In this document: positions 1-64,000 of the stretch, piece after piece | Layout: each line of letters opens with the position of its first letter | How positions within the stretch are numbered: position 1 is the stretch's first letter | Virus record (IMG/VR): IMGVR_UViG_3300023174_005819 | Location: 23,240 to 87,239 of that record | Length of the DNA: 64,000 nucleotides | From: a virus | Strand: one strand, 5' to 3' | The notes under the pieces: model-generated | The model's database searches: none | What the model saw: the letters and a program-made list of their open reading frames with translations, nothing else | Told to the model about the DNA's origin: nothing | Made by a program: the position numbers and the translations under genes

Positions 1-282
1 TTTTGACTCCAAATTTTACTGCGATCTCAGCAGTAAACGGGCCATCGCACTTATGGATCAGAGGTAGCTTCGATCACTACATTCTGCGATGCCTATAGCT
101 ACATTTCCTTATTTAGCCATATAATGTACAAATTAAGGTTTTAATAGTTGTCAGCCCTTATGACATTGCTATCTCAGGGATTGATAGTTGATTTTTTGAC
201 ATCAACAAACTGCTCTAATTGGGAACTATGTACTTACATACTATTCTAATTTTCAACTTTTGTCAAATTTATTAATAAAAAC
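1..282. other. Gene-poor left edge of the window
   Basis: I see no confident gene here. The first about 100 bases are less AT-rich than the rest. A short + reading frame open from base 3 to a TAG at 96-98 gives a protein-like string (..ISAVNGPSHLWIRGSF..) and could be the tail of a gene that starts left of the window; support is weak. The inverted words TGCGAT (20-25) and ATCGCA (44-49), and a hairpin GTTGAT/ATCAAC at 187-206, show some structure. No T-run follows that hairpin, so it is not a clear terminator. Confidence 0.3.
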
Positions 283-311
283 TTGCTTTATTTTATTAAA
301 AGCTTTATAAT
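283..311 (+). promoter_or_regulatory. Sigma70-type promoter of the tmRNA gene
   Basis: TTGCTT at 283-288 and a perfect TATAAT at 306-311 are separated by exactly 17 bases. A transcript would start near 318, about 20 bases before the mature 5' end of the tmRNA at 340, leaving a short precursor leader for RNase P-type removal. Confidence 0.7.
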
Positions 312-339
312 GTGTAAGATTAGTTAGTTCTTTAACATT

Positions 340-727
340 GGGCGCGTACTGGTTTCGATTTTAGAAATCGGAATTAAAATGCAAGTGGAGGTTGAATCGA
401 GGACTCCTTAAAAAGTTTCACTTATATTAACTGCCAAAACAGCAAAATATAAAGGTCATATTTCTGCAAGAGCTTCTCTTGTTGAATTGACCGCTTCTGT
501 AGCCTAAGTTCTACAGCGTGACTACCTTGACACATCTATTGGATAGTTGCGTAATTAGATGTTTGAGTATAATAAGTTTTTTTATTCTTTTTATATTCAA
601 TATTCAAAATAAAATCGCTAAGTATGTTTGTTCTTTATCTATACAAAGCTAAAAACAAAAAGAACTAAACTTGTAGTATTTTAATTTAGATTTTTAAAAG
701 ACAAAGGTTCAATTCCTTTCGCGTCCA
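340..727 (+). ncRNA. ssrA: tmRNA (transfer-messenger RNA)
   Basis: This RNA rescues stalled ribosomes and adds a degradation tag to the unfinished protein. The two ends form the tRNA-like acceptor stem: GGGCGCG (340-346) pairs with CGCGTCC (720-726), followed by A727. The T arm is AAAGG-TTCAATT-CCTTT just before it. CTGGTTTCGA at 349-358 matches the near-universal tmRNA 5' segment, and GGAG..CTCC followed by TTAAAAAG resembles the first pseudoknot. AACTGCCAAAAC around 430-440 matches the usual context of the resume codon. The CCA end is not encoded. At about 388 bases it is a normal one-piece tmRNA. It sits directly before an HNH endonuclease gene. Confidence 0.93.
433..507 (+). other. tmRNA tag reading frame (24 residues)
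   Basis: Starting at the resume codon GCC (433-435), the frame runs 24 codons to TAA at 505-507. The peptide begins AKTAKYKG and ends ELTASVA. The start resembles Firmicute-type GKT/AKT tags. The end is SVA instead of the common LAA or VAA recognised by ClpXP. The other two frames give no tag-like ending, which supports this one. Confidence 0.75.
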
Positions 728-759
728 AGTAAACGAATCTCTTAGCCTCCAATTTTATA

Positions 760-1128
760 GTGAAATCAAAAAGAAATAAAACAAGATTAGATCAATATAG
801 TCCATTTAAATACTCTTTAAATAAAGCTAGATCACGAAGTAAATCTAGAAATGAAGTTACAGATTTAACTCTTGAATATTTAAAAGAGATTTGGGAAAAT
901 CAAAAAGGATTATGTTCATATACTAATATTAAAATGGAACTACCAAGAAGCTCCCAAGATGAAGATATCAAGAAAAGTCCAACCAAACTAAGCCTTGATA
1001 GAATTGACCCAAGTATAGGATATATAAAAGGTAATGTTGAATTTGTATGTTATTGCGTTAATGTTATGAAAAATGATTTCACAAAAGAACAGATGGTACA
1101 TTTTATAAATCAAATTAAAAATAATTGA
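760..1128 (+). CDS. HNH-type endonuclease, small
   Basis: A 122-residue basic protein with a GTG start 32 bases after the tmRNA. Residues 50-105 carry a pattern typical of small phage HNH nucleases: a W..QKGLCSYT segment, then SLDRIDPSIGY, GNVEFV and a terminal N.MKNDF block. The D-R-I-D core and the following N would form the beta-beta-alpha metal site; the zinc-binding cysteine pairs of longer relatives are not evident. The N-terminal 40 residues are rich in Lys/Arg/Ser and probably contact DNA. Such proteins are often free-standing homing endonucleases or recombination nucleases; its place beside ssrA fits a mobile gene. Family is fairly sure, target unknown. Confidence 0.7.
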   Translation: MKSKRNKTRLDQYSPFKYSLNKARSRSKSRNEVTDLTLEYLKEIWENQKGLCSYTNIKMELPRSSQDEDIKKSPTKLSLDRIDPSIGYIKGNVEFVCYCVNVMKNDFTKEQMVHFINQIKNN

Positions 1129-1151
1129 AGTAACATTTTTTATAATTTAAA

Positions 1152-1160
1152 GTGTAATAA
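1152..1160 (+). promoter_or_regulatory. Putative late promoter box GTGTAATAA
   Basis: Matches the GTGTAATWWA box found before most structural operons in this window. It ends 5 bases before the ATG at 1166, so a transcript from it would have almost no leader. No -35 element is visible. Confidence 0.5.
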
Positions 1161-1165
1161 AGATT

Positions 1166-2431
1166 ATGGGTAATTATGATATAGCTTCTTGGCCAGCACG
1201 AGCAAATTCTTACAATGGAATAGCAAATATAGCTCTTAATGGTTGGGCGCAACAATATCCACTAAGCTTATACCAAGTATCACTTGCAACACCAACAATT
1301 TCTGCTACAGCGGGAGGAGATGGAAATGTATTATTAACTATTACCAATGGTAATTCATCATATAGATATCTCGTATATATTGATGGAGTAGGCGTTGGAT
1401 TTTTTAAATCAATAGACAATCAAATTACAATTTCTAATTTACCTCTTACCGTTCCTCATACAATTCGAATTAGATCTACATATGTAACTTATTCTGGAAA
1501 CACCGTAACAAGCGCAGGACTAAGCCAATTGAGCAATTCAGTTACAGTTACTCCACAATTTCAATTTGCAGCAAGAGTTCCACTTAACTTAAGACAACCT
1601 TATAATGGAGGAGTAGGTCAGTATAATCAACCTCCATATGATTATGTTGATGTAATAAGATTACCCTCTTTACTATACTCTACTTCAGATTGGGAATACA
1701 CCGACAATACATATACTGACCAAGAAGCTCCTGGTGCATACGCAATTCCACTTAGTCCATCTTTTAAAATTTCAATATATACAGCTCAAATAAGATTAAG
1801 AGCTAGAATAGTAAACGGAGCAAAAGATGAAACATATTTTGGAGCAGTAGATTACTCTTATAAAGATGTTGATGTTACTGTTGATGATCCATTTTTAGAT
1901 TTATATGGAGCTGATGGACATGATATCGGTTATTATTATTTTCAAAAATTGATAGAACTTGGATTATATCAAGCAAATATTAGCTCAAATATTTCTAGTG
2001 CAATAGGATGGAGACTTACAAAAGAATACATGCTTTCAAAACCTTATCTTGGTAATAAAATTAAAAATATTATTAAAAATAATTTTAACATCATAATGAA
2101 ATCAAGAGAAGCAATGCTACAATTTAGAGATATAACAAACTTTAATCCTAAACTAACTAAAGATTTTCAAGATTTTACAATAACATATCAAGGACCAATT
2201 TGGATTAATCCAAAAATCATTTCAACAAGCGGAACTCCAGATGAAGTAACAATACCAGCTAATGCACCACTATATAATTTAAAAAATTCAAAAAATAGAA
2301 TATTAAAAAGTGGAAATTCTGCTGCAGCAATACTTTTATCTAATCCTCAAGATTGTTCACATTATTCCTTTTCTGCAATCGCAGCGCCACTTAGTGCAGA
2401 TGACTATTATGGAAATGCGCCAGCTTCTTAA
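1166..2431 (+). CDS. Fn3-domain structural protein
   Basis: A 421-residue protein. Residues about 40-130 read as a fibronectin type III-like beta sandwich (alternating hydrophobics, a YLVYIDG strand, ending LSNSVTVTP), common in phage virion surface proteins. The rest, from about 135, is not recognised; it is rich in Tyr/Asn/Ile and includes a Lys/Asn-rich helix near 300-320. There is no signal peptide or membrane segment. The late-type box immediately upstream and the following structural-looking gene suggest a virion component, probably exposed. The exact role (fibre, decoration protein, baseplate) cannot be told. Confidence 0.6.
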   Translation: MGNYDIASWPARANSYNGIANIALNGWAQQYPLSLYQVSLATPTISATAGGDGNVLLTITNGNSSYRYLVYIDGVGVGFFKSIDNQITISNLPLTVPHTIRIRSTYVTYSGNTVTSAGLSQLSNSVTVTPQFQFAARVPLNLRQPYNGGVGQYNQPPYDYVDVIRLPSLLYSTSDWEYTDNTYTDQEAPGAYAIPLSPSFKISIYTAQIRLRARIVNGAKDETYFGAVDYSYKDVDVTVDDPFLDLYGADGHDIGYYYFQKLIELGLYQANISSNISSAIGWRLTKEYMLSKPYLGNKIKNIIKNNFNIIMKSREAMLQFRDITNFNPKLTKDFQDFTITYQGPIWINPKIISTSGTPDEVTIPANAPLYNLKNSKNRILKSGNSAAAILLSNPQDCSHYSFSAIAAPLSADDYYGNAPAS

Positions 2432-2440
2432 TATAAAAAT

Positions 2441-3277
2441 ATGACAACCGATAATACATCTTTAGAGAGCATTTGGAGCCAAACTGTTGGAGAAGATCCT
2501 ACAGACCCATATCTTAATTGTAACTCTTGCGAACTAGATTGCGCTAATCAAGCATTAAATGATGCAGCCGCTAATGTTTCAAACTTTCCATTTAACATGA
2601 AAGCAGCTGCCAAAAATGATTTTCTTGCTCCACAACCAAGCGCAATGGATATTCTTCGCCAGGAAGAGCACCTTAGAGCTTTTAACGCGGACCAGGCTGC
2701 AAAAAAAGGAGCAAGAGCAATGGTAGACTTGGGGCCCAGTCGAAGGTATCCTATCTCATTTTCTCCAAATAGAGGAGGTGGTGGAAGCCGATCATCTAGC
2801 GGATTTGAAGCAACTTCTATTGGTTCTGAAAATCCTTTAGGCCAAACAGGATCAGTAGGATTTCGATGGTCTGGTAATGAAGTTAGCTGGGATCCAGATA
2901 ATTTTCTTAACGAAACTAGTGGCAGCGTAGTAGTCGTTCCAGAGCAAGGAATTACAGATGTTGGAAATGCTGCTGGCAGTTTGTTGAGAGAAACTTTTAA
3001 TCCAACTCCCGATCCAGTTACAACTGTGAGTTGTTCAACTGACACAGCAGCAGCTACTGCTGCTGTTCCTGCCACTCCAACTACAAGTGGCCTTGGCGCT
3101 ACTGGATCACAATCAGCAGTAAGTGCAACGCAAGGAACCACAGTTACTGGAGGAGGAGGATTGAATCAAGCTGGCGGAGGATCAGTAAGTAGCGTAAAAA
3201 CTGGAGTAAATAATAATGGTGTCGCAACTCAAGGCAATGGGGGCTTCAGAGGGGTCAAAGCAACAATCAGGCCTTAA
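2441..3277 (+). CDS. Low-complexity Gly/Ser/Thr-rich protein, probably structural
   Basis: A 278-residue protein 9 bases after the previous gene. The N-terminus holds a small Cys cluster (LNCNSCELDC, residues about 26-35) followed by an Ala-rich helical stretch. Residues about 115-278 are mostly Gly, Ser, Thr, Asn and Val with poly-Gly runs, like a flexible linker or fibre tail. Base composition is clearly more GC-rich than the neighbouring glycan genes, as the Gly/Ala content requires. A long antisense frame (2548-3141) is a by-product of this composition. No known domain recognised. Confidence 0.55.
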   Translation: MTTDNTSLESIWSQTVGEDPTDPYLNCNSCELDCANQALNDAAANVSNFPFNMKAAAKNDFLAPQPSAMDILRQEEHLRAFNADQAAKKGARAMVDLGPSRRYPISFSPNRGGGGSRSSSGFEATSIGSENPLGQTGSVGFRWSGNEVSWDPDNFLNETSGSVVVVPEQGITDVGNAAGSLLRETFNPTPDPVTTVSCSTDTAAATAAVPATPTTSGLGATGSQSAVSATQGTTVTGGGGLNQAGGGSVSSVKTGVNNNGVATQGNGGFRGVKATIRP

Positions 3278-3288
3278 AAGATAATTTT

Positions 3289-3317
3289 TAGATATATAAA
3301 TATTACATTCATAGAAT
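3289..3317 (+). promoter_or_regulatory. Possible promoter of the glycan gene block
   Basis: TAGATA (3289-3294), a 17-base spacer and TAGAAT (3312-3317) lie 12 bases before the first glycosyltransferase ATG at 3330. Each box has mismatches, so this is weak. A T4-late-like TATAAATA also occurs near 3294, but it is a single occurrence in AT-rich DNA. Confidence 0.3.
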
Positions 3318-3329
3318 ACTAAATAATCT

Positions 3330-4295
3330 ATGAATATACTTTGGCCAGATATACATAAAAATCTAACAAAAAATATAGCAAAAGCATTTTATAAACTTGG
3401 TCATACTTTAATTTTGCCAAGCAATCAATATATTCCAACTAATTTACCTCCTAAACAATTTAACCAATGGGCATGGAACACAAGTTGGACTCAAGAAAAA
3501 GTAGATCTTGAATTTGAACATAAAAATGTAAAAGTTTTAAACAAACAAGAGATATTAGACATTAAACCAGAAATAATATTTATCACCAGCTTTGAAAGTC
3601 AATTTGAAATTTTAAATGAAATTTGGCCCCACTTAAAAGATAATAGTAAAATAGCTTGCTACAGTGGCAATGATTATTGGGATGGAGCTTATCCATTTTA
3701 TATTATTAAAAATTATCTTTGTGCAGATTATGTTGGTTTTTGTTTAGCTAATAAATATAAAGTAAATCACTTATATTATAAGCCTTGGGTAGATTATGAT
3801 AGATGTACTTTTGATGGACCAACAGACGGAAATATAGTTGGAATTTATATTTCAGAATATGAAAATAATTTTAATCAAGAATATAATATGAGTAAAGCAT
3901 TGCAACAAATTACTCCATATATAGACTACCATTATCACACAAATAGCTCTCAACAAGAATTAACTAAAACCCTTAAGTCTAGTATTGCAACTCAACATAT
4001 CAAACACCTTGAAGGTTATGGAATAGCTATTATAGAAAGCATGGCTTGTGGTAGACCAGTTCTTATGCATCGCCAAATGGCGCAAAACAAAAGCTTAATG
4101 AATTGGAGTATTGAAAATGTAACAGCTCTATTCTTTGAAAGTCAGCACGAATATATAGCAAAATTAAAAGCATTATATGATAGTAAAGAATATAGACATT
4201 TTATTCAATATACAACAGCTAATGTAATAAGGCAAATTATAGACAACAATCAAGAAACAGAAAAGCTTGGACATTTTCTTAATAATCTAGTATAA
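3330..4295 (+). CDS. Glycosyltransferase, GT4-like (GT-B fold)
   Basis: A 321-residue probable retaining sugar transferase. The N-terminal half starts with a Rossmann-type strand (MNILWPDIHKNL). The C-terminal half holds the key GT4 signature EGYGIAIIESMACGRPVL (residues about 230-247), with the two glutamates of the EX7E motif that bind the donor nucleotide-sugar. It is the first gene of a run of about 24 glycan genes on the same strand. No signal peptide or membrane segment, so it acts in the host cytoplasm. Donor and acceptor unknown. Confidence 0.75.
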   Translation: MNILWPDIHKNLTKNIAKAFYKLGHTLILPSNQYIPTNLPPKQFNQWAWNTSWTQEKVDLEFEHKNVKVLNKQEILDIKPEIIFITSFESQFEILNEIWPHLKDNSKIACYSGNDYWDGAYPFYIIKNYLCADYVGFCLANKYKVNHLYYKPWVDYDRCTFDGPTDGNIVGIYISEYENNFNQEYNMSKALQQITPYIDYHYHTNSSQQELTKTLKSSIATQHIKHLEGYGIAIIESMACGRPVLMHRQMAQNKSLMNWSIENVTALFFESQHEYIAKLKALYDSKEYRHFIQYTTANVIRQIIDNNQETEKLGHFLNNLV

Positions 4296-4304
4296 TTTTT
4301 AATA

Positions 4305-5141
4305 GTGAAAATCTGGCTCTGCGGTATTACCCAAAACGAGAAACAGAATATTGATGATATGACAAAACATATATATCAATATTTTGATGGTTTAATTTTT
4401 GTAGATGGTGGATCAACAGATGGTACATTAGAAATATTAAATGCAAGAAAAGGCCAAGGAAAGATTGTAAACAGAGAATGGTCAAATGACCACGATATTC
4501 AAATGAATGGTTTTTTAAGAGCAAATGTAATGCAAAATGGCGATTGGTTTATTATTCGAGATAGCTGCGAAAGATTAGATATAGATTGGGCAAAAAACTT
4601 GCGTAATTTTATAGAAAATTTTTTAGAAAAAAATAAAGTAAATAGTTGTGTTGATAGGCAAAAAGCATTTCTTGTTAAATATTTTGATGATATGATATTT
4701 CAAGGTAGCCCGCATTGGGGACTACAAGGTATGAGGCCAGGATATATTGATCTTTATGAATATTATAATAAAAATCAAAAAATGTTTGCATGGGAAGAAA
4801 GACCATCTCAAAGAAAGCATTATATTGATAGTGATATGAAATATTATTTTGTTTACGGAAGATCAAATCATTGTGTTCTTCATTATTATGATAATGGAAG
4901 AACTCCAGAAAGATACCAACAACAAGAAGGCATAAGACAAAATTTTAGATCTTTTTGCGAAAGTTTAGGTATAAGATTTAATCTAGAATCATTAAAAAAT
5001 TATTGGAAAAATAATCCAATTGACGAAAAAATGAAATTTTTTATCAATAACGAAAGATTAATAAGAAGATTTTATAGATTAAATATTTTAAATCATACAT
5101 TAGAAAAAATTGACTCATCAGAAGAATGGGTATTAGAATGA
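4305..5141 (+). CDS. Glycosyltransferase, GT2-like (GT-A fold)
   Basis: A 278-residue protein with a GTG start 9 bases after the previous gene. The N-terminus reads KIWLCGITQNEKQNI then FVDGGSTDGT (residues about 32-41), the nucleotide-binding loop typical of family 2 enzymes. A DSCERLDIDW segment near residue 86 may supply the metal-binding aspartate region. The C-terminal part is helical and rich in Arg, Tyr and Asn. It overlaps the next start by an ATGA junction, so translation is coupled. Confidence 0.75.
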   Translation: MKIWLCGITQNEKQNIDDMTKHIYQYFDGLIFVDGGSTDGTLEILNARKGQGKIVNREWSNDHDIQMNGFLRANVMQNGDWFIIRDSCERLDIDWAKNLRNFIENFLEKNKVNSCVDRQKAFLVKYFDDMIFQGSPHWGLQGMRPGYIDLYEYYNKNQKMFAWEERPSQRKHYIDSDMKYYFVYGRSNHCVLHYYDNGRTPERYQQQEGIRQNFRSFCESLGIRFNLESLKNYWKNNPIDEKMKFFINNERLIRRFYRLNILNHTLEKIDSSEEWVLE

Positions 5142-6028
5142 AATTAATTGATTGCTTTATGTTTTTTAATGAAAAAGATATTGCATATCTTAGAATTAAA
5201 GAATTATATGATGCTGTAGATTATTTTGTTATTAATGAAGCCACGAAAACTCACCAAGGGCAAGATAAAGAATTATCCTTTTGGAAGGATGACAGATTAC
5301 AAGAATTTAAAGATAAAATTATTTACTCTTCAATAGATTTAGATGGAAGATTCGATTATTTAATGCCAAAATTTTTTCCAGATGCAAATATTGGCGCAAA
5401 GGAACATGAACAAAGAATAAGGCTACTCGAACAAATTGAAAAACTAAATCTATCAGATGATGATATCGTTATGATATCGGATTGCGATGAAATTCCTAAT
5501 AAAAATATATTCCAAGAAATTCTGAATTATCCAGTAGTAGCATTAAATCAAATGTTTTTTGTTCATTATATTAATATTTATACAAATAAAAATGTAACTG
5601 GAACCATAGCTTGCAAATATAAACATTTAAAACATTTAAATACTCTATGTTTTGGAATGGGTCTTCAGCTTTTAAGAAGAGATAAAGATTTTATGCCAAG
5701 GATAGAAAATGGAGGTTGGCATTATTCATATATGGGTGGACCAAAATCTGTAAGCAGAAAAGTAATCTCAACTTATGATGGAAATTTAAATTCTGAGTGG
5801 AAAACAGAAGAATCTTCTAATATGTTAATTCAAGAAAGTATAAAAAATAAAAAAAGTCCATTCTCTCAAATGCCATTAGAATTTATAGATTTAAATATAA
5901 AAAATAAATTCATAGAATTTTTAACAGCAAAAAATGGAACATGGATTAATGCACAAGGGTGTTATCAATTTTCTCCAAATATTTTGGAAAAAGACATACA
6001 AAATCATAAACATCTTATATATGAATAA
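5138..6028 (+). CDS. Glycosyltransferase, GT17-like
   Basis: A 296-residue protein. The start KLIDCFMFFNEKDIAYLRIKEL.. followed by YFVINEATKTHQG is the hallmark of GT17, the family of beta-1,4-mannosyl-glycoprotein GlcNAc transferases and its bacterial/phage relatives. Residues about 105-120 hold DIVMISDCDEIPN, the acidic metal/nucleotide site. I start it at ATG 5138, forming an ATGA overlap with the previous stop, because the family motif begins directly after this Met. Specificity in phages is unknown. Confidence 0.82.
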   Translation: MKLIDCFMFFNEKDIAYLRIKELYDAVDYFVINEATKTHQGQDKELSFWKDDRLQEFKDKIIYSSIDLDGRFDYLMPKFFPDANIGAKEHEQRIRLLEQIEKLNLSDDDIVMISDCDEIPNKNIFQEILNYPVVALNQMFFVHYINIYTNKNVTGTIACKYKHLKHLNTLCFGMGLQLLRRDKDFMPRIENGGWHYSYMGGPKSVSRKVISTYDGNLNSEWKTEESSNMLIQESIKNKKSPFSQMPLEFIDLNIKNKFIEFLTAKNGTWINAQGCYQFSPNILEKDIQNHKHLIYE

Positions 6029-6719
6029 TCCATTTGATTACTTTGATAGGATATATTGCATTAATCTTCAAGAAAGAACTGATAAGTGGCAACAATGCCT
6101 ACAAGAATTTACTAAATTAGGAATAGAAAATAAAGTAATTAAATTTAATGGAATTAAATTTATAGGAGAATTACCACCACAACTAAGATGGATTAATATT
6201 CGAGCCTGTGGATGCACAGCTTCGCATAGAGAAATTATAAAAATTTGCAATAATGAAAATGTAAAAAATGTACTAGTTCTAGAAGATGATGTAGAATTTC
6301 ACAATGACCCAATTAAAAATTTAAATTTATCTATAAATGAATTAAAAGATAAAGAATGGGATATATTTTATCTTGGAATGAATGTGACAGATGAAAAATT
6401 TAAAAATCCATTAGAGCGAGTAAGTCCAAATTTATTAAAAATCAAAAGCGCTCTCACAACTCATGCGATCGCATATAACTCTTCATGCTTTAAACTTATT
6501 TTAGATCATATTCCAGAAGGTTTAAATATTATTAACTGGCAGGCAGAAAATGAATCTTATGATGGATTTTTCATGAAACATTTCTTAAGTCAAAATAAAG
6601 CGTTTTGTACAAATGAATATTTAGCAACACAAAGAGATAGTTTTTCAGATATTAACCTTGGAAATGCAACTTATGGAAAAGCCATAATGGAAAATTTTTA
6701 TAGAATGCGACCAGCATGA
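6021..6719 (+). CDS. Glycosyltransferase, GT25-like
   Basis: A 232-residue protein. FDRIYCINLQERTDKWQQ near the start is the classic GT25 (LPS beta-1,4-galactosyltransferase family) opening, and VLVLEDDVEF near residue 95 is the acidic metal site of the family. The ATG at 6021 overlaps the previous stop by 8 bases and places the motif at residue 7. A second GT25 homologue lies far away at 61184-61927 on the other strand. Confidence 0.85.
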   Translation: MNNPFDYFDRIYCINLQERTDKWQQCLQEFTKLGIENKVIKFNGIKFIGELPPQLRWINIRACGCTASHREIIKICNNENVKNVLVLEDDVEFHNDPIKNLNLSINELKDKEWDIFYLGMNVTDEKFKNPLERVSPNLLKIKSALTTHAIAYNSSCFKLILDHIPEGLNIINWQAENESYDGFFMKHFLSQNKAFCTNEYLATQRDSFSDINLGNATYGKAIMENFYRMRPA

Positions 6720-7525
6720 TAACATTTTTTCAATTAGGTAAATATGGCGCAATTGGAAATCAACTTTTTCAATATGCAACATTATATTCTATAGGCAAAA
6801 TTAATAACTATGAGATTAAAATACCTAAAACAGAAGAACATTTTGATGAAGGTACAAATAGAATTCAGCATTATTTCTTAAATTGCTTTGATAATATCTC
6901 AGCTCAAATACTTACAGAGCAAGATGCTACATCAATAAAATATAAAGCATACGATGGCAACGCGATATCTTATAATAAGGACATATTCAACATACCAGAC
7001 TTCACAACATTAGAAGGATATTTTCAATCTTATAAATATTTTCATATTTTTAAAAAAAATTTAAAAGAACAATTAAAATTTAAACAATCTATTAAAAATT
7101 CTGCTGATAAAAAATATAATATAAATTATAAAGATTTTACTTCGGTTCATTTAAGATATGGAGATTATGCCCATAGACAAGATCACCATCCTATTATGGA
7201 CAAGGATTATTATCAAAGAGCTTTTGATTTAATAAACTGCTCAAATTGTTTGGTTTTTTCGGATAGTATAGATTATGCTAAAAATATATTTAATGAATTT
7301 AAGGATATAAATTTTACTTATATAGAAAATAATCACGCTTTTGAAGATATGTATATCATGTCTAATTGTAAAAATAATATTTTAGCAAATAGTAGTTTTT
7401 CTTGGTGGGCAGCTTGGTTAAATGAAAATAATAAAGTTATCGCACCAAGAAATTGGCTAGGCCCAGCGTACAATGGAAAATGGAATTTAGACGATTTAAT
7501 TCCAAAAGAATGGATTATTATATAA
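6716..7525 (+). CDS. GT11 family glycosyltransferase (alpha-1,2-fucosyltransferase-like)
   Basis: A 269-residue protein. GAIGNQLFQYATLYSIG (residues about 11-27) is the G.GNQ.FQYA opening of GT11; SVHLRYGDY (about 142-150) is the HxRxGDY donor-binding motif; NSSFSWWAAWLN (about 222-233) is the third conserved block. All three blocks are in the right order and spacing, so the family is secure. GT11 members transfer L-fucose from GDP-fucose, consistent with a Gmd homologue in this block. It overlaps the previous gene by ATGA. Confidence 0.88.
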   Translation: MITFFQLGKYGAIGNQLFQYATLYSIGKINNYEIKIPKTEEHFDEGTNRIQHYFLNCFDNISAQILTEQDATSIKYKAYDGNAISYNKDIFNIPDFTTLEGYFQSYKYFHIFKKNLKEQLKFKQSIKNSADKKYNINYKDFTSVHLRYGDYAHRQDHHPIMDKDYYQRAFDLINCSNCLVFSDSIDYAKNIFNEFKDINFTYIENNHAFEDMYIMSNCKNNILANSSFSWWAAWLNENNKVIAPRNWLGPAYNGKWNLDDLIPKEWIII

Positions 7526-7526
7526 T

Positions 7527-8138
7527 ATGCTTTTAATATCAGAAAAAACTTTTGAAAAAATTTCTCCAAATATAAAGGGAGTTATTCATATTGGAGCGCA
7601 TCATGGACAAGAACATGTATTATATAAAAAATATAATATAAATAAAATGATTTACTTTGAACCTCTAAAAGATGTTTTTGAGATTTTAAAATCAAATATT
7701 AATAATGAAGGCATAGTTGTAAACAAAGCGCTTGGTAATGAAAATAAAAAAGTAATGATGAATGTAGAGAAAAATAACCAAAGCCAATCAAGTTCAATAC
7801 TTAATCCAAAAATTCATTTACAACAATATAATTGGGTACATTTTAATCATAAAGAAGAAGTAGATATGATCAAACTCGATGATTACGAAGGAGACTTATC
7901 TTTATATAACTTTATTAATATAGACATTCAAGGATACGAACTAGAAGCTCTTAAAGGGGCATCTAAAGTATTAAATAATATTGATTATATTTTATCAGAA
8001 GTAAATCGCGCAGAAGTATACGAAGGATGCGCCCATGTAAAAGATTTATGTGATTTTTTACATACATATGGATTTGAATTAGAAGAGGTCTCATGGGCTG
8101 GAGAAACATGGGGAGATGGTTTATTTATAAAGAAATGA
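7527..8138 (+). CDS. FkbM-family methyltransferase
   Basis: A 203-residue SAM-dependent methyltransferase. VIHIGAHHGQEHVLY (residues about 19-33) corresponds to the glycine-rich SAM-binding motif I, IYFEPL to motif II, and FINIDIQGYELEALKGA (about 128-144) is the highly conserved FkbM motif. Family members often O-methylate sugars, so modification of the phage-directed glycan is likely. One base separates it from the previous stop. Confidence 0.85.
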   Translation: MLLISEKTFEKISPNIKGVIHIGAHHGQEHVLYKKYNINKMIYFEPLKDVFEILKSNINNEGIVVNKALGNENKKVMMNVEKNNQSQSSSILNPKIHLQQYNWVHFNHKEEVDMIKLDDYEGDLSLYNFINIDIQGYELEALKGASKVLNNIDYILSEVNRAEVYEGCAHVKDLCDFLHTYGFELEEVSWAGETWGDGLFIKK

Positions 8139-8998
8139 ATAAAAAAAATTTTAATTTAATAGATAATAATTTTGCTCACGATAAATATAGTGTTGCAGGA
8201 GTAGACTCTAAACATATAGCTTGGGATAGAGAATTAAAAGATTTAAATAATCCAACATTTTATTCTCATATTAGAATGTTAGATATACAAAAAGGCTTAT
8301 CAAGCAAAGATAAATCATATGGATTTATAGTAGAATCTAGAGGGATTGAAGCCCTTGGATATCAATTAGTAGAACCAGTTATACCATATTTTGATAAAGT
8401 TTTTACGCATAATTCTGATTTTATTAAAAAATATGAAAATTGCAAATGGATTCCTGGAGGAGGAATTTGGATTGGTGGAAGAAATGACTTACCTCATGGA
8501 GAAGGTGAAATAGAAATTTATAATAAAAATAAATTATGTTCAATGGTATCCTCTAATAAAAGAATGTGCGAATTGCATTTAGTTAGACTACAAATCATAG
8601 ATTTTCTTCAAAATAATACTAAAATAGATAAATTTACTGGCGGAGGAGGACCTGGAGATGGAAATTGGCTCCCAATTTTTAGAACACTAAAAGATTATAT
8701 GTTTTCAATTGTAATAGAAAATTATATAGATGATTTATATTTTACAGAAAAAATATTAAATTGTTTTGCAACTGGTACAATTCCAATATATCTTGGCGCA
8801 AAAAATATAGGATCAATTTTTGATAAAAATGGAATATTGCAGTTTTCTTCTTTTGAAGAATTTAATAATATTGTAAATAATTTATCAGAAGATCAATATT
8901 ATTCAAGAATGGAAGCGATTAAATACAACTTTAAAAAATCTTTAGAATTTAGATCTATAGAAGATTATATATATGAAAAATATTTTATTATTGGGTAA
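8135..8998 (+). CDS. GT10 family glycosyltransferase (alpha-1,3/4-fucosyltransferase-like)
   Basis: A 287-residue protein. FSIVIENYIDDLYFTEKILNCFATGTIPIYLGA (nucleotides about 8701-8800) carries the GT10 signature: a FENS-like segment, then YxTEK and the GxIPIYxG turn. An upstream GGGGPGDGNW segment precedes it. GT10 enzymes use GDP-fucose. I start it at ATG 8135 (ATGA overlap with the FkbM gene) because the longer frame would read through the previous gene. Together with the GT11 gene it points to a fucosylated or related deoxy-sugar product. Confidence 0.83.
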   Translation: MNKKNFNLIDNNFAHDKYSVAGVDSKHIAWDRELKDLNNPTFYSHIRMLDIQKGLSSKDKSYGFIVESRGIEALGYQLVEPVIPYFDKVFTHNSDFIKKYENCKWIPGGGIWIGGRNDLPHGEGEIEIYNKNKLCSMVSSNKRMCELHLVRLQIIDFLQNNTKIDKFTGGGGPGDGNWLPIFRTLKDYMFSIVIENYIDDLYFTEKILNCFATGTIPIYLGAKNIGSIFDKNGILQFSSFEEFNNIVNNLSEDQYYSRMEAIKYNFKKSLEFRSIEDYIYEKYFIIG

Positions 8999-9842
8999 AG
9001 GTTATATTGGATCAAATCTTGCGGAATATTTTAAATCTAAATCAGATATAAAATCAAATATTTATTCGAAACAAGATTTAAACTATTTAGACTTTTATAC
9101 TTTAAATAAATATCTCCAGCAAAATCAATCTATTGAAATAGATTATATTATAAATTGTGCTGGATATACTGGAAGGCCAAATGTAGAAGGATGTGAAAAT
9201 GATAAAGAAACTTGCTGGAAATATAATGTAAAATTACCAATTCTTTTAACAGAAGTAGCATCTTATTGGAAGATACCTATTATTCATATTAGTAGTGGAT
9301 GTGTTTATACTGGAAATGAAAAAGATTATACAGAAGAAGATGAACCAAATTTTGGAATTTATAATCAAAATAGTAGTTTTTATAGTAAAACTAAACATGC
9401 ATGCGAATTGTCATTAAAGAACACCAACTCCTATATCTTTAGAATAAGAATGCCTTTTTCACACAAATCTTCTGAACGTAATTATATAGATAAAATATTA
9501 AAATATGAAAATCTTATAAGTTATAAAAATAGCTTAACAAATATAAACGATCTTAATGAATTTATTTATAAATTTATAAATTTAAAAAATAAACCACAAT
9601 ATGGTATATATAATGTAACTAATGAAGGTTCTGCAGATGCAAAAGAAATAACAGAAATCCTTAAAAAATATAAACTACAAAATAAGAATTGGAAATTTTT
9701 TGACCAGAGCGAAATGAACTTCAAAGTTTCAAGAAGTAATTGCGTGCTTTCTACAGAAAAAATTAAAAAATTAGATTTACAATTACCAAATATTTTTTCT
9801 AGTATTGAAAATGCAATCAGTAGATTTAAAAATGATACCTAA
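8973..9842 (+). CDS. NRS/ER-like dTDP/UDP-4-keto-6-deoxyglucose 3,5-epimerase/4-reductase
   Basis: A 289-residue extended short-chain dehydrogenase. LLGKGYIGSN is the NAD(P)-binding GxxGxxG loop. CAGYTGRPNVEGCEN (residues about 63-77), a SSGCVY strand, SFYSKTK (the YxxxK catalytic pair) and RIRMPFS follow. This series matches the plant and giant-virus bifunctional nucleotide-rhamnose synthase/epimerase-reductase (UER1 type) better than ordinary bacterial RmlD, in which epimerase and reductase are separate proteins. With the RmlB homologue at 20170 it could complete L-rhamnose synthesis. The start overlaps the previous gene by 26 bases. Confidence 0.65.
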   Translation: MKNILLLGKGYIGSNLAEYFKSKSDIKSNIYSKQDLNYLDFYTLNKYLQQNQSIEIDYIINCAGYTGRPNVEGCENDKETCWKYNVKLPILLTEVASYWKIPIIHISSGCVYTGNEKDYTEEDEPNFGIYNQNSSFYSKTKHACELSLKNTNSYIFRIRMPFSHKSSERNYIDKILKYENLISYKNSLTNINDLNEFIYKFINLKNKPQYGIYNVTNEGSADAKEITEILKKYKLQNKNWKFFDQSEMNFKVSRSNCVLSTEKIKKLDLQLPNIFSSIENAISRFKNDT

Positions 9843-10485
9843 AATTATACATTTAATATGGTTCGGAAATAAGAAACCAGAAAAATTTGATTTCACATTA
9901 AATGAAATTAAACGAATAAATAATGATTACGAAATTAAAGAATGGAATGATAATAATATTGATTTTGAACTAGTTCAAAAAGACTTTTTTAATAAAACTG
10001 AAAATCTAGGATCAAAATCTGATATTTTAAGATTTGAACTACTTAATAAATATGGTGGAATTTACATGGATTATGATTTTATTCAAATTAAAAAATTTGA
10101 TGAATTATTAGATTACGATTTTTTTATTGGAAGTGGAAACGAAAATGAAACATGGAATAGTATTGTTGGTTCTATTCCAAATCATAAAATTTGTAAGGAT
10201 TTTCTACATGGATTATCTAGTACTACTCCAGTAATAAAAAATGATAATGGAGATGAAGTTGGTATGGTCATGAGTAAAACTGGCCCATATTATATCCATA
10301 AAATTTATAGTCATAACAATTCTTTATCAAATATTAAACATTTAAATAAAAATTATTTTTTTCCATTTCCAGGAGGCGAAAGAGATTTAGTAAAAAATTT
10401 TGATGAACAATCAATTAATTATATTAAATCTTTCGCAACCCAAGAAACGATTTGTATACATTTTCATACTTGTACATGGCAATGA
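9832..10485 (+). CDS. Glycosyltransferase, GT32-like
   Basis: A 217-residue protein. IPKIIHLIWFGNKKPEKF right after the chosen Met is the GT32 opening; SKSDILRFELLNKYGGIYMDYDF (residues about 60-82) contains the conserved DxD-type metal motif (DYD). GT32 covers mannosyl-, galactosyl- and GlcNAc-transferases of capsules and LPS. Start ATG 9832 overlaps the previous stop by 11 bases. The C-terminus keeps an IHF.T..W ending typical of the family. Confidence 0.85.
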   Translation: MIPKIIHLIWFGNKKPEKFDFTLNEIKRINNDYEIKEWNDNNIDFELVQKDFFNKTENLGSKSDILRFELLNKYGGIYMDYDFIQIKKFDELLDYDFFIGSGNENETWNSIVGSIPNHKICKDFLHGLSSTTPVIKNDNGDEVGMVMSKTGPYYIHKIYSHNNSLSNIKHLNKNYFFPFPGGERDLVKNFDEQSINYIKSFATQETICIHFHTCTWQ

Positions 10486-11324
10486 ATATATTAGAAACAC
10501 CTTTCATGGTTAAAACTAACCATGAATATCCTCCAAATAATAAAATTATATTTGAAGAATATTTTTATAATTGGTTTATAAAAAATAAACCTCAAACAAC
10601 TAAAACATATTTACCAATTTTTTGGACTAACTACTATATCTCAAAAGAATATGCACAGCAAGATATATCTGAAATTGATAGATTTCTAGATACTTTAGAT
10701 AAAAGCAAAGAATATTTCACAATCATTCAATGGGATGATGGTATCGTAAATCCATTTGAATATAAAAATATATACGTTTTTGGACAAGGAGGCGGAGGGG
10801 GTAAAAATGGTTATATTGGAAATTATTCAATTCCATTAATTTGCCAGCCAAATCCAAATATAAAAATACAAAATAAAGATATTTTTGCTAGTTTTATAGG
10901 CGCTATACATGGTAGAAATAATCAAATTAGGGAAAAATTGTATAGCGATCTTAATAATAAACATGGGTATTTATTTGAAAACTCTATAAGTTACGATGCG
11001 TTTTCAAATGTAATGTCTAGAAGTATTTTTTCTTTATGTCCAAGGGGATATGGAGCAACATCTTTTAGAATATGTGAAGCTTTACAACATGAATCCATTC
11101 CAGTATATATTTCAGATAAGCCTTGGATTCCATTTAATAATATTATAAATTTTAATGATTATGGAGTTATTATTGACATAAAAGATATTGATCATATAGA
11201 TAATATTCTTAAATCTATACCTAAAGAAGAAATAGAGAAAAAAATAAATATTGGAAAAATTATATATAATGAATATTATACATATACAGGATGCGCAGAT
11301 AAAATTATAAAAATAATTAAATGA
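10482..11324 (+). CDS. Exostosin-like glycosyltransferase (GT47-type)
   Basis: A 280-residue protein. SLCPRGYGATSFRICEALQ (nucleotides about 11034-11090), then SIPVYISD, is the C-terminal exostosin domain signature (CPxG...S.R..EA...G.IPV). The N-terminal half contains a Gly-rich FGQGGGGGKNG stretch. The start is the ATGA overlap at 10482. Exostosin-like proteins are usually inverting transferases of extracellular glycans. Confidence 0.75.
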   Translation: MNILETPFMVKTNHEYPPNNKIIFEEYFYNWFIKNKPQTTKTYLPIFWTNYYISKEYAQQDISEIDRFLDTLDKSKEYFTIIQWDDGIVNPFEYKNIYVFGQGGGGGKNGYIGNYSIPLICQPNPNIKIQNKDIFASFIGAIHGRNNQIREKLYSDLNNKHGYLFENSISYDAFSNVMSRSIFSLCPRGYGATSFRICEALQHESIPVYISDKPWIPFNNIINFNDYGVIIDIKDIDHIDNILKSIPKEEIEKKINIGKIIYNEYYTYTGCADKIIKIIK

Positions 11325-12124
11325 AAAATGTTATAGTTTTAGCAACGGATCACAATCATATAAAATATGTAAAATATAATATTAATAATATTAGAAGTAC
11401 GCATGGAGACATTGATATAGTGGTACTACATGATAAATGTTATTCAGAAATAATTAATAATGAGTTGAATAAATATAATATCATATCATATCCTGTTGAT
11501 TGCTTAAAAATTAACGATGGGCCATTTTATATTAAATATCATTTATTCGATGTATTTTTTAAAAAATGGGAAAATATATTATATATAGATTCAGATACAA
11601 TGATTTTTTCAAATTTAAATCCAATCTTTGAAATGTTAAATGAAAATAATTTATTTTTTGCAGATTATGAAAAATGTAAAGTTTTAAACTTTTTTACTTC
11701 TGATTGTCCACAAGATTTAGGAAATAATGATATATATCTTGATCTTCTTAATGAAGAAAATATAAATAAACAAGGATTTAATTCTGGAATTTTACTATAC
11801 AAATCTTCTATTATTCAAGAAGATACAATAAGTAAATTGTATAAGTTACATGAAAAATATATAGAAGTAAATAAACACGGCAAAGAGCAAAACATTTTAT
11901 GGAAATTTAAACCTGGAACAGATCAACCAATAATAAATTTAATATTTGCTAATATAGTAAAACAGATGCCAAATAATTATTTTTCATTTTATTCAAATAT
12001 ATCAGATTCTACAGTTATATCACATTTTTGTAGATGGGATGCTCCATGGTTTAATGAGCGATATGGATATAGAATAAACATGAAATATATAGATTACTAT
12101 AATCAAATGCTAAATTTAATTTAA
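11321..12124 (+). CDS. Glycosyltransferase, GT8-like
   Basis: A 267-residue protein. ENILYIDSDTMIFSNL (residues about 84-99) is the GT8 metal-binding DxD motif in its usual strand-turn, and GFNSGILLYKSS (about 149-160) matches the second conserved block. It overlaps the exostosin gene by ATGA. Related to LPS galactosyl/glucosyltransferases such as RfaJ and to glycogenins; the sugar is unknown. Confidence 0.82.
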   Translation: MKNVIVLATDHNHIKYVKYNINNIRSTHGDIDIVVLHDKCYSEIINNELNKYNIISYPVDCLKINDGPFYIKYHLFDVFFKKWENILYIDSDTMIFSNLNPIFEMLNENNLFFADYEKCKVLNFFTSDCPQDLGNNDIYLDLLNEENINKQGFNSGILLYKSSIIQEDTISKLYKLHEKYIEVNKHGKEQNILWKFKPGTDQPIINLIFANIVKQMPNNYFSFYSNISDSTVISHFCRWDAPWFNERYGYRINMKYIDYYNQMLNLI

Positions 12125-12126
12125 TT

Positions 12127-12843
12127 ATGAAGAAAATCTGTATTAATTATGTTGGTCAACCTAGAACTTTTTATAAATATTATAAAAATCAATTCAAAAA
12201 TTTACCTTTAAATTATAAAGATTTTGATATTCATTTTTTATTTTCTACATGGGAAAATGAAAATACAGACATATATGCAGAAAAGACTCAAGATATTAAA
12301 AAAGATATTTTTATAAAAAAATATAGTCCACCACAAAAAGAAGAATTTAATTGGGACCCAAGATTTCAACATCATCATAGTAATCCTCAGTTTCATGGTA
12401 AAGGAGTTTTTAATTATTTTTGTCAATTAAAAATTTGGAATCATTCAAACCAGACAATTTTAGAATATGAAAATAAAAATAATTTAATTTTTGATTATAT
12501 AATTCAACTAAGACCTGATACATTTTTTGGATATAATGAAGAATCTGAAAACGAAACTGGCGTAAAAGATATTTCAATATATGATAACTTAGAAGATAAT
12601 ACTATTTATACTCCATCAGAATGTAGATTTGATGTTTATTGCTGTGGATCTGTTCCAGATCAAGTAAGATGGGCTAAAAGAGATTGTATTTTAAAATTAA
12701 ATCATGCAATAGAAATAGCTGAAAAAATACAACCAGTACAATTTGAAATACATCCAGAAAGCTCTTTATTTCAAATAATAAAATATTATGGTTTCAAATT
12801 AGAATATAAAGAAGCTGCAATGACATGCGTGATTCAAACTTAA
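12127..12843 (+). CDS. Putative glycosyltransferase of the RxD type
   Basis: A 238-residue protein. The opening ICINYVGQPRTF, the strand FDIHFLFSTWE and YIIQLRPDTFF suggest a GT-A-like fold. The same plan (opening .ISGYLRSF, DIYIHIT, VVKYRPDL, then a PE..IYQ helix) occurs in the N-terminal half of the protein at 15720, so the two are probable paralogues. I cannot assign a CAZy family. It lies 2 bases after the GT8 gene. Confidence 0.5.
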   Translation: MKKICINYVGQPRTFYKYYKNQFKNLPLNYKDFDIHFLFSTWENENTDIYAEKTQDIKKDIFIKKYSPPQKEEFNWDPRFQHHHSNPQFHGKGVFNYFCQLKIWNHSNQTILEYENKNNLIFDYIIQLRPDTFFGYNEESENETGVKDISIYDNLEDNTIYTPSECRFDVYCCGSVPDQVRWAKRDCILKLNHAIEIAEKIQPVQFEIHPESSLFQIIKYYGFKLEYKEAAMTCVIQT

Positions 12844-14054
12844 AAATATTAGATTTCAATTTACAAGAAAATAAATTTTTATATCTATCTAAAGACGAAA
12901 ATAATAGAGAAATAAATATTTTTTTATTACAAGATATCCAATTTACAGGAGATAATCTATTCTATCCTAATATTCTAGGATATTCTCATAAAAATAATAG
13001 AATTTATTCTTTAATTAAAGAAAAAATAATGTCTTTAGAAAAGATAAAAAAAGATAATATTTTTACAAATGAAATAAACAACATAGAGAAAAAATGTACT
13101 CAACCATTATTTTATTTCATCTACAATACAGATAATTATTTTCATTTTATTTATGATTCTTTGCCATATTTAATATCTTATTTTTCATTAAAAAAACAAA
13201 TACCAAATATTAAGTTACTTATGAATTACCCGAATCAAGAAAAAAAACAATTTTACAAATTTGTTGAGGAATTTTTACAAATTTTAAAAATTGAAAAACA
13301 TGATATTGTTATGGTTGATTCGGATACTGTATATTCTAATATATATGTATCAAATTCCTATACTCATGACTTTGATTCAAATCTACCTCCAAGAAAGGAA
13401 ATATATGATTTTTATAAAAAAATATCAGACCAAGTAATAGATAATCATGATTTACCTAAAAAAATTTATATTTCTAGAAGAACATGGTTAAATAAAGATC
13501 ATAGTAATATAGGAACAAATTATACAACTAGAAGAAAATTAATAAACGAAGATGATTTAGTGAAAATGTTAAATAAATACGGATACGAAGAAATATTTAC
13601 GGAAAATCTATCAACAAAAGAAAAGATAGCTTTATTTAAAAATGCTACAAATGTAATTGGAGCTTTTGGGGGTGGTATATGTAATGTTTTATTTAGTAAA
13701 CCCCAATGTCAATTAATAGCGATTGAATCTCCAGGTTTTTTAGATATAAATCAAAGATTTTTATTTTCTTTGAAGAATATAGATTTAAAAATATTTAAAG
13801 ATACAAATCATTACGAAAAAACAAAATATAAAAAATACATGAGAGTAAAATATAATTCAATAATTGGAGAAATTATTGAAGTAGATGGGGATTATATAAC
13901 AATTGCATATACTGATAATTTTATTGCAGGGTGGAACGCTGATTTAAACTATAAAAATATAAGAGTAAAAAGTGAATTATGCCAATTACTGGACAATGGA
14001 CTTAATTCAAGTTGGGAGTTAAATATCAAAAATTTAGAAAAAATATTAAATTAA
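12825..14054 (+). CDS. GT61-like glycosyltransferase (DUF563)
   Basis: A 409-residue protein. YFHFIYDSLPYLI (residues about 106-118) is the helix following the first GT61 block; KKIYISRRTW and NATNVIGAFGGGICNVLFSKP (about 273-294) are the second and third blocks. About 75 extra C-terminal residues beyond the core form a predicted beta domain. The start overlaps the previous gene by 19 bases. A second GT61 homologue is at 14712. Confidence 0.75.
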   Translation: MRDSNLKILDFNLQENKFLYLSKDENNREINIFLLQDIQFTGDNLFYPNILGYSHKNNRIYSLIKEKIMSLEKIKKDNIFTNEINNIEKKCTQPLFYFIYNTDNYFHFIYDSLPYLISYFSLKKQIPNIKLLMNYPNQEKKQFYKFVEEFLQILKIEKHDIVMVDSDTVYSNIYVSNSYTHDFDSNLPPRKEIYDFYKKISDQVIDNHDLPKKIYISRRTWLNKDHSNIGTNYTTRRKLINEDDLVKMLNKYGYEEIFTENLSTKEKIALFKNATNVIGAFGGGICNVLFSKPQCQLIAIESPGFLDINQRFLFSLKNIDLKIFKDTNHYEKTKYKKYMRVKYNSIIGEIIEVDGDYITIAYTDNFIAGWNADLNYKNIRVKSELCQLLDNGLNSSWELNIKNLEKILN

Positions 14055-14067
14055 TATATAATATATT

Positions 14068-14691
14068 ATGACTGAAGCTATACAACAATTAAGAGAAAAA
14101 ACAGTAGCCGAGAATATTGATTTTTTAAAGGATAAGTCATATTTTGAATTTGGTGTATTTGAAGGAAATTCATTATTAATGTTCTATGATTTGTATAAAA
14201 AATATTCAAACACGCAAAATGCTTTATTTTATGGATTTGATTCATTTAAAGGGCTTCCAGAAGAAACACTAGATAAAAATAATCCATCTTATTGGAATAA
14301 TGGTCAATATAGTACAAGTGGAAATATTTCGCCAAATTTAAATAAAGAAAATATTATAATAGTCGAAGGTTTTTTCTCTGAGTCATTAACAGAAGCATTC
14401 GCAGCAACTCTTAATCAAAAAATCGGTCTACTTCATATAGATTGCGATATATATACATCTACCTATCAAGCTTTAGATTTTTGTTTTAAAAATGATTTAA
14501 TAGTTCCAGGAACAATTATAATGTATGATGATTGGGGTGGTTATCATGAGAAAAAAGTAAATGAGTTTGAATGTGGAGAAGGTTTAGCTCATAAAGAAAT
14601 ACTAGAAAAATATAATAAAAAATGTATCTTTAAATCTAAAACAATCGTTTGGGAAAATTATCACGAAATTAGTACTTTTGTGGTACAGTAA
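14068..14691 (+). CDS. TylF/macrocin-type O-methyltransferase
   Basis: A 207-residue SAM-dependent methyltransferase. YFEFGVFEGNSLLMFY (residues about 26-41) is the SAM-binding loop; FYGFDSFKGLPE (about 53-64) is characteristic of TylF/MycF enzymes; LHIDCDIYTSTYQAL and IIMYDDWGGYHE supply the acidic metal ligands. Family members methylate sugar hydroxyls, so O-methylation of a glycan residue is probable. Confidence 0.85.
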   Translation: MTEAIQQLREKTVAENIDFLKDKSYFEFGVFEGNSLLMFYDLYKKYSNTQNALFYGFDSFKGLPEETLDKNNPSYWNNGQYSTSGNISPNLNKENIIIVEGFFSESLTEAFAATLNQKIGLLHIDCDIYTSTYQALDFCFKNDLIVPGTIIMYDDWGGYHEKKVNEFECGEGLAHKEILEKYNKKCIFKSKTIVWENYHEISTFVVQ

Positions 14692-14711
14692 TATTTTTTA
14701 GTTTTTATAAA

Positions 14712-15710
14712 ATGAAGAAATATACTAATATAAAATTAGTACATATTAAAAATGGTATAGATATCGTACATAATACAAGCGAACAAAATAAAGAAGTACT
14801 TTTTGGATTTAATGATCAAAATAATTTTATTCAAGGATTAACTTATCCAACGAATATGTATTTTGATATGGATGTTTTAAATAAAAACAATAGAGAGATC
14901 ATTAACATAAAAAATAAATCATTTTTATATTATTCATTTAATTATCAAATTAGCTTCGCTCATTATATGACTCAATGCTTACCTAAATTGAAAACATTTA
15001 TTGAAAATGATGACATGCTATTAGTTATACCAGAAAGCACTTATAATCAAACATGTAAAGATATATTGAATATTTTAAATATAAATATTAATAAAATTTT
15101 AATTGTTAAAGATGATGTAGAATATAGATTTGATGAACTATATGTAGTCGAACATATTGGTGATCAATGGGGAGGACCAGGAAATATTAATGAAGATGGT
15201 GTTAAAGTATGCGAACTAATTAGAAAAAATTTAAATATATTTCCCACAAATAAACCATATAGAAAAGTTTATTTGAAAAGAGATGGTGCGCCAAATACTA
15301 CTCATGGTAATGGTGAAGTTGGAATTACAAGAAAAATATTAAATGAAGAAAAGTTAATAGATTTTTTAAAGAACAATGAATTTGAAATAATAGAATTAGG
15401 AAGCAAATCAATAAATGATAAAAAAGAAGCGTTAAAAGATATCAAAATACTAATAACGCAATTAGGTGCTAATTGCATGAATTTAATTTTTTCTAATAAT
15501 ATAGAAAATAGCATTTTTCTATCAAATGACAGACCAATTGCTGAAGCATTTTATATAAACATGTTCAACAGATTAAGTAATAATAAAAATAATCATCATA
15601 ACTTATACTATAAATCAGAAGATATTAATGCTGATCCAAAAAATGGTTGGAATAGTCCATTTATTGTAAATGTAAATGATATTAAAAATATATTAGATCA
15701 AATTCAATAA
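14712..15710 (+). CDS. GT61-like glycosyltransferase
   Basis: A 332-residue protein. SFNYQISFAHYMTQCLPKL (residues about 77-95), RKVYLKRDG and KDIKILITQLGANCMNLIFSN (about 240-260) reproduce the three-block layout of GT61/DUF563. It is shorter than the 12825 homologue because it lacks the C-terminal extension. It is probably cytoplasmic: no signal peptide or membrane span. Confidence 0.68.
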   Translation: MKKYTNIKLVHIKNGIDIVHNTSEQNKEVLFGFNDQNNFIQGLTYPTNMYFDMDVLNKNNREIINIKNKSFLYYSFNYQISFAHYMTQCLPKLKTFIENDDMLLVIPESTYNQTCKDILNILNININKILIVKDDVEYRFDELYVVEHIGDQWGGPGNINEDGVKVCELIRKNLNIFPTNKPYRKVYLKRDGAPNTTHGNGEVGITRKILNEEKLIDFLKNNEFEIIELGSKSINDKKEALKDIKILITQLGANCMNLIFSNNIENSIFLSNDRPIAEAFYINMFNRLSNNKNNHHNLYYKSEDINADPKNGWNSPFIVNVNDIKNILDQIQ

Positions 15711-15719
15711 ATATTGTAT

Positions 15720-17177
15720 ATGAAAATAGCAGTATTAATCTCTGGATATCTCAGATCTTTTAAATTAAATATATCTTTAATAAAATCTAAAATTTTAGAT
15801 CAATATAAAAATGTTGATATATATATTCATATAACTAAAAATGAAATAAAAAATGATAAATATTTTAATATAACAAATGAAGTAGAAGATATTTCATATA
15901 TAAAAAATATTTTAAATCCAAAATGTATTTTATTAGAAGACAATATTGATATCTTTAAAAATCCAAAGAAAAACAATCTTTATAATACATGGATAAAATA
16001 TTACAAGTTAAATGAAATTAAAAAAATAAATGAAAAATTAAATGGAAAATATGACTTGGTTGTAAAATATAGACCAGATTTAAATATAATAACTGATGAA
16101 ATTTTTTTAAAACAAATAGAAGACAAAATATATATACCAGAAAAAAGTCTAATTGATATATCTAAATTAGAAAATCCTAATGATAAATATATGTGCGATA
16201 TATTTGCTTATGGCAAATCTAATTTAATGGATCAATATTTTAATATATATAATAAATTAGAAGAATTATCTCAAGAACACGGATATACTCCAGAAACAAT
16301 CATTTACCAATATTTAAGTAAAGAACAAATTCCATATAAACTTATTGATTTAGATTATTCAATGATTTTATCTATATGCAATACTTTTGCAATTTGTGGA
16401 GATTCTGGATCTGGAAAATCTACTTTGAGCAATATACTTCAAGAGTACTTCTCGAACTCTTTCGTTTTAGAATGCGATAGATACCATAAGTGGGAAAGGA
16501 ATGACAAAAATTGGAAAAAGTTTACACATTTAAATCCAGAAGCAAATTATATAACAAAAATGGAAAATGATATTTTTGATTTAAAAATTGGCAAGACAAT
16601 TCACCAAGTTAATTATGATCATTCAAATGGAAAATTTACTCAAAAAGAAAAAATAGAAAAATCAGACAATATAATTGTTTGCGGATTACATAGTTTATAT
16701 TCAGAAAATCATGGAGCATATAACTTAAAAATATTTATTGATACAGATATTAATCTTAAAACTAAATGGAAAATAAAAAGAGATATGCAAAACAGAGGCT
16801 ATTCGATTGAAGAAACGCTAAAACAAATAGAAGCAAGAAAAGAAGATTATTATAAATATATATATCCCCAAAGAGATAAATCAGATATTATTATTAATTT
16901 CTTTACAGATAAGGATTTTGATATAACTAAAATTGATGAAGAAGATACTGTTAATTTAAGAATTTTAATCAATAAAAAGTATTCTTTGATAGATATATTA
17001 AGTCATTTATCCAAAAAAGAAATACAATTCAAGATAAAATCGAATAATGAGATATTTAATGAAATTGTTTTTTATAAATATAAAAAATGTAATATTTTAG
17101 AAAACTCAAAGATATCCTTCGATAATTATTATGATTATATAATGTTTTTTATATTATCGTTGCAACAAAATCATTAA
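15720..17177 (+). CDS. Fusion: putative glycosyltransferase + phosphoribulokinase/uridine kinase-like domain
   Basis: A 485-residue two-domain protein. Residues 1 to about 215 resemble the RxD protein at 12127. Residues about 218-400 form a P-loop kinase: FAICGDSGSGKSTLSNIL (Walker A), ECDRYHKWERNDKNW, THLNPEANY, and VCGLHSLYS (Walker B region), an arrangement typical of phosphoribulokinase/uridine kinase. The C-terminal about 80 residues are unassigned. The kinase probably phosphorylates a sugar or polyol feeding the aldolase and nucleotidyltransferase genes downstream (inference). I use ATG 15720 and not the TTG at 15714. It ends in a TAATG overlap. Confidence 0.7.
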   Translation: MKIAVLISGYLRSFKLNISLIKSKILDQYKNVDIYIHITKNEIKNDKYFNITNEVEDISYIKNILNPKCILLEDNIDIFKNPKKNNLYNTWIKYYKLNEIKKINEKLNGKYDLVVKYRPDLNIITDEIFLKQIEDKIYIPEKSLIDISKLENPNDKYMCDIFAYGKSNLMDQYFNIYNKLEELSQEHGYTPETIIYQYLSKEQIPYKLIDLDYSMILSICNTFAICGDSGSGKSTLSNILQEYFSNSFVLECDRYHKWERNDKNWKKFTHLNPEANYITKMENDIFDLKIGKTIHQVNYDHSNGKFTQKEKIEKSDNIIVCGLHSLYSENHGAYNLKIFIDTDINLKTKWKIKRDMQNRGYSIEETLKQIEARKEDYYKYIYPQRDKSDIIINFFTDKDFDITKIDEEDTVNLRILINKKYSLIDILSHLSKKEIQFKIKSNNEIFNEIVFYKYKKCNILENSKISFDNYYDYIMFFILSLQQNH

Positions 17178-17836
17178 TGAATAAATTATTAGAATTAGCC
17201 CATTCTCTCGATAAATTCGTAGTAGGAATGGAGGGAAATGTTTCTCAAAGAATAAAAAATGATTTTTTAATAAAAGCTAGTGGATGTAGTTTGAAAAAAC
17301 TATCCGAACAAGATCTTGTATTATGTAATATAAAAGGGAAGCAAATTAATAATTTTAAAAAAAGACCTAGTATTGAAGCGCAATTTCATTCTATTTTATT
17401 CCAAAATATAAATATAGAATTTATAGCTCATAGCCATCCAATTAATACTTTAAAAATTTTATGTACTGAATTAGTAGAGGAATTTGCAAATAATAGATTA
17501 TTTCCAGATCAAGTTGTTTTCAATGGAATAAAATCGTGCGTTGTACCATATGTAGCACCAGGAATTGAATTAGCTATAGAAATTAATAAAAGTATAAATA
17601 TCTTTAATCAATTTAATAAATATTTTCCTAAGTTAATTTTACTTAAAAATCATGGAGTTATATCTTTGGGTTCTACCGCAGAGGAATGCTTGGTTGCAAC
17701 AGAGATATGTGAAAAAGCAGCAGAAATTTTCTTAGGATCAAAATTATCAGGAAGCATAAATTTTTTAACTGAATCAGATCAATTAGAATTAGAAAAAGAT
17801 CCAAATGAAATTTATAGAAAAGGTTTATTAACATGA
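17177..17836 (+). CDS. Class II aldolase / L-fuculose-phosphate aldolase-like
   Basis: A 219-residue protein. GMEGNVSQRI (residues about 17-26) is the phosphate-binding GN.S loop; the acidic site is in SIEAQFHS; AHSHPINT (about 92-99) is the HxHP zinc pair; LLKNHGVISLG (about 154-164) carries the third His. These are the catalytic elements of the family in order. Enzymes of this family split or isomerise sugar phosphates (fuculose-P, ribulose-P) or act as dehydratases. Neighbouring kinase and phosphatase genes suggest it helps make a sugar phosphate for nucleotide activation. Confidence 0.8.
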   Translation: MNKLLELAHSLDKFVVGMEGNVSQRIKNDFLIKASGCSLKKLSEQDLVLCNIKGKQINNFKKRPSIEAQFHSILFQNINIEFIAHSHPINTLKILCTELVEEFANNRLFPDQVVFNGIKSCVVPYVAPGIELAIEINKSINIFNQFNKYFPKLILLKNHGVISLGSTAEECLVATEICEKAAEIFLGSKLSGSINFLTESDQLELEKDPNEIYRKGLLT

Positions 17837-18126
17837 AGGTAATATATATCGATATAGACGAAACAATTTGCAATACTCCAGAAAGTAGGGATTATTTTCA
17901 AGCAACCCCAATAAAAGAAAATATAGAAAAAATAAATAAACTCTATGAACAAGGTAATACGATTGTATATTGGACATCTAGAGGTAGTAGAAAACAAATT
18001 AATTGGTATGCATTAACTAAATCCCAATTAGACTCATGGGGAGTAAAATATCACGAATTAAGAGTAGATAAACCATACTATGATTTATTTATTGATGATA
18101 AAACATTAAGAATTGAAGAAGTATGA
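17833..18126 (+). CDS. Small HAD-superfamily phosphatase-like protein
   Basis: A 97-residue protein. VIYIDIDETICNTP (residues about 3-16) is HAD motif I with the two catalytic aspartates; YWTSRGSR (about 47-54) is motif II with Ser/Thr; FIDDKTL near the C-terminus is motif IV. It is a minimal, capless HAD protein like those in capsule clusters. It overlaps both neighbours by 4 bases, so it is co-translated. Likely a sugar-phosphate phosphatase (inference). Confidence 0.75.
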   Translation: MKVIYIDIDETICNTPESRDYFQATPIKENIEKINKLYEQGNTIVYWTSRGSRKQINWYALTKSQLDSWGVKYHELRVDKPYYDLFIDDKTLRIEEV

Positions 18127-18599
18127 AAATTATATCTCACAGAGGCAATATTAATGGAAAAGTCTTAGATAAGGAAAATAAACCCTCATATCTAGATTCT
18201 GCGATTTTCTCTAAAATTGAAGTAGAAGCAGACATTAGATGGATAGATAATAAATTTTATCTTGGCCATGACAATCCAGATTATATTATAAATGAAGAAT
18301 GGATTTTAAAAAGAAAGGATTATATATGGTTTCATTGTAAAAATTTAGAAGCTGCACAAAAACTAGAAACTTTATCTAAGGATATAAAATACTTTTGCCA
18401 TACCAATGATCCATTTATATCTACTAGCACAAATCATTTTTGGGTTCATGATTTTACTTGTAATTTAAACAATCAATGCATTATACCATTATTAGATGAA
18501 ATTGATATTAAAAATTTTAACAATAAAATTGTTTACGCGGTATGCACGGATTATGTAAATTTTTGTAAATATAATTTACGCCAAAAGGGATTATGCTAA
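18123..18599 (+). CDS. GDPD-like phosphodiesterase domain, short
   Basis: A 158-residue protein. IISHRGN (residues 3-9), VEADIRW (about 35-41) and LGHDNP (about 47-52) match the HRG, ExD and HD motifs of glycerophosphodiester phosphodiesterases. It is much shorter than the usual 240-300 residues, lacking the second half of the barrel, so it may not be a standard GDPD. Placed between a HAD phosphatase and a nucleotidyltransferase, it may act on a sugar/polyol phosphodiester. Confidence 0.6.
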   Translation: MKIISHRGNINGKVLDKENKPSYLDSAIFSKIEVEADIRWIDNKFYLGHDNPDYIINEEWILKRKDYIWFHCKNLEAAQKLETLSKDIKYFCHTNDPFISTSTNHFWVHDFTCNLNNQCIIPLLDEIDIKNFNNKIVYAVCTDYVNFCKYNLRQKGLC

Positions 18600-20161
18600 T
18601 TAAAGATAATATTCAACTTATAATTCCTATGTCGGGAAAAGGAAAGAGATTTGCTGAAGCTGGATATAAAACATTAAAACCATTGCTAGAAGTAGATGGT
18701 TTTCCAATGGTTCAACATGTATTAAATCTTTTTCCTGGAGTAACAGACATATCTTTCATTTGTGATGAAGCACATATAAAAGAAACTAATATGCTACAAA
18801 TATTAAAATCAATTGCACCAAATGCCAAAATATTTAAAATTTATAATAACACAAAAGGTCCAGTAAATGCCGTATGTTCAATCGAAGAACATATAGACGA
18901 AAACAAAGAAGTAATTGTGTCTTATTGCGATTATGGTACAGATTGGGATTTCGACAAGTTCTTAGAAATAACTAGAAATGGAAATTTCGATGGAGCAATA
19001 CCATGTTATACAGGATTTCACCCTCATATGTTGGGTAGCGATAATTACGCTTTTTGTAGAGAAGAAAATAAAATACTTTTAGAAATTAAGGAAAAAGAAC
19101 CATTTACAAACAATAGAATGAATGAATACGCTTCAAATGGAACTTACTATTTTAAAACAGGATCAATTCTTAAAAAATATTTTAAAGAATTAATTGACTT
19201 AGACCTTAATTTAAAAGGAGAATATTATGTCAGTTTAGTTTATAATCTTTTAGTTAGAGACAATTTAAAAGTTAATATTTTTGAAATTAAAAAAATGCTT
19301 CAATGGGGAACGCCATATGATCTAGAGATATATAAAAGTTGGTCATCTTATTTTAGTAATATTAAAAAACCTCAAACGCCAATCTACAATGATCCAGAAA
19401 CTACATTAATTTTGCCAATGGCTGGAAGAGGAAGCAGATTTTCTGAAGAAGGTTATTCATTGCCAAAGCCATTATTAGAAGTAGACTCAAAACCAATGAT
19501 AATACAAGCTGTAGATTGTCTTCCTCAATCACAAAATAATATATTTATATGTTTATCAGAGCATATTAAAAATTTTAATTTAGAAGAAAAATTAAAAAAT
19601 AAATATTCAAATTGTAAGGTTTTATCTATAGACCGAACTACCCAAGGCCAAGCTTGTACTTGTGAATTAGCTATTAAAAACTTTAAATTAGACTTAAACA
19701 AACCAATCTTAATTTCCGCTTGTGATAACGGAGTTTACTATGATCAAGACAAGTATTTAAAATTATTAGAAGATAAGAATAACGATATTATTGTTTGGTC
19801 TTTCAGAAATAACCAAACTAGTAAAGTGCATCCTAATATGTATTCTTGGTTAGACGTAGATGGAGATAATAATTTAAAATATGTTTCTTCTAAAAAATTC
19901 ATATATGATGATCCATTAAAAACTCATGCAATTATAGGAACTATGTTTTTTAGAAAAGCTAAATATTTTATGGATGGTCTACAAAAAAATTACGAAGAAA
20001 ATATAACAACAAATAATGAATTTTATGTAGACGATGTATTGAATCAAAATATCAAAATGGGATTAAATATAAAAGTATTTGAAGTTAAAAATTATATTTG
20101 TTGGGGAACTCCAGATGATTATAAAACTTATAATTATTGGAAAGATTATTTTAATAAATAA
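18593..20161 (+). CDS. Tandem (two-domain) sugar-1-phosphate nucleotidyltransferase
   Basis: A 522-residue protein with two copies of a nucleotidyltransferase (MobA/RmlA-like) domain. Domain 1 begins IIPMSGKGKRFAEAGY..KPLLEVDG (residues about 8-38), domain 2 ILPMAGRGSRFSEEGYSLPK then PLLEVDSKPM (about 269-300). Both have the G.G.RF loop, the KPL.EVD segment and an aspartate-bearing strand (SYCDYGTDWD; SACDNGVYYD). Each ends with a WGTP(Y/D)D block. Both copies therefore look catalytically complete. It would activate a sugar-1-phosphate to an NDP-sugar for the RmlB enzyme, or a polyol phosphate made by its upstream partners. Confidence 0.8.
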   Translation: MLIKDNIQLIIPMSGKGKRFAEAGYKTLKPLLEVDGFPMVQHVLNLFPGVTDISFICDEAHIKETNMLQILKSIAPNAKIFKIYNNTKGPVNAVCSIEEHIDENKEVIVSYCDYGTDWDFDKFLEITRNGNFDGAIPCYTGFHPHMLGSDNYAFCREENKILLEIKEKEPFTNNRMNEYASNGTYYFKTGSILKKYFKELIDLDLNLKGEYYVSLVYNLLVRDNLKVNIFEIKKMLQWGTPYDLEIYKSWSSYFSNIKKPQTPIYNDPETTLILPMAGRGSRFSEEGYSLPKPLLEVDSKPMIIQAVDCLPQSQNNIFICLSEHIKNFNLEEKLKNKYSNCKVLSIDRTTQGQACTCELAIKNFKLDLNKPILISACDNGVYYDQDKYLKLLEDKNNDIIVWSFRNNQTSKVHPNMYSWLDVDGDNNLKYVSSKKFIYDDPLKTHAIIGTMFFRKAKYFMDGLQKNYEENITTNNEFYVDDVLNQNIKMGLNIKVFEVKNYICWGTPDDYKTYNYWKDYFNK

Positions 20162-20169
20162 AATTATTC

Positions 20170-21144
20170 ATGAATATTTTAATAACTGGTGGATTAGGAT
20201 TTATTGGTTCTAATTTTATTAAATATATAATTCATAAAAATGAAGTAAATGTAATAATAAATATAGATACAACAACAAAAAAACATACTTCATCTAATAA
20301 AAAAAATCTACAATCTATCGAAAATAATCCTAAATATAAATTTTATGATTTTTGGTTAGATATATTAGACTATTCTCCTTCGAAAGAAGAACTCAAAAGA
20401 ATAATAAAAAATTATAATATAACTCATATAGTTCATTTTGCTGCTGAATCTCATGTTGATAATTCAATATCTGACCCAAGAAGATTCATTCAATCTAATA
20501 TATTAGGCACATTTAATCTTTTAGAAATTATTAGAGATTTTCCACAAATCAGATTTCATCATATTTCTACTGATGAAGTTTATGGTAGTTTAGGAGAAAA
20601 TGGAAAGTTTACAGAAACAACATCTTATGCCCCAAATTCTCCATATTCTGCATCAAAAGCCGCAAGTGATATGTTAGTTAGAGCATATAATCATACTTTT
20701 AAAAGTTTAATCACAATTTCTAATTGCTCTAATAATTATGGTCCAAATCAACATAATGAAAAATTTATACCAGTTGTTATTAATTCTATATTAAATAATA
20801 AAAAAATACCTGTTTATGGGAATGGAAAAAATATAAGAGATTGGATTTTTGTTAATGATCATTGTGAAGCGGTATGGTCTATACTAAACAATGGTAAAAT
20901 TGGAGATACCTATAATGTGGGCGGTAATTGTGAAAAAACAAACTTAGAGATTATTAATGATATTTGTGAAGTATTAAATGTTAATCCTCAAGATTACATA
21001 TCTTTTGTAGAAGATCGTAAAGGACATGATTTTAGATACGCAATAGATAATGCTAAAATAAACAAAGAATTAAACTGGTATCCAATTACATCTTTTAAAG
21101 ATGGACTAAAACAAACAATTGATTTTTATAAAAATTTGTTATAA
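20170..21144 (+). CDS. rmlB: dTDP-glucose 4,6-dehydratase-like
   Basis: A 324-residue extended SDR. ILITGGLGFIGSNF is the NAD-binding loop; HFAAESHVDNSI (residues about 88-99), HISTDEVYGSLG (with the catalytic TDE) and SPYSASKAASD (YxxxK) are diagnostic of RmlB-type dehydratases. GRGHD-type ending is represented by DRKGHDFRYAID. Length is normal. It converts dTDP- or UDP-glucose to the 4-keto-6-deoxy form, the substrate of the NRS/ER-like enzyme at 8973. An 8-base gap separates it from the nucleotidyltransferase. Confidence 0.87.
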   Translation: MNILITGGLGFIGSNFIKYIIHKNEVNVIINIDTTTKKHTSSNKKNLQSIENNPKYKFYDFWLDILDYSPSKEELKRIIKNYNITHIVHFAAESHVDNSISDPRRFIQSNILGTFNLLEIIRDFPQIRFHHISTDEVYGSLGENGKFTETTSYAPNSPYSASKAASDMLVRAYNHTFKSLITISNCSNNYGPNQHNEKFIPVVINSILNNKKIPVYGNGKNIRDWIFVNDHCEAVWSILNNGKIGDTYNVGGNCEKTNLEIINDICEVLNVNPQDYISFVEDRKGHDFRYAIDNAKINKELNWYPITSFKDGLKQTIDFYKNLL

Positions 21145-21153
21145 TATATCAAT

Positions 21154-22299
21154 ATGAGTTTAAATTTTCAAGAAACCTATTATGGTAAAAAGATAGATAC
21201 TTCTAATATTTTAAATATTGAAGATGCCAGCAGAATAATTAATGGAAGAAAAACAGTAGTAATAACTGGAGTGACTGGTCAAGATGGAAGTCATATGGTT
21301 GATTTTTTGCTTAAAAATACAGATTATCTTATTTTTGGTGGAGTAAGAAGATTGAGCGTATACAATCATGAAAATATTAAACATATTAAGTCTGATAGAT
21401 TTCATCTTATTAATTTTGATTTAACTGATTCTCATGCTATATCTAGAACTGTAGAAAAATTACAACCAGATTATTTTATTAACTTTGCTGCCCAAAGCTT
21501 TGTTGCAAGTAGCTGGGATTTCGCTAGACAAACTTGGCAAACTAATTCTACAGCAGTTCTTGATATTTTAGAAGCTATAAGACTTTATAAACCATCTTGC
21601 AGACTTTATCAAGCTGGTTCAAGTGAGGAATTCGGAAATGTACAATATACTCCTCAAGATGAAAATCATCCATTAAAACCAAGAAGTCCATATGGAGCAA
21701 GTAAAGCAGCTTCTCGTCAATTAGTTAAGGTATATAGAGAATCTTATAATATATATGCTATTCAAGGTTGGCTTTTTAATCATGAAGGCACAAGAAGGGG
21801 TGAAGAATTTGTTACTAGAAAAATTACAAAAAATGTAGCAAGAATTTCTAATGCGGTTAAAAATAACAAAGAATTTAATCCACTTGAATTAGGTAATATA
21901 GATGCAAAAAGAGATTGGAGTGATGCAGAAGATTTTATAGAAGGTGTTTGGATGATGTTAAATCAAGATAAATACAATCAAAATTACGATGGAGCACCAA
22001 AAGAATATATTTTCTCATCTAATGAAACTCATACCATTAGAGAATTCGCAGAAAAAGCCTTTGCTTGCGCTGGAATTACTGGCGAATGGATTGGTGAAAA
22101 AGAACATGAAGTATACATATCTAATGATAAGAAAGTATTAATTCAAATTAATCCAAAATTCTATAGACCAGCTGAAGTAGAACTTCTACTTGGAAATTCA
22201 GACAAAGCTAGAAAAGAGTTAAACTGGCATCCGAAAATTTCATTTGACAAATTAATAGAAAAGATGGTAAACTGGGACATTGAAAATCTCAAATCATAA
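21154..22299 (+). CDS. gmd: GDP-mannose 4,6-dehydratase-like
   Basis: A 381-residue SDR. VVITGVTGQDGSHMVDFLL (residues about 34-52) is the GDP-mannose dehydratase version of the GxxGxxG loop; NFAAQSFVASSW, AGSSEEFGNVQ, SPYGASKAAS and LFNHEGTRRGEEFVTRKI are all Gmd signatures. About 30 extra N-terminal residues precede the domain. It makes GDP-4-keto-6-deoxymannose, precursor of GDP-L-fucose, GDP-rhamnose or perosamine. No Fcl (GDP-fucose synthase) is recognised in the window. Confidence 0.88.
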   Translation: MSLNFQETYYGKKIDTSNILNIEDASRIINGRKTVVITGVTGQDGSHMVDFLLKNTDYLIFGGVRRLSVYNHENIKHIKSDRFHLINFDLTDSHAISRTVEKLQPDYFINFAAQSFVASSWDFARQTWQTNSTAVLDILEAIRLYKPSCRLYQAGSSEEFGNVQYTPQDENHPLKPRSPYGASKAASRQLVKVYRESYNIYAIQGWLFNHEGTRRGEEFVTRKITKNVARISNAVKNNKEFNPLELGNIDAKRDWSDAEDFIEGVWMMLNQDKYNQNYDGAPKEYIFSSNETHTIREFAEKAFACAGITGEWIGEKEHEVYISNDKKVLIQINPKFYRPAEVELLLGNSDKARKELNWHPKISFDKLIEKMVNWDIENLKS

Positions 22300-22615
22300 A
22301 CTTTGTCAATTAATAGTTAAAAAATTTATTAAAGGAAATATTAATTGGCCAAGAGAAATTAAAATCGCTCAAAAATTGGTTAAAAAATTCAATTCTTTTG
22401 ATTTTTGGGATAATCTAAAAGACTTAGGAAGCCCACCACCTTCATTAGCTTGGTTCCTTAAACCAGAAGGTAAGGCTTTTATATTAAAAGAATATGAAAG
22501 TTTTAATTTAAATCTAAATATAGAAATAATAAAATTAGAACAAGATAAAGTTCAAGACGATAAAAAGATTTGTAAAAAACCTAAAAGTTTGATAGAATTT
22601 ATAAGACAAAAATGA
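22280..22615 (+). CDS. Hypothetical basic protein
   Basis: A 111-residue protein with a TTG start overlapping gmd by 20 bases. Sequence is rich in Lys and contains WPREIKIAQKLVKKF and a SPPPSLAWFL turn. It looks like a real folded protein, not a shadow: it fills the space between two coupled genes and the next gene starts at its stop (ATGA). No domain recognised. The length to the first in-frame ATG is unclear, so the start is uncertain. Confidence 0.55.
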   Translation: MKISNHKLCQLIVKKFIKGNINWPREIKIAQKLVKKFNSFDFWDNLKDLGSPPPSLAWFLKPEGKAFILKEYESFNLNLNIEIIKLEQDKVQDDKKICKKPKSLIEFIRQK

Positions 22616-23316
22616 AAAATATAGCTCTCACTTCTGCGATAAATTATAATGATTATTTAAAAATTTTCAAACAACATAATTATAATTATTTTGATGAAAT
22701 ATATGTAGTTACAGATACAAAGGAAGATAATGAACTACAAGAGATATGTAGTGATTCTAAATTTAAATTAATAAAAACTGATAAATTTTATACTTTTGAA
22801 AATCAACCAGCAAAATTCAATCGAGGCGCAGCTTATACATACGCTATGAGTTTATTGCAAAATCCAGAAATAATTACAATTATAGACGCTGATACTCTAC
22901 TACCAGAGAGTTATCATAGTATATTTACAGAATTAAAATATAAAAAATTTGATTATATGGTGAGTGCTAGAAGATTCGTATTAGAAACTTATCAAGATTA
23001 TTCAAAAGTCTTTTTAGAAAAAGATCCAAATTATAAATTGGAAATAAGAAGTTCTGATTGGGGTTGGGGATATTTACAAATTTTTCATGCAAAAAGTAAA
23101 TGGTTAAAAAACGGGCTTGTATATCCAGAAAATTATGATTGTGCAGTATCAGATTTTATGTTTAGAAGGCAATTTGGATGGCATATTTTTAGACAAGATA
23201 CAGAAGAACATTATTGGGATCCAGAGGCGCAAGTATGCTTAAGGCAATTTCCAGTATATGGTCTAGGTCCAAATAATATTAATTCAAGAGGTCGCCGTGC
23301 ACCAGAATTTAAATAA
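22612..23316 (+). CDS. Putative glycosyltransferase (GT-A fold)
   Basis: A 234-residue protein and the last gene of the glycan block. ITIIDADTLLPESYH (residues about 87-101) has the strand-DxD-turn of GT-A transferases, preceded by FNRGAAYTYAMSLL, a donor-loop helix. Later SDWGWGYLQIFHAKS and a Trp-rich EEHYWDPE segment. Resembles GT2-type or galactosyltransferase-like phage proteins; I do not assign a family. Confidence 0.6.
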   Translation: MKNIALTSAINYNDYLKIFKQHNYNYFDEIYVVTDTKEDNELQEICSDSKFKLIKTDKFYTFENQPAKFNRGAAYTYAMSLLQNPEIITIIDADTLLPESYHSIFTELKYKKFDYMVSARRFVLETYQDYSKVFLEKDPNYKLEIRSSDWGWGYLQIFHAKSKWLKNGLVYPENYDCAVSDFMFRRQFGWHIFRQDTEEHYWDPEAQVCLRQFPVYGLGPNNINSRGRRAPEFK

Positions 23317-23321
23317 TTTAG

Positions 23322-23349
23322 TTGCATTTTGTTAAAAGAAAGGTATAAT
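23322..23349 (+). promoter_or_regulatory. Promoter of the recombinase operon
   Basis: TTGCAT (23322-23327), 16-base spacer, perfect TATAAT (23344-23349). The -10 ends only 6 bases before ATG 23356, so the transcript would begin at or next to the start codon. An AAAGG at 23339-23343 could serve as ribosome site for read-through transcripts. Confidence 0.55.
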
Positions 23350-23355
23350 AAAATT

Positions 23356-24498
23356 ATGGGAAGAAAACCTAAAGAAGAAATCGTCCAATCATCTGGTCCA
23401 AGTTCATCAGATAGATTGTTATCATTTTTAAAAGAAAATAAAGAAGATCATTATAATTTCGAAGATGAAATTTATTATAAAGTATCAACTGGTAGTTTAA
23501 ATCTCGATATCGCTACAAGTGGTGGCTTGTGTCCAGGTTTACATAGATTTATTGGTATGAATGAAGGCGGTAAAACTTCAGAAGCCCTTGAGGTAACAAA
23601 GAATTTTCTTAAATCGGTAGAAAATTCAAGAGCTTTACTTTTTAAAGCAGAGGGAAGATTAAGCAAGGAAATTAAAGATCGTTCTGGTATTAAGTTTGTA
23701 ACTGACCCAAAAGAATGGGTTGACGGAACTTGTTTCGTATTTGAATGTAATATTTTTGAAACAGTTTCAGAATTAATGAAAGATCTTATCCAGTCTAATG
23801 ATGAAAATAAGAGATATATGTTTATTTTAGATTCAGTTGACGGTTTGATGACAAAAGGTGACTCTCAAAAAAGCATGACCGAAGCAACAAAGGTTGCTGG
23901 CGGAGCAGTTATTTCTTCTATGTTGATGAAGAGAATCTCTCTTGCACTTTCTAAACGTGGTCATATGGCAATTTTTATTAGTCAAGTTCGATCTGATATT
24001 AAACTCGATCCTTATGCCGCGAATAAGGATATTCGTCAAACTACTGCGACTGGTGGAAATGCATTATTGCATTTCGCTAATTGGATTCTTGAATTTGAAC
24101 CAAAGTTCAACAAAGACCTTATTCTTGAAAAACCAAATGACAAATATGATCCAGTTAAGAATAAAATTATTGGACATAACGTTAAGATTGTTATTAAAAA
24201 ATCCACAAATGAATCTACAAACTCTAAGATTCAATACCCAATCAAATATGGTCGTAAAGATGGTTCTTCTGTTTGGAGAGAATACGAAATTATTGATCAA
24301 ATTTTGGCTTGGGAATTTGCAACAGCAAAAGGAGCATGGGTTACTTTTTCTGATGAGATCATTGAAGAACTTAAAAAAGTAAATCTAGAACTTAAGAAGC
24401 AACATCAAGGAATAGATAATCTAAGATCTTATCTCGAAGAGAATAAACCAATCGTAGATTATTTTTATAATAAATTCATTAATACTCTTGCATCATGA
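23356..24498 (+). CDS. RecA/UvsX-like recombinase
   Basis: A 380-residue strand-exchange ATPase. GMNEGGKTSEALEV (residues about 62-75) is a Walker A loop; YMFILDSVDGLM (about 155-166) is Walker B; KRGHMAIFISQVRSDI is the RecA L1/L2-proximal strand, followed by TGGNALLHFANW. It is closer in layout to phage UvsX-like proteins than to host RecA, with a long C-terminal extension. ATG 23356 is preferred over the upstream TTG because the promoter -10 lies inside that longer frame. It starts the replication block and overlaps the nuclease gene by ATGA. Confidence 0.85.
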   Translation: MGRKPKEEIVQSSGPSSSDRLLSFLKENKEDHYNFEDEIYYKVSTGSLNLDIATSGGLCPGLHRFIGMNEGGKTSEALEVTKNFLKSVENSRALLFKAEGRLSKEIKDRSGIKFVTDPKEWVDGTCFVFECNIFETVSELMKDLIQSNDENKRYMFILDSVDGLMTKGDSQKSMTEATKVAGGAVISSMLMKRISLALSKRGHMAIFISQVRSDIKLDPYAANKDIRQTTATGGNALLHFANWILEFEPKFNKDLILEKPNDKYDPVKNKIIGHNVKIVIKKSTNESTNSKIQYPIKYGRKDGSSVWREYEIIDQILAWEFATAKGAWVTFSDEIIEELKKVNLELKKQHQGIDNLRSYLEENKPIVDYFYNKFINTLAS

Positions 24499-24914
24499 GA
24501 TTATTGAATATTAACGGCAAGCTCGTTAATAAAAATGTAAGAAACTACGAAATAGATTGGGATGGAAAATGCAGAAGCAAATTGCAATTTAAATTCAAGC
24601 AATTCTTCTATCCTTACTGGAAAAATCATATTGTTTATGAAGAGTTTCCAGTTTATGGAAGCATGCTTAAAGTAGATTTATTAAATGCTACGAAAAAGAT
24701 AGCAGTTGAGATACAAGGCAATCAACACGAGAGTTTCAATAAATTCTTTCACGATAATTCTAGATTAAAATATCTTCAAAGCATAAAAAGAGATGTTAAG
24801 AAAGAAAAATGGCTTGAAATGAATGGATTTAAATTCTTAGAACTCTACGAAAATGATTTAAAAAGTCTGTCACCACAATATATAGAAGAAAAGTGCGGAA
24901 TATTAATTATTTAA
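24495..24914 (+). CDS. PD-(D/E)XK / Vsr-like endonuclease
   Basis: A 139-residue protein. KVDLLNATKKIAVEIQGNQH (nucleotides about 24670-24730) has the D-X(n)-E-X-Q arrangement of the Vsr/DUF559-type variant of the PD-(D/E)XK fold, and a conserved RD..K..W...NGF..LEL tail follows, which is the typical last helix and strand of such nucleases. Partner of the recombinase by overlap. Substrate unknown: repair, resolution or host DNA degradation. Confidence 0.65.
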   Translation: MRLLNINGKLVNKNVRNYEIDWDGKCRSKLQFKFKQFFYPYWKNHIVYEEFPVYGSMLKVDLLNATKKIAVEIQGNQHESFNKFFHDNSRLKYLQSIKRDVKKEKWLEMNGFKFLELYENDLKSLSPQYIEEKCGILII

Positions 24915-24923
24915 GTGTAAAAT
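24915..24923 (+). promoter_or_regulatory. GTGTAA box (variant GTGTAAAAT)
   Basis: Variant of the putative late box, ending 6 bases before the GTG start at 24930. It is the only member of the set inside the replication block, so it may be a chance match or may give that small gene late expression. Confidence 0.35.
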
Positions 24924-24929
24924 TCTGTA

Positions 24930-25193
24930 GTGACAAATAAGAAAAAATTTAATTTCCCACCTGCTCTTTTAAAACAAATTGATGAATGCAGTTTTGGTGG
25001 ATATATTCTTTTTAATTTTTCTAATAAAGGTGAACCTCAAGTATATACTAAATTTGATAATCAAATAAATGCTATGGCTCTTTTATATTATTTAAATACA
25101 TGGGGACAAAGCATAGACCAACTTAATCTAGAAGCCACTACTGATTTAATAGCAAGAAAAAACGAAGAAGAAGATTCAGAAGAACAAGATTAA
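24930..25193 (+). CDS. Small acidic-tailed hypothetical protein
   Basis: An 87-residue protein with a GTG start. The body is KKKFNFPPALLKQIDECSFGGYILFNFS; the C-terminus is strongly acidic (NEEEDSEEQD). A similar-sized acidic-tailed protein occurs at 30634 (FFNLKDKAS..DEDEDDE), and both share a short beta-rich core with N.Q...AL / ATGLAAF helix. They may be related adaptor or anti-regulatory proteins of the replisome; function not known. Confidence 0.55.
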   Translation: MTNKKKFNFPPALLKQIDECSFGGYILFNFSNKGEPQVYTKFDNQINAMALLYYLNTWGQSIDQLNLEATTDLIARKNEEEDSEEQD

Positions 25194-25196
25194 AAC

Positions 25197-25225
25197 TTGA
25201 CTTTTAATTTCTAGTTTGGTATCAT
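25197..25225 (+). promoter_or_regulatory. Promoter of the helicase operon, near-leaderless
   Basis: TTGACT (25197-25202), 17-base spacer, TATCAT (25220-25225). The expected transcription start near 25232 lies only about 3 bases before ATG 25235; an AAGG touching the ATG is too close to act as a normal Shine-Dalgarno site. Confidence 0.7.
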
Positions 25226-25234
25226 ATATAAAGG

Positions 25235-26719
25235 ATGATTTATTCTTTACAAGTAGAAAGACATGTATTAGGTGGTCTATTAAAGCATCAAGATTTATTT
25301 GCAGATATTGATGTATTTTTAACAGAGAATGATTTCTATAATGATGTTCATTGTACTATTTATTCAATATTTAAGAATATCAAGCATAGGGGCGAAAATG
25401 TAGATAAAGTACTATTAGCCGAAAAGATTAAAAATCTTGGAATCTCATTTAAAGATGAAATTAATATCTTTGATTATATTGATAACTTAAGCTTCTCACA
25501 AATCACGGAAGAAGCAACAATGGAAGCGTGCAAGGAACTTATTAAGTTGCGAGTTAGAAGAGAAATATCTTCAACAGCAGATAAGCTTAAAGAATATGTA
25601 ACGAAAAACTCAGATGAATCACTTGATTCTATAATATCTAAAATAGATCAGATTTATAACAAAAAGATCTCGTCTTATTCTGAGAATGATATGCCAATTA
25701 ATATTTTTGAAGGAGTTGAAGATCTTATCGAAGAAATTGGCAATAGTCCAAAAGAAGATACTGGACTTATAACTCCATATTCTGAATTTAATAGAATGTA
25801 TGGTGGTTTAAAGAATGGTAATATTTATGCAATCGCAAGTAGGCCAGGTCAAGGAAAATCAACTTGGTTAAATGATATTTGTTTTAAAACTTCTATTAAT
25901 CCTAAGAATAAAACTAAAACTCTTATTCTTGATACCGAAATGCAAACTGTAGATATTCAATTAAGAATGGTTGCATCTTTAAGTGGAGTTCCAGTTTGGT
26001 ATCTTGAAACTGGAAACTGGCGTAAAAATGAAGAAATGACCAAGAAAGTAAGAGAAGCTTGGGATAAGGTTAAAAAATATGAATACTTTCATTATCATGT
26101 AGGAAATAAAAATATTGATCAAGTATGTTCTATGATTCGCAGATGGTATCTTTCTAAAGTTGGAAGAGGAAATCAAGCTATGATCGCTTATGATTACATT
26201 AAACTAACTGGAGAAAAAGTCGGACAAAACTGGGCAGAACATCAAGCGATTGGTGATAAGATAGACAAACTAAAAAGAATTTCAGAAGAAATCAATTGTC
26301 CAATTATTACAGCCATGCAATTGAATAGAACTGGTGAAAGTTTTAATAGAAAAGGTTCAGAGGTTGTTGATGATAGCTCTGTAATTTCACTTTCAGATAG
26401 ATTACAATGGTTCGCATCATTCGTAGCAATCTTTAGAAGAAAAACTCTAGATGAGATTACTCTTGATGGTCAAGCGTTTGGAACTCATAAGTTGATTCCC
26501 ACTAAAACTAGATTCCAAGGAAAAGACGCAGCTGGTCATCAAGATTTGGTTAGAAGACTAGATTGCACTGGTAAAGAAGTCTGGTCACAAAATTATTTAA
26601 ATTATAATGTTCAAAACTTTAATATAGAAGAAAGAGGATCACTCGCAGATGTAGCAGAACGTCAAAGAGAACAATACGAACTTAATGATGCAAACGCAAA
26701 TGACGGAGAACTATTATGA
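25235..26719 (+). CDS. dnaB: Replicative DNA helicase, DnaB-like
   Basis: A 494-residue hexameric helicase. Residues 1 to about 110 are the DnaB N-terminal helical domain (VERHVLGGLLKHQDLF). The RecA-like C-terminal ATPase has Walker A in ASRPGQGKSTWLN (residues about 203-215), TLILDTEMQ, a Walker B segment AMIAYDYIKLTGE and the AMQLNRTGES sensor motif. Length is normal for DnaB (about 470). No loader of DnaC type is seen nearby. It starts an operon with thyX, primase and a RecB-like nuclease. Confidence 0.88.
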   Translation: MIYSLQVERHVLGGLLKHQDLFADIDVFLTENDFYNDVHCTIYSIFKNIKHRGENVDKVLLAEKIKNLGISFKDEINIFDYIDNLSFSQITEEATMEACKELIKLRVRREISSTADKLKEYVTKNSDESLDSIISKIDQIYNKKISSYSENDMPINIFEGVEDLIEEIGNSPKEDTGLITPYSEFNRMYGGLKNGNIYAIASRPGQGKSTWLNDICFKTSINPKNKTKTLILDTEMQTVDIQLRMVASLSGVPVWYLETGNWRKNEEMTKKVREAWDKVKKYEYFHYHVGNKNIDQVCSMIRRWYLSKVGRGNQAMIAYDYIKLTGEKVGQNWAEHQAIGDKIDKLKRISEEINCPIITAMQLNRTGESFNRKGSEVVDDSSVISLSDRLQWFASFVAIFRRKTLDEITLDGQAFGTHKLIPTKTRFQGKDAAGHQDLVRRLDCTGKEVWSQNYLNYNVQNFNIEERGSLADVAERQREQYELNDANANDGELL

Positions 26720-27372
26720 ATGTAAATTTAGTATCAATTACAAAACCAGAAATTAAAGGAATTAAAAATCCAGAAGATTTAGTTGCATTTTGTGCTAGAG
26801 TTAGTAATCCATCTAATCAAATGAATGTTGAAACTGCTCCGAAGCTATTAAAATTTTTAATCAAACATAAGCATTGGAGTCCATTCGAACTTGTTGATAT
26901 GTGTGTTGAAATTAAAACTAGCAGAGGAATTGCAGCTCAAATTCTTAGACACAGATCATTTAGTTTTCAAGAATTTAGTCAAAGATATAGTATTGCAAAT
27001 GAGTTTGAAGATATTGAACTCAGATTACAAGGAGATAAGAATAGGCAAGTGGGTGAAATTCTTATGAAAACAAATACCGATGCATATGATAAAGTCAATG
27101 AACTTCTAATAGAATCCCTATCACTTTCTCAACATTGTTATGATACAATGATTGAAAATGGAGTTGCGAAAGAAGTAGCAAGAATGATATTACCACTAAC
27201 AACTCAAACCACAATGTATATGAAAGGTTCATTAAGAAGCTGGATTCATTATATCGAATTAAGAACAGAACAGAATACTCAAAAAGAACATAGAGTAATT
27301 GCAGAAAAATGTAAAAAGATTTTCATTAAAGAATTTCCTACAATAAGTGAGGCTTTAGAATGGAAGAATTAA
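26716..27372 (+). CDS. thyX: Flavin-dependent thymidylate synthase
   Basis: A 218-residue enzyme that methylates dUMP using FAD and NADPH. The ThyX signature RHRSFSFQEFSQRYS (residues about 78-92; RHRx(7)S pattern) is intact, and the C-terminal RSWIHYIELR..TQKEHR segment binds dUMP. Length is typical. It overlaps dnaB by ATGA. It supplies dTTP for phage DNA synthesis independent of folate ThyA. Confidence 0.93.
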   Translation: MNVNLVSITKPEIKGIKNPEDLVAFCARVSNPSNQMNVETAPKLLKFLIKHKHWSPFELVDMCVEIKTSRGIAAQILRHRSFSFQEFSQRYSIANEFEDIELRLQGDKNRQVGEILMKTNTDAYDKVNELLIESLSLSQHCYDTMIENGVAKEVARMILPLTTQTTMYMKGSLRSWIHYIELRTEQNTQKEHRVIAEKCKKIFIKEFPTISEALEWKN

Positions 27373-28265
27373 ATGTATATCAAATCCTAACAGATCTTGG
27401 TTACCAATTAAAAGATTGTGGAAAAGAATTTAGAGCTAAACCTTTATATAGGGATAGCGATAATGACTCTGTATTAAGAATCTACAAAGATACTGGCAAA
27501 TGGGTGGATTTCAAACAGAATATGAGCGGCGACATAAACTCACTAGTTAAATTAACACTTAAATTAGAAAATCCAAGTGAAGCTCAAGAATGGCTTAAAA
27601 ATAAAAACTTTGCATTTAAAAAGCCAACAGAACCAGAAAAACCACTTATAAAATCTTCTAAAAAATTTGATATAGAAATTCTTTCTAAACTACAAGACGA
27701 TCAAGAGTATTGGCTCAAAAGAGGAGTAGATATTGAAACATTAAAAATTTTCAAAGGTGGAGTTGCAAAAATGGGAAAGATGAAAAACAGATATGTATTT
27801 CCTATTTTTAATTCTAAGAATAATATTATAGGATTTTCTGGAAGAGACATTACCAATTTATCTAAGATAAAGTGGAAGCATATTGGTGAAAAAACAGAAT
27901 TTGTTTATCCATTATTTGTTAATTCAGAAATCATACAACAACAAAAAGAAATAATCTTAGTTGAAAGTATTGGAGATATGTTGAGTTTATGGCAAGCTGG
28001 AGTTAAGAATACTCTTGTTACATTTGGAACTAGTTTAAGTTTAGCGATTTTAAATTACTGTTTAAAACTTGATCCAAAAAAAATTTATATTAGTTTAAAC
28101 AATGATTCAAATAAAAACAATGCTGGAAATATTGCAGCAGAAAAAACTCAATCTAGATTGAGTAGATACTTTGATAAAAGTCAACTTAAAATAGCTCTAC
28201 CACCTAAAAAAGATTTTGGTGAGATGACTAAAGAAGAAATAATTCAATGGAAAAACAATCTTTAA
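27360..28265 (+). CDS. TOPRIM primase, DnaG-like
   Basis: A 301-residue protein, shorter than bacterial DnaG (about 600). The N-terminal part (residues 1-75) resembles a CHC2-type zinc-domain shape (FRAKPLYRDSDNDSVLRIYKDTGKWVDF..GGDI-like) but lacks clear zinc-binding Cys/His. IILVESIGDMLSLWQAG (about 198-214) is the TOPRIM glutamate motif and ISLNNDSNKNNAGNIAAE the DxD-like motif, here with N-D. Adjacent DnaB supports a primase role. It overlaps thyX by 13 bases. Confidence 0.75.
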   Translation: MEELNVYQILTDLGYQLKDCGKEFRAKPLYRDSDNDSVLRIYKDTGKWVDFKQNMSGDINSLVKLTLKLENPSEAQEWLKNKNFAFKKPTEPEKPLIKSSKKFDIEILSKLQDDQEYWLKRGVDIETLKIFKGGVAKMGKMKNRYVFPIFNSKNNIIGFSGRDITNLSKIKWKHIGEKTEFVYPLFVNSEIIQQQKEIILVESIGDMLSLWQAGVKNTLVTFGTSLSLAILNYCLKLDPKKIYISLNNDSNKNNAGNIAAEKTQSRLSRYFDKSQLKIALPPKKDFGEMTKEEIIQWKNNL

Positions 28266-29212
28266 AAGTATTATCAGCATCTAGAATTAAAACTCTTGAG
28301 ACTTGCTCTTGGGTTTATTGGAATAATTATCATACCAAAGTTCCACAATCTCAAAATGATGGAGCTTTAAGAGGAACGATTTGTCATACAGTTTTTGAAT
28401 TACTCTTAAATAAAAGACATCTTAAAAATTATAAAAGAATAATAAAAAAGAATTCGATTGATGGTGATGAGGGAGTAAATAGGTTAGTTAAAAAACTATC
28501 AGCAAAGGTCAAGCTTGACGAAAGCAATTATAAACTATTAAATGATATGATTTTAGTTGGCCTTAAAAACGACTTCTTTGGACAAGGTGGAGAAATAATT
28601 AAACCAGAGTATGATTTTGATATTAAAAATGATGAACCAAAATATCATATTCGTGGCTTTATAGATAAGCCAGTTAAAATCAAAAAAGAAATGCATATAA
28701 TCGACTATAAAAGCTCTAAATACAAGTTTAGGGGTGATGACCTTGAAGCTAATATTCAAGCTATGATGTATAGTCTTGCTAGTAAAAAATTATGGCCCAA
28801 GTTGAAACCTATTGTTAAATTTCTATTTCTCAGGTTTCCAAAACAACCAATTCAAGAGCTAGTATTTGATGACAATCAAATTAAAGGATTCGAGCATTAT
28901 CTGGAGCACATTAATGATTATGTTAATAAGTTTGACGAAGAATCTGCCAGATCAAACTTTGCAATAGATAGCGTTAAGAATAAGTGGATGTGTCAAATTG
29001 GTGGATGGAAATGTCCATATAAAGATCCATATACATATTATGTCAAAGTAAATGATAAAGGCGATATAGTAGAAACTAGCCTAGAAGATAATTTTAAAGA
29101 TATTAAAGGATTCAAAGTAGAAACTCGAAAATATGAAGGATGTCCAAAGTTTCAAGCTGCTTCCGCTAAAGATGACTTTCTAGATGACTCAAAAGACGAA
29201 TTTTTAGATTGA
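28247..29212 (+). CDS. RecB/Cas4-like PD-(D/E)XK exonuclease
   Basis: A 321-residue protein. SASRIKTLETCSWVYW at the start, RGTICHTVFELLL (His motif, residues about 46-58), GFIDKPVKIKKEMHIIDYKSS (D..D-x-K catalytic pair, about 139-158) and an IQAMMYSLA helix match the RecB-family nuclease core. One Cys near residue 17 and Cys residues near the C-terminus (WMCQIGGWKCPY, GCPKF) could hold a Cas4/AddB-type iron-sulfur cluster. The C-terminus is acidic (DDSKDEFLD). Likely used in recombination or DNA processing. Confidence 0.75.
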   Translation: MEKQSLKVLSASRIKTLETCSWVYWNNYHTKVPQSQNDGALRGTICHTVFELLLNKRHLKNYKRIIKKNSIDGDEGVNRLVKKLSAKVKLDESNYKLLNDMILVGLKNDFFGQGGEIIKPEYDFDIKNDEPKYHIRGFIDKPVKIKKEMHIIDYKSSKYKFRGDDLEANIQAMMYSLASKKLWPKLKPIVKFLFLRFPKQPIQELVFDDNQIKGFEHYLEHINDYVNKFDEESARSNFAIDSVKNKWMCQIGGWKCPYKDPYTYYVKVNDKGDIVETSLEDNFKDIKGFKVETRKYEGCPKFQAASAKDDFLDDSKDEFLD

Positions 29213-29237
29213 TATATTTATAAATTGTTGTTATATT
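29209..29237 (+). promoter_or_regulatory. Promoter of the replicase operon, leaderless
   Basis: TTGATA (29209-29214), 17-base spacer, TATATT (29232-29237). ATG 29245 follows 7 bases after the -10 box, so the predicted transcript starts essentially at the start codon. The -35 overlaps the stop codon region of the previous gene. Confidence 0.6.
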
Positions 29238-29244
29238 GGTAAAA

Positions 29245-29991
29245 ATGATACCTTTATTTAAATCTCATTATTCTTTAGGAAGATCTATTCTTACTCTAGA
29301 GGATAAATCTGAAAGAGATGAGTATCCAGATTCTATTATTCAAATAGCTAAACAAAATAAATTAAAAGAGATATTTCTAGTAGAAGATAATATGTCATCA
29401 TTTCTTGAAGCTTATACTAATTGCAAGAACAATGATATTAAATTAAATTATGGATTAAGAATTTCAGTTACAGAGTCGATAGCTGATAAAACGGATGAAT
29501 CAAGAGCAAAAAACTCAAAATTTATACTTTTCTTTAAAAATAAAAAAGGTTACGAATCCTTGACTAAATTATTTAGTATTGGTGCAAAAGATGGTTTTTA
29601 TTATGAACCTAGAGTAGATTATACTACAATAAAGAATAACTGGTCAGATGATTTAATTATGGGTATTCCATTCTATGATTCTTTCATATTTAATAATACT
29701 TTAAAAAATAGCATATGTGTTCCACAAATAGATTTTACAAAACCAGTAGTATTCATTGAGCAAAATGAATTGCCTTTTGATTTTATTATTAAAGATAAAA
29801 TATTATCATTTGCAGAAAAGAATAAATTAGAAATTTATAAAGCAAAAAGCATTTACTATAATGATAGAAAAGATTTTAAAACATACTTGACATTCAGATG
29901 CATTAATAATAGAAGTGTTCTAAATAAACCAGATATTGAGCATATGAGTAGTAATGAATTTTCTTTTGAAAGCTGGAAGGAAAATAATTAA
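29245..29991 (+). CDS. DNA polymerase III alpha, separate PHP domain
   Basis: A 248-residue protein equivalent to the N-terminal PHP domain of DnaE. FKSHYSLGRSIL near residue 5 corresponds to the HSDYS opening with its His; LKEIFLVEDNMSSFLEA matches the A.TDH.N..G block but with ED-N where His would be, so the metal site looks degraded. KNKKGYESLTKLFSIGAKDGFYY matches the N.GY.NLL..S block. It stops before the palm; the polymerase core is a separate gene at 30851, after an exonuclease gene. Start at ATG 29245, matched to the leaderless promoter. Confidence 0.75.
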   Translation: MIPLFKSHYSLGRSILTLEDKSERDEYPDSIIQIAKQNKLKEIFLVEDNMSSFLEAYTNCKNNDIKLNYGLRISVTESIADKTDESRAKNSKFILFFKNKKGYESLTKLFSIGAKDGFYYEPRVDYTTIKNNWSDDLIMGIPFYDSFIFNNTLKNSICVPQIDFTKPVVFIEQNELPFDFIIKDKILSFAEKNKLEIYKAKSIYYNDRKDFKTYLTFRCINNRSVLNKPDIEHMSSNEFSFESWKENN

Positions 29992-29993
29992 AT

Positions 29994-30632
29994 ATGGACG
30001 AACATTTATTAAGATACGACAAAAATAAAACTTTAGTTTTTATAGATTGCGAAACATTTAATCTTTGCTTAAATTTTTGTCATAATATTCCTTGGCAAAT
30101 TGCTATGCTTAAAGTTCAAGGCGATAAAAAAATTGATCAAAAGAATTTTTATTTAAAATGGCAAACAGACTTAAAAATTAGTCAAGATGCAGCCAGAATC
30201 ACAAGATATGACCATAAAAAAGTTCAAAAAGAAGGTTATGATCCTAAAGAGATATTTCCAACTATTAAAGATTGGTTAGACCATGCAGATTATATTATTG
30301 GTCACAATACTCTTGGGTTTGACATTTATCTTATAAAAGAGTATTATAAATACATGGGTTGTAATTGGCATCATCTTGTGAATAAATTTATTGATACAAA
30401 TGCAATAGCAAGAGGTATAAAATATGAGATGCCTTATAATTCAAAAGATAGCTTAATTGAATATCAATATAAAATTCTTCATACTAGAAAAAAGAATGTT
30501 AAAAGTTCTTTGACTTTCTTAGGAAAAGAAAATGGGATAGAACATGATTACGAAAAACTTCATGATGCTATTAATGATCTTGACTTAAATTTAAAAGTAT
30601 GGAATAAATTAAAATGGCAATTAGAGGTATAA
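29994..30632 (+). CDS. DnaQ-like 3'-5' exonuclease
   Basis: A 212-residue DEDDh proofreading exonuclease. LVFIDCETFN (residues about 14-23) is Exo I (DxE); ADYIIGHNTLGFDIYLI (about 100-116) is Exo II with its Asp; LHDAINDLDLNLKVW (about 191-205) is Exo III with the H-x4-D pair. Being 2 bases after the PHP gene and before the polymerase gene, it most likely proofreads for this phage replicase. Confidence 0.87.
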   Translation: MDEHLLRYDKNKTLVFIDCETFNLCLNFCHNIPWQIAMLKVQGDKKIDQKNFYLKWQTDLKISQDAARITRYDHKKVQKEGYDPKEIFPTIKDWLDHADYIIGHNTLGFDIYLIKEYYKYMGCNWHHLVNKFIDTNAIARGIKYEMPYNSKDSLIEYQYKILHTRKKNVKSSLTFLGKENGIEHDYEKLHDAINDLDLNLKVWNKLKWQLEV

Positions 30633-30633
30633 T

Positions 30634-30858
30634 ATGGCATCATTAGACGATATTTATGATATAATCCAAAAACTAGAAAATGGTGGAATAGAATATTTAC
30701 TTATCACGGTCCAAAAAGGTAAAAAACAAGGTAAGGCTGATGTATTCTTTAATCTAAAAGATAAGGCATCTATGAAAATATTAGCGACTGGATTAGCAGC
30801 TTTTAACAAAGAGATAGATAATATTGATAGACAAGATGAAGATGAAGATGATGAATAA
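30634..30858 (+). CDS. Small acidic protein between exonuclease and polymerase
   Basis: A 74-residue protein one base after the exonuclease stop. Body: a short helix, a IEYLLITVQKGK beta pair, a DVFFNLKDKAS strand and an ATGLAAFNKE helix; tail DRQDEDEDDE. Similar in plan to the 87-residue gene at 24930. Position suggests a replisome accessory protein, possibly binding the clamp, exonuclease or polymerase. No known family. Confidence 0.5.
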   Translation: MASLDDIYDIIQKLENGGIEYLLITVQKGKKQGKADVFFNLKDKASMKILATGLAAFNKEIDNIDRQDEDEDDE

Positions 30859-33433
30859 TACCATAAAAGATGAATTATTTTCCAGTAAGTTTACTACTAC
30901 TGACCTTGGATTGCATGGGGTCAGACTTCCAGAATTTAATATTGATGGATCTTTAAAAAGACATCTTAACATTAGCGAAGATGTTTCTAATTACGACTTT
31001 CTAAGGGCATTAGCCCTAAATGGTTTCAAAGATTTAAAGATAGAAAAAGATAATAAAGATTACAAGAAATATATTGATCGAGCAAAATACGAACTAGAAA
31101 CATTGAAAGAATTAGGTTTTACTGATTATGTTTTATTAGTATGGGATGTTATTAATTTTTGTAAAACAAATAATATACCAGTTGGACTAGGTAGAGGTTC
31201 AGCTGCTGGTTCACTTATTCTTTATCTAATTGGCGTAACTAGAATTGATCCAGTTAAATATGACCTTTATTTCGAAAGATTTATATCCAAGATTCGAGCT
31301 AAAAAGCAGGTTATTGATGGAGTAACATATCTTGATGGCAGTTTAATGTGCGATGTCGATTTAGATATTTGTTATTATAATCGTCAAAAAGTATTACAGT
31401 ATTTAGAGTCTAAATTTAAAGGTAAAACTAGTAAAATTCTAACGCTTAATACTTTAAGTGGAAAACTTTTAATTAAAGAATGTGGTAAAATCGTTGGAGA
31501 AAAAACAGAAGAAGAAATGACGAATATTTCTTCATTAATCCCCAAAGTTTATGGTCAAGTTAAAGATATTAATACTGCATATGAAGAAGTAGAAAAATTT
31601 AAAGAATGGTGCGATGAAAATAAAGAAACATTTCAAATTGCTTTAAAGTTAAGAGATTTAATTAAAAATAAAGGAGTTCATCCATCTGGAGTTCTTCTTT
31701 CTTACTACGATTTAGAAACAGTATGTCCAACAGAATTTTCTTCTGATAAAGAACCAGTTTCAAGTTTTGATATGAATTGGGTTAGTTTATTTAATATTAA
31801 ACTTGATATCTTGGGATTAAGAAGTGTTTCCGTAGTTGATGATGTTTGTAAAAATATTGGCATTAAAGTAGAAGATATTGATTTAAATCATGAATCTATC
31901 TATAGAAATCTACAAGATTTAAAATCTCCTCATGGTTTATTCCAAATTGAAGCAGAAACTAACTTTAGAGTTTGTCAAAAAGTAAAACCAAAGAATCTTG
32001 AAGAACTTAGCGGAGTATTAGCTCTAGCAAGACCTGGAGCATTACAATTCGTAGATAAATATGCTGCCCACACAAATTATCAACAATCAGAAAGTATTCA
32101 TCCATTCTTTGATGATATTCTAAAACAAACTGGTGGAGTAGCATTGTATCAAGAGCAATTGATGAAGATGGCTAATAAGATTGGATTTACTTTGGATGAA
32201 GCAGAAATCTTAAGAAGAATCGTAGGCAAAAAGAAAACCGAAGAGATCAAAGCTTGGAAAAAGAAGATTGAATCAAAGATCAAAGAAAATAAAATACCAA
32301 AAGAAGTAGGAGAAATTCTATGGAAAATCTTGGAAGATTCTGCGAATTATTCTTTTAACAAGAGTCATTCATTGGCATATGCAGCTTTAGCGGCAGTTAC
32401 AATTTATTTAAAATTTAATTATCCTCAACAATTCTTCTTATCTTTATTGAAAATGAGCAGAAACGAACCAGACCCAATTGGTGAAATTTCTAAAATTCAA
32501 AAAGAAATGCATGAGTTTGATATTAAACTTCTTCCTCCGCATATCATCAAATCAGAGATGGATTTCTCAACAGAAGATAAAGATATTAGATTCGGATTAC
32601 TATCAATCAAAGGTATTAGTGATAAATCTATTGAAAAATTAAATAGTTTTAGAAATAAGTATTCTAATAAATTTGAGATTTTTCAAGCAGCAGAAGAAGC
32701 CAATCTTAATATTGGAGTGTTATCTTCTTTAATTCAAGCAGGAGCATTGAGTGGTTTTAGTCAATCTAGAAGTAAAATTGTATTAGAAGCTCAATTATGG
32801 AATATTTTAACTTCTAAAGAAAAGAAATATTCAATTTCATTCGCAGACAAATTTGATTATGACTTAATTAAAATTATTAAGCATCTTAATAAATTTACTG
32901 ACGAAAAGAATCATTTAGTTATTAAAGATAATAGATTAAATACTATTAAAGCAAAATATGCACCATATCTTGAAATCTATAACCAAAATAGTAAAAGCGA
33001 AAGTTTTGCTAATTGGTATTATGAAAAGAAACTTTTGGGATATACATATAATAAAAATTTAAGAGATATCTTCGCAGAGAAAAGAGAAAATCTTAAATAT
33101 GTTAGCGATATTGTAGATGAACCAGTTAATAGTAAAGTGGCATTTGTTGGTCAAATAGAAGAAGTCTATACTGGGGTATCTAAAAATGAAAAGAAAACCA
33201 GATATGTAAGGTTAAAGATATCAGATGAAACAAGTTCAATTAGCGTATTAATATTTAATGATAATATTGAGAATAATAAATTATTAAATAATAAAGCTTT
33301 TGAAGAAGGAAATATTGTTATTGCTAAGGGCTCAAAGAGAGATGATTGTATATTTGGAGACTTGATAGCTATTCAAGATCATCAAATTTATATGAAATTA
33401 AATGATTTAAAAAAGACAGATAAAAATAATTGA
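30851..33433 (+). CDS. dnaE: DNA polymerase III alpha core lacking PHP domain
   Basis: An 860-residue C-family polymerase. The N-terminus (LPEFNIDGSLKRHL) starts where a normal DnaE ends its PHP domain. YVLLVWDVINFCKTNNIPVGLGRGSAAGSLILY (residues about 97-129) is the classical GRGSAAGSL palm motif, and CDVDLDI (about 166-172) holds the catalytic aspartates. GVHPSGVLLS, an HhH-region ARPGALQFVD, then NYSFNKSHSLAYA follow. An OB fold lies near residues 760-840 (VAFVGQIEEVYTG..). The tau-binding tail of bacterial DnaE is absent. Start ATG 30851 overlaps the previous stop by 8 bases. Confidence 0.92.
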   Translation: MNNTIKDELFSSKFTTTDLGLHGVRLPEFNIDGSLKRHLNISEDVSNYDFLRALALNGFKDLKIEKDNKDYKKYIDRAKYELETLKELGFTDYVLLVWDVINFCKTNNIPVGLGRGSAAGSLILYLIGVTRIDPVKYDLYFERFISKIRAKKQVIDGVTYLDGSLMCDVDLDICYYNRQKVLQYLESKFKGKTSKILTLNTLSGKLLIKECGKIVGEKTEEEMTNISSLIPKVYGQVKDINTAYEEVEKFKEWCDENKETFQIALKLRDLIKNKGVHPSGVLLSYYDLETVCPTEFSSDKEPVSSFDMNWVSLFNIKLDILGLRSVSVVDDVCKNIGIKVEDIDLNHESIYRNLQDLKSPHGLFQIEAETNFRVCQKVKPKNLEELSGVLALARPGALQFVDKYAAHTNYQQSESIHPFFDDILKQTGGVALYQEQLMKMANKIGFTLDEAEILRRIVGKKKTEEIKAWKKKIESKIKENKIPKEVGEILWKILEDSANYSFNKSHSLAYAALAAVTIYLKFNYPQQFFLSLLKMSRNEPDPIGEISKIQKEMHEFDIKLLPPHIIKSEMDFSTEDKDIRFGLLSIKGISDKSIEKLNSFRNKYSNKFEIFQAAEEANLNIGVLSSLIQAGALSGFSQSRSKIVLEAQLWNILTSKEKKYSISFADKFDYDLIKIIKHLNKFTDEKNHLVIKDNRLNTIKAKYAPYLEIYNQNSKSESFANWYYEKKLLGYTYNKNLRDIFAEKRENLKYVSDIVDEPVNSKVAFVGQIEEVYTGVSKNEKKTRYVRLKISDETSSISVLIFNDNIENNKLLNNKAFEEGNIVIAKGSKRDDCIFGDLIAIQDHQIYMKLNDLKKTDKNN

Positions 33434-33458
33434 CATTTCTAAATATAGCTAGTAACAT
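33430..33458 (+). promoter_or_regulatory. Leaderless promoter before the SSB candidate
   Basis: Perfect TTGACA (33430-33435), 17-base spacer, TAACAT (33453-33458), 8 bases to ATG 33467. The -35 overlaps the polymerase stop codon. Confidence 0.68.
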
Positions 33459-33466
33459 AAAGTAAT

Positions 33467-34012
33467 ATGATATCATTTTATAAACCAAATAGCAAGAATA
33501 CAGGCACGGCTTGTAGTTTCAGCGTAAATTCAAAAGATAATTCAGTATGGGGGTCATTAATCAAGCAAAGCTCTTGGAATGATGCCAAAAAAATTGGATC
33601 TTTTTCAGAAAATCAAAATAATCCAAGTAAAAGTGTTAAAGTCAAATTTTCTTTAACAGAAGCAGCAGGTCTTTTAGATGCTCTAGAAAGAAACACAGAA
33701 TTTTCAGCATATCATACTTCTGAGAAACAAATTACAAAAATCAAATTAGCACCTTATATTAGAGATGAAAAACAAGTAGGCTTTTCATATAGCGTAAATA
33801 AAGAAGACAAGCAAAATGTTGAAAATAAACAATCCTATTTGATTGGTTTTTATTTTAACGAAGCAAGACTATTGAAAGAATTTTTAAGTTATTCTTTAAA
33901 TTCTGTTTTCGAAGCTCAAAGAATTGAAGCTATTAAGAAAGCAAAAAATTCAACAAAAGAAACCAAAGACGTTAGCGCAACTAATCAAGAAGAAGATAGC
34001 GAACTCTGGTAA
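33467..34012 (+). CDS. Candidate single-stranded DNA-binding protein
   Basis: A 181-residue protein. Residues 1 to about 140 look beta-rich with aromatic/Lys residues (SVKVKFSLTEAAGLL, ITKIKLAPYI, GFSYSVNKED); the last 35 residues are charged and end in EEDSELW. An acidic C-terminal tail with a final aromatic residue is shared by SSB of bacteria, T7 gp2.5 and similar proteins. It follows the polymerase and has its own promoter, as expected for a highly expressed SSB. There is no recognised family motif, so this is inference. Confidence 0.45.
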   Translation: MISFYKPNSKNTGTACSFSVNSKDNSVWGSLIKQSSWNDAKKIGSFSENQNNPSKSVKVKFSLTEAAGLLDALERNTEFSAYHTSEKQITKIKLAPYIRDEKQVGFSYSVNKEDKQNVENKQSYLIGFYFNEARLLKEFLSYSLNSVFEAQRIEAIKKAKNSTKETKDVSATNQEEDSELW

Positions 34013-35928
34013 TGGAAAGAAAAAAGAAAGTTCTAATACAAACGGATTTTGCCTTAGCTAAAACAGGCTTTGGTAGAAACGCTAGAGCTTTACTTAAATA
34101 TTTGTATTCTACAAATAAATATGATTTAATTCATTATTGCTGTGGAATGACTTATGATCATCCAGAATTCAAAAAGACTCCTTGGAGATCTGTTGGCTCA
34201 CTTCCTAATACTCAACAAGAATTAGATCAACTAAATAAAGATCCAAATTTAGCTCGAATGGCAAGTTATGGAGCGCATTATTTAGATCGAGTTATCAATG
34301 ATGAAAAGCCAGACGTATATTTTGCAGTACAAGATATTTGGGGGGTAGATTTTGCTATTGAAAAGCCTTGGTTTAATAAAATTGCATCTGTAATTTGGAC
34401 TACATTAGATTCTCTACCTATTCTTCAATCTGCTATTACTAATGCTCCAAAAATTAAAAATTATTGGATTTGGAGTAATTTTGCTACAAAAGCTCTTCAT
34501 AAACTTGGATATAGTCATGTAAAAACTATTCATGGATCTTTGGAAGATAAAGATTTTTATCGTTTATCAGATTTTGATAGAAATCAACTTAGGAAAAAAT
34601 ACAATATTGCTCAAGATGCATTTATTATCGGATTTGTATTTAGAAATCAATTAAGAAAAAGCGTTCCTAATTTACTTCAAGGATATGCATTATGGAAGAA
34701 AAATAATCCTCAAATTAAAAATACATACTTACTACTTCACACTCATTGGGGAGAAGGGTGGAATATACATAAATTAGCAGCAGAAGCTGGAGTAAATCAA
34801 AATGAAATATTAACAACTTATATATGTAAAAGCTGTGGAAATTATGAAATTAAAAATTTTACTGCACAAGATTTAGATTGTAAATTTTGTGGATCAAAGA
34901 AAACTCAAACCACAACAAATGTTAGTATCGGAGTCACGGAGGCTCAATTAAATGAAGTATATAATTTAATGGATGTTTATTGTCATCCATTTACTAGTGG
35001 GGGTCAGGAAATTCCAATTCAAGAAGCAAAATTAACGGAATTAATTACGTTAGTTACAAATTATAGTTGCGGAGAGGAAATGTGTGAACCAGAAGCTAAC
35101 TCATTACCACTAGATTGGATAGAATACAGAGAACATGGTACAGAATTTATTAAAGCATCAACTCTTCCAGAATCAATAGCAAAACAATTAAATATAGTAT
35201 ATAAAATGCCTATTCATCAAAGAAAAGAAATTGGAAAAAAGGCCAGAGAATGGACTATTAAAAATTTTGCAATTAGTAATGTTGGAAAAAGTATAGAAAA
35301 TTTTATTGATAATCAAAAATTAGTTGATTGGAATGAAATAAAAGAGAATCCAGAGGATAAAAAAGATCCTTATTTTCAAATTCCAAATATCACAGATGAT
35401 GCAGAATGGTTAATATTTATGTATCATAATATATTAAAAATGAAAAATATTGATCGCAATGATTCTGGACATCAATATTGGATGGGAGAATTAGCGAAAG
35501 GAGCAAAAAGACAAGATATCGAAAATTATTTTAGAAATGTGGCATTAAAAGAAACAGAAGATAAAAAACAGGTTAAATTTGAGGATCTACTTGACCCAAA
35601 TGATAAAGGTAGAGTGATATATGTTATGCCAGAGAGTGCTGGAGATATTTTCTTAAGCACTGCATTATTTAAATCTATTAAAAATAGATATCCAGATTAT
35701 AGTTTATATGTTGCAACAAAACCACAGTACAAAGATATTTTAGATGGTAATCCATATGTTCATAGATGGATAGAGTATAATCCAATTATGGATAATTTGA
35801 TTTGGTTAGAAGGAAATAATCAACATAATGGATATTTTGATATTGCTTATTTACCATATACTTGTACTCAAAGAAATTTAAATTATCTTCACAATGGTTT
35901 AGATAAAATAGAATTTCAATTAAGTTGA
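34012..35928 (+). CDS. GT4-like glycosyltransferase with zinc-ribbon insert and half a GT9 domain
   Basis: A 638-residue protein. Residues about 5-430 form a GT-B transferase (QTDFALAKTGFGRNARAL; VYCHPFTSGGQEIPIQEAKLTEL). At about 271-296 a CKSCG...CKFCG zinc ribbon is inserted, unusual for this family. Residues about 430-530 are a helical linker. Residues about 541-638 (VIYVMPESAGDIFLSTALFKSIKNRYP..) are the N-terminal Rossmann half of a GT9 heptosyltransferase-like enzyme, whose C-terminal half is the next gene. It overlaps the previous stop by TAATG. It lies among replication genes, far from the main glycan block. Confidence 0.72.
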   Translation: MERKKKVLIQTDFALAKTGFGRNARALLKYLYSTNKYDLIHYCCGMTYDHPEFKKTPWRSVGSLPNTQQELDQLNKDPNLARMASYGAHYLDRVINDEKPDVYFAVQDIWGVDFAIEKPWFNKIASVIWTTLDSLPILQSAITNAPKIKNYWIWSNFATKALHKLGYSHVKTIHGSLEDKDFYRLSDFDRNQLRKKYNIAQDAFIIGFVFRNQLRKSVPNLLQGYALWKKNNPQIKNTYLLLHTHWGEGWNIHKLAAEAGVNQNEILTTYICKSCGNYEIKNFTAQDLDCKFCGSKKTQTTTNVSIGVTEAQLNEVYNLMDVYCHPFTSGGQEIPIQEAKLTELITLVTNYSCGEEMCEPEANSLPLDWIEYREHGTEFIKASTLPESIAKQLNIVYKMPIHQRKEIGKKAREWTIKNFAISNVGKSIENFIDNQKLVDWNEIKENPEDKKDPYFQIPNITDDAEWLIFMYHNILKMKNIDRNDSGHQYWMGELAKGAKRQDIENYFRNVALKETEDKKQVKFEDLLDPNDKGRVIYVMPESAGDIFLSTALFKSIKNRYPDYSLYVATKPQYKDILDGNPYVHRWIEYNPIMDNLIWLEGNNQHNGYFDIAYLPYTCTQRNLNYLHNGLDKIEFQLS

Positions 35929-35930
35929 TA

Positions 35931-35936
35931 TATCAT
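35931..35936 (+). promoter_or_regulatory. Possible -10 box before 35943
   Basis: TATCAT lies 6 bases before ATG 35943, the same position and sequence as the -10 box at 37109-37114. No convincing -35 is present, so this is only a hint of a leaderless start. Confidence 0.25.
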
Positions 35937-35942
35937 AAATAA

Positions 35943-37094
35943 ATGAGACTTCTTGATACATATGCAACAAATACTGGTTCAAAAATTGATCGACCTTTTA
36001 TTTATACTAAATTTTTCCCATTACCTTTAGATAGATATATAACACTTCAAGCTCAAACTCCATATGATTCAAGGAATTATTCTTATTGGCAAGAAGTTAT
36101 AGATATATTACTTCCATATTTATCTAAAGAAAAAATACATCTTGTTCAAGTTGGGACTAAAGATGAAAGACCATTAAATGGAGCTATTAATTTATTAGGG
36201 CAAACTAATATAAATCAATTAGCATATGTAATAGAAAACTCTACTTTACATTTTGGAGCAGATAGTCTTTGTGTTCATTTAGCTTCATATTTTGATAAAC
36301 CCATAGTTTCAATTTATAGCATAAGTAATCCAAATGTAGCTGGTCCGCATTTTGGAGATAAAAATAAACATATTCTATTAAAAGGATATGAGAGAATAGG
36401 AAATAAAAAACCATCCTATTCTCAAGTAGAATCGCCAAAATCTATTGATACAATTAAACCAGAAGAAATTGCTAAATCAATTCTACAACTTTTACATATA
36501 AAATATAATAATATACCAGAGACTATATTTTTTGGAACAGACTTTAATGTTAAAAGTTTCGAGATTATTCCAGATGAAATTTTAGACCCAAATTCAATAC
36601 CAGTAGAAAATCCAATCATAAGAATGGATTATAGTTTCAATGAAAAAGCTTTAGAAGTTATAATCTCTACAAAGAAAAGTATAGTATTTACAAATAAACC
36701 AATTAAAAAAGATATAATTGAAAAATATAAGCATAATATCAATCAATTAATTTATATAATTGAAGAAGATAATAGCGTTGATTTTGTTAAATTGCTAAAG
36801 AATAATTCCATAAATTATGTGCTTTTATCATTTTTACCAGAAGAAATTTTAAATAATTTTAAATTAGATTATATGGATTATAATTTAATTGTTAATAGGA
36901 AACATAAAACTAAAGAAGATACAAAAATAGAAGATACAAATAATCTTTGTTACAAATCTTGTAGAACACTATTTTCATCAAAAGGTAAATTTACGTCAAG
37001 ATACGATTGGATTAATGGTAATGGGAATAAAGTAGTAGATCATCCAAATTTTTGGAAAGAAGCTGATAATTTTTACATTTTTAAGTTGACTTAA
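35943..37094 (+). CDS. C-terminal half of a GT9 (heptosyltransferase-like) enzyme plus extension
   Basis: A 383-residue protein. Residues 1 to about 190 match the second GT9 half: RLLDTYATNTGS, then IHLVQVGTKDERPLNG, LHFGADSLCVHLASYFDKPIVSIYS (residues about 100-124, the donor-binding D...H segment) and KPEEIAKSILQLL. The first half is the end of the upstream gene, 14 bases away in another frame, so the two proteins probably assemble. Residues 190-383 are unassigned and include a C-terminal zinc-like pair (CYKSC). Confidence 0.65.
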   Translation: MRLLDTYATNTGSKIDRPFIYTKFFPLPLDRYITLQAQTPYDSRNYSYWQEVIDILLPYLSKEKIHLVQVGTKDERPLNGAINLLGQTNINQLAYVIENSTLHFGADSLCVHLASYFDKPIVSIYSISNPNVAGPHFGDKNKHILLKGYERIGNKKPSYSQVESPKSIDTIKPEEIAKSILQLLHIKYNNIPETIFFGTDFNVKSFEIIPDEILDPNSIPVENPIIRMDYSFNEKALEVIISTKKSIVFTNKPIKKDIIEKYKHNINQLIYIIEEDNSVDFVKLLKNNSINYVLLSFLPEEILNNFKLDYMDYNLIVNRKHKTKEDTKIEDTNNLCYKSCRTLFSSKGKFTSRYDWINGNGNKVVDHPNFWKEADNFYIFKLT

Positions 37095-37114
37095 AATATA
37101 ATTTACAGTATCAT
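37086..37114 (+). promoter_or_regulatory. Leaderless promoter before 37121
   Basis: TTGACT (37086-37091), 17-base spacer, TATCAT (37109-37114), 6 bases to ATG 37121. Same boxes as the dnaB promoter. Confidence 0.7.
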
Positions 37115-37120
37115 TCTTAA

Positions 37121-37933
37121 ATGAGTCCAAAAATAAAATCAGAAGAAAATACAATTTCAATTGGTAGTTCAGAGCTATTTGAACCAGTAACAGTAGTTGA
37201 TTCAGAGAATAAATCAACATCTCCTCAAGTAACTCCTCCAAATATAATAACAAGAAACCAATATGGACTTATCGAAGATAAAACTCTTAATTATATATTT
37301 AATGATGATGGAACTATTAATTGGCGTAAAATGGTTAAAACTGAACATCTTGTACCTAATAGACAAAAGACTCAAGAAACAGATGTTTCAAAGCTTCAAG
37401 ATAAAGATCTTCTTATACTTTTAGGTGGAATTAAAGAGTTAGCTCAAATCAGAGGATATACTAGTGTTGAATATAAAGTAGTTGCAGCTTCTGAAAATTA
37501 TTTTGCAACAAGCTGTAGAATCACTTGGCTACCAAATTATGAAACTGGTGGAAGAGAAGTAGTTTTTGAATCTCTTGCTGACGCTACTTTAAATAATACA
37601 AAGAGTTTCGCCAGATTCTTCTTGGCTGCGATTGCTGAGAATAGAGCGTTTGTTCGCTGTGTACGCAATTTCTTAAAGATTAATATTGTTTCTCAAGAAG
37701 AGCTTGGCGATGCAAAACTTCTTGATGATTCTTCTTCTGTAAATGAAAATCCAACTTCTCCACAATCATTACTTGAAAAAGTCATGAAAGAAAAGAATGT
37801 TAATTTTGAAGCACTAAAGAAAAGATTAATTAAAGATAATTTTGATAATGCAGAAAATTTAAATTCTATATCAGATATACCTAAAGTTAAATTATTTGAA
37901 CTAATAGATAGAATCAAAAAGATTAAAGATTAA
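37121..37933 (+). CDS. Putative recombination (annealase-like) protein
   Basis: A 270-residue protein with its own strong promoter. Residues about 100-200 (EYKVVAASENYFATSCRITW.., then FLAAIAENRAFVRCVRNFLKI) are reminiscent of Rad52/Erf-type annealing domains, which have a beta-hairpin with a basic helix and an A.ENRA..R..R helix. The C-terminal about 70 residues form a small helical domain (LLEKVMKEKNVNFEALKKRL). The match is by feel, with no decisive motif. Its stop codon overlaps the convergent gene on the - strand. Confidence 0.4.
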   Translation: MSPKIKSEENTISIGSSELFEPVTVVDSENKSTSPQVTPPNIITRNQYGLIEDKTLNYIFNDDGTINWRKMVKTEHLVPNRQKTQETDVSKLQDKDLLILLGGIKELAQIRGYTSVEYKVVAASENYFATSCRITWLPNYETGGREVVFESLADATLNNTKSFARFFLAAIAENRAFVRCVRNFLKINIVSQEELGDAKLLDDSSSVNENPTSPQSLLEKVMKEKNVNFEALKKRLIKDNFDNAENLNSISDIPKVKLFELIDRIKKIKD

Positions 37934-37941
37934 TAATCTTT
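37925..37941. terminator. Hairpin over two convergent stop codons
   Basis: AAAGATTA / TAATCTTT form an 8-bp inverted repeat around one base (37925-37941), in practice a 7-bp stem with a 3-base loop. It contains the TAA of the + gene (37931-37933) and the TAA of the - gene (37930-37932). A-rich/T-rich flanks on both sides suit a bidirectional terminator. Confidence 0.5.
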
Positions 37942-38226
37942 ATACTTTATTAATTGATTTCTAACAAAATAAAGATTAATAAAAAATCCACAAAAAGCAC
38001 TAAATATATTACTCAAATAAGGATGTGTTAGTCCATAAAATGGATTAATAAAAAAACTTATAAATAAAGATATCCAAAAACTAGAACATTCATGACACAA
38101 TAATAGTCGATTTATATATGGTATTCTTGCTATTAAATTTCTAAATGGTCTAGTTATTTCAGTATCGCTCCAAGCGAAACAAACTCCTAAACAGACAAAT
38201 AGATAAATAAAAAAACAGTAAAACAT
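37930..38226 (-). CDS. Small membrane protein, DUF1360-like
   Basis: A 98-residue protein with about two to three membrane segments: an N-terminal hydrophobic stretch (FYCFFIYLFVCLGVCFA), a central SFWISLFISFFI stretch and a third near IFSAFCGFFINLYF. LLLCHECSSFW (residues about 41-51) is the CxxCxxFW motif of phage DUF1360 proteins. Function unknown; a membrane role late in infection is possible. Confidence 0.65.
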   Translation of the reverse strand: MFYCFFIYLFVCLGVCFAWSDTEITRPFRNLIARIPYINRLLLCHECSSFWISLFISFFINPFYGLTHPYLSNIFSAFCGFFINLYFVRNQLIKYKDY

Positions 38227-38232
38227 TTTTAA

Positions 38233-38514
38233 TTATTTAATTCGTGAATTCAAAAAATTCTCAAGAGTAATTAACATTTTCTTTGTTGTTTCATCACTAA
38301 AAAGATTATTGAAGTAATCAGTTTCTGCGTCAAATTTAGATATTAAATATGATATAACTCTTTTAACGCATGGACAACTTACATTACGCTTTGCTACAGT
38401 TAAATCAGCTAAAATTTCTGGAAATTTATCTTTTAAAGAATTAAAAATTTTAGGATTTTGCAATATACCATTTAAATATAAATTAGAACTAATATATTTT
38501 TTAAATTCCGACAT
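38233..38514 (-). CDS. Hypothetical protein with CxC motif
   Basis: A 93-residue mostly helical protein in the same - strand operon. NVSCPCVKRVISYL (residues about 44-57) has a CPC pair. Upstream on the minus strand an ACTGTAAATAATA stretch, similar to the late box, lies about 20 bases before the start. No family recognised. Confidence 0.5.
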   Translation of the reverse strand: MSEFKKYISSNLYLNGILQNPKIFNSLKDKFPEILADLTVAKRNVSCPCVKRVISYLISKFDAETDYFNNLFSDETTKKMLITLENFLNSRIK

Positions 38515-38554
38515 ATATAGAATTATATATTATTTACAGTATTATTTCAATATT

Positions 38555-39364
38555 TTATCTTTCACCACTTAATATATATGTTTGAAAAGCTAAACTTAAT
38601 TTGGCATCATCAGAAATACTATAATTTAATTGAGTTTGATTATTTATTAAATTAGATAAGTTAAATGATAATAAAGATTCATCTGTTTTATATTTTTTAA
38701 AAGAAATATTTAAATTTCTTTGAGTGATTCCAGTTAATATATTAGTTACTTTTTCTTGAGTATAATTACTCATAGAAAATTCAAAATTTAAAGATATTGA
38801 TATTGGATATTTTATAATTACATTATCTGGAAGATAATTACCAACAGTATAAACTGCTTCTCTTGGAATATTTATATTTAATTGAAAATTTTGCAATCTA
38901 TTTTCATTAGCTTCTTTTAAATTTAAATCAACGTAACAATTATCTCCTATATTGAAATTATTTAAAACTTTTGGCGTATAATTGAAAACTCCAGTTTCAT
39001 TTCCTAATTCTCCTAAAATCAAATTTTTAACATTAACAATTGGATACTGATCTAAAGAGTAAGATATACTATAATTTGTTAAATAACCACTAGAAAATTT
39101 AAAATAATTATTGCCATATTCAAGTTTACCACCAAATGGTCTAGACCCAGTATAGCCTATAAACCTATCATTAGAGCTTAATATATAATTTAAATCAAGA
39201 TTCGCAACAACTGGAGCAGTTACCAAATAATTTATATTCTGGTCATTTATAGCTAAAGATGGATTAATATTATTATTATAATTAATATTTAAACTCTGCA
39301 CTCCAGATATCAAAGAATCATTTAGATAAAAGTTTTGATTTTCTATAGAATATACATTAAACAT
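38555..39364 (-). CDS. Putative tail structural protein
   Basis: A 269-residue beta-rich protein driven by the - strand late box at 39371-39379. It has Asn/Ile/Tyr-rich strands and a SLNINYN..LVTAPVVANLDLNYILSSNDRFIGYTG segment that resembles in plan the SPTVSLDFSYILAGLTNEADLGFT part of the tail-tube candidate at 56616. Later ISLNFEFSMSNYT parallels its PLTVNLSVDAQV segment. It may be a divergent tube-like or tail-end protein. Lies next to the tail-tip operon but on the opposite strand. Confidence 0.5.
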   Translation of the reverse strand: MFNVYSIENQNFYLNDSLISGVQSLNINYNNNINPSLAINDQNINYLVTAPVVANLDLNYILSSNDRFIGYTGSRPFGGKLEYGNNYFKFSSGYLTNYSISYSLDQYPIVNVKNLILGELGNETGVFNYTPKVLNNFNIGDNCYVDLNLKEANENRLQNFQLNINIPREAVYTVGNYLPDNVIIKYPISISLNFEFSMSNYTQEKVTNILTGITQRNLNISFKKYKTDESLLSFNLSNLINNQTQLNYSISDDAKLSLAFQTYILSGER

Positions 39365-39370
39365 TAACTA

Positions 39371-39379
39371 TAATTACAC
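39371..39379 (-). promoter_or_regulatory. Late box GTGTAATTA (- strand)
   Basis: Read on the - strand from 39379, it ends 6 bases before the ATG at 39364. Forms an inverted pair with the + strand box at 39389. Confidence 0.55.
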
Positions 39380-39388
39380 TACTTTTAA

Positions 39389-39398
39389 GTGTAAAATA
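39389..39398 (+). promoter_or_regulatory. Late box GTGTAAAATA (+ strand)
   Basis: Starts the tail-tip operon. A 17-base leader follows with AGAGGTAAAAGGTAT before ATG 39416, including a Shine-Dalgarno-like AGAGG. Confidence 0.55.
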
Positions 39399-39415
39399 TA
39401 AGAGGTAAAAGGTAT

Positions 39416-39958
39416 ATGGCTAGCATTTACGATATAGTTCCTAGTTGGAACGCTGGAAGTACTTATAATAAGTATAATATAGTACTAGGATCTGATAATA
39501 AATATTATTATTCAATTATAGATTCCAATATTAATCAAAATCCAATAGATCCATTAAATCTTCAAGTTGAGTGGGATGGATACATAATTATAAATGGTAA
39601 TTTAACTCCTAACTTTTTTTGGAAACCTTCTTATAATATAGAAGCAATTTCTAAACCAAGAGTTAAAATAAATCAATTTGGAAATGGTTATCAACAAAGA
39701 ATATCTGATGGAATAAATATTAATTTAATTGAATTTAATATTATTTTCGAAAATAGGTCAGAATTAGAAACTGTTTCAATACTTCATTTTTTACAACAAA
39801 TGAATACAAAACAAAGTTTTATATATAATTTACCAACAATTTACTCAAAATCAACTTCTAATTTAAACACAATGTTTATATGTCCAGAATGGAGCGCCAG
39901 TTTTATTTCTTACAATAATTATTCTATAAAAGCCAATTTCACAGAAGTTCCAAAATAA
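39416..39958 (+). CDS. Minor tail protein, gpM-like, with carbohydrate-binding-like N-terminus
   Basis: A 180-residue protein. The C-terminal about 110 residues match lambda gpM (INQFGNGYQQRISDGIN with the GYxQR.xDGIN motif, then a long helix ILHFLQQMNTKQSFIYNLP and CPEWSASF). The N-terminal 45 residues read SWNAGSTYNKYNIVLGSDNKYYYSI..NQNP, the shape of a small CBM5/12-type chitin/sugar-binding module (conserved W, Y, NKYYY). Lambda gpM is 109 residues, so the module is an addition. First gene of the tail-tip operon. Confidence 0.75.
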   Translation: MASIYDIVPSWNAGSTYNKYNIVLGSDNKYYYSIIDSNINQNPIDPLNLQVEWDGYIIINGNLTPNFFWKPSYNIEAISKPRVKINQFGNGYQQRISDGININLIEFNIIFENRSELETVSILHFLQQMNTKQSFIYNLPTIYSKSTSNLNTMFICPEWSASFISYNNYSIKANFTEVPK

Positions 39959-39959
39959 T

Positions 39960-41348
39960 ATGCCAACATCTTCAGAAACATATAATTTAATTGTAAGTGG
40001 AGCAAAAGATATTAATGCAGAGTTAAGTTCTCTTACTCCATCTTCTCCATTACAATTTTATGAAATAGATTTATCAGAAGTTTCTCCTATAACAATAAAT
40101 TTTGATTATAATGGACAACAACCGATGAATCGTGGAATTTTACGTATTTATAATGATTATAATTTATTTAAAATAACATCCGATTCTTATGGAAGAATAA
40201 AATGGCAAAATAATTTTTACTATCCATTTCCTATATTTTCAGAAGGATTTGAATATACTTCAGCAGGAACACTTCCTACTCCAAAAGTTTCTATATCAAA
40301 CCTTTCTCCAGATTATTCTAATAATTCATTTTATAATTATATCAGAATGCAAATGCAGTCTTTGGGTGATATAGTTGGAGCAAAATTTACAAGAATTAAA
40401 ACTTTTTTAAAATATTTAGACGGATCAAATTTTTCTCAAGGTTACAATCCATATATGACAAACTCTGGAATATATGAAATGGAACTTCCAAGAGATATTT
40501 ATTATATAGATAGAAAAACAATAGAAAATAAATCAATAGTAGAATATCAATTAAATACAATTTTAGATTTAGAAAATTTAGTTTTACCAGGAAGAACGAT
40601 TTTAGCCAAAAAATGTCCTTTTCAGTATAGAGGAGAAGGATGTTGTTATGAATATAATAGTAGATTAACATATTTACATAGTGGAATTTATGCTAATATA
40701 CAAAATTCTCCTATAACAGTCAAAGCTCTTCAAACCGCACCACCCGTAGCTAGTGAAAATGATCAATTATTTATTGGCGGAATTTTTGGAACAGGAGTAG
40801 ATGGAACAGCTGTAAATACAGCTACATTTAGAATTACTGGAGCAAATCAAGGAAACAATGGTCCACTTGGCAATTCTGGTTTATGGATAGAAAATGCGCA
40901 ATATGTTTCTGGAGATTTTATTTTTACTCAAAATAAAGGTTTAAAATATTATTACGTTTGTATAAATAATAATACATCAGATATTTTTAATGCTCCACCA
41001 AATAAAAACTATTGGATTGCAGATTCATGTTCTAAAAGTATAAATTCATGTAGATTAAGATGGTTAAAAAATCCAGCATTTAGACCTGTTATTTGGCCCA
41101 TAAACAGAAATGGAGAAAATTTTGAAACTACAAATTTGAGAATCTATAATTTTTATTCTGTAGATAATATTGCTGCGAATTGGCTTACTGGAATCAATGG
41201 AGTCCCAGTATATTTTCCAAGAAGACCTGGAGCAGAAAATCCAATTTCCGAACAAGCGCATGGCATACCTAAAGATGCTAATGGAAATTATTTAAATGGA
41301 TTTTTACCATTTGGAGGATTTCCTGGCACAAATAAACCACAAAATTAA
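39960..41348 (+). CDS. Minor tail protein, gpL-like
   Basis: A 462-residue homologue of lambda gpL (232 residues), about twice as long. CPFQYRGEGCCYE (residues about 218-230), together with CSKSINSCRLRWLKN (about 357-371), is the conserved four-cysteine set that binds an Fe-S cluster or metal in gpL. A 120-residue insertion rich in Gly/Asn separates the two halves of the Cys set. The C-terminal PFGGFPGTNK is also typical. Confidence 0.82.
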   Translation: MPTSSETYNLIVSGAKDINAELSSLTPSSPLQFYEIDLSEVSPITINFDYNGQQPMNRGILRIYNDYNLFKITSDSYGRIKWQNNFYYPFPIFSEGFEYTSAGTLPTPKVSISNLSPDYSNNSFYNYIRMQMQSLGDIVGAKFTRIKTFLKYLDGSNFSQGYNPYMTNSGIYEMELPRDIYYIDRKTIENKSIVEYQLNTILDLENLVLPGRTILAKKCPFQYRGEGCCYEYNSRLTYLHSGIYANIQNSPITVKALQTAPPVASENDQLFIGGIFGTGVDGTAVNTATFRITGANQGNNGPLGNSGLWIENAQYVSGDFIFTQNKGLKYYYVCINNNTSDIFNAPPNKNYWIADSCSKSINSCRLRWLKNPAFRPVIWPINRNGENFETTNLRIYNFYSVDNIAANWLTGINGVPVYFPRRPGAENPISEQAHGIPKDANGNYLNGFLPFGGFPGTNKPQN

Positions 41349-41349
41349 A

Positions 41350-42054
41350 ATGATTGATAAAAAGATAAAAAATTTTATTAAAAAACAAGCACTAGAAAGT
41401 GCCCCTAATGAATGTTGTGGGTTTATAGTAAAAGAAAATGATTCTTTTAAATGTATCCCTTGTTATAATATAGCAACCGATACAATTAATAATTTTAAAA
41501 TAGGTAGTTTAGAATATTTAAAAATAAAAAACAAATATAAAATATTTTATATTTATCATAGCCATACTAATGAAAATTGCGATTTTTCAGAAATGGATAA
41601 AAATTGTTCAGAAAATTTAAATTTACCAATTATATTATATAATATTGAAAAAAATATATTTAAAGTTTACGAACCAATTTCAGTTGATACCAATTTAATT
41701 GGAAGATTTTATGAATATAAAAAATATGATTGTTTTACTTTAATAAGAGATTTTTATCTTAAAAAAATGAATATAGACTTATCAATTGAATATGAAGATT
41801 TGGATAAAATTAATGTTAAAAAAATGTTTATTGATCATTATAATGATAAAAATTTGATGCTAATTAATAATATAGAAGAATTAAAAGATAATGATATATT
41901 GCTTATTGATGATTTTAAAGAGGCTTGTCATTGTGCAATTTATTTAGGCAATGATAAAATACTTCATCAACCAATGGATACTTTCTCAAAAATTGAAAAT
42001 TATTGTAATTTTTATAGAAGGCGTACAAATTTAATATTTAGGTCAAAAATATGA
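41350..42054 (+). CDS. Tail-tip assembly peptidase, gpK-like (JAMM + NlpC/P60)
   Basis: A 234-residue two-domain protein. N-terminal JAMM/MPN domain: APNECCGFIV (catalytic Glu), IYHSHTNENCDFSEMD (HxH..S..D). C-terminal NlpC/P60 cell-wall peptidase: YDCFTLIRDFYL (catalytic Cys) and EACHCAIYLGND (catalytic His). Lambda gpK has the same order. Start ATG 41350, directly after the gpL stop, is used because the longer frame runs through gpL. It probably trims tail-tip proteins and cuts peptidoglycan during DNA entry. Confidence 0.85.
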   Translation: MIDKKIKNFIKKQALESAPNECCGFIVKENDSFKCIPCYNIATDTINNFKIGSLEYLKIKNKYKIFYIYHSHTNENCDFSEMDKNCSENLNLPIILYNIEKNIFKVYEPISVDTNLIGRFYEYKKYDCFTLIRDFYLKKMNIDLSIEYEDLDKINVKKMFIDHYNDKNLMLINNIEELKDNDILLIDDFKEACHCAIYLGNDKILHQPMDTFSKIENYCNFYRRRTNLIFRSKI

Positions 42055-42818
42055 TAAAAGTTAATTTACATGGAAAGCTAGGAAGCGATATTGGAGAGTC
42101 TTGGGATTTAGAGATCTCAAGTGTAGCTGAAGCTTTTAGAGCTATAGAAGCAAATTCAAAACAATTTAGAAAATGGATAATAAATCATTCAGATCGTTAT
42201 GAATATGAAATATTAATAAACAAAAATAATCTTTTTTCAGAAAAACCCAATTTTAAATCTATAGCAGAAATTAAAAATTCAGAATTATTTATTAATTTAG
42301 ATGATAAAATTGAAACAATAGATATTGTTCCTTGTATCGTAGGAGCAGGTGGAGTTGCAAAAACAATAGCTGGAGCTTTCACCCTCGCTGCGGCAGTTGT
42401 AGTTGGCGCATTTTTTCCTCCATTACTTCCTCTTGCAGTTGGAGTAGGTATTGCTGCTTTAGGACTAATTGCTGCGGGTACTAGTGAACTATTATCTAAA
42501 CCACCACCAAATGTACCATTTACAGCGCAACAAGTTAATCCAATTGGAGGAGAAGGTGAAAGCGGTGGGCCAACTTCATATCTTTTTAATGGACCAGTAA
42601 ATACAGTTGGAGAGGGTGGACCAGTTCCAGTAGGTTATGGTAAATTACTTGTTGGGGGAAACAATGTATATGCAAATTATGATATAATTTATAGAGCTTA
42701 TAAAGCTTCTGTTTCACCCACAACCCTCCAAAGCGTAAATCAAGGAGATAATCAATATACATTTAATTCAAAATGTTATTTGATAAGTCAAGATTCTTTG
42801 AGTACTTTACCTTTTTAA
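42051..42818 (+). CDS. Tail assembly protein, gpI-like
   Basis: A 255-residue gpI homologue. Residues 1-85 are a ubiquitin-like region (VNLHGKLGSDIGESWDLEI..AEAFRAIEANSKQF). Residues about 100-150 contain a hydrophobic Gly/Ala stretch (AGAFTLAAAVVVGAFFPPLLPLAVGVG) as in gpI. The tail end has the conserved SYLFNGPVNTVGEGGPVPVGYG segment, which in lambda precedes gpJ. Overlaps gpK by ATGA. Confidence 0.82.
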   Translation: MIKVNLHGKLGSDIGESWDLEISSVAEAFRAIEANSKQFRKWIINHSDRYEYEILINKNNLFSEKPNFKSIAEIKNSELFINLDDKIETIDIVPCIVGAGGVAKTIAGAFTLAAAVVVGAFFPPLLPLAVGVGIAALGLIAAGTSELLSKPPPNVPFTAQQVNPIGGEGESGGPTSYLFNGPVNTVGEGGPVPVGYGKLLVGGNNVYANYDIIYRAYKASVSPTTLQSVNQGDNQYTFNSKCYLISQDSLSTLPF

Positions 42819-42822
42819 TTTT

Positions 42823-45800
42823 ATGGGAAATGCATATAAATTTGCCGATGGTTTAGCTTACGTTTTGTTTCCTGGAATGTTAGGATATGGATTTGCTTCT
42901 TATAATTTTCCAGAAAGTACAGCTCAAGATGATGGAGGTGGAGCTGGATCAATTTCTTTATCTTTTAGTGGTTCACAAATACCATATAGTAATTCGAGTA
43001 TTTATAGCGTAGGATATGGTCCTAGCGGTTTTGATGCAGTTTATACTCCTTTAGCTACTTTAACTGGAGATAGTTATACTGATTGGCGATCAAATAGATA
43101 CGTTGACTTTAATATAGATAAAAATGCTCCAAATTTACAAGAAATTTATAATGTAAGTCCAGGTCCAGCTATAGAAGCTAGTTATGGTGATTTAAAAAAT
43201 CAATCCGCATTTAATTCTATTTCTCAAATTAATGTATTAGATTTAATTTCAGAAGGCCCAGTCGAAGGTTTTATTTCTGGAATTTATATTCCAAATTTAA
43301 GTGGAAAAACTACTGGAGATATTGGTTATACAAGTGTGACATTTCAACCTTTTGAACAAACTTATAGTACTCCAGAATCAAGATCAATATATTGGAATGA
43401 TGTTCCAATTACAAATCTTCAAGGTTTTTATAATTTTCAATATGCAGATTATAAATTTTCATATGGGGAAAAAACAAATGACCATACAGTATATAATCCA
43501 TATTTGAATCTTTATGAAGATAGAAGAGATTATTTTGGCAAACAAGTTGATAAAAATAAATATCCAATACAAACATCCACCACAAGAAGTATTGGAGAGC
43601 CTCTATACGGATATTATGTAATTAGTGGTAATAGACAAATTATTACTCCAAAAACATATTACATATATAATACAGAAGTTTCTTCAATAAAAATTAATAT
43701 CAAAATAAATGGATTATATGAACAAATTGTCATTGGGTCAAATGCTGGAGATGTAGAACGCCAAGATCTACAGTTAAGATTTACTATTTTTAGAATTTTA
43801 AATAATGGAGAAATTGTTTTATTAGATACTTCAAAATATCCACCTTTCGAAAAAGCGTATTGGTCAAGTGATGATATTTTACTTAAGGGAAAAATATCTA
43901 ATTCTCCAGTTATTTGCACCTATGAAATTCCATTAAGACCTTATGCAGAAAATAAACCATTTTTCTCTTTATTTCCAAATCAAATTGGTTGGTCAATAGA
44001 AATAACTAAAGTATCTAGAGAATTTACAACTGCAACGCTATCTTCTAGTTGTTCTGTAGATAGCATAACAGAAGTCTATTCCGATAGATTTGTTTATCCA
44101 GATTCAGCTCTAGTTTTTTCAAAATTTGATGCAAGATATTTCAGTGATGTTCCTGCTCGATCTTATTTAATGAGACTTTTAAAAGTTAAAGTTCCAATTA
44201 ATTATGATCCAATTGCAAAAAATTATTCTGGTCCTTGGAATGGAAAATTTAAAGTTGCTTGGACAGATAATCCCGCATGGTGTTTTTACGATTTAATTAC
44301 AAACAATAGATTTGGTTTAGGAAAGTATATAAATGCAGACTTAGCAGACAAATGGAATTTATATGAAATTGGTCAATATTGCGATCAATTAGTAACTGAT
44401 GGTTTTGGCGGACTTGAACCAAGATTTAGATGTAATGTATATCTTTCAACAAAAGAAGAGGCTTATAAAGTATTAAATGATATGGCAAGTATATTTTTAG
44501 CTATAACTTATTATTCTGCTGGACAAATAACTGTAGCTCAAGATTCACCAAAAGAACCAATTTATTTATTCAATAATAGCAATATATTAAATGGTGACTT
44601 TTCTTATTCTGATGCTTCAAAGAAATCAAGAAAAACCGTAGCATTAGTGAGATATAATGATGAAAATGATAATTATAAACCAGGAATTGAATATATTGAA
44701 GATAGAGCTTCGATGGCTAAATTTGGTATTAGAGAAACAGAAATTGTAGCTTTTGGTTGTACAAGTAAAAATCAAGCTAGAAGAGTTGGTAAATGGCTTC
44801 TTACTACTCAAAATAATGAAACTGAACTAGTAGATTTTAAAGTTGGTTTAGAAGGTAATTTTTTAAAACCTGGAGATATCATTTCAATTTATGATCAATA
44901 TAGAAAAAATTCAGCTTATGCAGGAAGAACATTAGAATTAACTACTGGATATGCAATATTAGATCTTCCTTATAATTATAATAATACCTATGCAATTACT
45001 GGTGTTAATGTTAATAATTCTGTTGTATTTAATGTATTAACTCCAACTTATAATTTAAATTTTGGAACACAACTTGGAGATCTTTATGCTACTGGATATT
45101 CAAATGTTACATCTTCTGGAGTTTCTGGATTAAATAGTTCATTTATTAGAAAAAGTCAATTACAATCAATAACTATAAATAATCCATTAAATTATTTAAC
45201 AAGTGGATCTGGAATATATAGTAATAATATAAGACTTAATTTTCCAAGTATTTTATACAATTCTGGATATGTTTTACCTCAAAATACAGTTTGGTCATTA
45301 GATATTAGTACTTCTGGATATTTACCAGCAGGAATGAACACTAGATCACAAATGAATAATCCAACAAATATTGCTTATCCAGGATATTATCTTGAGCCTT
45401 ATTTAAATAAACCCAAAAAATATAGGGTATTAAATGTTACAGAAGATGAACCAACTATATTTTCAATAAATGCTTTAGAGTATAATGATCAAAAATTTAA
45501 AGATATAGATAATATTGCAACATTAGTTAATGTTCCTAATCGCCCAGCTTTACCAACTCAACCAAGTTTAAATTTAAGTGGTTTATTCAGAGATGCAAAT
45601 GGATATTTTTATAGAAATCCGAGTGATCCATTTGAAGGACATTATACAACTAATCAAGGTGGAATTAATAGTGTTATTTATAATATAGTTCCACCAGGAA
45701 CATCTTCTAATACTTTATATTATGTATATGTTAATTCTGGAGTTAATTTTGGAACAAATACTCCAGAATCTAATTTAAAAGACGTATTATCAACCACTAA

Positions 45801-46014
45801 TTTAATAACTGGTATATCTAATTGGTTTGCTCGATCAGAATATAATCCAATATTCCCACCGTTTTTCACTCCTCTTTATACTGGAGATTATTATTTTAGA
45901 ATTTTTGCTGAAAACAGTATAGGAGAAAGATCTCAACCTGCAACTGGTGTCTTTACACTTCAAAACCAAGCTTCTGTATTTAGCGTAACAGCTTCTGGAA
46001 TAAACGTATATTAA
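42823..46014 (+). CDS. Tail tip attachment protein, gpJ-like
   Basis: A 1063-residue homologue of lambda gpJ (1132). SISQINVLDLISEGPVEGFISGIYI (residues about 131-155) matches the conserved J start, followed by FSKFDARYFSDVPARSYLMRLLKVKVP, WTDNPAWCFYDLITNNRFGLG (about 484-504) and a KTVALVRYND domain. The last about 200 residues have Gly/Ser/Asn-rich beta repeats and an Fn3-like end (YYFRIFAENSIGERSQPATG), where the receptor-binding region would be. It sets host range. Confidence 0.88.
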   Translation: MGNAYKFADGLAYVLFPGMLGYGFASYNFPESTAQDDGGGAGSISLSFSGSQIPYSNSSIYSVGYGPSGFDAVYTPLATLTGDSYTDWRSNRYVDFNIDKNAPNLQEIYNVSPGPAIEASYGDLKNQSAFNSISQINVLDLISEGPVEGFISGIYIPNLSGKTTGDIGYTSVTFQPFEQTYSTPESRSIYWNDVPITNLQGFYNFQYADYKFSYGEKTNDHTVYNPYLNLYEDRRDYFGKQVDKNKYPIQTSTTRSIGEPLYGYYVISGNRQIITPKTYYIYNTEVSSIKINIKINGLYEQIVIGSNAGDVERQDLQLRFTIFRILNNGEIVLLDTSKYPPFEKAYWSSDDILLKGKISNSPVICTYEIPLRPYAENKPFFSLFPNQIGWSIEITKVSREFTTATLSSSCSVDSITEVYSDRFVYPDSALVFSKFDARYFSDVPARSYLMRLLKVKVPINYDPIAKNYSGPWNGKFKVAWTDNPAWCFYDLITNNRFGLGKYINADLADKWNLYEIGQYCDQLVTDGFGGLEPRFRCNVYLSTKEEAYKVLNDMASIFLAITYYSAGQITVAQDSPKEPIYLFNNSNILNGDFSYSDASKKSRKTVALVRYNDENDNYKPGIEYIEDRASMAKFGIRETEIVAFGCTSKNQARRVGKWLLTTQNNETELVDFKVGLEGNFLKPGDIISIYDQYRKNSAYAGRTLELTTGYAILDLPYNYNNTYAITGVNVNNSVVFNVLTPTYNLNFGTQLGDLYATGYSNVTSSGVSGLNSSFIRKSQLQSITINNPLNYLTSGSGIYSNNIRLNFPSILYNSGYVLPQNTVWSLDISTSGYLPAGMNTRSQMNNPTNIAYPGYYLEPYLNKPKKYRVLNVTEDEPTIFSINALEYNDQKFKDIDNIATLVNVPNRPALPTQPSLNLSGLFRDANGYFYRNPSDPFEGHYTTNQGGINSVIYNIVPPGTSSNTLYYVYVNSGVNFGTNTPESNLKDVLSTTNLITGISNWFARSEYNPIFPPFFTPLYTGDYYFRIFAENSIGERSQPATGVFTLQNQASVFSVTASGINVY

Positions 46015-46016
46015 TT

Positions 46017-47432
46017 ATGAAAATAAATAATTTAAACTTAACTTTAGAATGGGATACATTAAGAAAAATACCTGAGTATGTTGAGGTTTTTGATGATTTT
46101 CCAAGTTATAATATAGCTGTAAAAGATAAAAATGGAAATATAATACAAAAATATTTCAATATTAAAAACAACGAACCACTTTTAGAAAAAAAATTTAAAG
46201 CAATAAAGGGCATACCTAAAATTAAATATTTCGTTAATTTATCTAAAAATCAAATTAAAAGTAATTTTAAATATAATTTTGAAGATAATTATAATAAATT
46301 TAAAGAATTAAATAATAAACTAGGATTTTTTAAAGAGTTATCATTCTCAATAGATTACAATAATGATGATAAAGAAGATTTTAATGTAAATGTCGAATAT
46401 GAAATTATAGAAGATTTAAATAAAAATATTTTATTTAATAAAGTATACAGAAGTAGTGATTATGTTAGTGCAAAATTATTAATTAATAAAGAATATTTCA
46501 ATCAAAAAAATATTCACTCTTTTTTAATTTTAAGTGAAGTTTCTAATAAGATTTTGAAAAATAAAAAATTAAACAATTTATTCATAGAAAATGTAAAAGA
46601 TAAATGGTTAGACGTAAATGAATCAACAACTTTGCTTACTGTTCCTTTTATAGAAACTGATATTGTAGAAATTTCGGAAAATTTAAATATTAAAATTATT
46701 CCACTTAATTATTTTCAATCTGAATTGTATAATTTTTTAAAAGAAAAAGAATCTCAAGAAGATATTAATAATTTATATGAAGAATATTTTTCTAATCAAA
46801 CATTTAATATTGGTAAGATATACAAGCAATCTGTAAATAATGAAACTGTAATATTTTATCAAAATTACTTATATTTATTCAATAATCAAAGTTTAAATTC
46901 AAATAGCTTAACTTCAGATTTATCAATTAATGATATGGTATTTAATAGTTATTTCCCACTTTTAAATAAAGATCAAACGAATAAAACTATATGCTTATCT
47001 AATGATTTAAATACAGATGATGTACTTGATAATAATTATAACCTACAAAAGGGATATTTAGGCTTTTACGGCAGAGACTCTAGCTCTTATGAAGATGTGG
47101 CAATTGATCTAGATTATCTTCAAAACCAAGGGGTACTTCAAGCCAAAATCATTGAAATCGAAGAAAATAACGATACTTGCAATATTTATATTGAATATAT
47201 AACCACTTTTTATAACAATGAGAAGTTCTATATAGAAACCAGTAATAACCTCAAATATAGCGAAAAATACAAGACAAATATTGATGGCAGGGAGTATATT
47301 ACTTTATTATTTAAATACTCTTATGACTTACAAAATTTAAATGAATATTTAAATGAAAATCCTTCTATAAATAAATCTCAAATAATATCAGATAAAGATT
47401 TGATTAATTTTTCTGTGAAACTTATACTATAA
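46017..47432 (+). CDS. Large hypothetical tail-associated protein
   Basis: A 471-residue protein 2 bases after gpJ. Rich in Asn, Lys, Leu and Glu, with long predicted helical and beta segments and no recognised motif. A C-terminal part (about 320-400: GYLGFYGRDSSSYEDVAIDLDY) is less AT-rich than the start. Being last in the tail-tip operon, it may be a tail fibre, a J chaperone or a receptor-binding accessory. It ends one base from the convergent tape measure gene. Confidence 0.5.
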   Translation: MKINNLNLTLEWDTLRKIPEYVEVFDDFPSYNIAVKDKNGNIIQKYFNIKNNEPLLEKKFKAIKGIPKIKYFVNLSKNQIKSNFKYNFEDNYNKFKELNNKLGFFKELSFSIDYNNDDKEDFNVNVEYEIIEDLNKNILFNKVYRSSDYVSAKLLINKEYFNQKNIHSFLILSEVSNKILKNKKLNNLFIENVKDKWLDVNESTTLLTVPFIETDIVEISENLNIKIIPLNYFQSELYNFLKEKESQEDINNLYEEYFSNQTFNIGKIYKQSVNNETVIFYQNYLYLFNNQSLNSNSLTSDLSINDMVFNSYFPLLNKDQTNKTICLSNDLNTDDVLDNNYNLQKGYLGFYGRDSSSYEDVAIDLDYLQNQGVLQAKIIEIEENNDTCNIYIEYITTFYNNEKFYIETSNNLKYSEKYKTNIDGREYITLLFKYSYDLQNLNEYLNENPSINKSQIISDKDLINFSVKLIL

Positions 47433-47446
47433 GTTATCGTTTTTTG
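47419..47446. terminator. Hairpin with T-run between two convergent genes
   Basis: AACTTAT / ATAAGTT form a 7-bp stem with a 3-base loop (47419-47435), followed on the + strand by ATCG and a run of six T (about 47440-47445). The stop codons of the + gene (47430-47432) and - gene (47434-47436) lie in or beside the stem, the same design as at 37925. Confidence 0.5.
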
Positions 47447-50400
47447 TATACATTAGATCCTAATAATCCGCCTGGTCTTTGCTGCTCTGTAATTGTTCTA
47501 ATAACTTGCTCTTTAACTCTTGCTGCTAATTCTTTTGTTCTTTGGTTCTCTGCTTGTCTGTCTTCATTTGCTGATGTGCTTTCATCCTTATTTTCTGATA
47601 CTATTTTTTCTTGATTTAAGTTAACTGTTACATTGATATTATTAGTTGGAGAATAATTGCTTGAGTTTCCTGTATTATCGTTACCAACTGATCCACCTTC
47701 TGCAAATTTTCTTGCTCTTCCAGAATTGAGATCATCAAAGAATTTTTTACCATACATATTGACCGCTTCTTTTCTCATTACAAATTCACCACCCATTAGA
47801 AGGGCTGGAATATCATCTTTGCCACTTGACCCACCATTTGCAAAACCTCTAATATATCCTCCCATAGCTTTACCTAATTTTAATCTTCCTCCAGAATATG
47901 GAGCAGGTTGAATAGGATTATAAGTAGTGCTACCATAAGCAGATCTTAAATTTACATCATTTACAGCGGTAGCTCTTCTTACCTCTTGAGAGCCCAAGGG
48001 AGATCCAGCGCCAAATATACTTTTAAATCCTCCCATTGAAGAGAATTGACTTGCTCCTGCTCCAAGGAGACCAAGACCAAAACTCATCCATGCGCCTCTA
48101 CTTTTTGCGCTTTTTTGTTGATTATATTCATCTCGAATTTTTTTATTTAGAGCTATATTTTCTTGTAATGCTCTTTCATTATCTGCTCTTACTCCATCTA
48201 CATAATTTAAATAATCGTATAAAGCTTGTTCTCTATCTTGCCTAATTCTATTTTGAGGATTATTTGGATCAGTAACAGCTCGCCCACTTAAATTTGAACT
48301 AAAAAGTTCTTGTCCAGCGGTTGGGTAAAGAGGATCATTATATCTATAAACATTTGTTCCAAGATAAGAAGTTTCTCCACCAGATGCAAATCTTTGAACT
48401 CTTCCACCGTATTTAAAATAATTATCTTCTCTGTCGCTCTGTCTTGCGCGCATGCCTATTCTAGAAGTTGGAGAAGTGTTGGTAGAAACATTTTGATTAC
48501 TTCCTTTACTATTACCTAGATTTATACCAAATACTGGAGCTATATTTTGAAGCATAGAAGGATTGCCTTGACCAAGTCCTGCCATAGCTAAACCCATCGC
48601 TCCTCCCAAAAAGTGTTTTTGAACCTTTCCTTCATTTAACATTTGCAAATATTCTGGACCATATTTTTTAACAGCATTTTTTCTTATTACATATTCTCCA
48701 CCACTTAACATAGCTGGAACATCATCTTTATTTCCTGATCCGCCAAGAACATGTCCTCCTGTAGAATAACCTTTAATAATTCCACCTTTTGATTTGGATA
48801 GACCGCTTAAAAAATCTCCGATTCCACCACCGAGACCGCTAGTACTACCAAAAAGAGAACCAAAAATTTGATTTGTTGCAAATTCTAATGCTAATTGTTG
48901 TATTCTATCACTAATATTATTAGCCATTCTTGTAAATGCATCACTTGCTGTTTCTGTTCCATTCGCAAAAGATAAAAAGGCATTGTTAAATTCGCTTTTT
49001 ATTGTTCGCGCTGTGTCAGAAGCGGTTTGATTTACATCTCTAAATGCATCTTGAGCACCATATGTCATTTCGTCTGTAAAGGAACTAAATGCATCGCCTA
49101 TATTTCCCTGTCCACTTCTTATTCTATCTTCTCTTGCTTTATTTTGTAATTGTTTATATTCATCTGCAAATATAGTTCCTTCTTTGAACGCGGCTACTGC
49201 TTGCAAACTAGTTGCAGCTGCAGATGAAGCATAATTTAATTTAACTATGTTGTCACCAAGTTCTTTTTTAAGTTGAGATTCTTTTTCTGTATAAATATTT
49301 AATACTTCATTTCTAGTAGCAGCATCGCCAATTGATGAACCTAGTTCTACTAAATTTTTACTTGTCATACTAGCTTCCATGCTAGTTTGTTGAATTGCAA
49401 TTTGTAATTCAGCTAATGTCCTATCAGTTAAATTTCCAGTTTCTTCAATTTCTTGTGCAGCTTTTTTATAAGCTTCTCCAAATTTTGTTTCTAATGCGAT
49501 TCTTTTTCTTTTGTCTGTTGTCCCTGTTAATATTCCCTGTAAAGCTGAAAGATTAGTTCCTCTAAGAATCTCATTTTGTTTTAAATTTTGCCCTGGACCG
49601 TTTAAAAAGTCTTCTACTAAAAGACCAAAATCTCCTTTTTGAATAAAATCTGCAGCTTGGCTTCTTACAACTGAATCTGGTGAGAATAATTTTTGGGTTT
49701 GTGCACTTAAATTACTTAAATTTAAAAAAGCTGATTCTTGTCTTTTAAATGCTGCGTCCACTTCACGAGAAGTATTTCTTAAGTTTCCAAAAGCATCTTG
49801 TAATGCCTTTGATTTTTCTGTCAATGATTTATCACTATTTAATACTTTTTCTATAGAGTCTGCTAATTCTAAAGCTTTATCTTTTTCTAATTTTCCAGAA
49901 TCTCCTAATTGAAGGATGAAATCCTTTAATCCTTTCCCAGAATCTTGAATTGCTGTTTGTAAATCTTTTTCATAAGCCTCTTTGCTTGGATTAATTACGG
50001 TCACATTTCCAAGATCATCTACTATTGTTTGTATTTTTTGTGATCCAAATCCAGCAGGAGCTGCTCCAGCGCCACCTACATTAGTAGTATTAAATCCAAA
50101 TATATCATTTTTTGCAAATTCATCTATACTCATAGTAGCTTTATCTGCTGCAATTGATGCTTGCTCTATAGATTTTGCTACTTGATCATTTATTCCATAG
50201 TATTTTTCTGAAGCTATAGTTAATGTATCAAATGATTTCAATAAACCGCTTTGTTGAGATATTAAATCTGCAATATATTCTCCATTTTTTGTTTTTATTG
50301 ATCCTAATTGTCTAAGTGTATCGGTTATATCTAAATTTTTAGCTCCATCTTTAAGTTGTTCATTAGTTGTTTGTATGAATTGATTTACAAAATTATTAGA

Positions 50401-53400
50401 AGCAATTTCATCGTTTGCTTTTTGTATTGCAGACTGTAGCTGGGCCTCTGTTCCAGATAATCCTGCTAAAAGTTCTTTTTGAATACCTTCGCTTACAGAC
50501 GAAAAAATTCTATTAAATGAAGCAGATCTTTGAGATTCTAATTTAGCTAAATCTTCTGGTCCAGCGGTAATTGCTCCAGATTGAATTCCTGCTACTTTTT
50601 CTCTTGAGGTTAAAAATGCTTGAACGTCTTCAGAAAATCTTGCTACTCTATTACCAGATTCTCTAGAGCTCTTCGCAAGCTCTTCTGATTTATCATTTAA
50701 TTGTTTAAAAGCTTTAGTTAATCCAATTGTAACACCAACTAATCCACCAAACGCTACGCCCAATGGCCCAAATAAAGCTCCTGCGCCAGCAAATGATGCT
50801 GTATCACTTAAAACTGTTGTTCCAGCTGTAGCATATTTATTATTTGGCATAAATTCTTGAATTATTTGGCTTACTATTGGAACGGCTATACTTGCTCCAA
50901 TTCCAATACCTTGTAATCTTGAAGCTGAATTAGCTCTTCTTTCTCTTGCTGCTTCTAATCCACCTCGCGCTAATTCTGCTCCTCTTCCTCCAGATGCTGC
51001 TCTTGCTTCTAATTGTTTTACGGCTTTAGAACCTGTTATTAAATTTCCACTTGCAGCAACTAATGAATCTGTTTCAACCACTAATCTTTTGTAAGAAGCA
51101 TCTGCGCGATTCAATGTATTTCTTACTTTTTCTGTAGTAGAATCAATTAAATAAAATTCTCTAGTAAGTTTCTCTAATTCTTTATTTGCTTGATCAAAAG
51201 TTAGTATTCCTCTATAAACTTTTTTTGCAAGATCTGTAAGCGCTGCATTAGCTTCTTTAGATGCTGGAACGATAAGTGGACCTGATTGTCCTTGATTTGA
51301 TTGATATAAAGCAAAATTAGGAATTAGTCCTTTAGCAGCACCTGCTCTGCGAGCTTCACTTACTGAACCATATCTTGATATGCCTTGAGATAATCCTCTT
51401 GGTTCATCTCTTGTATTATAAACTCCAAGACCGCTAGGATTCATATTAGAAATTAAAGAGTTATCTCTTCCGATTCTTATAGAATTTGGATTTACTCCAG
51501 CTTTCTTTTCTCTATTTATTGCATCATTTAAATCATTTGCAAAATTAGGAATAAATCCATCAAAAGCTTTTTTACCTTTAACTGTAGAAAATTTTCCTGC
51601 TCCAAGTAAAGCTCCTTCTTCTCTATAAATTTTATTTGCAAAACTTTGCAAATTACCTTCAGATAATCCACTTTTAAAATCTGCAAGAAATGTTGTAAAA
51701 CCAAAAAGTTTTTGTAAATGTATTAAATTTTTTCCTCCTCTAACGTCAAAATCTCCAAAGTCTTTTGGTGCTTCTTCAGCAGTATATCCTAATGCCGTTT
51801 TTATTCCAACTTCAAAAGCAGAACCAACTGCGCCACGAACTGCTCCATATGCTCCTTTTTCTCCAGAACGTTGAAATTGTAACCCTAAATTTGCTTTAGT
51901 TACAGTTTTTCCCAAAGGTTTTAATGTATCAATAAAATTAAATACATCATCTATGATACTATTAGTTATATTTGTGCCTAATCTTGCCTTATCGTCAGAA
52001 ACATCTCCATCTACTTTAGTTTTATTAATTCCATAAACTGGAACATTTTTAATTGCAAATCTATCAGATTTACCTTTTGGTGAATATGGTCCAGGTAATA
52101 TTTTTTTAGTTCCTGCGAATGGTAACAATATACTTGCAATATTACTAGCATCTACTGGTTTAATTCCTGCTGCTAACGCTGCTTTTTGACCCCTAGGAGA
52201 TCTGCTTAAAATATCATCTTTTTGAGCTTCAGATACAGTTAAAGCTTTTCCTGCTGAATCTACTCCATATTTAAATTTTTGAGTTCCTGGAATTCTTTCT
52301 AATTCATTTTTTATCGCAGCTAATCTAACTGCTTCATTTCTGCCCAACTCAAAATTTGGGATAAATCCACTATTGGCATAAGGATTAAATCCGTGAGCAT
52401 TAGAAAATTGTTTTTGATAATTTTTTCCAGCTTTGCTACCTTGAGGTGGCATTATAGCTGGTTGAGAAAATCCTTGTATTCTTTTTACTGTTTCTGCAGA
52501 ATTATAAACTACTCTACCAGCTCCAGCAATATTCATTTCTTTAATATTTCCTGGTTTATATCCTCCAGCTAATGCACCATAAATTTCTTGCATTGCAAAG
52601 TTTGGAATAAATCCATCACTTCTTGTAGTAATTTGCCCACCTTTAAGAGTTACTCCTCTACCAACTAATCCGCTAGTAATTGAACCAGATAAAGCCGTGG
52701 CTTGTTGTCTTAATGCATTTTGTTCTCTTAAGATTCCTAATATTCTATTTTCTACATCTAATATTGAAATTTGTTTAGAAGCTATTGCTGAAAGAAGTTG
52801 TGGTTCTTGAGAAAGAATACTCGAAATTTTTCCTTCAATAGCAGCTCTATCCGCAGCTTGCTTGCCAATACCTAGTAATGTTTTAGCTGAAGTAGCGGCA
52901 AATTTACTTAAATCTAAAAATAATTTTCCAATAACAGCTGTTATTAATAATAATCCAGGACCAGATATAAAAGTAGAAAGACCACCTAGAATTCCAGCTC
53001 CAATTTTAGCTCCAACGCTTTCTGAGTCTTGATTAGCTAACCCTTCTAATATATTATTTACATTTTTTAATGTGCCTTCGATTGCTGGTTGAAAAGCTCC
53101 CGCACCAATTTTAGCTCCTAACTGACTAAAGTTTGTTAGCGTTCTGCTTGTTAAAGCGGATAGAGTTTCATTTAATGCTTCATTTCGTTTAATGGCTTGA
53201 TCAGTCGCGCCTCTTGAAGTATTTAAAGCATTATTATAAACAGAATATTCTTTACCCAAATCACCCAAAGCAGCTTTTAAAATGTTAATCTGGAAAACAC
53301 CACCAACACTTTCTGCAACTTGTGATCTTTGAGCATCAGAAAGAGTATCAAAAGTTGATGACAATTCTTTTAAAATATCAATCGCTGGACGAGTGCTACC

Positions 53401-54231
53401 ATCTAAATTACGAACTTCTAAGCCTAAGTTTTGTAATTGATCCAATACTTCTGGTCTAGCAACTCTTGTAAAAATAGTCTTTAATGAATTACCAATAACT
53501 GCACCACCTCTAGCAGTAGTTTGCTGAACGCTTGTTACAATAGCTAATAATTCATCGAATCCAACCCCTGCGTCTTGAGCAGAACTACCAACTCGTTGAA
53601 TTGCATTAGCCAAATCAGCAGAACTAACAGCAAAAGCCGCGTCAACATTTGCTAATTTATTAATAACAGTTGTTGAATCTAGGGCTGTTTGATTAAAACT
53701 GTTTAATGTAGCTGTTAAGGCTTCTACGCTAGAAACAGTATCTAATCCACTTAATCTAGTTAAAATTAAAGCATCTCTTGTTCTTTTTAGTGTTTCTTCT
53801 ACGCCAAGACCTTGACGAGCTAATTCTGTTGCAGCTTCTGCAACTGATTGAAATGATTGTCCAGTATCTTTAGCTACGGTGAATAAATCTGCACCAAATT
53901 TTTCTAATCCCTTTGATGTTGTATTTAATATGATATTAATATCAGTAAGAGATTTTTCAACATCTATTGTACTTTTGATTAAACTAACGAAAGCTTTTTC
54001 TACAGCAAAAATTGATCCAGCACTAGCACCGAATGCGATAACACGAGCATTAGAAGCATCTAATGACTTTTGGAACTCGTTAGAAGCTCCAGTAATTCGG
54101 CCTAATGGCTGGGTAAAGGCCTTTTCATTAAATCCTTTGAATTTAAAATCGCGAGATAAAGCACTTTGAATATCTTTTTCAAGTTGCCTTGTATCTGCAC
54201 CTACAGAAATTGTAGCTGACGTTCTTGCCAT
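47434..54231 (-). CDS. Tail tape measure protein with embedded minidomains
   Basis: A 2265-residue protein. Residues about 1-450 are the TP901-type tape measure start: VAKDTGQSFQSVAEAATELARQG and SSAQDAGVGFDELLAIVTSVQQTTARGG. Residues about 538-975 contain four G[FL]IPNF motifs that divide short domains, one with a nuclease-like pattern (E807, D827/D829, D851-x-K853). Membrane-like helices occur at about 1120-1190. Coiled-coil helices follow. Two copies of a DD[VI]PA.L.GGE[YF]V.RK.AV..YG block, typical of tape measure tails, are near the C-terminus. Length predicts a long tail. Start has AAGGA before the ATG. Confidence 0.9.
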   Translation of the reverse strand: MARTSATISVGADTRQLEKDIQSALSRDFKFKGFNEKAFTQPLGRITGASNEFQKSLDASNARVIAFGASAGSIFAVEKAFVSLIKSTIDVEKSLTDINIILNTTSKGLEKFGADLFTVAKDTGQSFQSVAEAATELARQGLGVEETLKRTRDALILTRLSGLDTVSSVEALTATLNSFNQTALDSTTVINKLANVDAAFAVSSADLANAIQRVGSSAQDAGVGFDELLAIVTSVQQTTARGGAVIGNSLKTIFTRVARPEVLDQLQNLGLEVRNLDGSTRPAIDILKELSSTFDTLSDAQRSQVAESVGGVFQINILKAALGDLGKEYSVYNNALNTSRGATDQAIKRNEALNETLSALTSRTLTNFSQLGAKIGAGAFQPAIEGTLKNVNNILEGLANQDSESVGAKIGAGILGGLSTFISGPGLLLITAVIGKLFLDLSKFAATSAKTLLGIGKQAADRAAIEGKISSILSQEPQLLSAIASKQISILDVENRILGILREQNALRQQATALSGSITSGLVGRGVTLKGGQITTRSDGFIPNFAMQEIYGALAGGYKPGNIKEMNIAGAGRVVYNSAETVKRIQGFSQPAIMPPQGSKAGKNYQKQFSNAHGFNPYANSGFIPNFELGRNEAVRLAAIKNELERIPGTQKFKYGVDSAGKALTVSEAQKDDILSRSPRGQKAALAAGIKPVDASNIASILLPFAGTKKILPGPYSPKGKSDRFAIKNVPVYGINKTKVDGDVSDDKARLGTNITNSIIDDVFNFIDTLKPLGKTVTKANLGLQFQRSGEKGAYGAVRGAVGSAFEVGIKTALGYTAEEAPKDFGDFDVRGGKNLIHLQKLFGFTTFLADFKSGLSEGNLQSFANKIYREEGALLGAGKFSTVKGKKAFDGFIPNFANDLNDAINREKKAGVNPNSIRIGRDNSLISNMNPSGLGVYNTRDEPRGLSQGISRYGSVSEARRAGAAKGLIPNFALYQSNQGQSGPLIVPASKEANAALTDLAKKVYRGILTFDQANKELEKLTREFYLIDSTTEKVRNTLNRADASYKRLVVETDSLVAASGNLITGSKAVKQLEARAASGGRGAELARGGLEAARERRANSASRLQGIGIGASIAVPIVSQIIQEFMPNNKYATAGTTVLSDTASFAGAGALFGPLGVAFGGLVGVTIGLTKAFKQLNDKSEELAKSSRESGNRVARFSEDVQAFLTSREKVAGIQSGAITAGPEDLAKLESQRSASFNRIFSSVSEGIQKELLAGLSGTEAQLQSAIQKANDEIASNNFVNQFIQTTNEQLKDGAKNLDITDTLRQLGSIKTKNGEYIADLISQQSGLLKSFDTLTIASEKYYGINDQVAKSIEQASIAADKATMSIDEFAKNDIFGFNTTNVGGAGAAPAGFGSQKIQTIVDDLGNVTVINPSKEAYEKDLQTAIQDSGKGLKDFILQLGDSGKLEKDKALELADSIEKVLNSDKSLTEKSKALQDAFGNLRNTSREVDAAFKRQESAFLNLSNLSAQTQKLFSPDSVVRSQAADFIQKGDFGLLVEDFLNGPGQNLKQNEILRGTNLSALQGILTGTTDKRKRIALETKFGEAYKKAAQEIEETGNLTDRTLAELQIAIQQTSMEASMTSKNLVELGSSIGDAATRNEVLNIYTEKESQLKKELGDNIVKLNYASSAAATSLQAVAAFKEGTIFADEYKQLQNKAREDRIRSGQGNIGDAFSSFTDEMTYGAQDAFRDVNQTASDTARTIKSEFNNAFLSFANGTETASDAFTRMANNISDRIQQLALEFATNQIFGSLFGSTSGLGGGIGDFLSGLSKSKGGIIKGYSTGGHVLGGSGNKDDVPAMLSGGEYVIRKNAVKKYGPEYLQMLNEGKVQKHFLGGAMGLAMAGLGQGNPSMLQNIAPVFGINLGNSKGSNQNVSTNTSPTSRIGMRARQSDREDNYFKYGGRVQRFASGGETSYLGTNVYRYNDPLYPTAGQELFSSNLSGRAVTDPNNPQNRIRQDREQALYDYLNYVDGVRADNERALQENIALNKKIRDEYNQQKSAKSRGAWMSFGLGLLGAGASQFSSMGGFKSIFGAGSPLGSQEVRRATAVNDVNLRSAYGSTTYNPIQPAPYSGGRLKLGKAMGGYIRGFANGGSSGKDDIPALLMGGEFVMRKEAVNMYGKKFFDDLNSGRARKFAEGGSVGNDNTGNSSNYSPTNNINVTVNLNQEKIVSENKDESTSANEDRQAENQRTKELAARVKEQVIRTITEQQRPGGLLGSNVYKKR
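51315..52615 (-). repeat. Four G[FL]IPNF motifs in the tape measure gene
   Basis: Residues 540-545 (GFIPNF), 622-627 (GFIPNF), 892-897 (GFIPNF) and 968-973 (GLIPNF). Each is preceded by Asp/Ser/Ala and usually followed by Ala. Between them lie units with recurrent words: AGAGRVVYN, HGFNPYA, SIRIGRDN and GLGVYNTRDEP. Confidence 0.85.
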
Positions 54232-54250
54232 TCCTTATACCTTTCCTGTA

Positions 54251-54261
54251 ATAAATTACAC
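54251..54261 (-). promoter_or_regulatory. Late box GTGTAATTTAT before the tape measure gene
   Basis: Read from 54261 on the - strand, 19 bases before the ATG. The leader contains GGAAAGGTATAAGGA (54246-54232) with an AAGGA ribosome site. Confidence 0.55.
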
Positions 54262-54280
54262 GAAAATATAAGATATTTAA

Positions 54281-55285
54281 TTAAATTCCGTGGAGTTTCA
54301 TGAGGTCTTCCATACTTAGAGTACCACCTCTTTTCTTTGCTTCTTCAGTTAGACTTATACTGTTAGATTCATCTAATCCAGCCTTTTTAAGGTCTTCTTT
54401 AGTGGCACCAATAATAGATGTAGATACGGTATCCGCTTTACTATTAGAGGTCTTTTCTAGTAATTCTTCTACATTTTTACTACTTTCTAGCCATTCTATT
54501 AGTTTATCTGGATCTTCAAAATATTCGTCTGCTGGTTTATGTTTTGCATAGCTTAATTGATTTTTGAAATATTTAGCATAACCAAAAATTTCAATTTGAT
54601 AAAAAGTTAAATATACAATACTCTTACCATACATATAATAAGGATTATCATCAGATATATTAAAAAGTGTTAAATGGCTATTTAATAAAGATATTTTCTT
54701 TAAATTTTTATCATTATAAATTGACAATTTATCATTATAAATTTTTACTAATTTAGTAATATCTACATTCTCAAGTTCATCAAATTCATTTTGAGAAAAG
54801 AAATTTTCTTTTAATTCAGTATCTTTATATAAAGATATAAACATGTAATATTCATTAATTTTTTTATTAGCGTAATCTTCTGCGGTGAATCCTATTAATT
54901 CTTTTTTTTCTAAATTTAAATTTAATAACTTATTTTCTTCATTATTTATTTGTTTGTTTACACTTATTAGCTCTTCTTCTCTAAACAGCTTTAATTTGGT
55001 TTTTCTTAAACCAATTATGTATTCTTTTATTTTTTTAATTTCTTTATTTTTTTCTTCTGACCAAAGGTCTTCTTTTAAAATATAAGCTTCCTGATCAACC
55101 AAAGAAGGGAGCTTGTTTTTTAAAGCTTTACTATAAAATTCTTCTTTTTTAAGATCAACCTCTCCAGAAGATAGAGAGTCCATATGCTTAATGTATATCG
55201 TTTTGTCGTTTAAATATGTTTTAGAGTATCCTTTTAAAATATCTACCAAGTAAAGTCTTAATAAATTTTTATTATCAATTTGCAC
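54281..55285 (-). CDS. Hypothetical, tail-assembly region protein
   Basis: A 334-residue highly charged, helical protein with a GTG start that overlaps the preceding gene by 11 bases. Contains many Glu/Lys, a NKQINNEENKLLNLNLEKKEL coiled-coil stretch (residues about 103-125) and a C-terminal SMEDLMKLHGI. It lies between tail tube and tape measure genes, where gpG/gpGT tail chaperones are normally found, but no slippery heptamer is obvious at the junction. Confidence 0.5.
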   Translation of the reverse strand: MQIDNKNLLRLYLVDILKGYSKTYLNDKTIYIKHMDSLSSGEVDLKKEEFYSKALKNKLPSLVDQEAYILKEDLWSEEKNKEIKKIKEYIIGLRKTKLKLFREEELISVNKQINNEENKLLNLNLEKKELIGFTAEDYANKKINEYYMFISLYKDTELKENFFSQNEFDELENVDITKLVKIYNDKLSIYNDKNLKKISLLNSHLTLFNISDDNPYYMYGKSIVYLTFYQIEIFGYAKYFKNQLSYAKHKPADEYFEDPDKLIEWLESSKNVEELLEKTSNSKADTVSTSIIGATKEDLKKAGLDESNSISLTEEAKKRGGTLSMEDLMKLHGI

Positions 55286-56018
55286 TCTTATTTTCTTCTA
55301 AATTAAATAATTTTTCAAATTCTTCTTGGGTTGAGGCTCGACCCATATACCAGAAGCTTATAAGAAGAACTAATTTTTGACATAATTTTTCAAAAAATAA
55401 ATCGGTAGTTTCTTCTAGTCTATCATACTCTTTCAATTTATCTTCATATGCTCCATCTCCAAATACTGGTGAAAATGTACCATTATCATTGTCTTTATAA
55501 GAAAGGTTGAGTACCCAAAACATTATAGTTTTATTTCTTGCTCTATTTTCTGCGGTTTGATCAAAAAGACTGGCTTGAGCAAACTCATAGTCCTGAATTT
55601 TTTCTCTTGATTCTGTGATTTCTTTAACCAATATATTATATTGGGCTTCTTCTTCCTTGTCTCTTTCTTTAACAGAAAGTCTTTGGAATTCGTTCTGTAG
55701 TTGAAATAGTTTTAGATATAGACTAGTATATTGCTCTTTATCTATTTCACTAAAAATTCCACCGTCATTAGTAAATCTTTTAGCTAATAAAGCTCTAGTT
55801 AAAAGCCCAGCTTTAATACCTTCTGATAAGCGAACACCATAGAATAATTCTGCTTCGTCAAACAAACTTCTATTTGGTTTTTTAATAAAAAACTTTTGAA
55901 GTACTTCTTTTTTTACGTTTTTAGATACTTGAATTTCTTCGCCTTTTTCATTTATTTCATTAGTTGTTTCTTTAACTTCAACTTCTTTATTTAGTGAAAA
56001 TTCATATAATTTTTTCAT
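55275..56018 (-). CDS. Hypothetical, tail assembly chaperone candidate
   Basis: A 247-residue protein. The KKLYEFSLNKEVEVKE start and the ELFYGVRLSEGIKAGLLTRALLAKRF segment (residues about 58-82) form a distinctive conserved-looking core; then a Glu/Lys-rich helix and a hydrophobic LVLLISFWYMG. Position between tube and tape measure suggests a gpG-like chaperone (inference). It overlaps the 56015 gene by ATGA and the next GTG start. Confidence 0.55.
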   Translation of the reverse strand: MKKLYEFSLNKEVEVKETTNEINEKGEEIQVSKNVKKEVLQKFFIKKPNRSLFDEAELFYGVRLSEGIKAGLLTRALLAKRFTNDGGIFSEIDKEQYTSLYLKLFQLQNEFQRLSVKERDKEEEAQYNILVKEITESREKIQDYEFAQASLFDQTAENRARNKTIMFWVLNLSYKDNDNGTFSPVFGDGAYEDKLKEYDRLEETTDLFFEKLCQKLVLLISFWYMGRASTQEEFEKLFNLEENKSAN

Positions 56019-56290
56019 ATTTTTTCTCCATTAGTATTAATTAGACTGTCTAGATAGTTTTTAACTTTACCATAGTAAACTACGCCGCCAATCGTTTTAA
56101 TAAATCTGTGTTTTTTATCAGCATCCCAATTTTCATAGTTTTTAATAAAATTAGGATTCTTGAAGGTAGTTAAACTTGGTTTTAAAATTCCAAAGTTATC
56201 TTTCAAGTTTTTTTGTATGCTTTGTACAGAAAGGTTTCCTTCGATTATTTCATCTATAGGGAAATTATAATTTAATTTCTTAGTTTTCAT
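56015..56290 (-). CDS. Small hypothetical protein
   Basis: A 91-residue basic protein in the same - strand operon, overlapping both neighbours by 4 bases. Ends VVYYGKVKNYLDSLI. No family recognised. Confidence 0.5.
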   Translation of the reverse strand: MKTKKLNYNFPIDEIIEGNLSVQSIQKNLKDNFGILKPSLTTFKNPNFIKNYENWDADKKHRFIKTIGGVVYYGKVKNYLDSLINTNGEKI

Positions 56291-56511
56291 TTGAGCGTTA
56301 TGTTGATTTTACTGAAATTTTCTTCTATCTCTCGTACTGCATCATTGGCATTGTCAAGGATTCTTTTGCGTATTTTTTGATAAGTTTCATCATTTATATT
56401 ATAACCAGAATCACCTAAATCTTCAAGAATAAAAAAGAAATTCTTATATATATTTGTAATCTTCCTCTTTATCTGAAAAAGAGTCATGTCTTTTATAGGA
56501 TCGTTTTCCAT
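56287..56511 (-). CDS. Small hypothetical helical protein
   Basis: A 74-residue protein, first of its operon. Mostly helix (MTLFQIKRKITNIYKNFFFIL..). The late box is 36 bases upstream and the leader has AAAGGTAAAAGATT before the ATG. No family recognised. Confidence 0.5.
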   Translation of the reverse strand: MENDPIKDMTLFQIKRKITNIYKNFFFILEDLGDSGYNINDETYQKIRKRILDNANDAVREIEENFSKINITLK

Positions 56512-56546
56512 AATCTTTTACCTTTATCTAACCCTTGCCTTAAATT

Positions 56547-56555
56547 GAATTACAC
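56547..56555 (-). promoter_or_regulatory. Late box GTGTAATTC (- strand)
   Basis: Read from 56555, just downstream of the terminator of the tail-tube gene, and it would restart transcription of the 56511-54281 genes. The farthest box from its start codon (36 bases). Confidence 0.45.
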
Positions 56556-56558
56556 AAA

Positions 56559-56590
56559 AAATAACCCCCACGAGAACGTGAGGGTTATTT
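56559..56590 (-). terminator. Strong intrinsic terminator after the tail-tube gene
   Basis: AAATAACCC and CACG on the left arm pair with CGTG and GGGTTATTT on the right, with one C/A mismatch and an AGAA loop at 56573-56576. On the - strand the stem is followed by a T-rich TTATTTTTTG. It separates the abundant tube protein from the downstream genes. Confidence 0.75.
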
Positions 56591-56615
56591 TATAATTTAA
56601 TTTATGTATTATTTA

Positions 56616-57767
56616 TTAGAACTGTCCGTTCATAAACAATCCATTAGCTGTGTCTTGAGGTCCACCAACTTGAGTTTCCCATGTTAGGGTAACTGTTTTA
56701 TTGCTACCTATATCAGAACTATATTCTTGACTTACTAATTTGGCGCCTCGGAGTGCAAATTTAGCCATAACCAAATTCTTATCGCTTGGACTCTTAATTG
56801 TTACTGATGGACTATATCTAAGGCTATCATCATTAACCAAGTTAGCTAGGTTACCAGTTACCATATCAGTTACTTGAGCATCAACACTTAGATTTACTGT
56901 TAATGGGAAGTCAATTGGTCTTGAAAACGCGAATCTGTTACCTAGTCTTTCAATTGGAGTGCGAGCTAAATCAAAGCTAAGATTGTAACTTTGAATATTC
57001 ATTACTGTTGTATCTACTCCACCAACACCAGTTTGAGCTTGAATATCTAAAGTAATATCTCCTGGGCGAAGAGCGCTAATTGCATTTCCACTACCTATAG
57101 CAGTATTTTGAACTGCTGCTGGTAATGTATAAAAATTTCTTATAGGTGTACCATCAATAGTATTAACTGCAGGAACAAAATTTCCACTTAAACCTCTTTG
57201 GAAGTTCATATTCAATCCTTCAACATTTATTGATGCTGTTGGGAAATTACCAACTGAAGCTTCTGTTGAGTAAGACGAAATGAATCCATTACCAATTCCA
57301 ATAACTCCGTTATTTCCAGATGATACATCTGAAAAACCTACGGCATCATTACCTTCTGGTACTGTACGTATAAAATAATTTCTTTCGTCTTGAGTAGCAT
57401 TGAGGAATCCAGAAATAGCAGAAATATTAGAATCTGAGTTACCAGAAACTACTGTAAATCCTAAATCAGCTTCATTTGTAAGACCTGCTAAGATATAACT
57501 AAAATCTAATGAAACTGTTGGACTAGTCAAAATTACGCGATCAATTGCAGCGAGTTGACCAAATTGATTAACATCTGTACGAGCAACATTAAAACTATAA
57601 TTAGCAGTTTGAACTCTTTGTAACTGATTTACTAGGTTATTTGGATTAAGGAGGTCATTTGTACTTCCACCAATTCCAGGTGTGAATGTTCCAAAATGAA
57701 ATCCAGTTGCTGGTGATGGACCAGCATAAACCGCTTCTGATTGATAAATTATTCTATTTCTAGGCAT
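56616..57767 (-). CDS. Major tail tube protein candidate
   Basis: A 383-residue beta-rich protein. RNRIIYQSEAVYAGPS at the start, SPTVSLDFSYILAGL (residues about 83-97), PLTVNLSVDAQVTDMV and SVTIKSPSDKNLVM are typical alternations for tail tube folds. It has its own late box, a TGGAGAA ribosome site and a strong terminator behind it, the layout expected for a very abundant virion protein. No precise family recognised, hence a candidate. Confidence 0.6.
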   Translation of the reverse strand: MPRNRIIYQSEAVYAGPSPATGFHFGTFTPGIGGSTNDLLNPNNLVNQLQRVQTANYSFNVARTDVNQFGQLAAIDRVILTSPTVSLDFSYILAGLTNEADLGFTVVSGNSDSNISAISGFLNATQDERNYFIRTVPEGNDAVGFSDVSSGNNGVIGIGNGFISSYSTEASVGNFPTASINVEGLNMNFQRGLSGNFVPAVNTIDGTPIRNFYTLPAAVQNTAIGSGNAISALRPGDITLDIQAQTGVGGVDTTVMNIQSYNLSFDLARTPIERLGNRFAFSRPIDFPLTVNLSVDAQVTDMVTGNLANLVNDDSLRYSPSVTIKSPSDKNLVMAKFALRGAKLVSQEYSSDIGSNKTVTLTWETQVGGPQDTANGLFMNGQF

Positions 57768-57788
57768 ATTAGTATTTCTCCATTTATT

Positions 57789-57798
57789 GTTATTACAC
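57789..57798 (-). promoter_or_regulatory. Late box GTGTAATAAC (- strand)
   Basis: Read from 57798, 21 bases before the tail-tube ATG, with TGGAGAA between them. It lies between the convergently oriented end of the 57824 gene and this start. Confidence 0.5.
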
Positions 57799-57823
57799 CG
57801 ATTTTTTTATTTTTTCTACTTTT

Positions 57824-58693
57824 TTATTGCCTTGGGTATCTATTTTTTACTACCTCAAAATCAACAAAAGCAGAATATACATTTCTATTTAAGCTATTGG
57901 TAGCATTAAGTAGTCTTGTGTCAGTTTTAGTAACATTGACTTCATTAACATATAAATAATCATCAGTATTGGCCTTTCCAGCTACATATTCAGTATAATT
58001 AAAACAATGGTCAGGAGTTTTAACTGAATTTAAAGAGTTAAATGGCATTTCATCTGGATATATTAATGGTATTAATTCACGGGCGGTATCTCTCATTATA
58101 CTTGTTACAGCATCAAGATTAAATACGCTATCTGCTAATATAATTGCTCTTACATTTCCTACTGTTTGATCGTAGCCTCCAAAAGCTAATGGTTTATTTT
58201 TTCCACCTTGATATTTTAAATATATAACAGGATATGTTTCTGCTCCAATAGGTAATCCAGTTGGATTTTGATAAGTCTTAGGATTAGTTTGATAAGATGT
58301 TTCAAATAATAAACTTTCTTCTGTTTTACTAGTTAAATAAATATTAAAATCTTTTACAGCATAGTTTCCGCTTAAAGTTGTGCTAGGATTTGAAACTGGA
58401 GATGTAAAATATAATTGACCATTAGATGAATCTATTCCTGTTAAATTATTTTTTCCAGGAAGACTAAATGTTCCATTAATATAAACTCCACTTATAATAT
58501 TTGCGCCAGAAACAGAACAATCTATGACCATTTGTTTAAATGGAGCGCCATATGTATAATATCCATAATACATATTTGGAAGAGGATAAAAAACACTGTG
58601 ATAATTAGTATAAGCTTGTCCCTTGATTAAGATTTTATTATCTAACCAAAATAGCATGCTTGTCATTAAAGTATTATCAAATTGTGGTATCAT
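57824..58693 (-). CDS. Hypothetical neck/tail protein
   Basis: A 289-residue protein in the - strand connector operon. N-terminal helix DNTLMTSMLFWLDNKIL, then beta-rich Tyr/Asn/Gly sequence. Its position between the gp10-like gene and tail tube suggests a tail terminator or connector role, but the sequence carries no motif I know. Confidence 0.5.
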   Translation of the reverse strand: MIPQFDNTLMTSMLFWLDNKILIKGQAYTNYHSVFYPLPNMYYGYYTYGAPFKQMVIDCSVSGANIISGVYINGTFSLPGKNNLTGIDSSNGQLYFTSPVSNPSTTLSGNYAVKDFNIYLTSKTEESLLFETSYQTNPKTYQNPTGLPIGAETYPVIYLKYQGGKNKPLAFGGYDQTVGNVRAIILADSVFNLDAVTSIMRDTARELIPLIYPDEMPFNSLNSVKTPDHCFNYTEYVAGKANTDDYLYVNEVNVTKTDTRLLNATNSLNRNVYSAFVDFEVVKNRYPRQ

Positions 58694-58694
58694 T

Positions 58695-59285
58695 TTATTT
58701 TAAATTTTTTATGAATTTAGTATATAGTTCTGTCATATATTTTACAGGTTTATAAGCAGCAACTCTAACTTTATTTTTAGATTGAATTCCTCTACCAGAC
58801 CTGCTAGTTGGAAAAACTAACCCATAAACATAATAACCAAATCCAGAAATGCCATCTTCTACTCCCTTAACCCAACTTCTACCACGTTCAAATGGAAGAG
58901 GTGTTTGAGATTTTATTTCATCTAAAGAAGGAGTAAACACATTAAATTTTAATTGAAAAGTTTTTCTATCAAAAGTCGAATTCTTATTTAAAAATGTATT
59001 TTGTTTGATTAACGCAGTAAGATCATCAACTGGTTTGTCTTCGCTATCGAAGCCAATAAATGCAAAAAGATTTTCCTTTCCATTTAGAGTATTACTAATA
59101 TTTTCTCCATCTGGACCACTATCTAGTTCTTTGGATACTGGATGATCTTGTATCTCATTTATATATTGATCTAGGTTTTCTTTTAAAATTTCTTGAGCAA
59201 AAATAACTGCTTCTTTTTTTAAAGCTGCTTCATATGAACTTGATATTTCTTCTTTAACTTGTTTAAAATTAATTTTTGCAGCCAT
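58695..59285 (-). CDS. HK97 gp10-like tail completion protein candidate
   Basis: A 196-residue protein. I use ATG 59285 (MAAKINFKQVKEE), right after the previous stop, because the longer frame runs through the upstream gene. An N-terminal amphipathic helix (EEISSSYEAALKKEAVIFAQEIL), a beta region and a GRSWVKGVEDG..GYYVYG core are compatible with gp10-like neck proteins. The C-terminus is very basic. Confidence 0.5.
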   Translation of the reverse strand: MAAKINFKQVKEEISSSYEAALKKEAVIFAQEILKENLDQYINEIQDHPVSKELDSGPDGENISNTLNGKENLFAFIGFDSEDKPVDDLTALIKQNTFLNKNSTFDRKTFQLKFNVFTPSLDEIKSQTPLPFERGRSWVKGVEDGISGFGYYVYGLVFPTSRSGRGIQSKNKVRVAAYKPVKYMTELYTKFIKNLK

Positions 59286-59286
59286 A

Positions 59287-59727
59287 TTATTTTGTTTGCT
59301 CCAATCCAAATACGTAATACGTATTATTAAGATATTTTTTAATAACATCCTCTGTAATAACATTCCAAGTTTTTCCATCAAATTCAATTTTAATTGTTTT
59401 GCCATTTGCAATATAATCTCTTGCATCTTGTCTAACTTTTAAAGTAACATCTCCTCTTGCAAAAACTAATTTTAAATCACTATTTACTGCATCTAAATCT
59501 CTAGAATTATTATAATAAATTCTTCCACTATATGTAGCATTTACTGGTATATAAGTATAATTTACAGGATCTGAACTTGAACCATATCCATACATTGGGG
59601 CACTTTGAATTTGTTCTACTATTTTAATTGGCTCTTTATGTACAACAAATGGTCTACAAAAATATGTAAAAAAATCATCATAATCTTTAGAAAAACTTGC
59701 TGCAGTTGTTGAGTCTATAAAGCTCAT
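59287..59727 (-). CDS. Head closure / stopper-like protein candidate
   Basis: A 146-residue protein. A small beta barrel-like sequence with VTLKVRQDARDYIANGKTIKIEFDGKTWNVITED (residues about 95-128). Genome position between connector and gp10-like protein matches a head closure protein. Inferred from order and size. Confidence 0.5.
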   Translation of the reverse strand: MSFIDSTTAASFSKDYDDFFTYFCRPFVVHKEPIKIVEQIQSAPMYGYGSSSDPVNYTYIPVNATYSGRIYYNNSRDLDAVNSDLKLVFARGDVTLKVRQDARDYIANGKTIKIEFDGKTWNVITEDVIKKYLNNTYYVFGLEQTK

Positions 59728-59729
59728 AA

Positions 59730-60239
59730 TTATGAAGCATTATATATTGTTCTAATATAGTATAATGCATCCCTTTCAACTCTATAATCCCCTGGAATTG
59801 TATCATCTCCTGCAACTTGAAGCGGAGAACTAGCATTTACATTATATTTATATACTGAGTCTTTAAGCTCCTTGTATTCTTGTTGTCTAATATTATAGAA
59901 ATTTTTAAGTACTTCATTTTTATTTAATTTTTGTACACTACCAATATCATCTTTAATCGAAACATAATCATTAATAGCTAAACTTCCTGTACTTTTAATT
60001 TTAACATCAAAAAAGTAAATAGAATACATTTTTTTAAATATGTATTTTTCAGTATCTGTAAGATTTGGAGTAATTTCTAAAGTTGTACTATCTATTGAAA
60101 AAGAAGCATTTAATGAATTATTTAAACCACCAATATTTCTTCTTACCCATGCGGCGATAGCTGCTATACTAAAATCATCTGGTTCGCCCATTTCTTCATA
60201 TATCTCTTGGGCAATAGAAGTTACGGTATTTATTATCAT
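59730..60239 (-). CDS. Head-tail connector (adaptor) candidate
   Basis: A 169-residue protein. Helical N-terminus with IAAIAAWVRRNIGGLNNSL (residues about 25-43) and a helix bundle containing TDTEKYIFKKMYSIYFFDV, typical of gp6/gp15-like adaptor proteins. First gene of the operon, behind a late box that ends 3 to 5 bases before the ATG. Confidence 0.55.
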   Translation of the reverse strand: MIINTVTSIAQEIYEEMGEPDDFSIAAIAAWVRRNIGGLNNSLNASFSIDSTTLEITPNLTDTEKYIFKKMYSIYFFDVKIKSTGSLAINDYVSIKDDIGSVQKLNKNEVLKNFYNIRQQEYKELKDSVYKYNVNASSPLQVAGDDTIPGDYRVERDALYYIRTIYNAS

Positions 60240-60242
60240 ACC

Positions 60243-60253
60243 CTAAATTACAC
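60243..60253 (-). promoter_or_regulatory. Late box GTGTAATTTAG (- strand)
   Basis: Read from 60253; the ATG at 60239 follows after 3 more bases, so there is no room for a Shine-Dalgarno site. Confidence 0.55.
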
Positions 60254-60269
60254 TTTAAATTATTTAAAT

Positions 60270-61136
60270 TTAAAGTAAATATGATAGGATTTCTTGTTTG
60301 TTAAAGGCTTGGTCTAATTTATAATTACACTGATGAGGTATACCAACGAATTCTTTTTCTAGTATAATTCCATCTATATTATGAGTAAATATACTTGCGC
60401 TATCTTTTGCTATTATGTTTTTATGTATATTGTATCCTAATTTATCTGGAGATGTTCCTATCCAGCATACAATAGAAGGAAGCATTAAGGCTGCGCAAGC
60501 ATGTTGGGCAAATGAATCTATAAATAATCTTTTTTGACTTAACATCAAAAGACCAAAAATTTCGCGCCAATGTGTATTAATTTTTTCAACATGTTCATAG
60601 CTTTGTTGGTCTTGTCTGGCTATATGATAAATATGATATTTATCTTTTAAAGTATTAACTATGTCTTGCACTAAAAACGAAGGAAGATCTCTTGACCAAC
60701 TATATCCAGAACCTTCTCCTCCTCCATTTGTTTGTATAACCAAAATAGGTTTATTCCTATTATATTTTTTAGTAACATCAATGATTTCTGCATCATTTAA
60801 GAACAATCTAGGGTTTTCATTCGTATATTTTAAATTAAACATATTGCACCAAGATTCAATAATGTGTTTGTTTTGAACAGTGTATTCGTTACTTTGATAT
60901 ACTTCATTTCCTAAAAATATAGTATCTTTATCTTTAATAAAATCTTCATAAAAATATTGAGCAGTATTAGATCTATAAACTCTATAAATAAAAGGATTAT
61001 TTAAAAAAACTTCTGGATATGGACAGATTACAATTAACTTTCTATCTGGATAGTTTTTACTTATATTCTCTGCAATAGCTGTTGCAGCAATATGTTTACC
61101 AATTCCACCTTGAAGAAAAAATACTACAGTTTTCAA
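60270..61136 (-). CDS. GT9-like glycosyltransferase
   Basis: A 288-residue, single-gene GT9-like protein. VVFFLQGGIGKHIAATAIAENI (residues about 4-25) is the GT9 N-terminal loop (GGIGK/D...), QTNGGGEGSGYSWSRDLP the linker, and LFIDSFAQHACAALMLPSIVCWIGTSP (about 209-235) the donor-binding D...H block. Heptosyltransferase relatives transfer ADP-heptose or other sugars. Located in the structural operon, not the glycan block. Confidence 0.75.
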   Translation of the reverse strand: MKTVVFFLQGGIGKHIAATAIAENISKNYPDRKLIVICPYPEVFLNNPFIYRVYRSNTAQYFYEDFIKDKDTIFLGNEVYQSNEYTVQNKHIIESWCNMFNLKYTNENPRLFLNDAEIIDVTKKYNRNKPILVIQTNGGGEGSGYSWSRDLPSFLVQDIVNTLKDKYHIYHIARQDQQSYEHVEKINTHWREIFGLLMLSQKRLFIDSFAQHACAALMLPSIVCWIGTSPDKLGYNIHKNIIAKDSASIFTHNIDGIILEKEFVGIPHQCNYKLDQAFNKQEILSYLL

Positions 61137-61183
61137 TATAATATTATATTTTATTTAATGCTTAATATCAAAATTATTTGAAA

Positions 61184-61927
61184 TTATATTATTAATCTTT
61201 TATTTGAATCTTTTGAAGAATGTACATTGTCTATTATATCTGTTTCAGTTTGACAAGAGGCATTTGTTCCATAACAATTTATATCTTCGTATAAAAGGGC
61301 CATATATTCATCAACTGGACCCTGTATAGTAGATTCGTAAAGTTTTTTAGCCATATCTTTTGTTAAAACATACGAATGTAAACATAGAGCATATTTAATT
61401 TTTTGCAAAGGATATTCAAATTTAACATCTTCTACGTATAATGATTGTTCTGCGTATCCAGCAAGCCAACCTAATAAATATACATCAAAATTAATTTCCG
61501 TTTGATTTTCTATATAATCCAATAAGGGTTGTATTCTGCAAGTAAAAGTAATGTCATCTTCTAATATTAAAGAATAATCATAATTCATCGCTTCTTTCCA
61601 TGCTTTTTTATGACTTTTTGCCACGCATACTTCTGGTAACGACATACTTAATAAATCATTTTCTTTGTCATAATTTGTTAATTTTGATAATTCATATTGA
61701 TCTCTATGTGGACAAAAATATTTAGTTTTTATATTTTCTAATAAGTCTGTTTTGTTTATTTTTTCATAATCTATATATTCTTGATTGTTTTCATCTAAAG
61801 AAACAAAATTTTTATAATCTATTGCTGATATTTTTTCAAAAGATGGAATACCATGAAACTCAAGATGTTTTTTCATATATTCAAAACGATCTTGCCTTCT
61901 ATCTAAATTAATAATAAAAGTTTTCAT
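61184..61927 (-). CDS. Glycosyltransferase, GT25-like
   Basis: A 247-residue protein. TFIINLDRRQDRFEYMKKHL is the GT25 opening and YSLILEDDITFTCRIQPLL (residues about 118-136) the metal site. Paralogue of the 6021 gene. It has its own late box, so it is expressed with virion proteins; a role in glycosylating a tail or capsid protein is plausible (inference). Confidence 0.85.
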   Translation of the reverse strand: MKTFIINLDRRQDRFEYMKKHLEFHGIPSFEKISAIDYKNFVSLDENNQEYIDYEKINKTDLLENIKTKYFCPHRDQYELSKLTNYDKENDLLSMSLPEVCVAKSHKKAWKEAMNYDYSLILEDDITFTCRIQPLLDYIENQTEINFDVYLLGWLAGYAEQSLYVEDVKFEYPLQKIKYALCLHSYVLTKDMAKKLYESTIQGPVDEYMALLYEDINCYGTNASCQTETDIIDNVHSSKDSNKRLII

Positions 61928-61930
61928 ATA

Positions 61931-61941
61931 TTATATTACAC
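61931..61941 (-). promoter_or_regulatory. Late box GTGTAATATAA (- strand)
   Basis: Read from 61941; ATG at 61927 follows after 3 bases. Leaderless-type spacing, like those at 1152, 39379 and 60253. Confidence 0.55.
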
Positions 61942-61952
61942 CTCTATTATAT

Positions 61953-62537
61953 TTAAAAACCATTGGTAGCAGGATTATAATAATAATATCCTAAACCGTT
62001 GCTGTAATTTGTTGTGCCATTATTAAGTCTAGTTATTGTTGCTGTGGTAAATGATACGCTAATCTCATCTCCTCCTGTTCTTTCTCCAAATTGTATTCTA
62101 ATTGGATAATAAGTGTTAGCAACTAAACTTACTGCGGATGAAGTTATTTCTTGATTGCCATGTAATCCACCATTATTTACTGTGGCATTTGCTACTGTAA
62201 AACTAGATATAGCATTATTTCCAATCCAAAGATAACTTGCGTCATCAGAATTTGTATAAAAAGTATAGTTTTCAGTTGAGCTTGCTTTAAAGTATCCAAG
62301 CCATTGCCAGCTATAATTCTCTTCGCTATTACGATTAGCGCTACTACTAAACCTATTAAATTCTGTTAATTGATTAATATCTCCATGAAGAGTTGCTGTA
62401 GCAAACCAATTTACATCGTCGGTATCTCCTATTAATGATCCAAAATATTGAAGATATCTTTTGCCATATAAACCATTAGTGTAATTTATATTTCTACTAG
62501 ATATTATTCCAGCTTGAACAGATGGTAATATTATCAT
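61953..62537 (-). CDS. PA14-like domain structural protein
   Basis: A 194-residue protein. WQWLGYFKASSTENYTFYTNSDDASYLWIG (nucleotides about 62215-62305) and YYPIRIQFGERTGGDEI match the PA14 fold, which binds carbohydrate or protein on cell surfaces. Starts with an ATGA overlap to the beta-roll gene. Probably a tail fibre or tip accessory. Confidence 0.75.
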   Translation of the reverse strand: MIILPSVQAGIISSRNINYTNGLYGKRYLQYFGSLIGDTDDVNWFATATLHGDINQLTEFNRFSSSANRNSEENYSWQWLGYFKASSTENYTFYTNSDDASYLWIGNNAISSFTVANATVNNGGLHGNQEITSSAVSLVANTYYPIRIQFGERTGGDEISVSFTTATITRLNNGTTNYSNGLGYYYYNPATNGF

Positions 62538-64000
62538 GCTGTATTTCCATACATTATATAACCATTATTTCCACTATGTAATAATGAAATTGTTGCATAT
62601 TGCCCTGCAGTTCTAAATTGATTATTATAGCTTTGTATAATTACTCCTGCTGCACCAGTAATTTGTACTTGACCCACTCCAATTTGTATAACTGAAGAAT
62701 TAAAACCAGTAGGATTTCCAAGGCTTATTGTGCCAGTTAACATTGATCCAGAGTTTGCAAGAATAACTCTACTATTATATCCTGCGCCAATTAAAAAATT
62801 AGAATTTACATTTAAAATATTTGGCGTAGCATTGATTAAATTACTATCACAAAAATCAACTCTTCCAGCAAGTGGGGATGGAGATAAAGTTATATTGCTT
62901 CCTGTTAAAAATATTCCACCATTAAAATCTAATGATAATGAACAAGCTCCTCTAGAAAATTTATCTCTTGCTGCACCATCACCAATTACTGTTGCGCCAT
63001 AATGAGTAACAGTATTTTGTCTTCCTCCAAGAATTGAACCTAAACAGTCAGTTATTTTATTAGCGTATCCACCAACAATTGTATTCCAAATAACACTTGA
63101 TGCACCACAAGGATCAGGACTTGCTCCAGTAATAATATTTAAAGCGCCACCACCAATAAATGAAGCGTTAGTAGTTCTACTAGAAAAACCTAGTATGTTA
63201 GAGTTTCCACCTACTATTGAACTACAATTTCCACATATTTTATTATCACATCCACCAAGTATTGAAGAACCACATGAAGAGTCTATTCTATTTTTATCTC
63301 CTGCAATAAAATTAGGCCCTATGCCAACTGCAACAGCACATCCTGAATTACATGTTCCTCCAGCAATTACTGACCATGTAGCGCCATTATAATTAGAAAA
63401 TCCTCCTAGTGTGACATTATTACATCCTCCTCCACAATTACATTGCCCTCCTATAATTGAATTATAATTTCCGATATTTAGAAGATTACAATTTCCTCCA
63501 ATAATAGTTTGACCACAAGTTGTAGCTAGTCCTGGAACAACAGAAATTATACAATTAAAATTTCCTCCAATAATTGCACTATTAGTAGGCCCCGCTGTAA
63601 TAGCATTAGATGCTCCTCCTTCAATTACATTATTTACTGTATATAATGTAGTATTAGCAAAAAAACCATTAGAACAACCAATTAAATTATTTCTACCATT
63701 ATTTATGATACTAAAATGTGCATTTACAATATTCAAACATCCACCATTTATATTACTAAAACAACCACTTATAGTATTATTAAAGCCTCCAATAATTGAT
63801 GAATCATTTCCAGAAATTCTATTTCTTTCTCCACCAACTATAGTTAAATCTGTTCCAGCAAAACTATGACTTCTTCCAAAAATTCCACTTAGTGCAATTA
63901 CAGCTTTATTTGGTGAAAAATATCCAGTAGAATTAATCTCTGCTATTTGATTAGCAGAAGTTGTTCCATCTGTGTGAAATTTTATAATTCTATTAGGGCT
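62534..64000 (-). CDS. Cys-rich beta-roll repeat protein, partial at the window edge
   Basis: The frame is open from the right edge to a TGA at 62534-62536 (488 codons visible), so the gene starts beyond the window. About 30 near-identical turns of the type [ST].[IV][IV]GG..N.I occur, a left-handed beta-roll (YadA head-like) or beta-helix pattern. Many turns carry Cys (CGSSILGGCDNKICGNCSSIVGG contains five). The edge end (HTDGTTSANQIAEINSTGYFSPNKAVIALSG) looks like a fibre head or neck; the C-terminus is ATISLLHSGNNGYIMYG. Likely a tail spike or fibre. Confidence 0.75.
   Translation of the reverse strand, partial: SPNRIIKFHTDGTTSANQIAEINSTGYFSPNKAVIALSGIFGRSHSFAGTDLTIVGGERNRISGNDSSIIGGFNNTISGCFSNINGGCLNIVNAHFSIINNGRNNLIGCSNGFFANTTLYTVNNVIEGGASNAITAGPTNSAIIGGNFNCIISVVPGLATTCGQTIIGGNCNLLNIGNYNSIIGGQCNCGGGCNNVTLGGFSNYNGATWSVIAGGTCNSGCAVAVGIGPNFIAGDKNRIDSSCGSSILGGCDNKICGNCSSIVGGNSNILGFSSRTTNASFIGGGALNIITGASPDPCGASSVIWNTIVGGYANKITDCLGSILGGRQNTVTHYGATVIGDGAARDKFSRGACSLSLDFNGGIFLTGSNITLSPSPLAGRVDFCDSNLINATPNILNVNSNFLIGAGYNSRVILANSGSMLTGTISLGNPTGFNSSVIQIGVGQVQITGAAGVIIQSYNNQFRTAGQYATISLLHSGNNGYIMYGNTA

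Follow-up and report, generated by a model that had tools for sequence, protein, structure and literature searches.

GTGTAAW, a candidate phage-sigma promoter box with mostly leaderless geometry in a family of uncultured aquatic phages

Introduction

The window analyzed here, a stretch of 64,000 nucleotides comprising bases 23240-87239 of the 87,239-bp IMG/VR virus record IMGVR_UViG_3300023174_005819, contains a short box that recurs ahead of genes on both strands. This raises the question of whether the box is a promoter element and, if so, which factor reads it and where the resulting transcripts begin. The original prediction, based on nine copies, described a separate late-promoter box GTGTAATWWA, placed before structural operons, resembling the phage-sigma promoters of T4, and lacking a -35 element.

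Results

Sites and consensus

All nine predicted copies carry GTGTAAW on the expected strand, with a start codon on the same strand 14-44 nt 3' of the box in every case (Table 1). The longer form GTGTAATWWA is present at only four of them (1152, 54261, 60253 and 61941): the sites at 24915 and 39389 read GTGTAAA, and those at 39379, 56555 and 57798 do not match its last positions. The consensus of the box is GTGTAA followed by A or T, not GTGTAATWWA. Five further GTGTAAW copies that the prediction did not list are intragenic (16521-, 45952-, 54957-, 60330- and 62479+). The box at 56555 begins 2 nt after the end of a strong hairpin with a U-run, as expected for a promoter that opens a new unit directly 3' of a terminator; the stem is nearly symmetric and could act as a terminator on both strands.

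Table 1. Boxes, associated genes and other features. Distances run from the G of the box to the start codon; fractions give orthologues or relatives carrying the box.
Feature	Coordinates	Strand	Description
GTGTAAT box	1152..1158	+	14 nt 5' of ATG; gene 1166-2431 (421 aa, without family match)
GTGTAAA box	24915..24921	+	15 nt 5' of GTG; gene 24930-25193 (87 aa); 11/11 orthologues
GTGTAAT box	39373..39379	-	15 nt 5' of ATG; gene 38555-39364 (269 aa); 9/9 orthologues; divergent pair with next box
GTGTAAA box	39389..39395	+	27 nt 5' of ATG; gene 39416-39958; 9/9 orthologues; purine-rich SD-like stretch between box and ATG
Minor tail protein gene (phrog_14)	39416..39958	+	heads lambda-like tail cluster 39416-46014; read as box-driven
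Tail tape measure gene (2265 aa)	47434..54231	-	box upstream; read as box-driven
GTGTAAT box	54255..54261	-	30 nt 5' of ATG; tape measure gene; 9/9 orthologues; SD-like AGGAAAGG between box and ATG
GTGTAAT box	56549..56555	-	44 nt 5' of ATG; gene 56287-56511 (74 aa, overlooked by the simple gene caller); 6/7 relatives
Terminator-like hairpin	56558..56591	-	15-bp stem and U-run; -21.1 kcal/mol, z -8.0
GTGTAAT box	57792..57798	-	31 nt 5' of ATG; gene 56616-57767 (383 aa); 9/10 orthologues; SD-like TGGAGA between box and ATG
GTGTAAT box	60247..60253	-	14 nt 5' of ATG; gene 59730-60239 (169 aa); 8/8 orthologues
GTGTAAT box	61935..61941	-	14 nt 5' of ATG; gene 61184-61927 (247 aa, glucosyltransferase-like, phrog_2835)
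sigA gene (207 aa)	G000:18330-18953 (-4909 to -4286 relative to the window)	-	PHROGs and Pfam matches
sigB gene (227 aa)			first seen in G001; 8/25 records; Sigma70_r2 (region-2) match

Position relative to genes

Copy number was rejected as evidence for the box, abundance being ordinary: in the window, GTGTAAT occurs 9 times against 8.1 expected, and GTGTAAW 14 times against 17.4. Nine of the 14 GTGTAAW copies are intergenic in a window with only 4% non-coding sequence (p=4e-10), and the zone 12-50 nt upstream of called starts, with an expectation of 0.29 copies, contains eight (p=9e-11). Over the whole 87-kb record, this upstream zone holds 12 of 18 copies compared with 0.37 expected (p=9e-17), which is not the equal frequency inside genes that had been named in advance as evidence against the box. 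These counts were extended to 13 related records, the window's own included, read whole with a simple codon-based gene caller. A same-strand gene start follows within 60 nt for 169 of 226 box copies, and no hexamer is more strongly associated with starts than GTGTAA (8-45 nt upstream in 169 of 255 copies, 5.5 expected). The positional enrichment reaches a p of order 1e-222, a pooled value that overstates the number of independent events because many of the 13 records are near relatives.

The association is specific to the consensus. GTGTAAA and GTGTAAT have 48-50% of all their occurrences 14-16 nt before starts, G or C at position 7 leaves little or none of the association, and single-base variants of GTGTAA lose it wholly or almost so among the changes seen; the best other single-base variant, GTGTAAG, has 5% of its copies at 14-16 nt, and the remainder have less than 2%. 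The predicted lack of a -35 element was borne out by a position profile, k-mer counts and an expectation-maximisation search, which turned up nothing beyond diffuse AT-richness with no set position. The TTACAC/TACACT words enriched upstream are the reverse complement of the box and come from divergent box pairs, such as that at 39373-39395. A single conserved element without a -35 is the arrangement of -10-only promoters read by phage sigma factors.

Spacing to the start codon

The strongest feature of the box, missed in the original prediction, is its fixed spacing of 14-15 nt to the start codon. In the 13 records, distances of 14 nt (55 copies) and 15 nt (42 copies) dominate; among non-redundant contexts (n=121, with 80 further loci included), 94 fall at 12-18 nt, plus one at 19, and about a fifth at 20-49 nt, mostly with a Shine-Dalgarno (SD) site. 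SD sites accompany 61% of box genes at distances of at least 20 nt vs 8% at 12-19 nt. With the peak at 14-15 nt, a -10-type box would give leaderless mRNAs. The start codons themselves look sound overall, as judged from the codon periodicity of substitutions: in the first 15 codons of box genes at 14-16 nt, 1021 substitutions fall on third, 494 on first and 258 on second positions, a bias that begins right after the ATG. Leaderless phage transcripts are noted in passing to occur often (PMC5312081).

A yardstick for this geometry is provided by another promoter class, TTGACA-N16/17-TATAAT, identified in a scan that allowed up to 2 mismatches. Counted from the first T of TATAAT, its downstream ATG most often lies at 12 nt (70 of 144), which for a sigma-70 promoter places the ATG at +1. 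The box has the same geometry, TGTAAT beginning 13-14 nt before the ATG, and its 14-15 nt spacing corresponds to a +1 at the start codon. The two classes are nearly exclusive: sigma-70-like promoters precede 7 of 135 box-headed genes (4.0 in shuffles) compared with 144 of 372 other intergenic-headed genes (8.6 in shuffles). Together with conservation of the box across relatives, this agrees with the proposal that it forms a promoter class of its own.

Conservation among relatives

Related viral contigs, all of them possibly fragments, were reached via sigA (described below) and DNA polymerase. At eleven orthologous gene starts, almost every relative that has the gene also has the box, with no exception at several of these starts (9/9, 11/11, 12/12), and the box is kept in distant relatives whose DNA polymerase is 62-68% identical and whose G+C content reaches 49%. 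The pattern GTGTAAW N7 ATG occurs in 20 of 22 records, with 68 matches vs 8 for the reversed pattern. The box marks many gene starts in this large family of uncultured aquatic phages. Host clues from genome contigs, namely one MAG contig labelled Woesebacteria and distant Lactobacillus matches, are not informative.

Genes headed by the box

In the window, the box heads the minor tail gene, the tape measure gene and several unnamed genes among virion genes, as well as the glucosyltransferase-like gene and one gene of the replication cluster; on the record outside the window, it heads nrdB and three other genes for small or membrane proteins. The proposed placement before structural operons therefore holds for tail and virion-side genes, but the box is not confined to them: nrdB and the 87-aa replication-cluster gene carry it in nearly all relatives. 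As far as can be read from sequence, this gene content fits late timing. The 383-aa protein was modelled at a pLDDT of 31, at which a virion fold is not readable. Many unshared genes of relatives with their own box appear, by sequence reading, to encode fibre-like, repeat or cysteine-rich proteins.

Sigma genes

The window holds no sigma gene, as originally reported, but a search of the rest of the record finds one, sigA, on the same contig 4.3 kb outside. Its sigma-family matches are weak in Pfam and clear in PHROGs (phrog_351 sigma factor, E 5.6e-12), and Foldseek with the sigA model (mean pLDDT only 70) against a PDB library matched sigma factors. The operon of sigA also contains a dCMP deaminase, a kinase-like gene, nrdA and nrdB, and a conserved TTGACT promoter, without a box, stands at its head in 13 of 13 records. 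The region-4 helix-turn-helix of sigA is conserved (STQTAIN), which would be odd if sigA reads the box, no -35 having been found.

A further gene, sigB, carried by longer relatives, brings to two the phage-encoded sigma-70-family proteins described here. It is 52-71% identical across lineages and stands before an ERCC4-type nuclease and a 613-aa protein that we read, from its sequence motifs, as a probable terminase large subunit. Where sigB is missing from a record of the set, so are the neighbouring genes of that block, and these contigs appear simply to end elsewhere. G014 and G001 carry both sigma genes. In G031 (158 kb), sigA is missing between conserved neighbours, while sigB and an enriched box are kept, which tips the balance to sigB, though not decisively: this record further encodes RpoD-like and ECF-like sigma factors, so the missing sigA need not point to sigB. 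Neither protein has relatives among the named phages of the phage collection.

Discussion

Proposed mechanism and alternatives

Position and conservation argue strongly that GTGTAAW is a promoter element. We consider it quite probable that it is the sole, -10-type element of a second promoter class, read by a phage sigma factor and mostly leaderless. A phage-encoded sigma on host RNA polymerase would recognise the box and start transcription about 7 nt below it, so that at 14-15 nt spacing the mRNA 5' end would coincide with the start codon or fall no more than about 2 nt from it, and these mRNAs would be translated leaderless. The minority of boxes 20-49 nt upstream would give short leaders, mostly with an SD site. 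Early genes, including the operon of sigA, would be served by TTGAC-N17-TATAAT promoters whose spacing is likewise leaderless. A broader scheme, in which the early and the sigma-dependent programmes are both mostly leaderless, the box sets the start of transcription and of translation, and two sigma factors order the programme, has in our view an even chance of being correct.

The box is tied to a phage sigma by elimination, and both sigma genes are candidate readers, sigB being slightly favoured. That sigA instead reads the box as a -10 element, with sigB serving another purpose, is possible but rather unlikely. Its presence in all 13 close records behind an early-type promoter would suit such a role, as would its two-domain sigma fold in the fold search; against this, G031 keeps the box with sigA gone from between intact neighbours, the box is unchanged where sigA has diverged down to 33-45% identity, and a conserved region 4 is at variance with a promoter that has no -35.

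Recognition by something other than a phage sigma, with the box as the site of a phage activator or the target of a host alternative sigma, we regard as improbable. The divergent inverted copies at 39373-39395, 9 bp apart, do look dyad-like, and small regulators are present (L002:4570-4920, phrog_385). Yet most boxes are single and directional, no other core element was found with them, their distance to the start codon is fixed and equal to that of a -10 element, and the class is nearly exclusive of sigma-70 promoters. The sharp 14-15 nt peak alone might also be produced by a translation-initiation signal at fixed distance from the start codon, but roughly one non-redundant box in five is 20-49 nt away, most of these having an SD site, and one stands directly 3' of a terminator; we know of no translation signal of the GTGTAAW kind and consider this very improbable. 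A chance motif in AT-rich DNA would match the ordinary copy number, and has next to no probability given that it is refuted by position (p=9e-11 for the window, of order 1e-222 for the 13 related records) and by the conservation of orthologous sites.

Relation to known systems

The kind of system proposed here is already known from several phages, each with another box. The middle and late promoters of phiEco32, read by gp36, have the element tAATGTAtA with the start site 6-8 bp below it, and leaderless use is absent from that account (PMC8948821). They share with the proposed promoters a phage sigma on host RNA polymerase, a single -10-type element without a -35, and a TGTA core; otherwise tAATGTAtA is not matched by the box, and gp36 lacks region 4, whereas sigA has one. 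Kayvirus (Twort-like) late promoters, only 12 in number, carry TGTTATATTA and no -35, with leaderless use likewise unmentioned (PMC7698491). The long -10 box, the phage late sigma and the location in the virion region, next to sigma-70 early promoters, are similar; TGTTATATTA is not matched here.

T4 late promoters consist of TATAAATA and depend on gp55, gp33 and gp45 (PMC2988020). The originally drawn parallel holds in that recognition is confined to a downstream element, with a phage sigma and structural genes involved, but the element is GTGTAAW rather than TATAAATA. In T4 as a control, TATAAATA lay 22-36 nt from starts and 0 of 7 GTGTAAW copies were near a start; the sigA profile had no match on T4, in a comparison with gp55. 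The gp45-type clamp PF09116 was found in T4 and in 0 of 4 records, which are possibly fragments, and the bacterial-type sliding clamp PF02767 in none of six records. The single-subunit RNA polymerase profile PF00940 had no match, and no control gave a signal either. Late genes of phage 7-11 are read by gp47 from GTAAtg-N16-aCTA promoters (PMC8948821); this sigma has a region 4, and its promoters, unlike those described here, are bipartite with a -35.

The literature searched yielded no phage promoter with GTGTAAT. What appears new is the box itself, the sigma families, the fixed coupling of promoter to start codon in both classes, and their occurrence in a large uncultured family. For an uncultured phage lineage, this amounts to a sigma-promoter system that is sharply defined and open to testing, and its regulated genes can be found by scanning metagenomes for GTGTAAW N7-8 RTG. 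From the fixed spacing in both classes, leaderless starts are predicted for most transcription units, a prediction relevant to translation initiation in these phages, and the sigA/sigB pair fits the expectation that further phage sigma-promoter pairs are to be found (PMC8948821).

Sigma factors and the sigA operon

Related viral records encode a second phage sigma-like protein, sigB, whose gene adjoins an ERCC4 nuclease gene and a terminase-like gene and is present, besides G001, in G014, G016, G017, G019, G023, G029 and G031; in the phage of the window, it is probably located in the missing part of the genome. The 158-kb relative G031 carries genes for ECF-like and RpoD-like sigma factors in addition to sigB. 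The operon of sigA, the first phage sigma-like gene, is headed by a short ORF; in the DNA stretch L002 it precedes the ATG of the dCMP deaminase gene, at 8411 (-), by about 67 nt. This ORF comprises 24 codons in the window's own record and starts immediately below the TTGACT promoter, and the relatives have a similar ORF.

Box-bearing genes and other genes of the window

The divergent pair of GTGTAAW boxes is kept in relatives. The box also recurs in the protein family that includes G004:33506-34321 (20 genes in 7 records; cysteine-rich in the one member read), where 16 genes have their own box, 14-17 nt before the start codon.

The window contains a phage-encoded tmRNA. Its DnaE-like DNA polymerase seems, from the matches to phrog_405, to be split over two genes, the first gene corresponding to the N-terminal region of this family and the second gene to its remainder. 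The GLEYA/PA14 protein is possibly a sugar-binding adhesin. Many genes of the long run lack family matches, and several encode sugar-nucleotide/carbohydrate enzymes (epimerase, nucleotidyltransferase, uridine-kinase-like).

Features of the window and of related records
Feature	Position	Strand	Remarks
Divergent box pair	window 39373-39395		back to back, 9 bp between; one per divergent gene
tmRNA gene	window 340-728	+	RF00023; tag AKTAKYKGHISARASLVELTASVA
DnaE-like DNA polymerase, two genes	window 29245-29991 and 30851-33433		phrog_405
GLEYA/PA14 domain protein	window 61953-62537	-	
Long gene run	window about 4300-22300	+	
sigB	L022:17239-17919 (G001)		227 aa, cysteine-rich insert
ECF-like sigma factor	G031:94114-94743		about 209 aa
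RpoD-like sigma factor	G031:117031-117993		about 320 aa

Follow-up and report, generated by a model that had tools for sequence, protein, structure and literature searches.

The arrangement of the replication genes in this phage raises the question of whether the promoters at its operon heads lie so close to the start codons that the resulting transcripts have no untranslated leader. The window that we analyzed, a stretch of 64,000 nucleotides, corresponds to bases 23240 to 87239 of an 87,239-bp IMG/VR virus record with a GC content of about 28%; the record is an incomplete genome, and its start codons were set from open reading frames and conservation. The phage encodes RecA-like, DnaB, ThyX, primase, PHP, and DNA polymerase III alpha proteins, as well as a lambda J-type tail protein and a tmRNA. 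We judge the start codons to be sound, because homology to DnaB begins at residue 3 of the predicted protein and the ATG codons of recA and dnaB are preserved in all aligned relatives.

A preliminary description had noted five pairs of -35 and -10 boxes ending 6, 9, 7, 8, and 6 nt before an ATG, and direct reading confirmed every gap. On the + strand, the RecA-like gene (PF00154; ATG at 23356) is preceded at 6 nt by TTGCAT-16-TATAAT (23322..23358), dnaB (ATG at 25235) at 9 nt by TTGACT-17-TATCAT (25197..25237), the PHP-domain gene (ATG at 29245) at 7 nt by TTGATA-17-TATATT (29209..29247), a 181-aa gene (ATG at 33467) at 8 nt by TTGACA-17-TAACAT (33430..33469), and a 270-aa gene (ATG at 37121) at 6 nt by TTGACT-17-TATCAT (37086..37123). 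Three spacers of 17 had been claimed; four are of this length, and the remaining one is 16. The TTGACA/17-bp spacer/TATAAT architecture of sigma70 promoters is therefore found at these heads, and a promoter scan located a further example on the - strand, TTGAAA-17-TATAAT at 7 nt from the ATG of a 93-aa gene (38512..38550). In the rest of the record, outside the stretch that holds the five sites, the highest-scoring matches precede DNA ligase, an endonuclease, and several small genes. A site at 22244 (TTGACA-18-TAAACT-6-TTG), conserved in 30/31 cases, was set aside as lying within conserved coding sequence, and those at 4268 and 21119 are doubtful.

These boxes and their spacing are far above chance and belong to a larger pattern than that first noted. 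Candidate promoters were scored with the standard E. coli sigma70 weight matrix, which may not be that of the host, across all offsets from each candidate ATG. Thirteen genes of the 87,239-bp record scored at least 8 bits at 6 to 9 nt from the ATG, where about 0.5 were expected, and all other offsets yielded 0.13 genes per offset at the same threshold. Shuffling of the upstream sequences (400 shuffles) gave a mean of 0.44 genes and a maximum of 3 at offsets of 5 to 9 nt, compared with the 13 observed, and put the chance of any one gene reaching at least 7.9 bits at 0.7%. Sigma70 promoters that would leave a leader are nearly absent from this phage (one gene at 15 to 34 nt; 2.5 expected). The enrichment at operon heads anticipated in the preliminary description thus holds across the record, and it recurs in two relatives, of 172 and 136 kb, in which 34 genes (about 1.3 expected) and 15 genes (about 0.8 expected), respectively, have a promoter at 5 to 9 nt. 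The larger relative includes a run of small, presumably early, genes, each preceded by a separate promoter at a distance of 6 nt. In a pattern scan of IMG/VR, the contigs among the matches listed carried more leadered than leaderless promoters once the matched site had been set aside.

The spacing is conserved among orthologues. Promoters scoring 6 bits or more lay 4 to 10 nt from the start in 68/70 unique orthologous upstream sequences of recA, 82/82 of dnaB, 42/51 of the PHP gene, 68/69 of the gene at 33467, and 48/48 of that at 37121; many of the relatives are close, and these counts do not represent independent events. In nearly all cases the top-scoring promoter lay 6 to 10 nt from the start, and in sequence logos only the -35 and -10 hexamers were strongly conserved, with neither the spacer nor the discriminator prominent. 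The sequence upstream of recA has been exchanged several times for unrelated sequence and in many relatives constitutes the end of a coding region; nearly every version nevertheless places a promoter 6 to 10 nt before the ATG, and this retention of the spacing despite replacement of its surroundings is the best sign that the promoter-to-ATG distance is itself under selection.

The reading of these sites as promoters for leaderless mRNAs was supported in substance but had been drawn too narrowly, as the spacing is shared by a second promoter-like element that is not of the sigma70 type. This element, (T)AAGTGTAA, is situated 8 to 9 nt before the ATG or GTG of several structural and other genes. 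On the + strand, AAGTGTAA stands 9 nt before the GTG (24930) of an 87-aa gene (24913..24932; 75/75 orthologues) and 8 nt before the ATG of a 421-aa gene (1150..1168). The - strand carries TAGTGTAA 9 nt before the ATG at 39364 (39362..39381; 23/23 orthologues), AAGTGTAA 8 nt before the ATG at 60239 (60237..60255; 18/18 orthologues), and AGGTGTAA 8 nt before an ATG (61925..61943), the last represented in few relatives. At two genes outside the window the element is retained in 12/12 and 21/26 orthologues. Eight genes of the record have GTGTAA at 7 to 10 nt, compared with 0.09 per offset elsewhere, and three second-class genes start with GTG.

A candidate for recognition of the second element is a 207-aa phage protein that matches PHROG 351 (E value of 5.6e-12), shows weak matches, under the cut-offs, to Pfam sigma regions 2 and 4, and has homologues in 7/9 large records; this putative sigma factor probably reads the AAGTGTAA promoters. 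Gene content suggests that the sigma70 set may be early and the AAGTGTAA set late. We think it unlikely, while deserving of serious consideration, that AAGTGTAA is instead an operator or other regulator-binding site. The elements at 39364 and 39416, on opposite strands, share the palindrome TTACACT..AGTGTAA, and no -35 partner is visible in the logo, as might be expected of such a site, but most carriers have the element in one orientation at 8 to 9 nt from the start codon. Moreover, single-element promoters served by a phage sigma factor are known: the phiEco32 sigma factor, gp36, recognizes tAATGTAtA and initiates 6 to 8 bp downstream (PMC8948821), and a sigma-like gene is present here.

Shine-Dalgarno (SD) usage was assessed across orthologues as the presence of SD-like tetramers at 4 to 12 nt before the start. 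The sigma70 heads had such sites in 4% of orthologues and the second-class starts in 10%, whereas the mean for 48 other genes was 29% (median, 2%), and 12 of the 48 had an SD site in at least 70% of orthologues; examples are thyX (79/81), primase (57/57), and the 2265-aa gene at 54231 (20/20). SD use in this family is therefore patchy: the family can employ these sites, but its promoter-proximal genes do not, in agreement with the earlier observation that most operon heads of the replication block lack a usable site. The predicted leaderless arrangement is not uniform, as two late heads have leaders with conserved SD sites. At the minor tail gene with an ATG at 39416 (39387..39418, + strand), AAGTGTAA lies 21 nt from the start and is followed by GAGG/AAGG (SD in 26/26), and at 54231 the element is about 24 nt away.

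We consider it highly probable that the operon-head promoters of this phage family, of both classes, give rise to leaderless mRNAs, with start sites predicted from the sequence. For sigma70-family holoenzymes, initiation 6 to 9 nt past the -10 element is the norm. Because the -10 elements here end 6 to 9 nt before the start codon, polymerase would begin at the AUG or within about 3 nt of it; from the established behavior of these holoenzymes we infer start sites 0 to 3 nt from the start codon. Host-type sigma70 promoters (TTGACA-17-TATAAT) would serve the heads for replication and nucleotide metabolism, and a second set of heads, including those of structural genes, would use the single element (T)AAGTGTAA at the same spacing, probably read by the phage sigma factor. 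Translation of each transcript's first gene would be leaderless, begun by a 70S ribosome at the 5'-terminal AUG, and many downstream genes of the operons would use ordinary SD sites. Studies of leaderless mRNAs indicate that 70S ribosomes do initiate at a terminal AUG and that a GTG start is weak in the leaderless mRNAs of some hosts (PMC9031893). Where the gap is 9 to 10 nt, as in dnaB and the recA variants, a leader of 2 to 4 nt is as likely as none, and read-through from upstream operons would supply leadered copies of the same head genes too. The broader proposition, that the whole family starts most of its transcripts at the start codon, from host-sigma70 and own-sigma promoters alike, and that infection depends largely on translating the operon heads without leaders, we regard as evenly balanced.

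Another explanation is that the promoters are real, the heads are translated mainly from upstream read-through, by SD-independent initiation or reinitiation, and the spacing is a by-product of genome compaction; we consider this improbable. At each of the five heads only 26 to 41 nt, roughly a promoter's length, separate the stop codon from the ATG, two -35 boxes reuse an upstream stop codon (TGA of the preceding gene at 29209 and TGA of dnaE at 33430), and SD usage is low genome-wide, all of which would suit such an arrangement. Compaction may account for the loss of leaders, but it does not predict a constant distance; variable spacing would be expected from compaction alone, not a narrow peak at 6 to 9 nt. 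The distance is also kept where room exists, as at the L002 heads that adjoin divergent genes, and where the upstream context has been swapped, and the likewise compact genome of T4 has no such peak. It is very improbable that the boxes are promoters from which transcription starts elsewhere, through unusual start choice or an overlapping upstream promoter, to yield ordinary leaders. Scans do reveal a handful of other promoter-like sites lying farther upstream, but such starts would depart from the sigma70-family norm. The phiEco32 sigma factor likewise initiates 6 to 8 bp downstream (PMC8948821), the best promoter in orthologues is nearly always at 6 to 10 nt, and SD sites are nearly absent from those starts. 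Chance lookalikes in an AT-rich genome of 28% GC can be dismissed: the scan found many promoter-like strings inside genes, but the offset-shift, shuffling, and cross-genome tests refute this explanation and the hexamers are conserved while the spacers drift.

Leaderless initiation at the operon heads, our preferred interpretation, would be a property of an uncultured and widely distributed phage family. Relatives are numerous in IMG/VR, and a search of a phage collection for a close isolate returned none, all matches being below 60% identity. A protein search with DnaE for a host found no relatives among 84,980 genomes. Three MAGs, of which two are Patescibacteria, contained a match to a 38-nt core of the phage's tRNA-Thr, on contigs that carry ordinary bacterial genes; we regard this as a weak lead to the host. 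In a consensus promoter scan of 192 Patescibacteria genomes, 62 showed leaderless spacing and 55 a spacing of 25 to 28 nt, with no clear host signature. No IF3 gene was found in nine records, and there was no sign of manipulation of IF2 or IF3 in this phage. Within the literature covered, which takes in few subscription papers, we found no account of phages of this group systematically making leaderless transcripts.

If our interpretation is correct, the family constitutes a natural system for the study of phage translation initiation without leaders, and the reasons for the arrangement become testable, be they escape from initiation factor control, sequence saving, or a host that already favors leaderless translation. 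The fixed distance between promoter and ATG also offers practical help in setting gene starts in uncultured phages.

Leaderless phage mRNA is already known. The lambda cI mRNA, transcribed from the sigma70 promoter PRM, is one example, and it concerns one gene, whereas in this phage the arrangement extends across the genome. To our knowledge, the phages in which leaderless mRNA has been documented genome-wide are few and are mainly hot-spring Thermus phages. Leaderless initiation was first found in lambda, as mentioned in PMC3160421, and the same study, Zheng 2011, treats a TA-rich signal some 12 bp ahead of a bacterial start codon as an accepted mark of a leaderless gene. Actinobacteria and Deinococcus-Thermus have TA-led leaderless genes of this kind, in which TANNNT precedes the start by about 12 bp. 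Our phage shares this feature, but those genes are cellular, and the phage adds a well-conserved TTGACA -35 box and a 17-bp spacer. The same promoter test, applied to T4, phiEco32, and Pelagibacter phage HTVC008M over their first 50 kb, returned no gene with a promoter that scored at least 8 bits at 5 to 9 nt; the few promoters detected lay at 15 to 34 nt. The sigma70 promoters in this part of phiEco32, unlike those described here, are not at leaderless distance. The phiEco32 promoter is a single element without a -35 box, as that of our phage would be, and phiEco32 encodes a sigma factor where our phage encodes a putative one; the latter shows weak similarity to sigma regions 2 and 4. The consensus tAATGTAtA is not matched, the element here being AAGTGTAA, but its distance of 8 to 9 nt from the ATG or GTG would be compatible with a phiEco32-type start 6 to 8 bp downstream.

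The closest parallel is Thermus phage phiYS40, in which seven genes have a promoter at 5 to 9 nt (0.8 expected), with the same peak, and in which, according to a review, middle and late mRNAs are mostly leaderless (PMC3594737). In both phages many genes have a -10 element that ends about 6 to 9 nt from the start codon, and the absence of SD sites from starts, another feature of phiYS40-type leaderless phages, is nearly complete at the sigma70 heads. A close relationship is neither seen nor expected. Unlike phiYS40, our phage also has consensus sigma70 promoters of replication genes at leaderless spacing, and it possesses a second promoter-like class with the same spacing. The family represented by this record would be an unusually systematic version of a known phenomenon.

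The second class of promoter-like sequence consists of a single element, (T)AAGTGTAA, which has no accompanying -35 hexamer and is followed by the start codon at a fixed spacing of 8-9 nt. It occurs at window positions 1150, 24913 and 39387 and, on the minus strand, at 39381, 60255 and 61943, as well as at L002 11769 and L003 1249 (both minus strand), in two loci of the same phage record beyond the window. The copy at 39387 belongs to the minor tail gene start at 39416, a leadered exception at which the element lies 21 nt away and a Shine-Dalgarno site is also present. A candidate reader of the AAGTGTAA element is the putative phage sigma factor (PHROG 351) encoded at L003:6430-7053 on the minus strand, which is kept among relatives. 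The second-class starts at L002 11753(-) and L003 1233(-) read ATGTGA, in which the GTG of the open frame overlaps an ATG whose next codon is a stop; AUG and GUG are both candidate initiators.

Internal promoters of both classes are nearly absent from an extended block of glycosyltransferase and sugar-nucleotide genes (window 3330-23316). At 29236-33433, DNA polymerase III alpha appears to be encoded in separate pieces, with a PHP-domain gene followed by a 212-aa gene that resembles an exonuclease, a 74-aa gene and, last, the polymerase core, which contains the finger and HHH domains; the sigma70-type -35 hexamers at 29209 and 33430 enclose TGA, the stop codon of the preceding gene.

For the phage tRNA-Thr(UGU) (L002 11465-11537), a core segment of 38 nt has exact matches in only 3 of 84,980 genomes; two of these are Patescibacteria, which gives a weak lead to the host. 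The promoter of the phage tmRNA (window 283-727) is TTGCTT-17-TATAATGTGTAA, within which a ATGTGTAA element and a sigma70 -10 overlap each other. Two relatives also carry tmRNA genes, and the tag peptides are almost identical (AKTAKYKGHISAR...). In the large related virus record G001 (locus L370, 120-140 kb) about 10 small genes stand in a row, most with their own TTGAC-17-TAT..T promoter and an ATG 6 nt on.

What the first reader, a model, noticed from the sequence alone, without database searches (positions are those of the whole stretch)
29245..33433. DNA polymerase III alpha split at the PHP/palm boundary with the proofreading gene between the halves
Normal DnaE has PHP and polymerase in one chain. 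Here they are separate genes, and a DnaQ-like exonuclease plus a 74-residue acidic protein sit between. In Gram-positive PolC the exonuclease is inserted in the PHP domain; this operon looks like a taken-apart PolC-like layout. The PHP metal residues look partly lost, consistent with the separate exonuclease doing proofreading.
Basis: partly seen in the sequence, partly recalled or inferred. Interest (0 to 1): 0.75.

Follow-up and report, generated by a model that had tools for sequence, protein, structure and literature searches.

The report
Phage DNA replicase in separate pieces
A family of uncultured phages makes its DNA-copying enzyme as separate proteins: the catalytic core, a detached and catalytically dead "PHP" support domain, and a proofreading nuclease encoded between them, although the textbook rule is that core and PHP domain always share one chain.

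Summary
Confirmed. The window lies in a phage record (87 kb). Four same-strand genes, 1-2 bp apart or overlapping, encode a PHP domain (29245-29991), a DEDDh exonuclease (29994-30632), a 74-residue acidic protein (30634-30858) and a PHP-less DnaE-type polymerase (30851-33433). The PHP model folds like the PHP domain of Thermus and E. coli Pol III alpha (TM 0.77-0.79). At least eight of its nine metal ligands are gone in every relative aligned, yet it is under strong purifying selection (dN/dS about 0.05). In all 117 distinct loci with the region covered, down to about 50% polymerase identity, PHP is a separate gene; none is fused and none lacks it. No A-, B- or second C-family polymerase was found. 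Best reading: a DnaE replicase assembled from a non-covalent structural PHP subunit, a trans exonuclease and a core. The "taken-apart PolC" idea is not supported: both halves score as DnaE. A second, independent PHP/palm split, with the metal site mostly intact, occurs in actinophages (Papyrus, JingleBells) and is visible in deposited annotation. A different split Pol III, inside the catalytic module, was published in 2021. I found no paper describing this one. The acidic protein's role is unknown.

The parts
29245..29991 (+). stand-alone PHP domain (248 aa), metal site lost, inferred structural subunit
   Evidence: PF02811 7e-14; AF2 model matches Pol III alpha PHP domains, TMq 0.77-0.79; at least 8 of 9 metal ligands replaced, R72 and K92 occupy two ligand positions; dN/dS 0.047
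29994..30632 (+). DnaQ-like DEDDh 3'-5' exonuclease (212 aa), inferred proofreader
   Evidence: PF00929 2e-12, phrog_192 8e-25; D18, E20, D110, H190, D195 invariant in 17 sequences
30634..30858 (+). 74-aa acidic protein, function unknown; its stop overlaps the polymerase start
   Evidence: helix-strand-strand-helix AF2 model, pLDDT 78, pTM 0.47, no significant PDB match; present in 95 of 117 loci
30851..33433 (+). PHP-less DnaE-type polymerase: palm, thumb, fingers, HhH and weak C-terminal OB (860 aa)
   Evidence: PF07733 5e-57; NF004226 positions 282-1047, 467 bits; D170, D172, D319 align with the catalytic Asp of E. coli DnaE
25235..26719 (+). DnaB-like helicase (context)
   Evidence: PF03796 5e-26
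27360..28265 (+). DnaG/Toprim-like primase (context)
   Evidence: PF13155 8e-9, phrog_47 3e-33
28247..29212 (+). PD-(D/E)XK nuclease next to PHP (context; its distances do not track PHP)
   Evidence: PF12705 1e-15
33467..34012 (+). candidate ssDNA-binding protein with acidic tail (inference only)
   Evidence: C-terminus EEDSELW; no family hit beyond a weak PF21628; conserved next to the polymerase in relatives

Best explanation
This is a phage-encoded DnaE-type (C-family) replicase made of separate chains. The polymerase chain (palm, thumb, fingers, HhH, OB) binds DNA and dNTPs. The PHP domain is supplied in trans as a catalytically dead subunit that docks beside palm and thumb, where the fused PHP sits in DnaE, and stabilises the active polymerase. 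The DEDDh exonuclease proofreads in trans, probably held against or near PHP. SHOWN: gene separation, folds and family membership, residue loss or retention, conservation, purifying selection, tracking of PHP, exonuclease and polymerase distances. INFERRED: physical assembly, stabilisation by PHP, proofreading by this exonuclease, and that this enzyme replicates the phage genome.
For: Separate PHP plus separate exonuclease in 117/117 loci with coverage, never fused, never missing. Dead PHP under constraint like the catalytic subunits: dN/dS PHP 0.047, EXO 0.034, POL 0.031. PHP, EXO and POL distances track each other (partial r 0.69 for all three pairs after removing primase and SSB), whereas the adjacent PDDEXK gene does not track PHP (r -0.06). 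DnaE PHP fold. Catalytic Asp of POL and DEDDh of EXO intact. No PolA, PolB or second C-family hit in the phage record and long relatives; helicase and primase encoded alongside. Biochemical precedent: the degenerate E. coli PHP domain stabilises Pol III and supports its activity, and PHP degeneration correlates with a separate proofreader (PMC3666897).
Against: No complex prediction or biochemistry was possible. The exonuclease ends 17 residues after its last catalytic Asp, so it lacks the long C-terminal tail by which E. coli epsilon binds PHP; if it binds PHP it does so differently. Foreign genes are tolerated between PHP and EXO and between EXO and POL. No bacterial-type clamp gene and no canonical clamp motif in the window polymerase, so processivity is unexplained. 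Long relatives are linear contigs that may be incomplete. The distance correlation uses non-independent pairs and no significance test.
Confidence: 0.8

Rival explanations
1. The PHP protein has left the polymerase and now serves only as an adaptor or regulator (for the exonuclease or another partner); the polymerase chain works without it.
For: Genes inserted between PHP and EXO in about half of near relatives; in L188/L218 PHP is fused to an extra C-terminal domain.
Against: PHP distances track POL as closely as EXO; PHP is never lost; its fold is still that of Pol III PHP.
Confidence: 0.13
2. The PHP gene is a decaying relic of a fission event.
For: Metal ligands lost in all relatives aligned.
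Against: Median dN/dS 0.047 and presence in 117 of 117 loci.
Confidence: 0.02
3. A PolC-like enzyme taken apart into PHP, Exo and polymerase genes.
For: Gene order PHP-Exo-Pol resembles the exonuclease insertion in PolC.
Against: HMM scores favour DnaE for both halves, C-terminal OB, PHP uninterrupted; the tree has no PolC, so this rests on HMMs and domain order.
Confidence: 0.02
4. The pieces are rejoined after translation (trans-splicing) or by a programmed frameshift.
For: A split intein does occur elsewhere, inside the polymerase of L206 and L209.
Against: No intein-like ends on PHP or POL, a complete exonuclease gene lies between, and PHP ends at a domain boundary.
Confidence: 0.01

Closest known systems
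Bacterial DnaE (Pol III alpha), e.g. E. coli and Thermus
   Same: PHP, palm, thumb, fingers, HhH and weak OB in the same domain order; catalytic Asp residues; E. coli also has a degenerate PHP and a separate DnaQ exonuclease
   Different: PHP is a separate gene; exonuclease lacks the epsilon C-terminal tail; no canonical clamp motif seen; about 30% core identity
Actinophage Papyrus gp72/gp74 and JingleBells gp56/gp57
   Same: PHP (PF02811 about 1e-35) and PHP-less polymerase core encoded by separate neighbouring genes; gp72 of the relative Rope is deposited as DnaE-like DNA polymerase III (alpha)
   Different: independent split on the tree; metal site mostly intact; no exonuclease between; a 128-aa unknown gene between in Papyrus
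Split Pol III alpha of group 2.2 jumbo phages (PMC7824862)
   Same: phage C-family polymerase in separate genes
   Different: split inside the catalytic module, distant genes, lacks other Pol III domains, accompanies a family B polymerase
Gram-positive PolC
   Same: PHP, DEDDh exonuclease and C-family polymerase together
   Different: PolC has the exonuclease inserted inside PHP and an N-terminal OB in one chain; HMM scores here favour DnaE

Membership tests
C-family, DnaE-type polymerase | Pol beta-like palm with catalytic Asp triad and DnaE HMM match | tested here: met
   D170, D172, D319; NF004226 467 bits; TIGR00594 445 bits, over its cut-off of 434
C-family, DnaE-type polymerase | PHP-palm-thumb-fingers in a single polypeptide | tested here: not met
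   PHP separate in 117 of 117 loci; definition from PMC3666897
C-family, DnaE-type polymerase | C-terminal OB fold | tested here: inconclusive
   PF13742 E=5e-4, below its curated cut-off, residues 758-837
C-family, DnaE-type polymerase | internal clamp-binding motif | tested here: not met
   pattern scan finds none in the window polymerase; E. coli QADMF is found as a control; a divergent motif is possible
PolC | exonuclease inserted within PHP, in one chain | tested here: not met
   PHP is an uninterrupted gene, exonuclease a later gene
PolC | PolC HMM preferred over DnaE | tested here: not met
   no PolC hit for the polymerase; 28.7 against 54.5 bits for PHP
Active PHP nuclease | nine metal ligands HHDHEH[C/H]DH | tested here: not met
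   at least 8 of 9 replaced; E to R72, H to K92; N-terminal alignment ambiguous by a few residues
DnaQ/epsilon proofreader | DEDDh active site | tested here: met
   invariant in 17 sequences
DnaQ/epsilon proofreader | C-terminal tail binding alpha PHP | tested here: not met
   212 aa, ends 17 residues after D195
Iyer 2021 split Pol III of jumbo phages | split between NTP-binding and Mg/DNA-binding subdomains, alongside PolB | tested here: not met
   palm to fingers in one chain; no PolB hit
Heteromeric replicase | PHP and exonuclease bind the polymerase | not testable with these tools
   no complex prediction available

The most novel reading that the evidence does not exclude
A four-part replicase core in which PHP, exonuclease and the small acidic protein are all true subunits, working without a bacterial-type sliding clamp, so that the detached PHP and the small protein provide stability and processivity.
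Probability: 0.15. Interest if true: 0.8.

Novelty: new variant of a known kind. Interest (0 to 1): 0.6.

Why it matters
The literature states that C-family polymerases always carry PHP, palm, thumb and fingers in one polypeptide (PMC3666897), and why a dead PHP is never lost is an open question. Here PHP is already a separate protein, so its contribution can be tested by simply adding or omitting it. Two independent fissions at the same boundary, one with a dead and one with a mostly intact metal site, give a natural experiment on structure versus catalysis.

Tried and rejected
PolC origin (HMM scores, domain order). Assembly or frameshift artefact (117 of 117 loci agree). A hidden full-length DnaE or other replicase in the phage (PF07733, PF02811, PF00476, PF00136: one PF07733 and one PF02811 hit per record searched, no PolA or PolB; contigs may be incomplete). 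A bacterial-type clamp (PF02768: none); T4-type clamps not searched. Relatives in bacterial genome contigs: two scans found none, so the host is unknown. Acidic protein: no Pfam, PHROG, NCBIfam or PDB match of weight. Alicyclobacillus phage KKP_3916 and Rossellomorea phage phiT1 looked split but break inside the polymerase and keep PHP with the first part. A PDB sequence search with the exonuclease found nothing.

Full report
WHAT IS THERE. The window is positions 23240-87239 of an 87,239-bp virus record. Four same-strand genes form a tight block: PHP 29245-29991, a 2-bp gap, exonuclease 29994-30632, a 1-bp gap, a 74-aa gene 30634-30858, and a polymerase whose ATG at 30848/30851 overlaps the preceding stop. 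Upstream lie a DnaB-like helicase, ThyX, a Toprim primase and a PD-(D/E)XK nuclease; downstream is a candidate ssDNA-binding protein.

BOTH HALVES ARE DnaE. Against the DnaE model NF004226 the PHP protein covers positions 12-250 and the polymerase 282-1047, so about 30 positions are missing between them. The polymerase scores 467 bits on that model with no PolC model among its hits; PHP scores 54.5 bits on DnaE and 28.7 on PolC. The weak OB fold is C-terminal, as in DnaE. The AF2 model of the PHP protein (pLDDT 87) matches Taq and E. coli Pol III PHP domains at TMq 0.77-0.79.

RESIDUES. At least eight of the nine PHP metal ligands are replaced in the window and in all relatives aligned; the ligand Glu is an invariant Arg (R72) and one ligand His is an invariant Lys (K92). 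The E. coli study noted that Arg is the commonest replacement, standing in for the metal's charge (PMC3666897). The extreme N-terminus aligns ambiguously. The exonuclease keeps D18, E20, D110, H190 and D195 in all 17 sequences aligned. The polymerase keeps the three Asp aligned with the catalytic Asp of E. coli DnaE.

CONSERVATION. From viral contigs I collected relatives of the polymerase and PHP. Among 127 distinct polymerase loci, including the window, 117 cover the PHP region; in all 117 PHP is a separate gene and the exonuclease is separate from both; none is fused and none lacks PHP. The most distant member (L225) has about 52% core identity. The acidic gene was found in 95 of the 117, so it is not obligatory in that place. 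About half of the near relatives carry a small extra gene, filling a gap of 450-590 bp, between PHP and the exonuclease.

SELECTION AND TRACKING. Median pairwise dN/dS is 0.047 for PHP, 0.034 for the exonuclease, 0.031 for the polymerase and 0.133 for the acidic gene. In 49 loci with all genes, PHP, exonuclease and polymerase distances correlate pairwise at 0.69 after removing primase and SSB distances. The PDDEXK gene, adjacent to PHP, shows -0.06 with PHP, and the acidic gene, although it lies between exonuclease and polymerase, only 0.13-0.26 with the three. Pairs are not independent, and the acidic gene is short, so this is suggestive only.

OTHER REPLICASES. One C-family polymerase was found in the window's record and in each of ten long relatives searched (97-172 kb). 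One PHP hit per record, and no PolA, PolB or bacterial-type clamp, were found in the window's record and ten long relatives. Records are linear contigs and may be incomplete.

INDEPENDENT SPLITS. Of a small sample of other phage C-family polymerases, most are fused. Mycobacterium phage Papyrus has gp72 = PHP (E 2e-36), gp73 = 128-aa unknown and gp74 = PHP-less core; Microbacterium phage JingleBells has gp56 = PHP and gp57 = core. A 26-row tree needs at least two separate changes to explain the splits, and the window's clade is monophyletic with full support. In the actinophage PHP proteins most ligands remain. Rope gp72 is deposited as DnaE-like DNA polymerase III (alpha), so that split is visible in annotation. 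The survey was not exhaustive, and more splits are likely.

LITERATURE. PMC3666897 states that all C-family members have the four domains within a single polypeptide and shows that the degenerate E. coli PHP supports stability and activity. PMC7824862 reports a differently split, minimal Pol III in jumbo phages beside a family B polymerase. I found no paper on a PHP/palm split; subscription papers and preprints were not searchable, and the 2011 survey of viral replicases was not held.

MECHANISM. The simplest reading is non-covalent re-assembly of a DnaE-like enzyme: PHP as structural subunit, exonuclease as trans proofreader, core as polymerase. The exonuclease lacks the epsilon tail, so how it is held is open; the acidic protein is one candidate linker, but its patchy presence and weak tracking argue against a universal role. 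How processivity is achieved without an encoded bacterial-type clamp is also open.

Noticed in passing
L206:5938-8997 and L209:3717-6701: The polymerase is further divided by what looks like a split intein between SFN(R/K) and SHS: N-part starts CLSEDT(V/I)V, C-part ends HNFYAEGIVTSN. L225 carries a contiguous intein at the same place (weak NCBIfam intein hits).
   Followed up: partly
L002, L005, L008, L017, L023 and others, between PHP and exonuclease: Insertion hot spot for small ORFs of several unrelated-looking families; some look like PD-(D/E)XK nucleases by eye. In L188 and L218 one such domain is fused to the C-terminus of PHP.
   Followed up: partly
L170, L172, between exonuclease and polymerase: Glycosyltransferase-like or sulfotransferase-like genes (by eye, not searched) inserted between exonuclease and polymerase.
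   Followed up: no
L241:2927-6530 (Cellulophaga phage phiST): Polymerase divided into two overlapping ORFs just before the catalytic PDIDTD motif, without annotation in the record; possibly an atypical split intein.
   Followed up: no
window 31313-31372 (polymerase residues about 155-174): A clade-specific insertion (YLDGSLMC region) directly before the catalytic DxD loop, absent from nearly all fused relatives aligned.
   Followed up: no
window 47434-54231, - strand: A 2265-aa ORF, not examined.
   Followed up: no

What the first reader, a model, noticed from the sequence alone, without database searches (positions are those of the whole stretch)
51306..52620. Tape measure protein carries domains bracketed by G[FL]IPNF motifs, one resembling a nuclease
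Four copies of G[FL]IPNF (residues 540, 622, 892, 968) separate short domains in the middle of the tape measure. The longest segment (about 628-891) includes a PD-(D/E)XK-like series: AFE (E807), DFGDFDV (D827, D829) and ADFKS (D851-x-K853). The tape measure is the tail protein that leaves first during infection, so an enzyme domain inside it could be delivered into the cell. The motifs could be linkers, protease sites or partner-binding sites. Seen: motifs and residues. Inference: nuclease activity and delivery.
Basis: partly seen in the sequence, partly recalled or inferred. Interest (0 to 1): 0.82.

Follow-up and report, generated by a model that had tools for sequence, protein, structure and literature searches.

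The report
Phage tail protein carrying swappable nuclease
In a widespread group of uncultivated bacterial viruses, the long protein inside the tail (the tape measure, one of the first things to enter the host) carries enzyme domains in cassettes separated by a short GFIPNF motif; here the cassette is a nuclease-type domain with an intact active site, and related viruses exchange it exactly at that motif, as bacteria exchange toxin warheads.

Summary
The 2265-aa tape measure (window 54231-47434, minus strand) has G[FL]IPNF at residues 540, 622, 892 and 968. The motif is a module boundary: in 262 viral contigs the ORF that carries it has at least two copies, it is absent from all other ORFs there, and nearly identical tape measures differ only in the module between two motifs (L006/L058: flanks 96, 88, 97, 97% identical, module 28%). 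Segment 628-891 belongs to the commonest module family (156 of 262 ORFs). Across 141 aligned members (mean pairwise identity 19%) the PD-(D/E)XK signature is kept: E807 137 (D in 4), D829 141, D/E851 141, K853 141, K/Q867 141. An HMM with these residues masked found 48 unseen members; all 48 carry the signature. One slot exchanges this family with a staphylococcal-nuclease-type module and other nuclease-like modules. Other cassettes look like acetyltransferases, kinases and P-loop NTPases. Caveats: no Pfam or PDB match to a known nuclease, Foldseek not significant, no activity or delivery data. I found no description of the motif or of tape-measure cargo cassettes in the open-access papers searched. 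New variant of a known kind (virion-borne polymorphic effectors such as MuF toxins).

The parts
47434..54231 (-). tape measure protein, 2265 aa
   Evidence: Pfam PhageMin_Tail 1.5e-30, PHROG tape measure families; next to lambda-like tail tip genes
53299..53874 (-). PhageMin_Tail domain, residues 120-311
52597..52614 (-). motif 1 GFIPNF, residues 540-545
52369..52596 (-). small module S1, residues 546-621 (76 aa), recurrent before the nuclease module
   Evidence: 44 homologous segments
52351..52368 (-). motif 2 GFIPNF, residues 622-627
51559..52350 (-). PD-(D/E)XK-like nuclease module, residues 628-891
   Evidence: 145 homologous segments, invariant active-site signature; AF2 model
51811..51813 (-). 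E807 (E in 137, D in 4 of 141)
51745..51747 (-). D829 (141 of 141)
51673..51681 (-). D851-F-K853 (D/E 141 of 141, K 141 of 141)
51631..51633 (-). K867 (K or Q 141 of 141)
51541..51558 (-). motif 3 GFIPNF, residues 892-897
51331..51540 (-). small module S2, residues 898-967, recurrent last module before the C-terminal part
   Evidence: about 70 homologous segments; last module in 74 of 262 ORFs
51313..51330 (-). motif 4 GLIPNF, residues 968-973
50707..50814 (-). glycine-rich hydrophobic stretch (about residues 1140-1175), putative membrane-inserting part of the tape measure
   Evidence: sequence read directly; inference only

Best explanation
The tape measure is a carrier of exchangeable effector cassettes. 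Residues 540-973 are a cargo region inserted between the N-terminal tape-measure domain and the hydrophobic/helical C-terminal part. G[FY][IV]PNFA motifs, flexible in the model, separate the cassettes. The cassette at 628-891 is a PD-(D/E)XK-type nuclease with an intact active site. Shown here: module boundaries at the motif, horizontal exchange of the module, active-site conservation, and exchange with an SNase-type module in the same slot. Inferred: the domain rides in the tail lumen, enters the host with the tape measure ahead of the phage DNA, refolds or is released, and cuts host nucleic acid (chromosome, plasmid or RNA); exchange between unrelated nuclease families reflects an arms race with host protection. 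Inferred and open: whether GFIPNF is a protease site, a tether to a tail or host partner, or simply a tolerated joint.
For: Active site: 141 aligned members at 19% mean pairwise identity (non-redundant set) keep G803, E/D807, D829, D/E851, K853, K/Q867; in alignment A1 the only invariant columns apart from the motifs are catalytic positions and G803. Masked HMM: 48 of 48 held-out members carry the signature, versus 37 of 161 other modules and 11% of shuffles. Boundaries: L006/L058 flanks 96/88/97/97% identical, module 28%, breakpoints at motifs 2 and 3; L172/L222 98/84/96/89% versus 28%. L007 has an extra 155-aa module inserted between two motifs relative to L006. Transfer of this very module: window vs L006, module 85% identical while flanks are 57, 74, 61 and 28%. 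Slot equivalence: between a near-identical N-terminus and module m1, relatives carry this family (L014), an SNase module (L193, L090, L112), or the nuclease-like modules m6, m11, m15, m21, m26; SNase Pfam 1.9e-9, GNAT 7.2e-8. Carrier: 64 of 67 motif ORFs with enough upstream sequence match the tape-measure N-terminus, and the motif occurs in no other ORF of 262 loci. Delivery analogy: lambda's tape measure is labelled at the host inner-membrane ManYZ complex during injection (PMC13190303).
Against: No member matches a Pfam nuclease family or a PDB chain convincingly by sequence. Foldseek gave no hit with E<=1e-3 for either model. In many members only 21-35 residues follow K853 before the next motif, so a canonical last strand would have to come from the N-terminal part; that is an unproven permuted topology. 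No direct evidence of activity, of presence in virions, or of entry into cells. No adjacent gene changes together with the nuclease type, so self-protection is unexplained.
Confidence: 0.72

Rival explanations
1. The modules are enzyme-derived but catalytically idle spacers that only lengthen or stiffen the tape measure.
For: They lie in a protein whose length sets tail length; total length correlates with cargo span (r=0.69).
Against: Active-site residues are the only invariant positions at about 19% identity; a spacer would be expected to lose them. One slot holds nuclease-like modules of unrelated folds.
Confidence: 0.07
2. The nuclease works in the producing cell (for example DNA processing or host DNA breakdown after tape measure synthesis) and is not a delivered effector.
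For: Tape measures are made late in infection inside the producing cell; no delivery data exist here.
Against: Fusion to the one protein that is threaded into the tail and ejected is an odd choice for a late intracellular enzyme; the cargo palette (nucleases, acetyltransferase, kinase-like) resembles injected phage proteins (PMC5512222, PMC7824862).
Confidence: 0.12
3. The module is a selfish in-frame homing nuclease that spreads by cutting tape measure genes lacking it, with IPNF coding sequence as the insertion site.
For: Sharp boundaries, horizontal transfer and nuclease signature.
Against: Motif DNA differs between copies in 423 of 467 pairs; many exchanged modules are not nucleases; no splicing elements seen; arrays of up to nine motifs.
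Confidence: 0.05
4. Same cargo, but GFIPNF is specifically a proteolytic release site, so that each module is freed as a separate effector. (This is a version of the best explanation, not an alternative to it.)
For: Near-invariant core (P and F 878/878, N 870/878), consensus A[AS]xG[FY][IV]PNFA; predicted flexible.
Against: No protease or cleavage data; a tether or chaperone-binding motif would look the same.
Confidence: 0.3

Closest known systems
MuF polymorphic toxins of temperate phages (PMC5576092)
   Same: Phage-encoded protein with exchangeable effector domains, more than half nucleases, also metallopeptidases and ADP-ribosyltransferases; proposed delivery to target bacteria.
   Different: The carrier there is the MuF protein with a C-terminal toxin and usually a small downstream ORF proposed as immunity gene; here the carrier is the tape measure, cassettes are internal and multiple, bounded by one motif, and no varying neighbour gene was seen.
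Polyvalent proteins of phages and plasmids (PMC5512222)
   Same: Very long multidomain proteins with many different enzyme domains, inferred to be injected with the DNA.
   Different: That paper does not mention tape measures; no common linker motif known to me.
Mycobacteriophage TM4 tape measure with peptidoglycan hydrolase motif (PMC1796659)
   Same: Enzymatic motif inside a tape measure (title and abstract).
   Different: Cell-wall hydrolase aiding infection; not an exchangeable nuclease cassette.
Bacterial polymorphic toxin systems (PMC3482391)
   Same: Shuffling of toxin domains, many of them nucleases, on a conserved carrier.
   Different: Bacterial secretion carriers with immunity genes and C-terminal toxin tips.
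PD-(D/E)XK nuclease superfamily
   Same: E, D, (D/E)xK and following-helix K/Q signature.
   Different: No detectable match to a described family; the usual member seems to have the extra strands N-terminal to the signature helix.

Membership tests
PD-(D/E)XK nuclease superfamily | catalytic signature: helix E, strand D, strand (D/E)xK | tested here: met
   137+4/141, 141/141, 141/141 and 141/141; masked held-out test 48/48
PD-(D/E)XK nuclease superfamily | alpha-beta-beta-beta-alpha-beta core fold | tested here: inconclusive
   AF2 pLDDT 79 and 70 with helix/strand/strand/helix order; Foldseek not significant, though 4 of 19 weak hits are bunya-/arenavirus endonuclease or polymerase entries
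PD-(D/E)XK nuclease superfamily | sequence-profile match to a known family | tested here: not met
   no Pfam nuclease hit for 48 members; no credible PDB sequence hit. Not a strict requirement: members of this superfamily often fail sequence searches (own knowledge)
PD-(D/E)XK nuclease superfamily | metal-dependent nucleic acid cleavage | not testable with these tools
   needs biochemistry
Phage tail tape measure protein | tape measure N-terminal domain, tail gene neighbourhood | tested here: met
   PhageMin_Tail 1.5e-30; lambda J-, I- and minor-tail-like neighbours
Polymorphic toxin / MuF type | conserved carrier with exchangeable toxin domains | tested here: met
   swap and insertion pairs at motif boundaries; toxicity itself untested
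Polymorphic toxin / MuF type | variable immunity gene next to the toxin | tested here: not met
   in the m1-slot group, neighbours are conserved genes whatever the nuclease
Polymorphic toxin / MuF type | MuF or secretion-type carrier domain | tested here: not met
   carrier is a tape measure
Polyvalent proteins | multiple enzyme domains in one injected protein | tested here: inconclusive
   multiple domains seen; injection not testable

The most novel reading that the evidence does not exclude
Tape measures of a large uncultivated phage group are a general effector-delivery platform: a short GFIPNFA motif lets phages exchange nucleases and other enzymes inside the tail lumen, so that the tail protein itself attacks the cell before the genome arrives, without an immunity gene.
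Probability: 0.6. Interest if true: 0.9.

Novelty: new variant of a known kind. Interest (0 to 1): 0.82.

Why it matters
It offers a testable answer to what tape measures do after entering the cell, beyond measuring tail length and aiding DNA passage. It exposes a large set of natural phage effector domains, most without a Pfam match, that a simple motif search can list. A 2023 survey of phage protein mosaicism could not confirm any genuine recent mosaicism in tape measures (PMC10684548); the swap pairs here are clear cases. If the motif is a release or tether signal, it also suggests how a tail tube is loaded with enzymes.

Tried and rejected
Chance motif: rejected (shuffles, codon differences, 878 aligned motifs). 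D827 as catalytic: rejected by conservation. Homology to a named nuclease by Pfam, PDB sequence search and Foldseek (PDB, BFVD): nothing significant. Anchoring the family to Hjc or VRR_NUC through genome searches: too few anchors found, dropped. Cultured phages: no tblastn match for the nuclease module, for two other cargo arrays, or for an S1/S2 consensus; four weak Synechococcus phage hits to S2 at E=2 were treated as chance and not followed. Cellular genomes: 44 matches to a GFIPNFA DNA pattern, about the number expected by my own chance estimate; only L127, a 3,960-bp contig in a MAG and probably phage, has several motifs. Immunity gene search beside the tape measure: none varying with the nuclease. 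Further modules read by eye as PD-(D/E)XK (m5, m10, m12, m15, m21, m26, m54, m56, m74) were not supported by hhalign against this family; m69 and m62 moderately, m6, m77 and m11 weakly. m7 and m8 scored high, possibly because their clusters include composite segments; not checked.

Full report
OBSERVATION. The gene at 54231-47434 (minus strand) encodes a 2265-aa tape measure: PhageMin_Tail E=1.5e-30 at residues 120-311, many PHROG tape-measure families, beside lambda-like tail-tip genes (central fibre J, tail assembly and minor tail families). GFIPNF occurs at 540, 622 and 892 and GLIPNF at 968; AFE 805-807, DFGDFDV 824-830 and ADFKS 850-854 are as stated. No shuffle of the protein produced the motif, and the DNA motif occurs four times in the 87-kb record, all in this gene.

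THE MOTIF IS A MODULE BOUNDARY. No other ORF in those 262 loci carries it. Of 67 ORFs with the first motif beyond residue 350 in the first set, 64 match the window's tape-measure N-terminus. Across 878 motifs P and F are invariant (fixed by the search pattern used) and N nearly so; consensus A[AS]xG[FY][IV]PNFA. Within an ORF, 423 of 467 GFIPNF pairs differ in DNA, so the motif is kept as protein. In 62 complete genes the part before the first motif averages 623 aa and the cargo span ranges from 57 to 995 aa.

EXCHANGE AT THE MOTIF. L006 and L058 are 96% identical in the 300 residues before the cargo, 88% in S1, 97% in S2 and 97% after it, but 28% in the nuclease module; the breakpoints fall at motifs 2 and 3. 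L172/L222 show the same (98, 84, 96, 89% against 28%). L007 carries an extra 155-aa module between two motifs relative to L006. The window's own module is 85% identical to that of L006 although the flanks are 57, 74, 61 and 28% identical, so this module moved horizontally. In all, 125 insertion/deletion and 1010 replacement comparisons were found among related ORFs (pairs, not independent events, and some replacements are merely diverged alleles of one family).

WHAT THE MODULE IS. Starting from 628-891, iterative HMM searches recovered 63 and then 145 homologous segments; 156 of 262 multi-motif ORFs carry one. In 141 aligned members, mean pairwise identity 19% in the non-redundant set, the conserved positions are G803 141, E807 137 (D in 4), D829 141, D/E851 141, K853 141 and K/Q867 141. 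This is the PD-(D/E)XK signature: E on the first helix, D on a strand, (D/E)xK on the next strand, K/Q on the following helix. To avoid circularity I masked these columns in the first 63 sequences and searched again: 48 unseen segments were found and 48 of 48 carry the signature, against 37 of 161 other modules of at least 150 aa and 11% of shuffles. The AF2 model (pLDDT 79, pTM 0.69) has helix 173-192 with E807, a short strand at D829, strand 228-232 with D851/K853, and helix 237-254 with K867; the motifs at both ends have pLDDT below 50, as flexible linkers would. Foldseek found nothing significant. A relative with the opposite order of parts (L070, pLDDT 70) also gave no significant hit, but 4 of its 19 weak hits (all E>1) are bunyavirus or arenavirus endonuclease or polymerase entries, which hold PD-(D/E)XK-like nucleases (the last point from own knowledge). 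In 136 of 141 members the signature helix lies about 100 or more residues into the module, and in many of these only 21-35 residues follow K853, while in five the signature starts within the first 25 residues; a natural circular permutation would explain this but is a guess.

SLOT EQUIVALENCE. In one lineage the slot between a near-identical N-terminus and module m1 is filled by this family (L014), by a module of the SNase cluster (L193, L090, L112; Pfam SNase 1.9e-9 for the cluster representative), or by modules m6, m11, m15, m21 and m26 with E/D/(D,E)xK-like patterns read by eye. hhalign supports remote relation of m69 (probability 83) and m62 (58), and weakly m6, m77 and m11, with catalytic residues in register where the alignment was printed (m69; m6 has H in place of the K); others are unsupported. 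Unrelated folds sharing one slot point to a common task, nucleic acid cleavage.

OTHER CARGO. 79 further module clusters of at least 90 aa were counted. Pfam: GNAT 7.2e-8, PcfJ 3e-7, SNase 1.9e-9, HIGH_NTase1_ass 1.4e-7, HATPase 8e-5. By motif only: P-loop (19 of 30 in m0 have a Walker A), kinase-like m17 (HGxN and DPG in 3 of 3), ADP-ribosyltransferase-like and HExxH-like modules. Direct Pfam tests of ten such modules gave nothing, so these names are leads.

HOW IT LIKELY WORKS. Shown: cassettes, boundaries, exchange, active-site conservation. From the literature: lambda's tape measure is labelled at the inner-membrane ManYZ complex during injection (PMC13190303). Inferred: the nuclease travels in the tail and enters the host before the genome; the glycine-rich stretch near residues 1140-1175 may help membrane passage. 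What it cuts, how phage DNA is spared, and whether GFIPNF is cut or bound are open. Neighbouring genes do not change with the nuclease type, unlike polymorphic toxins with immunity genes. No integrase was found in the 87-kb record, which may be incomplete.

NOVELTY. No tblastn match in 50,697 phage records for the module or an S1/S2 consensus. No relevant paper among nine containing the string IPNFA. A 2023 survey could not confirm genuine recent mosaicism in tape measures (PMC10684548). Closest in behaviour are MuF toxins (PMC5576092) and polyvalent proteins (PMC5512222). Only open-access text was searched.

Noticed in passing
window 1166-29991: Many glycosyltransferase and sugar-nucleotide genes (epimerases, GDP-mannose dehydratase, GT25, GT61, GT11, GT17, GT47, FkbM): an unusually large glycan synthesis cluster for a phage (exact gene assignment not made).
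   Followed up: partly
window 61184-61927: Glucosyltransferase-like gene (PHROG 2835, 1.2e-15) a few genes upstream of the tape measure; DNA or surface glycosylation could bear on self-protection.
   Followed up: no
window 30824-33433: DnaE/PolIII-alpha-type DNA polymerase; elsewhere in the window ThyX, DnaB and a separate PDDEXK_1 protein.
   Followed up: no
window 46017-47432: 471-aa gene convergent with the tape measure, no PHROG match.
   Followed up: no
L070 5331-8798: Array of eight motifs with seven or more modules, two nuclease-family modules, GNAT, P-loop and others.
   Followed up: partly
L233 ORF residues 636-1034: A second, differently built PD-(D/E)XK-like pattern (FERLALEK...RIDALED...VIEMKSGD) directly after a canonical-order member, separated by GFIPNL.
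   Followed up: no
L127: Only multi-motif match among cellular genome contigs: a 3,960-bp contig in a Proteobacteria MAG, likely a phage fragment.
   Followed up: partly
window 52369-52596 and 51331-51540: Small modules S1 and S2 share a [GV]VYN[ST]xxE-like stretch and usually flank the nuclease; role unknown.
   Followed up: partly
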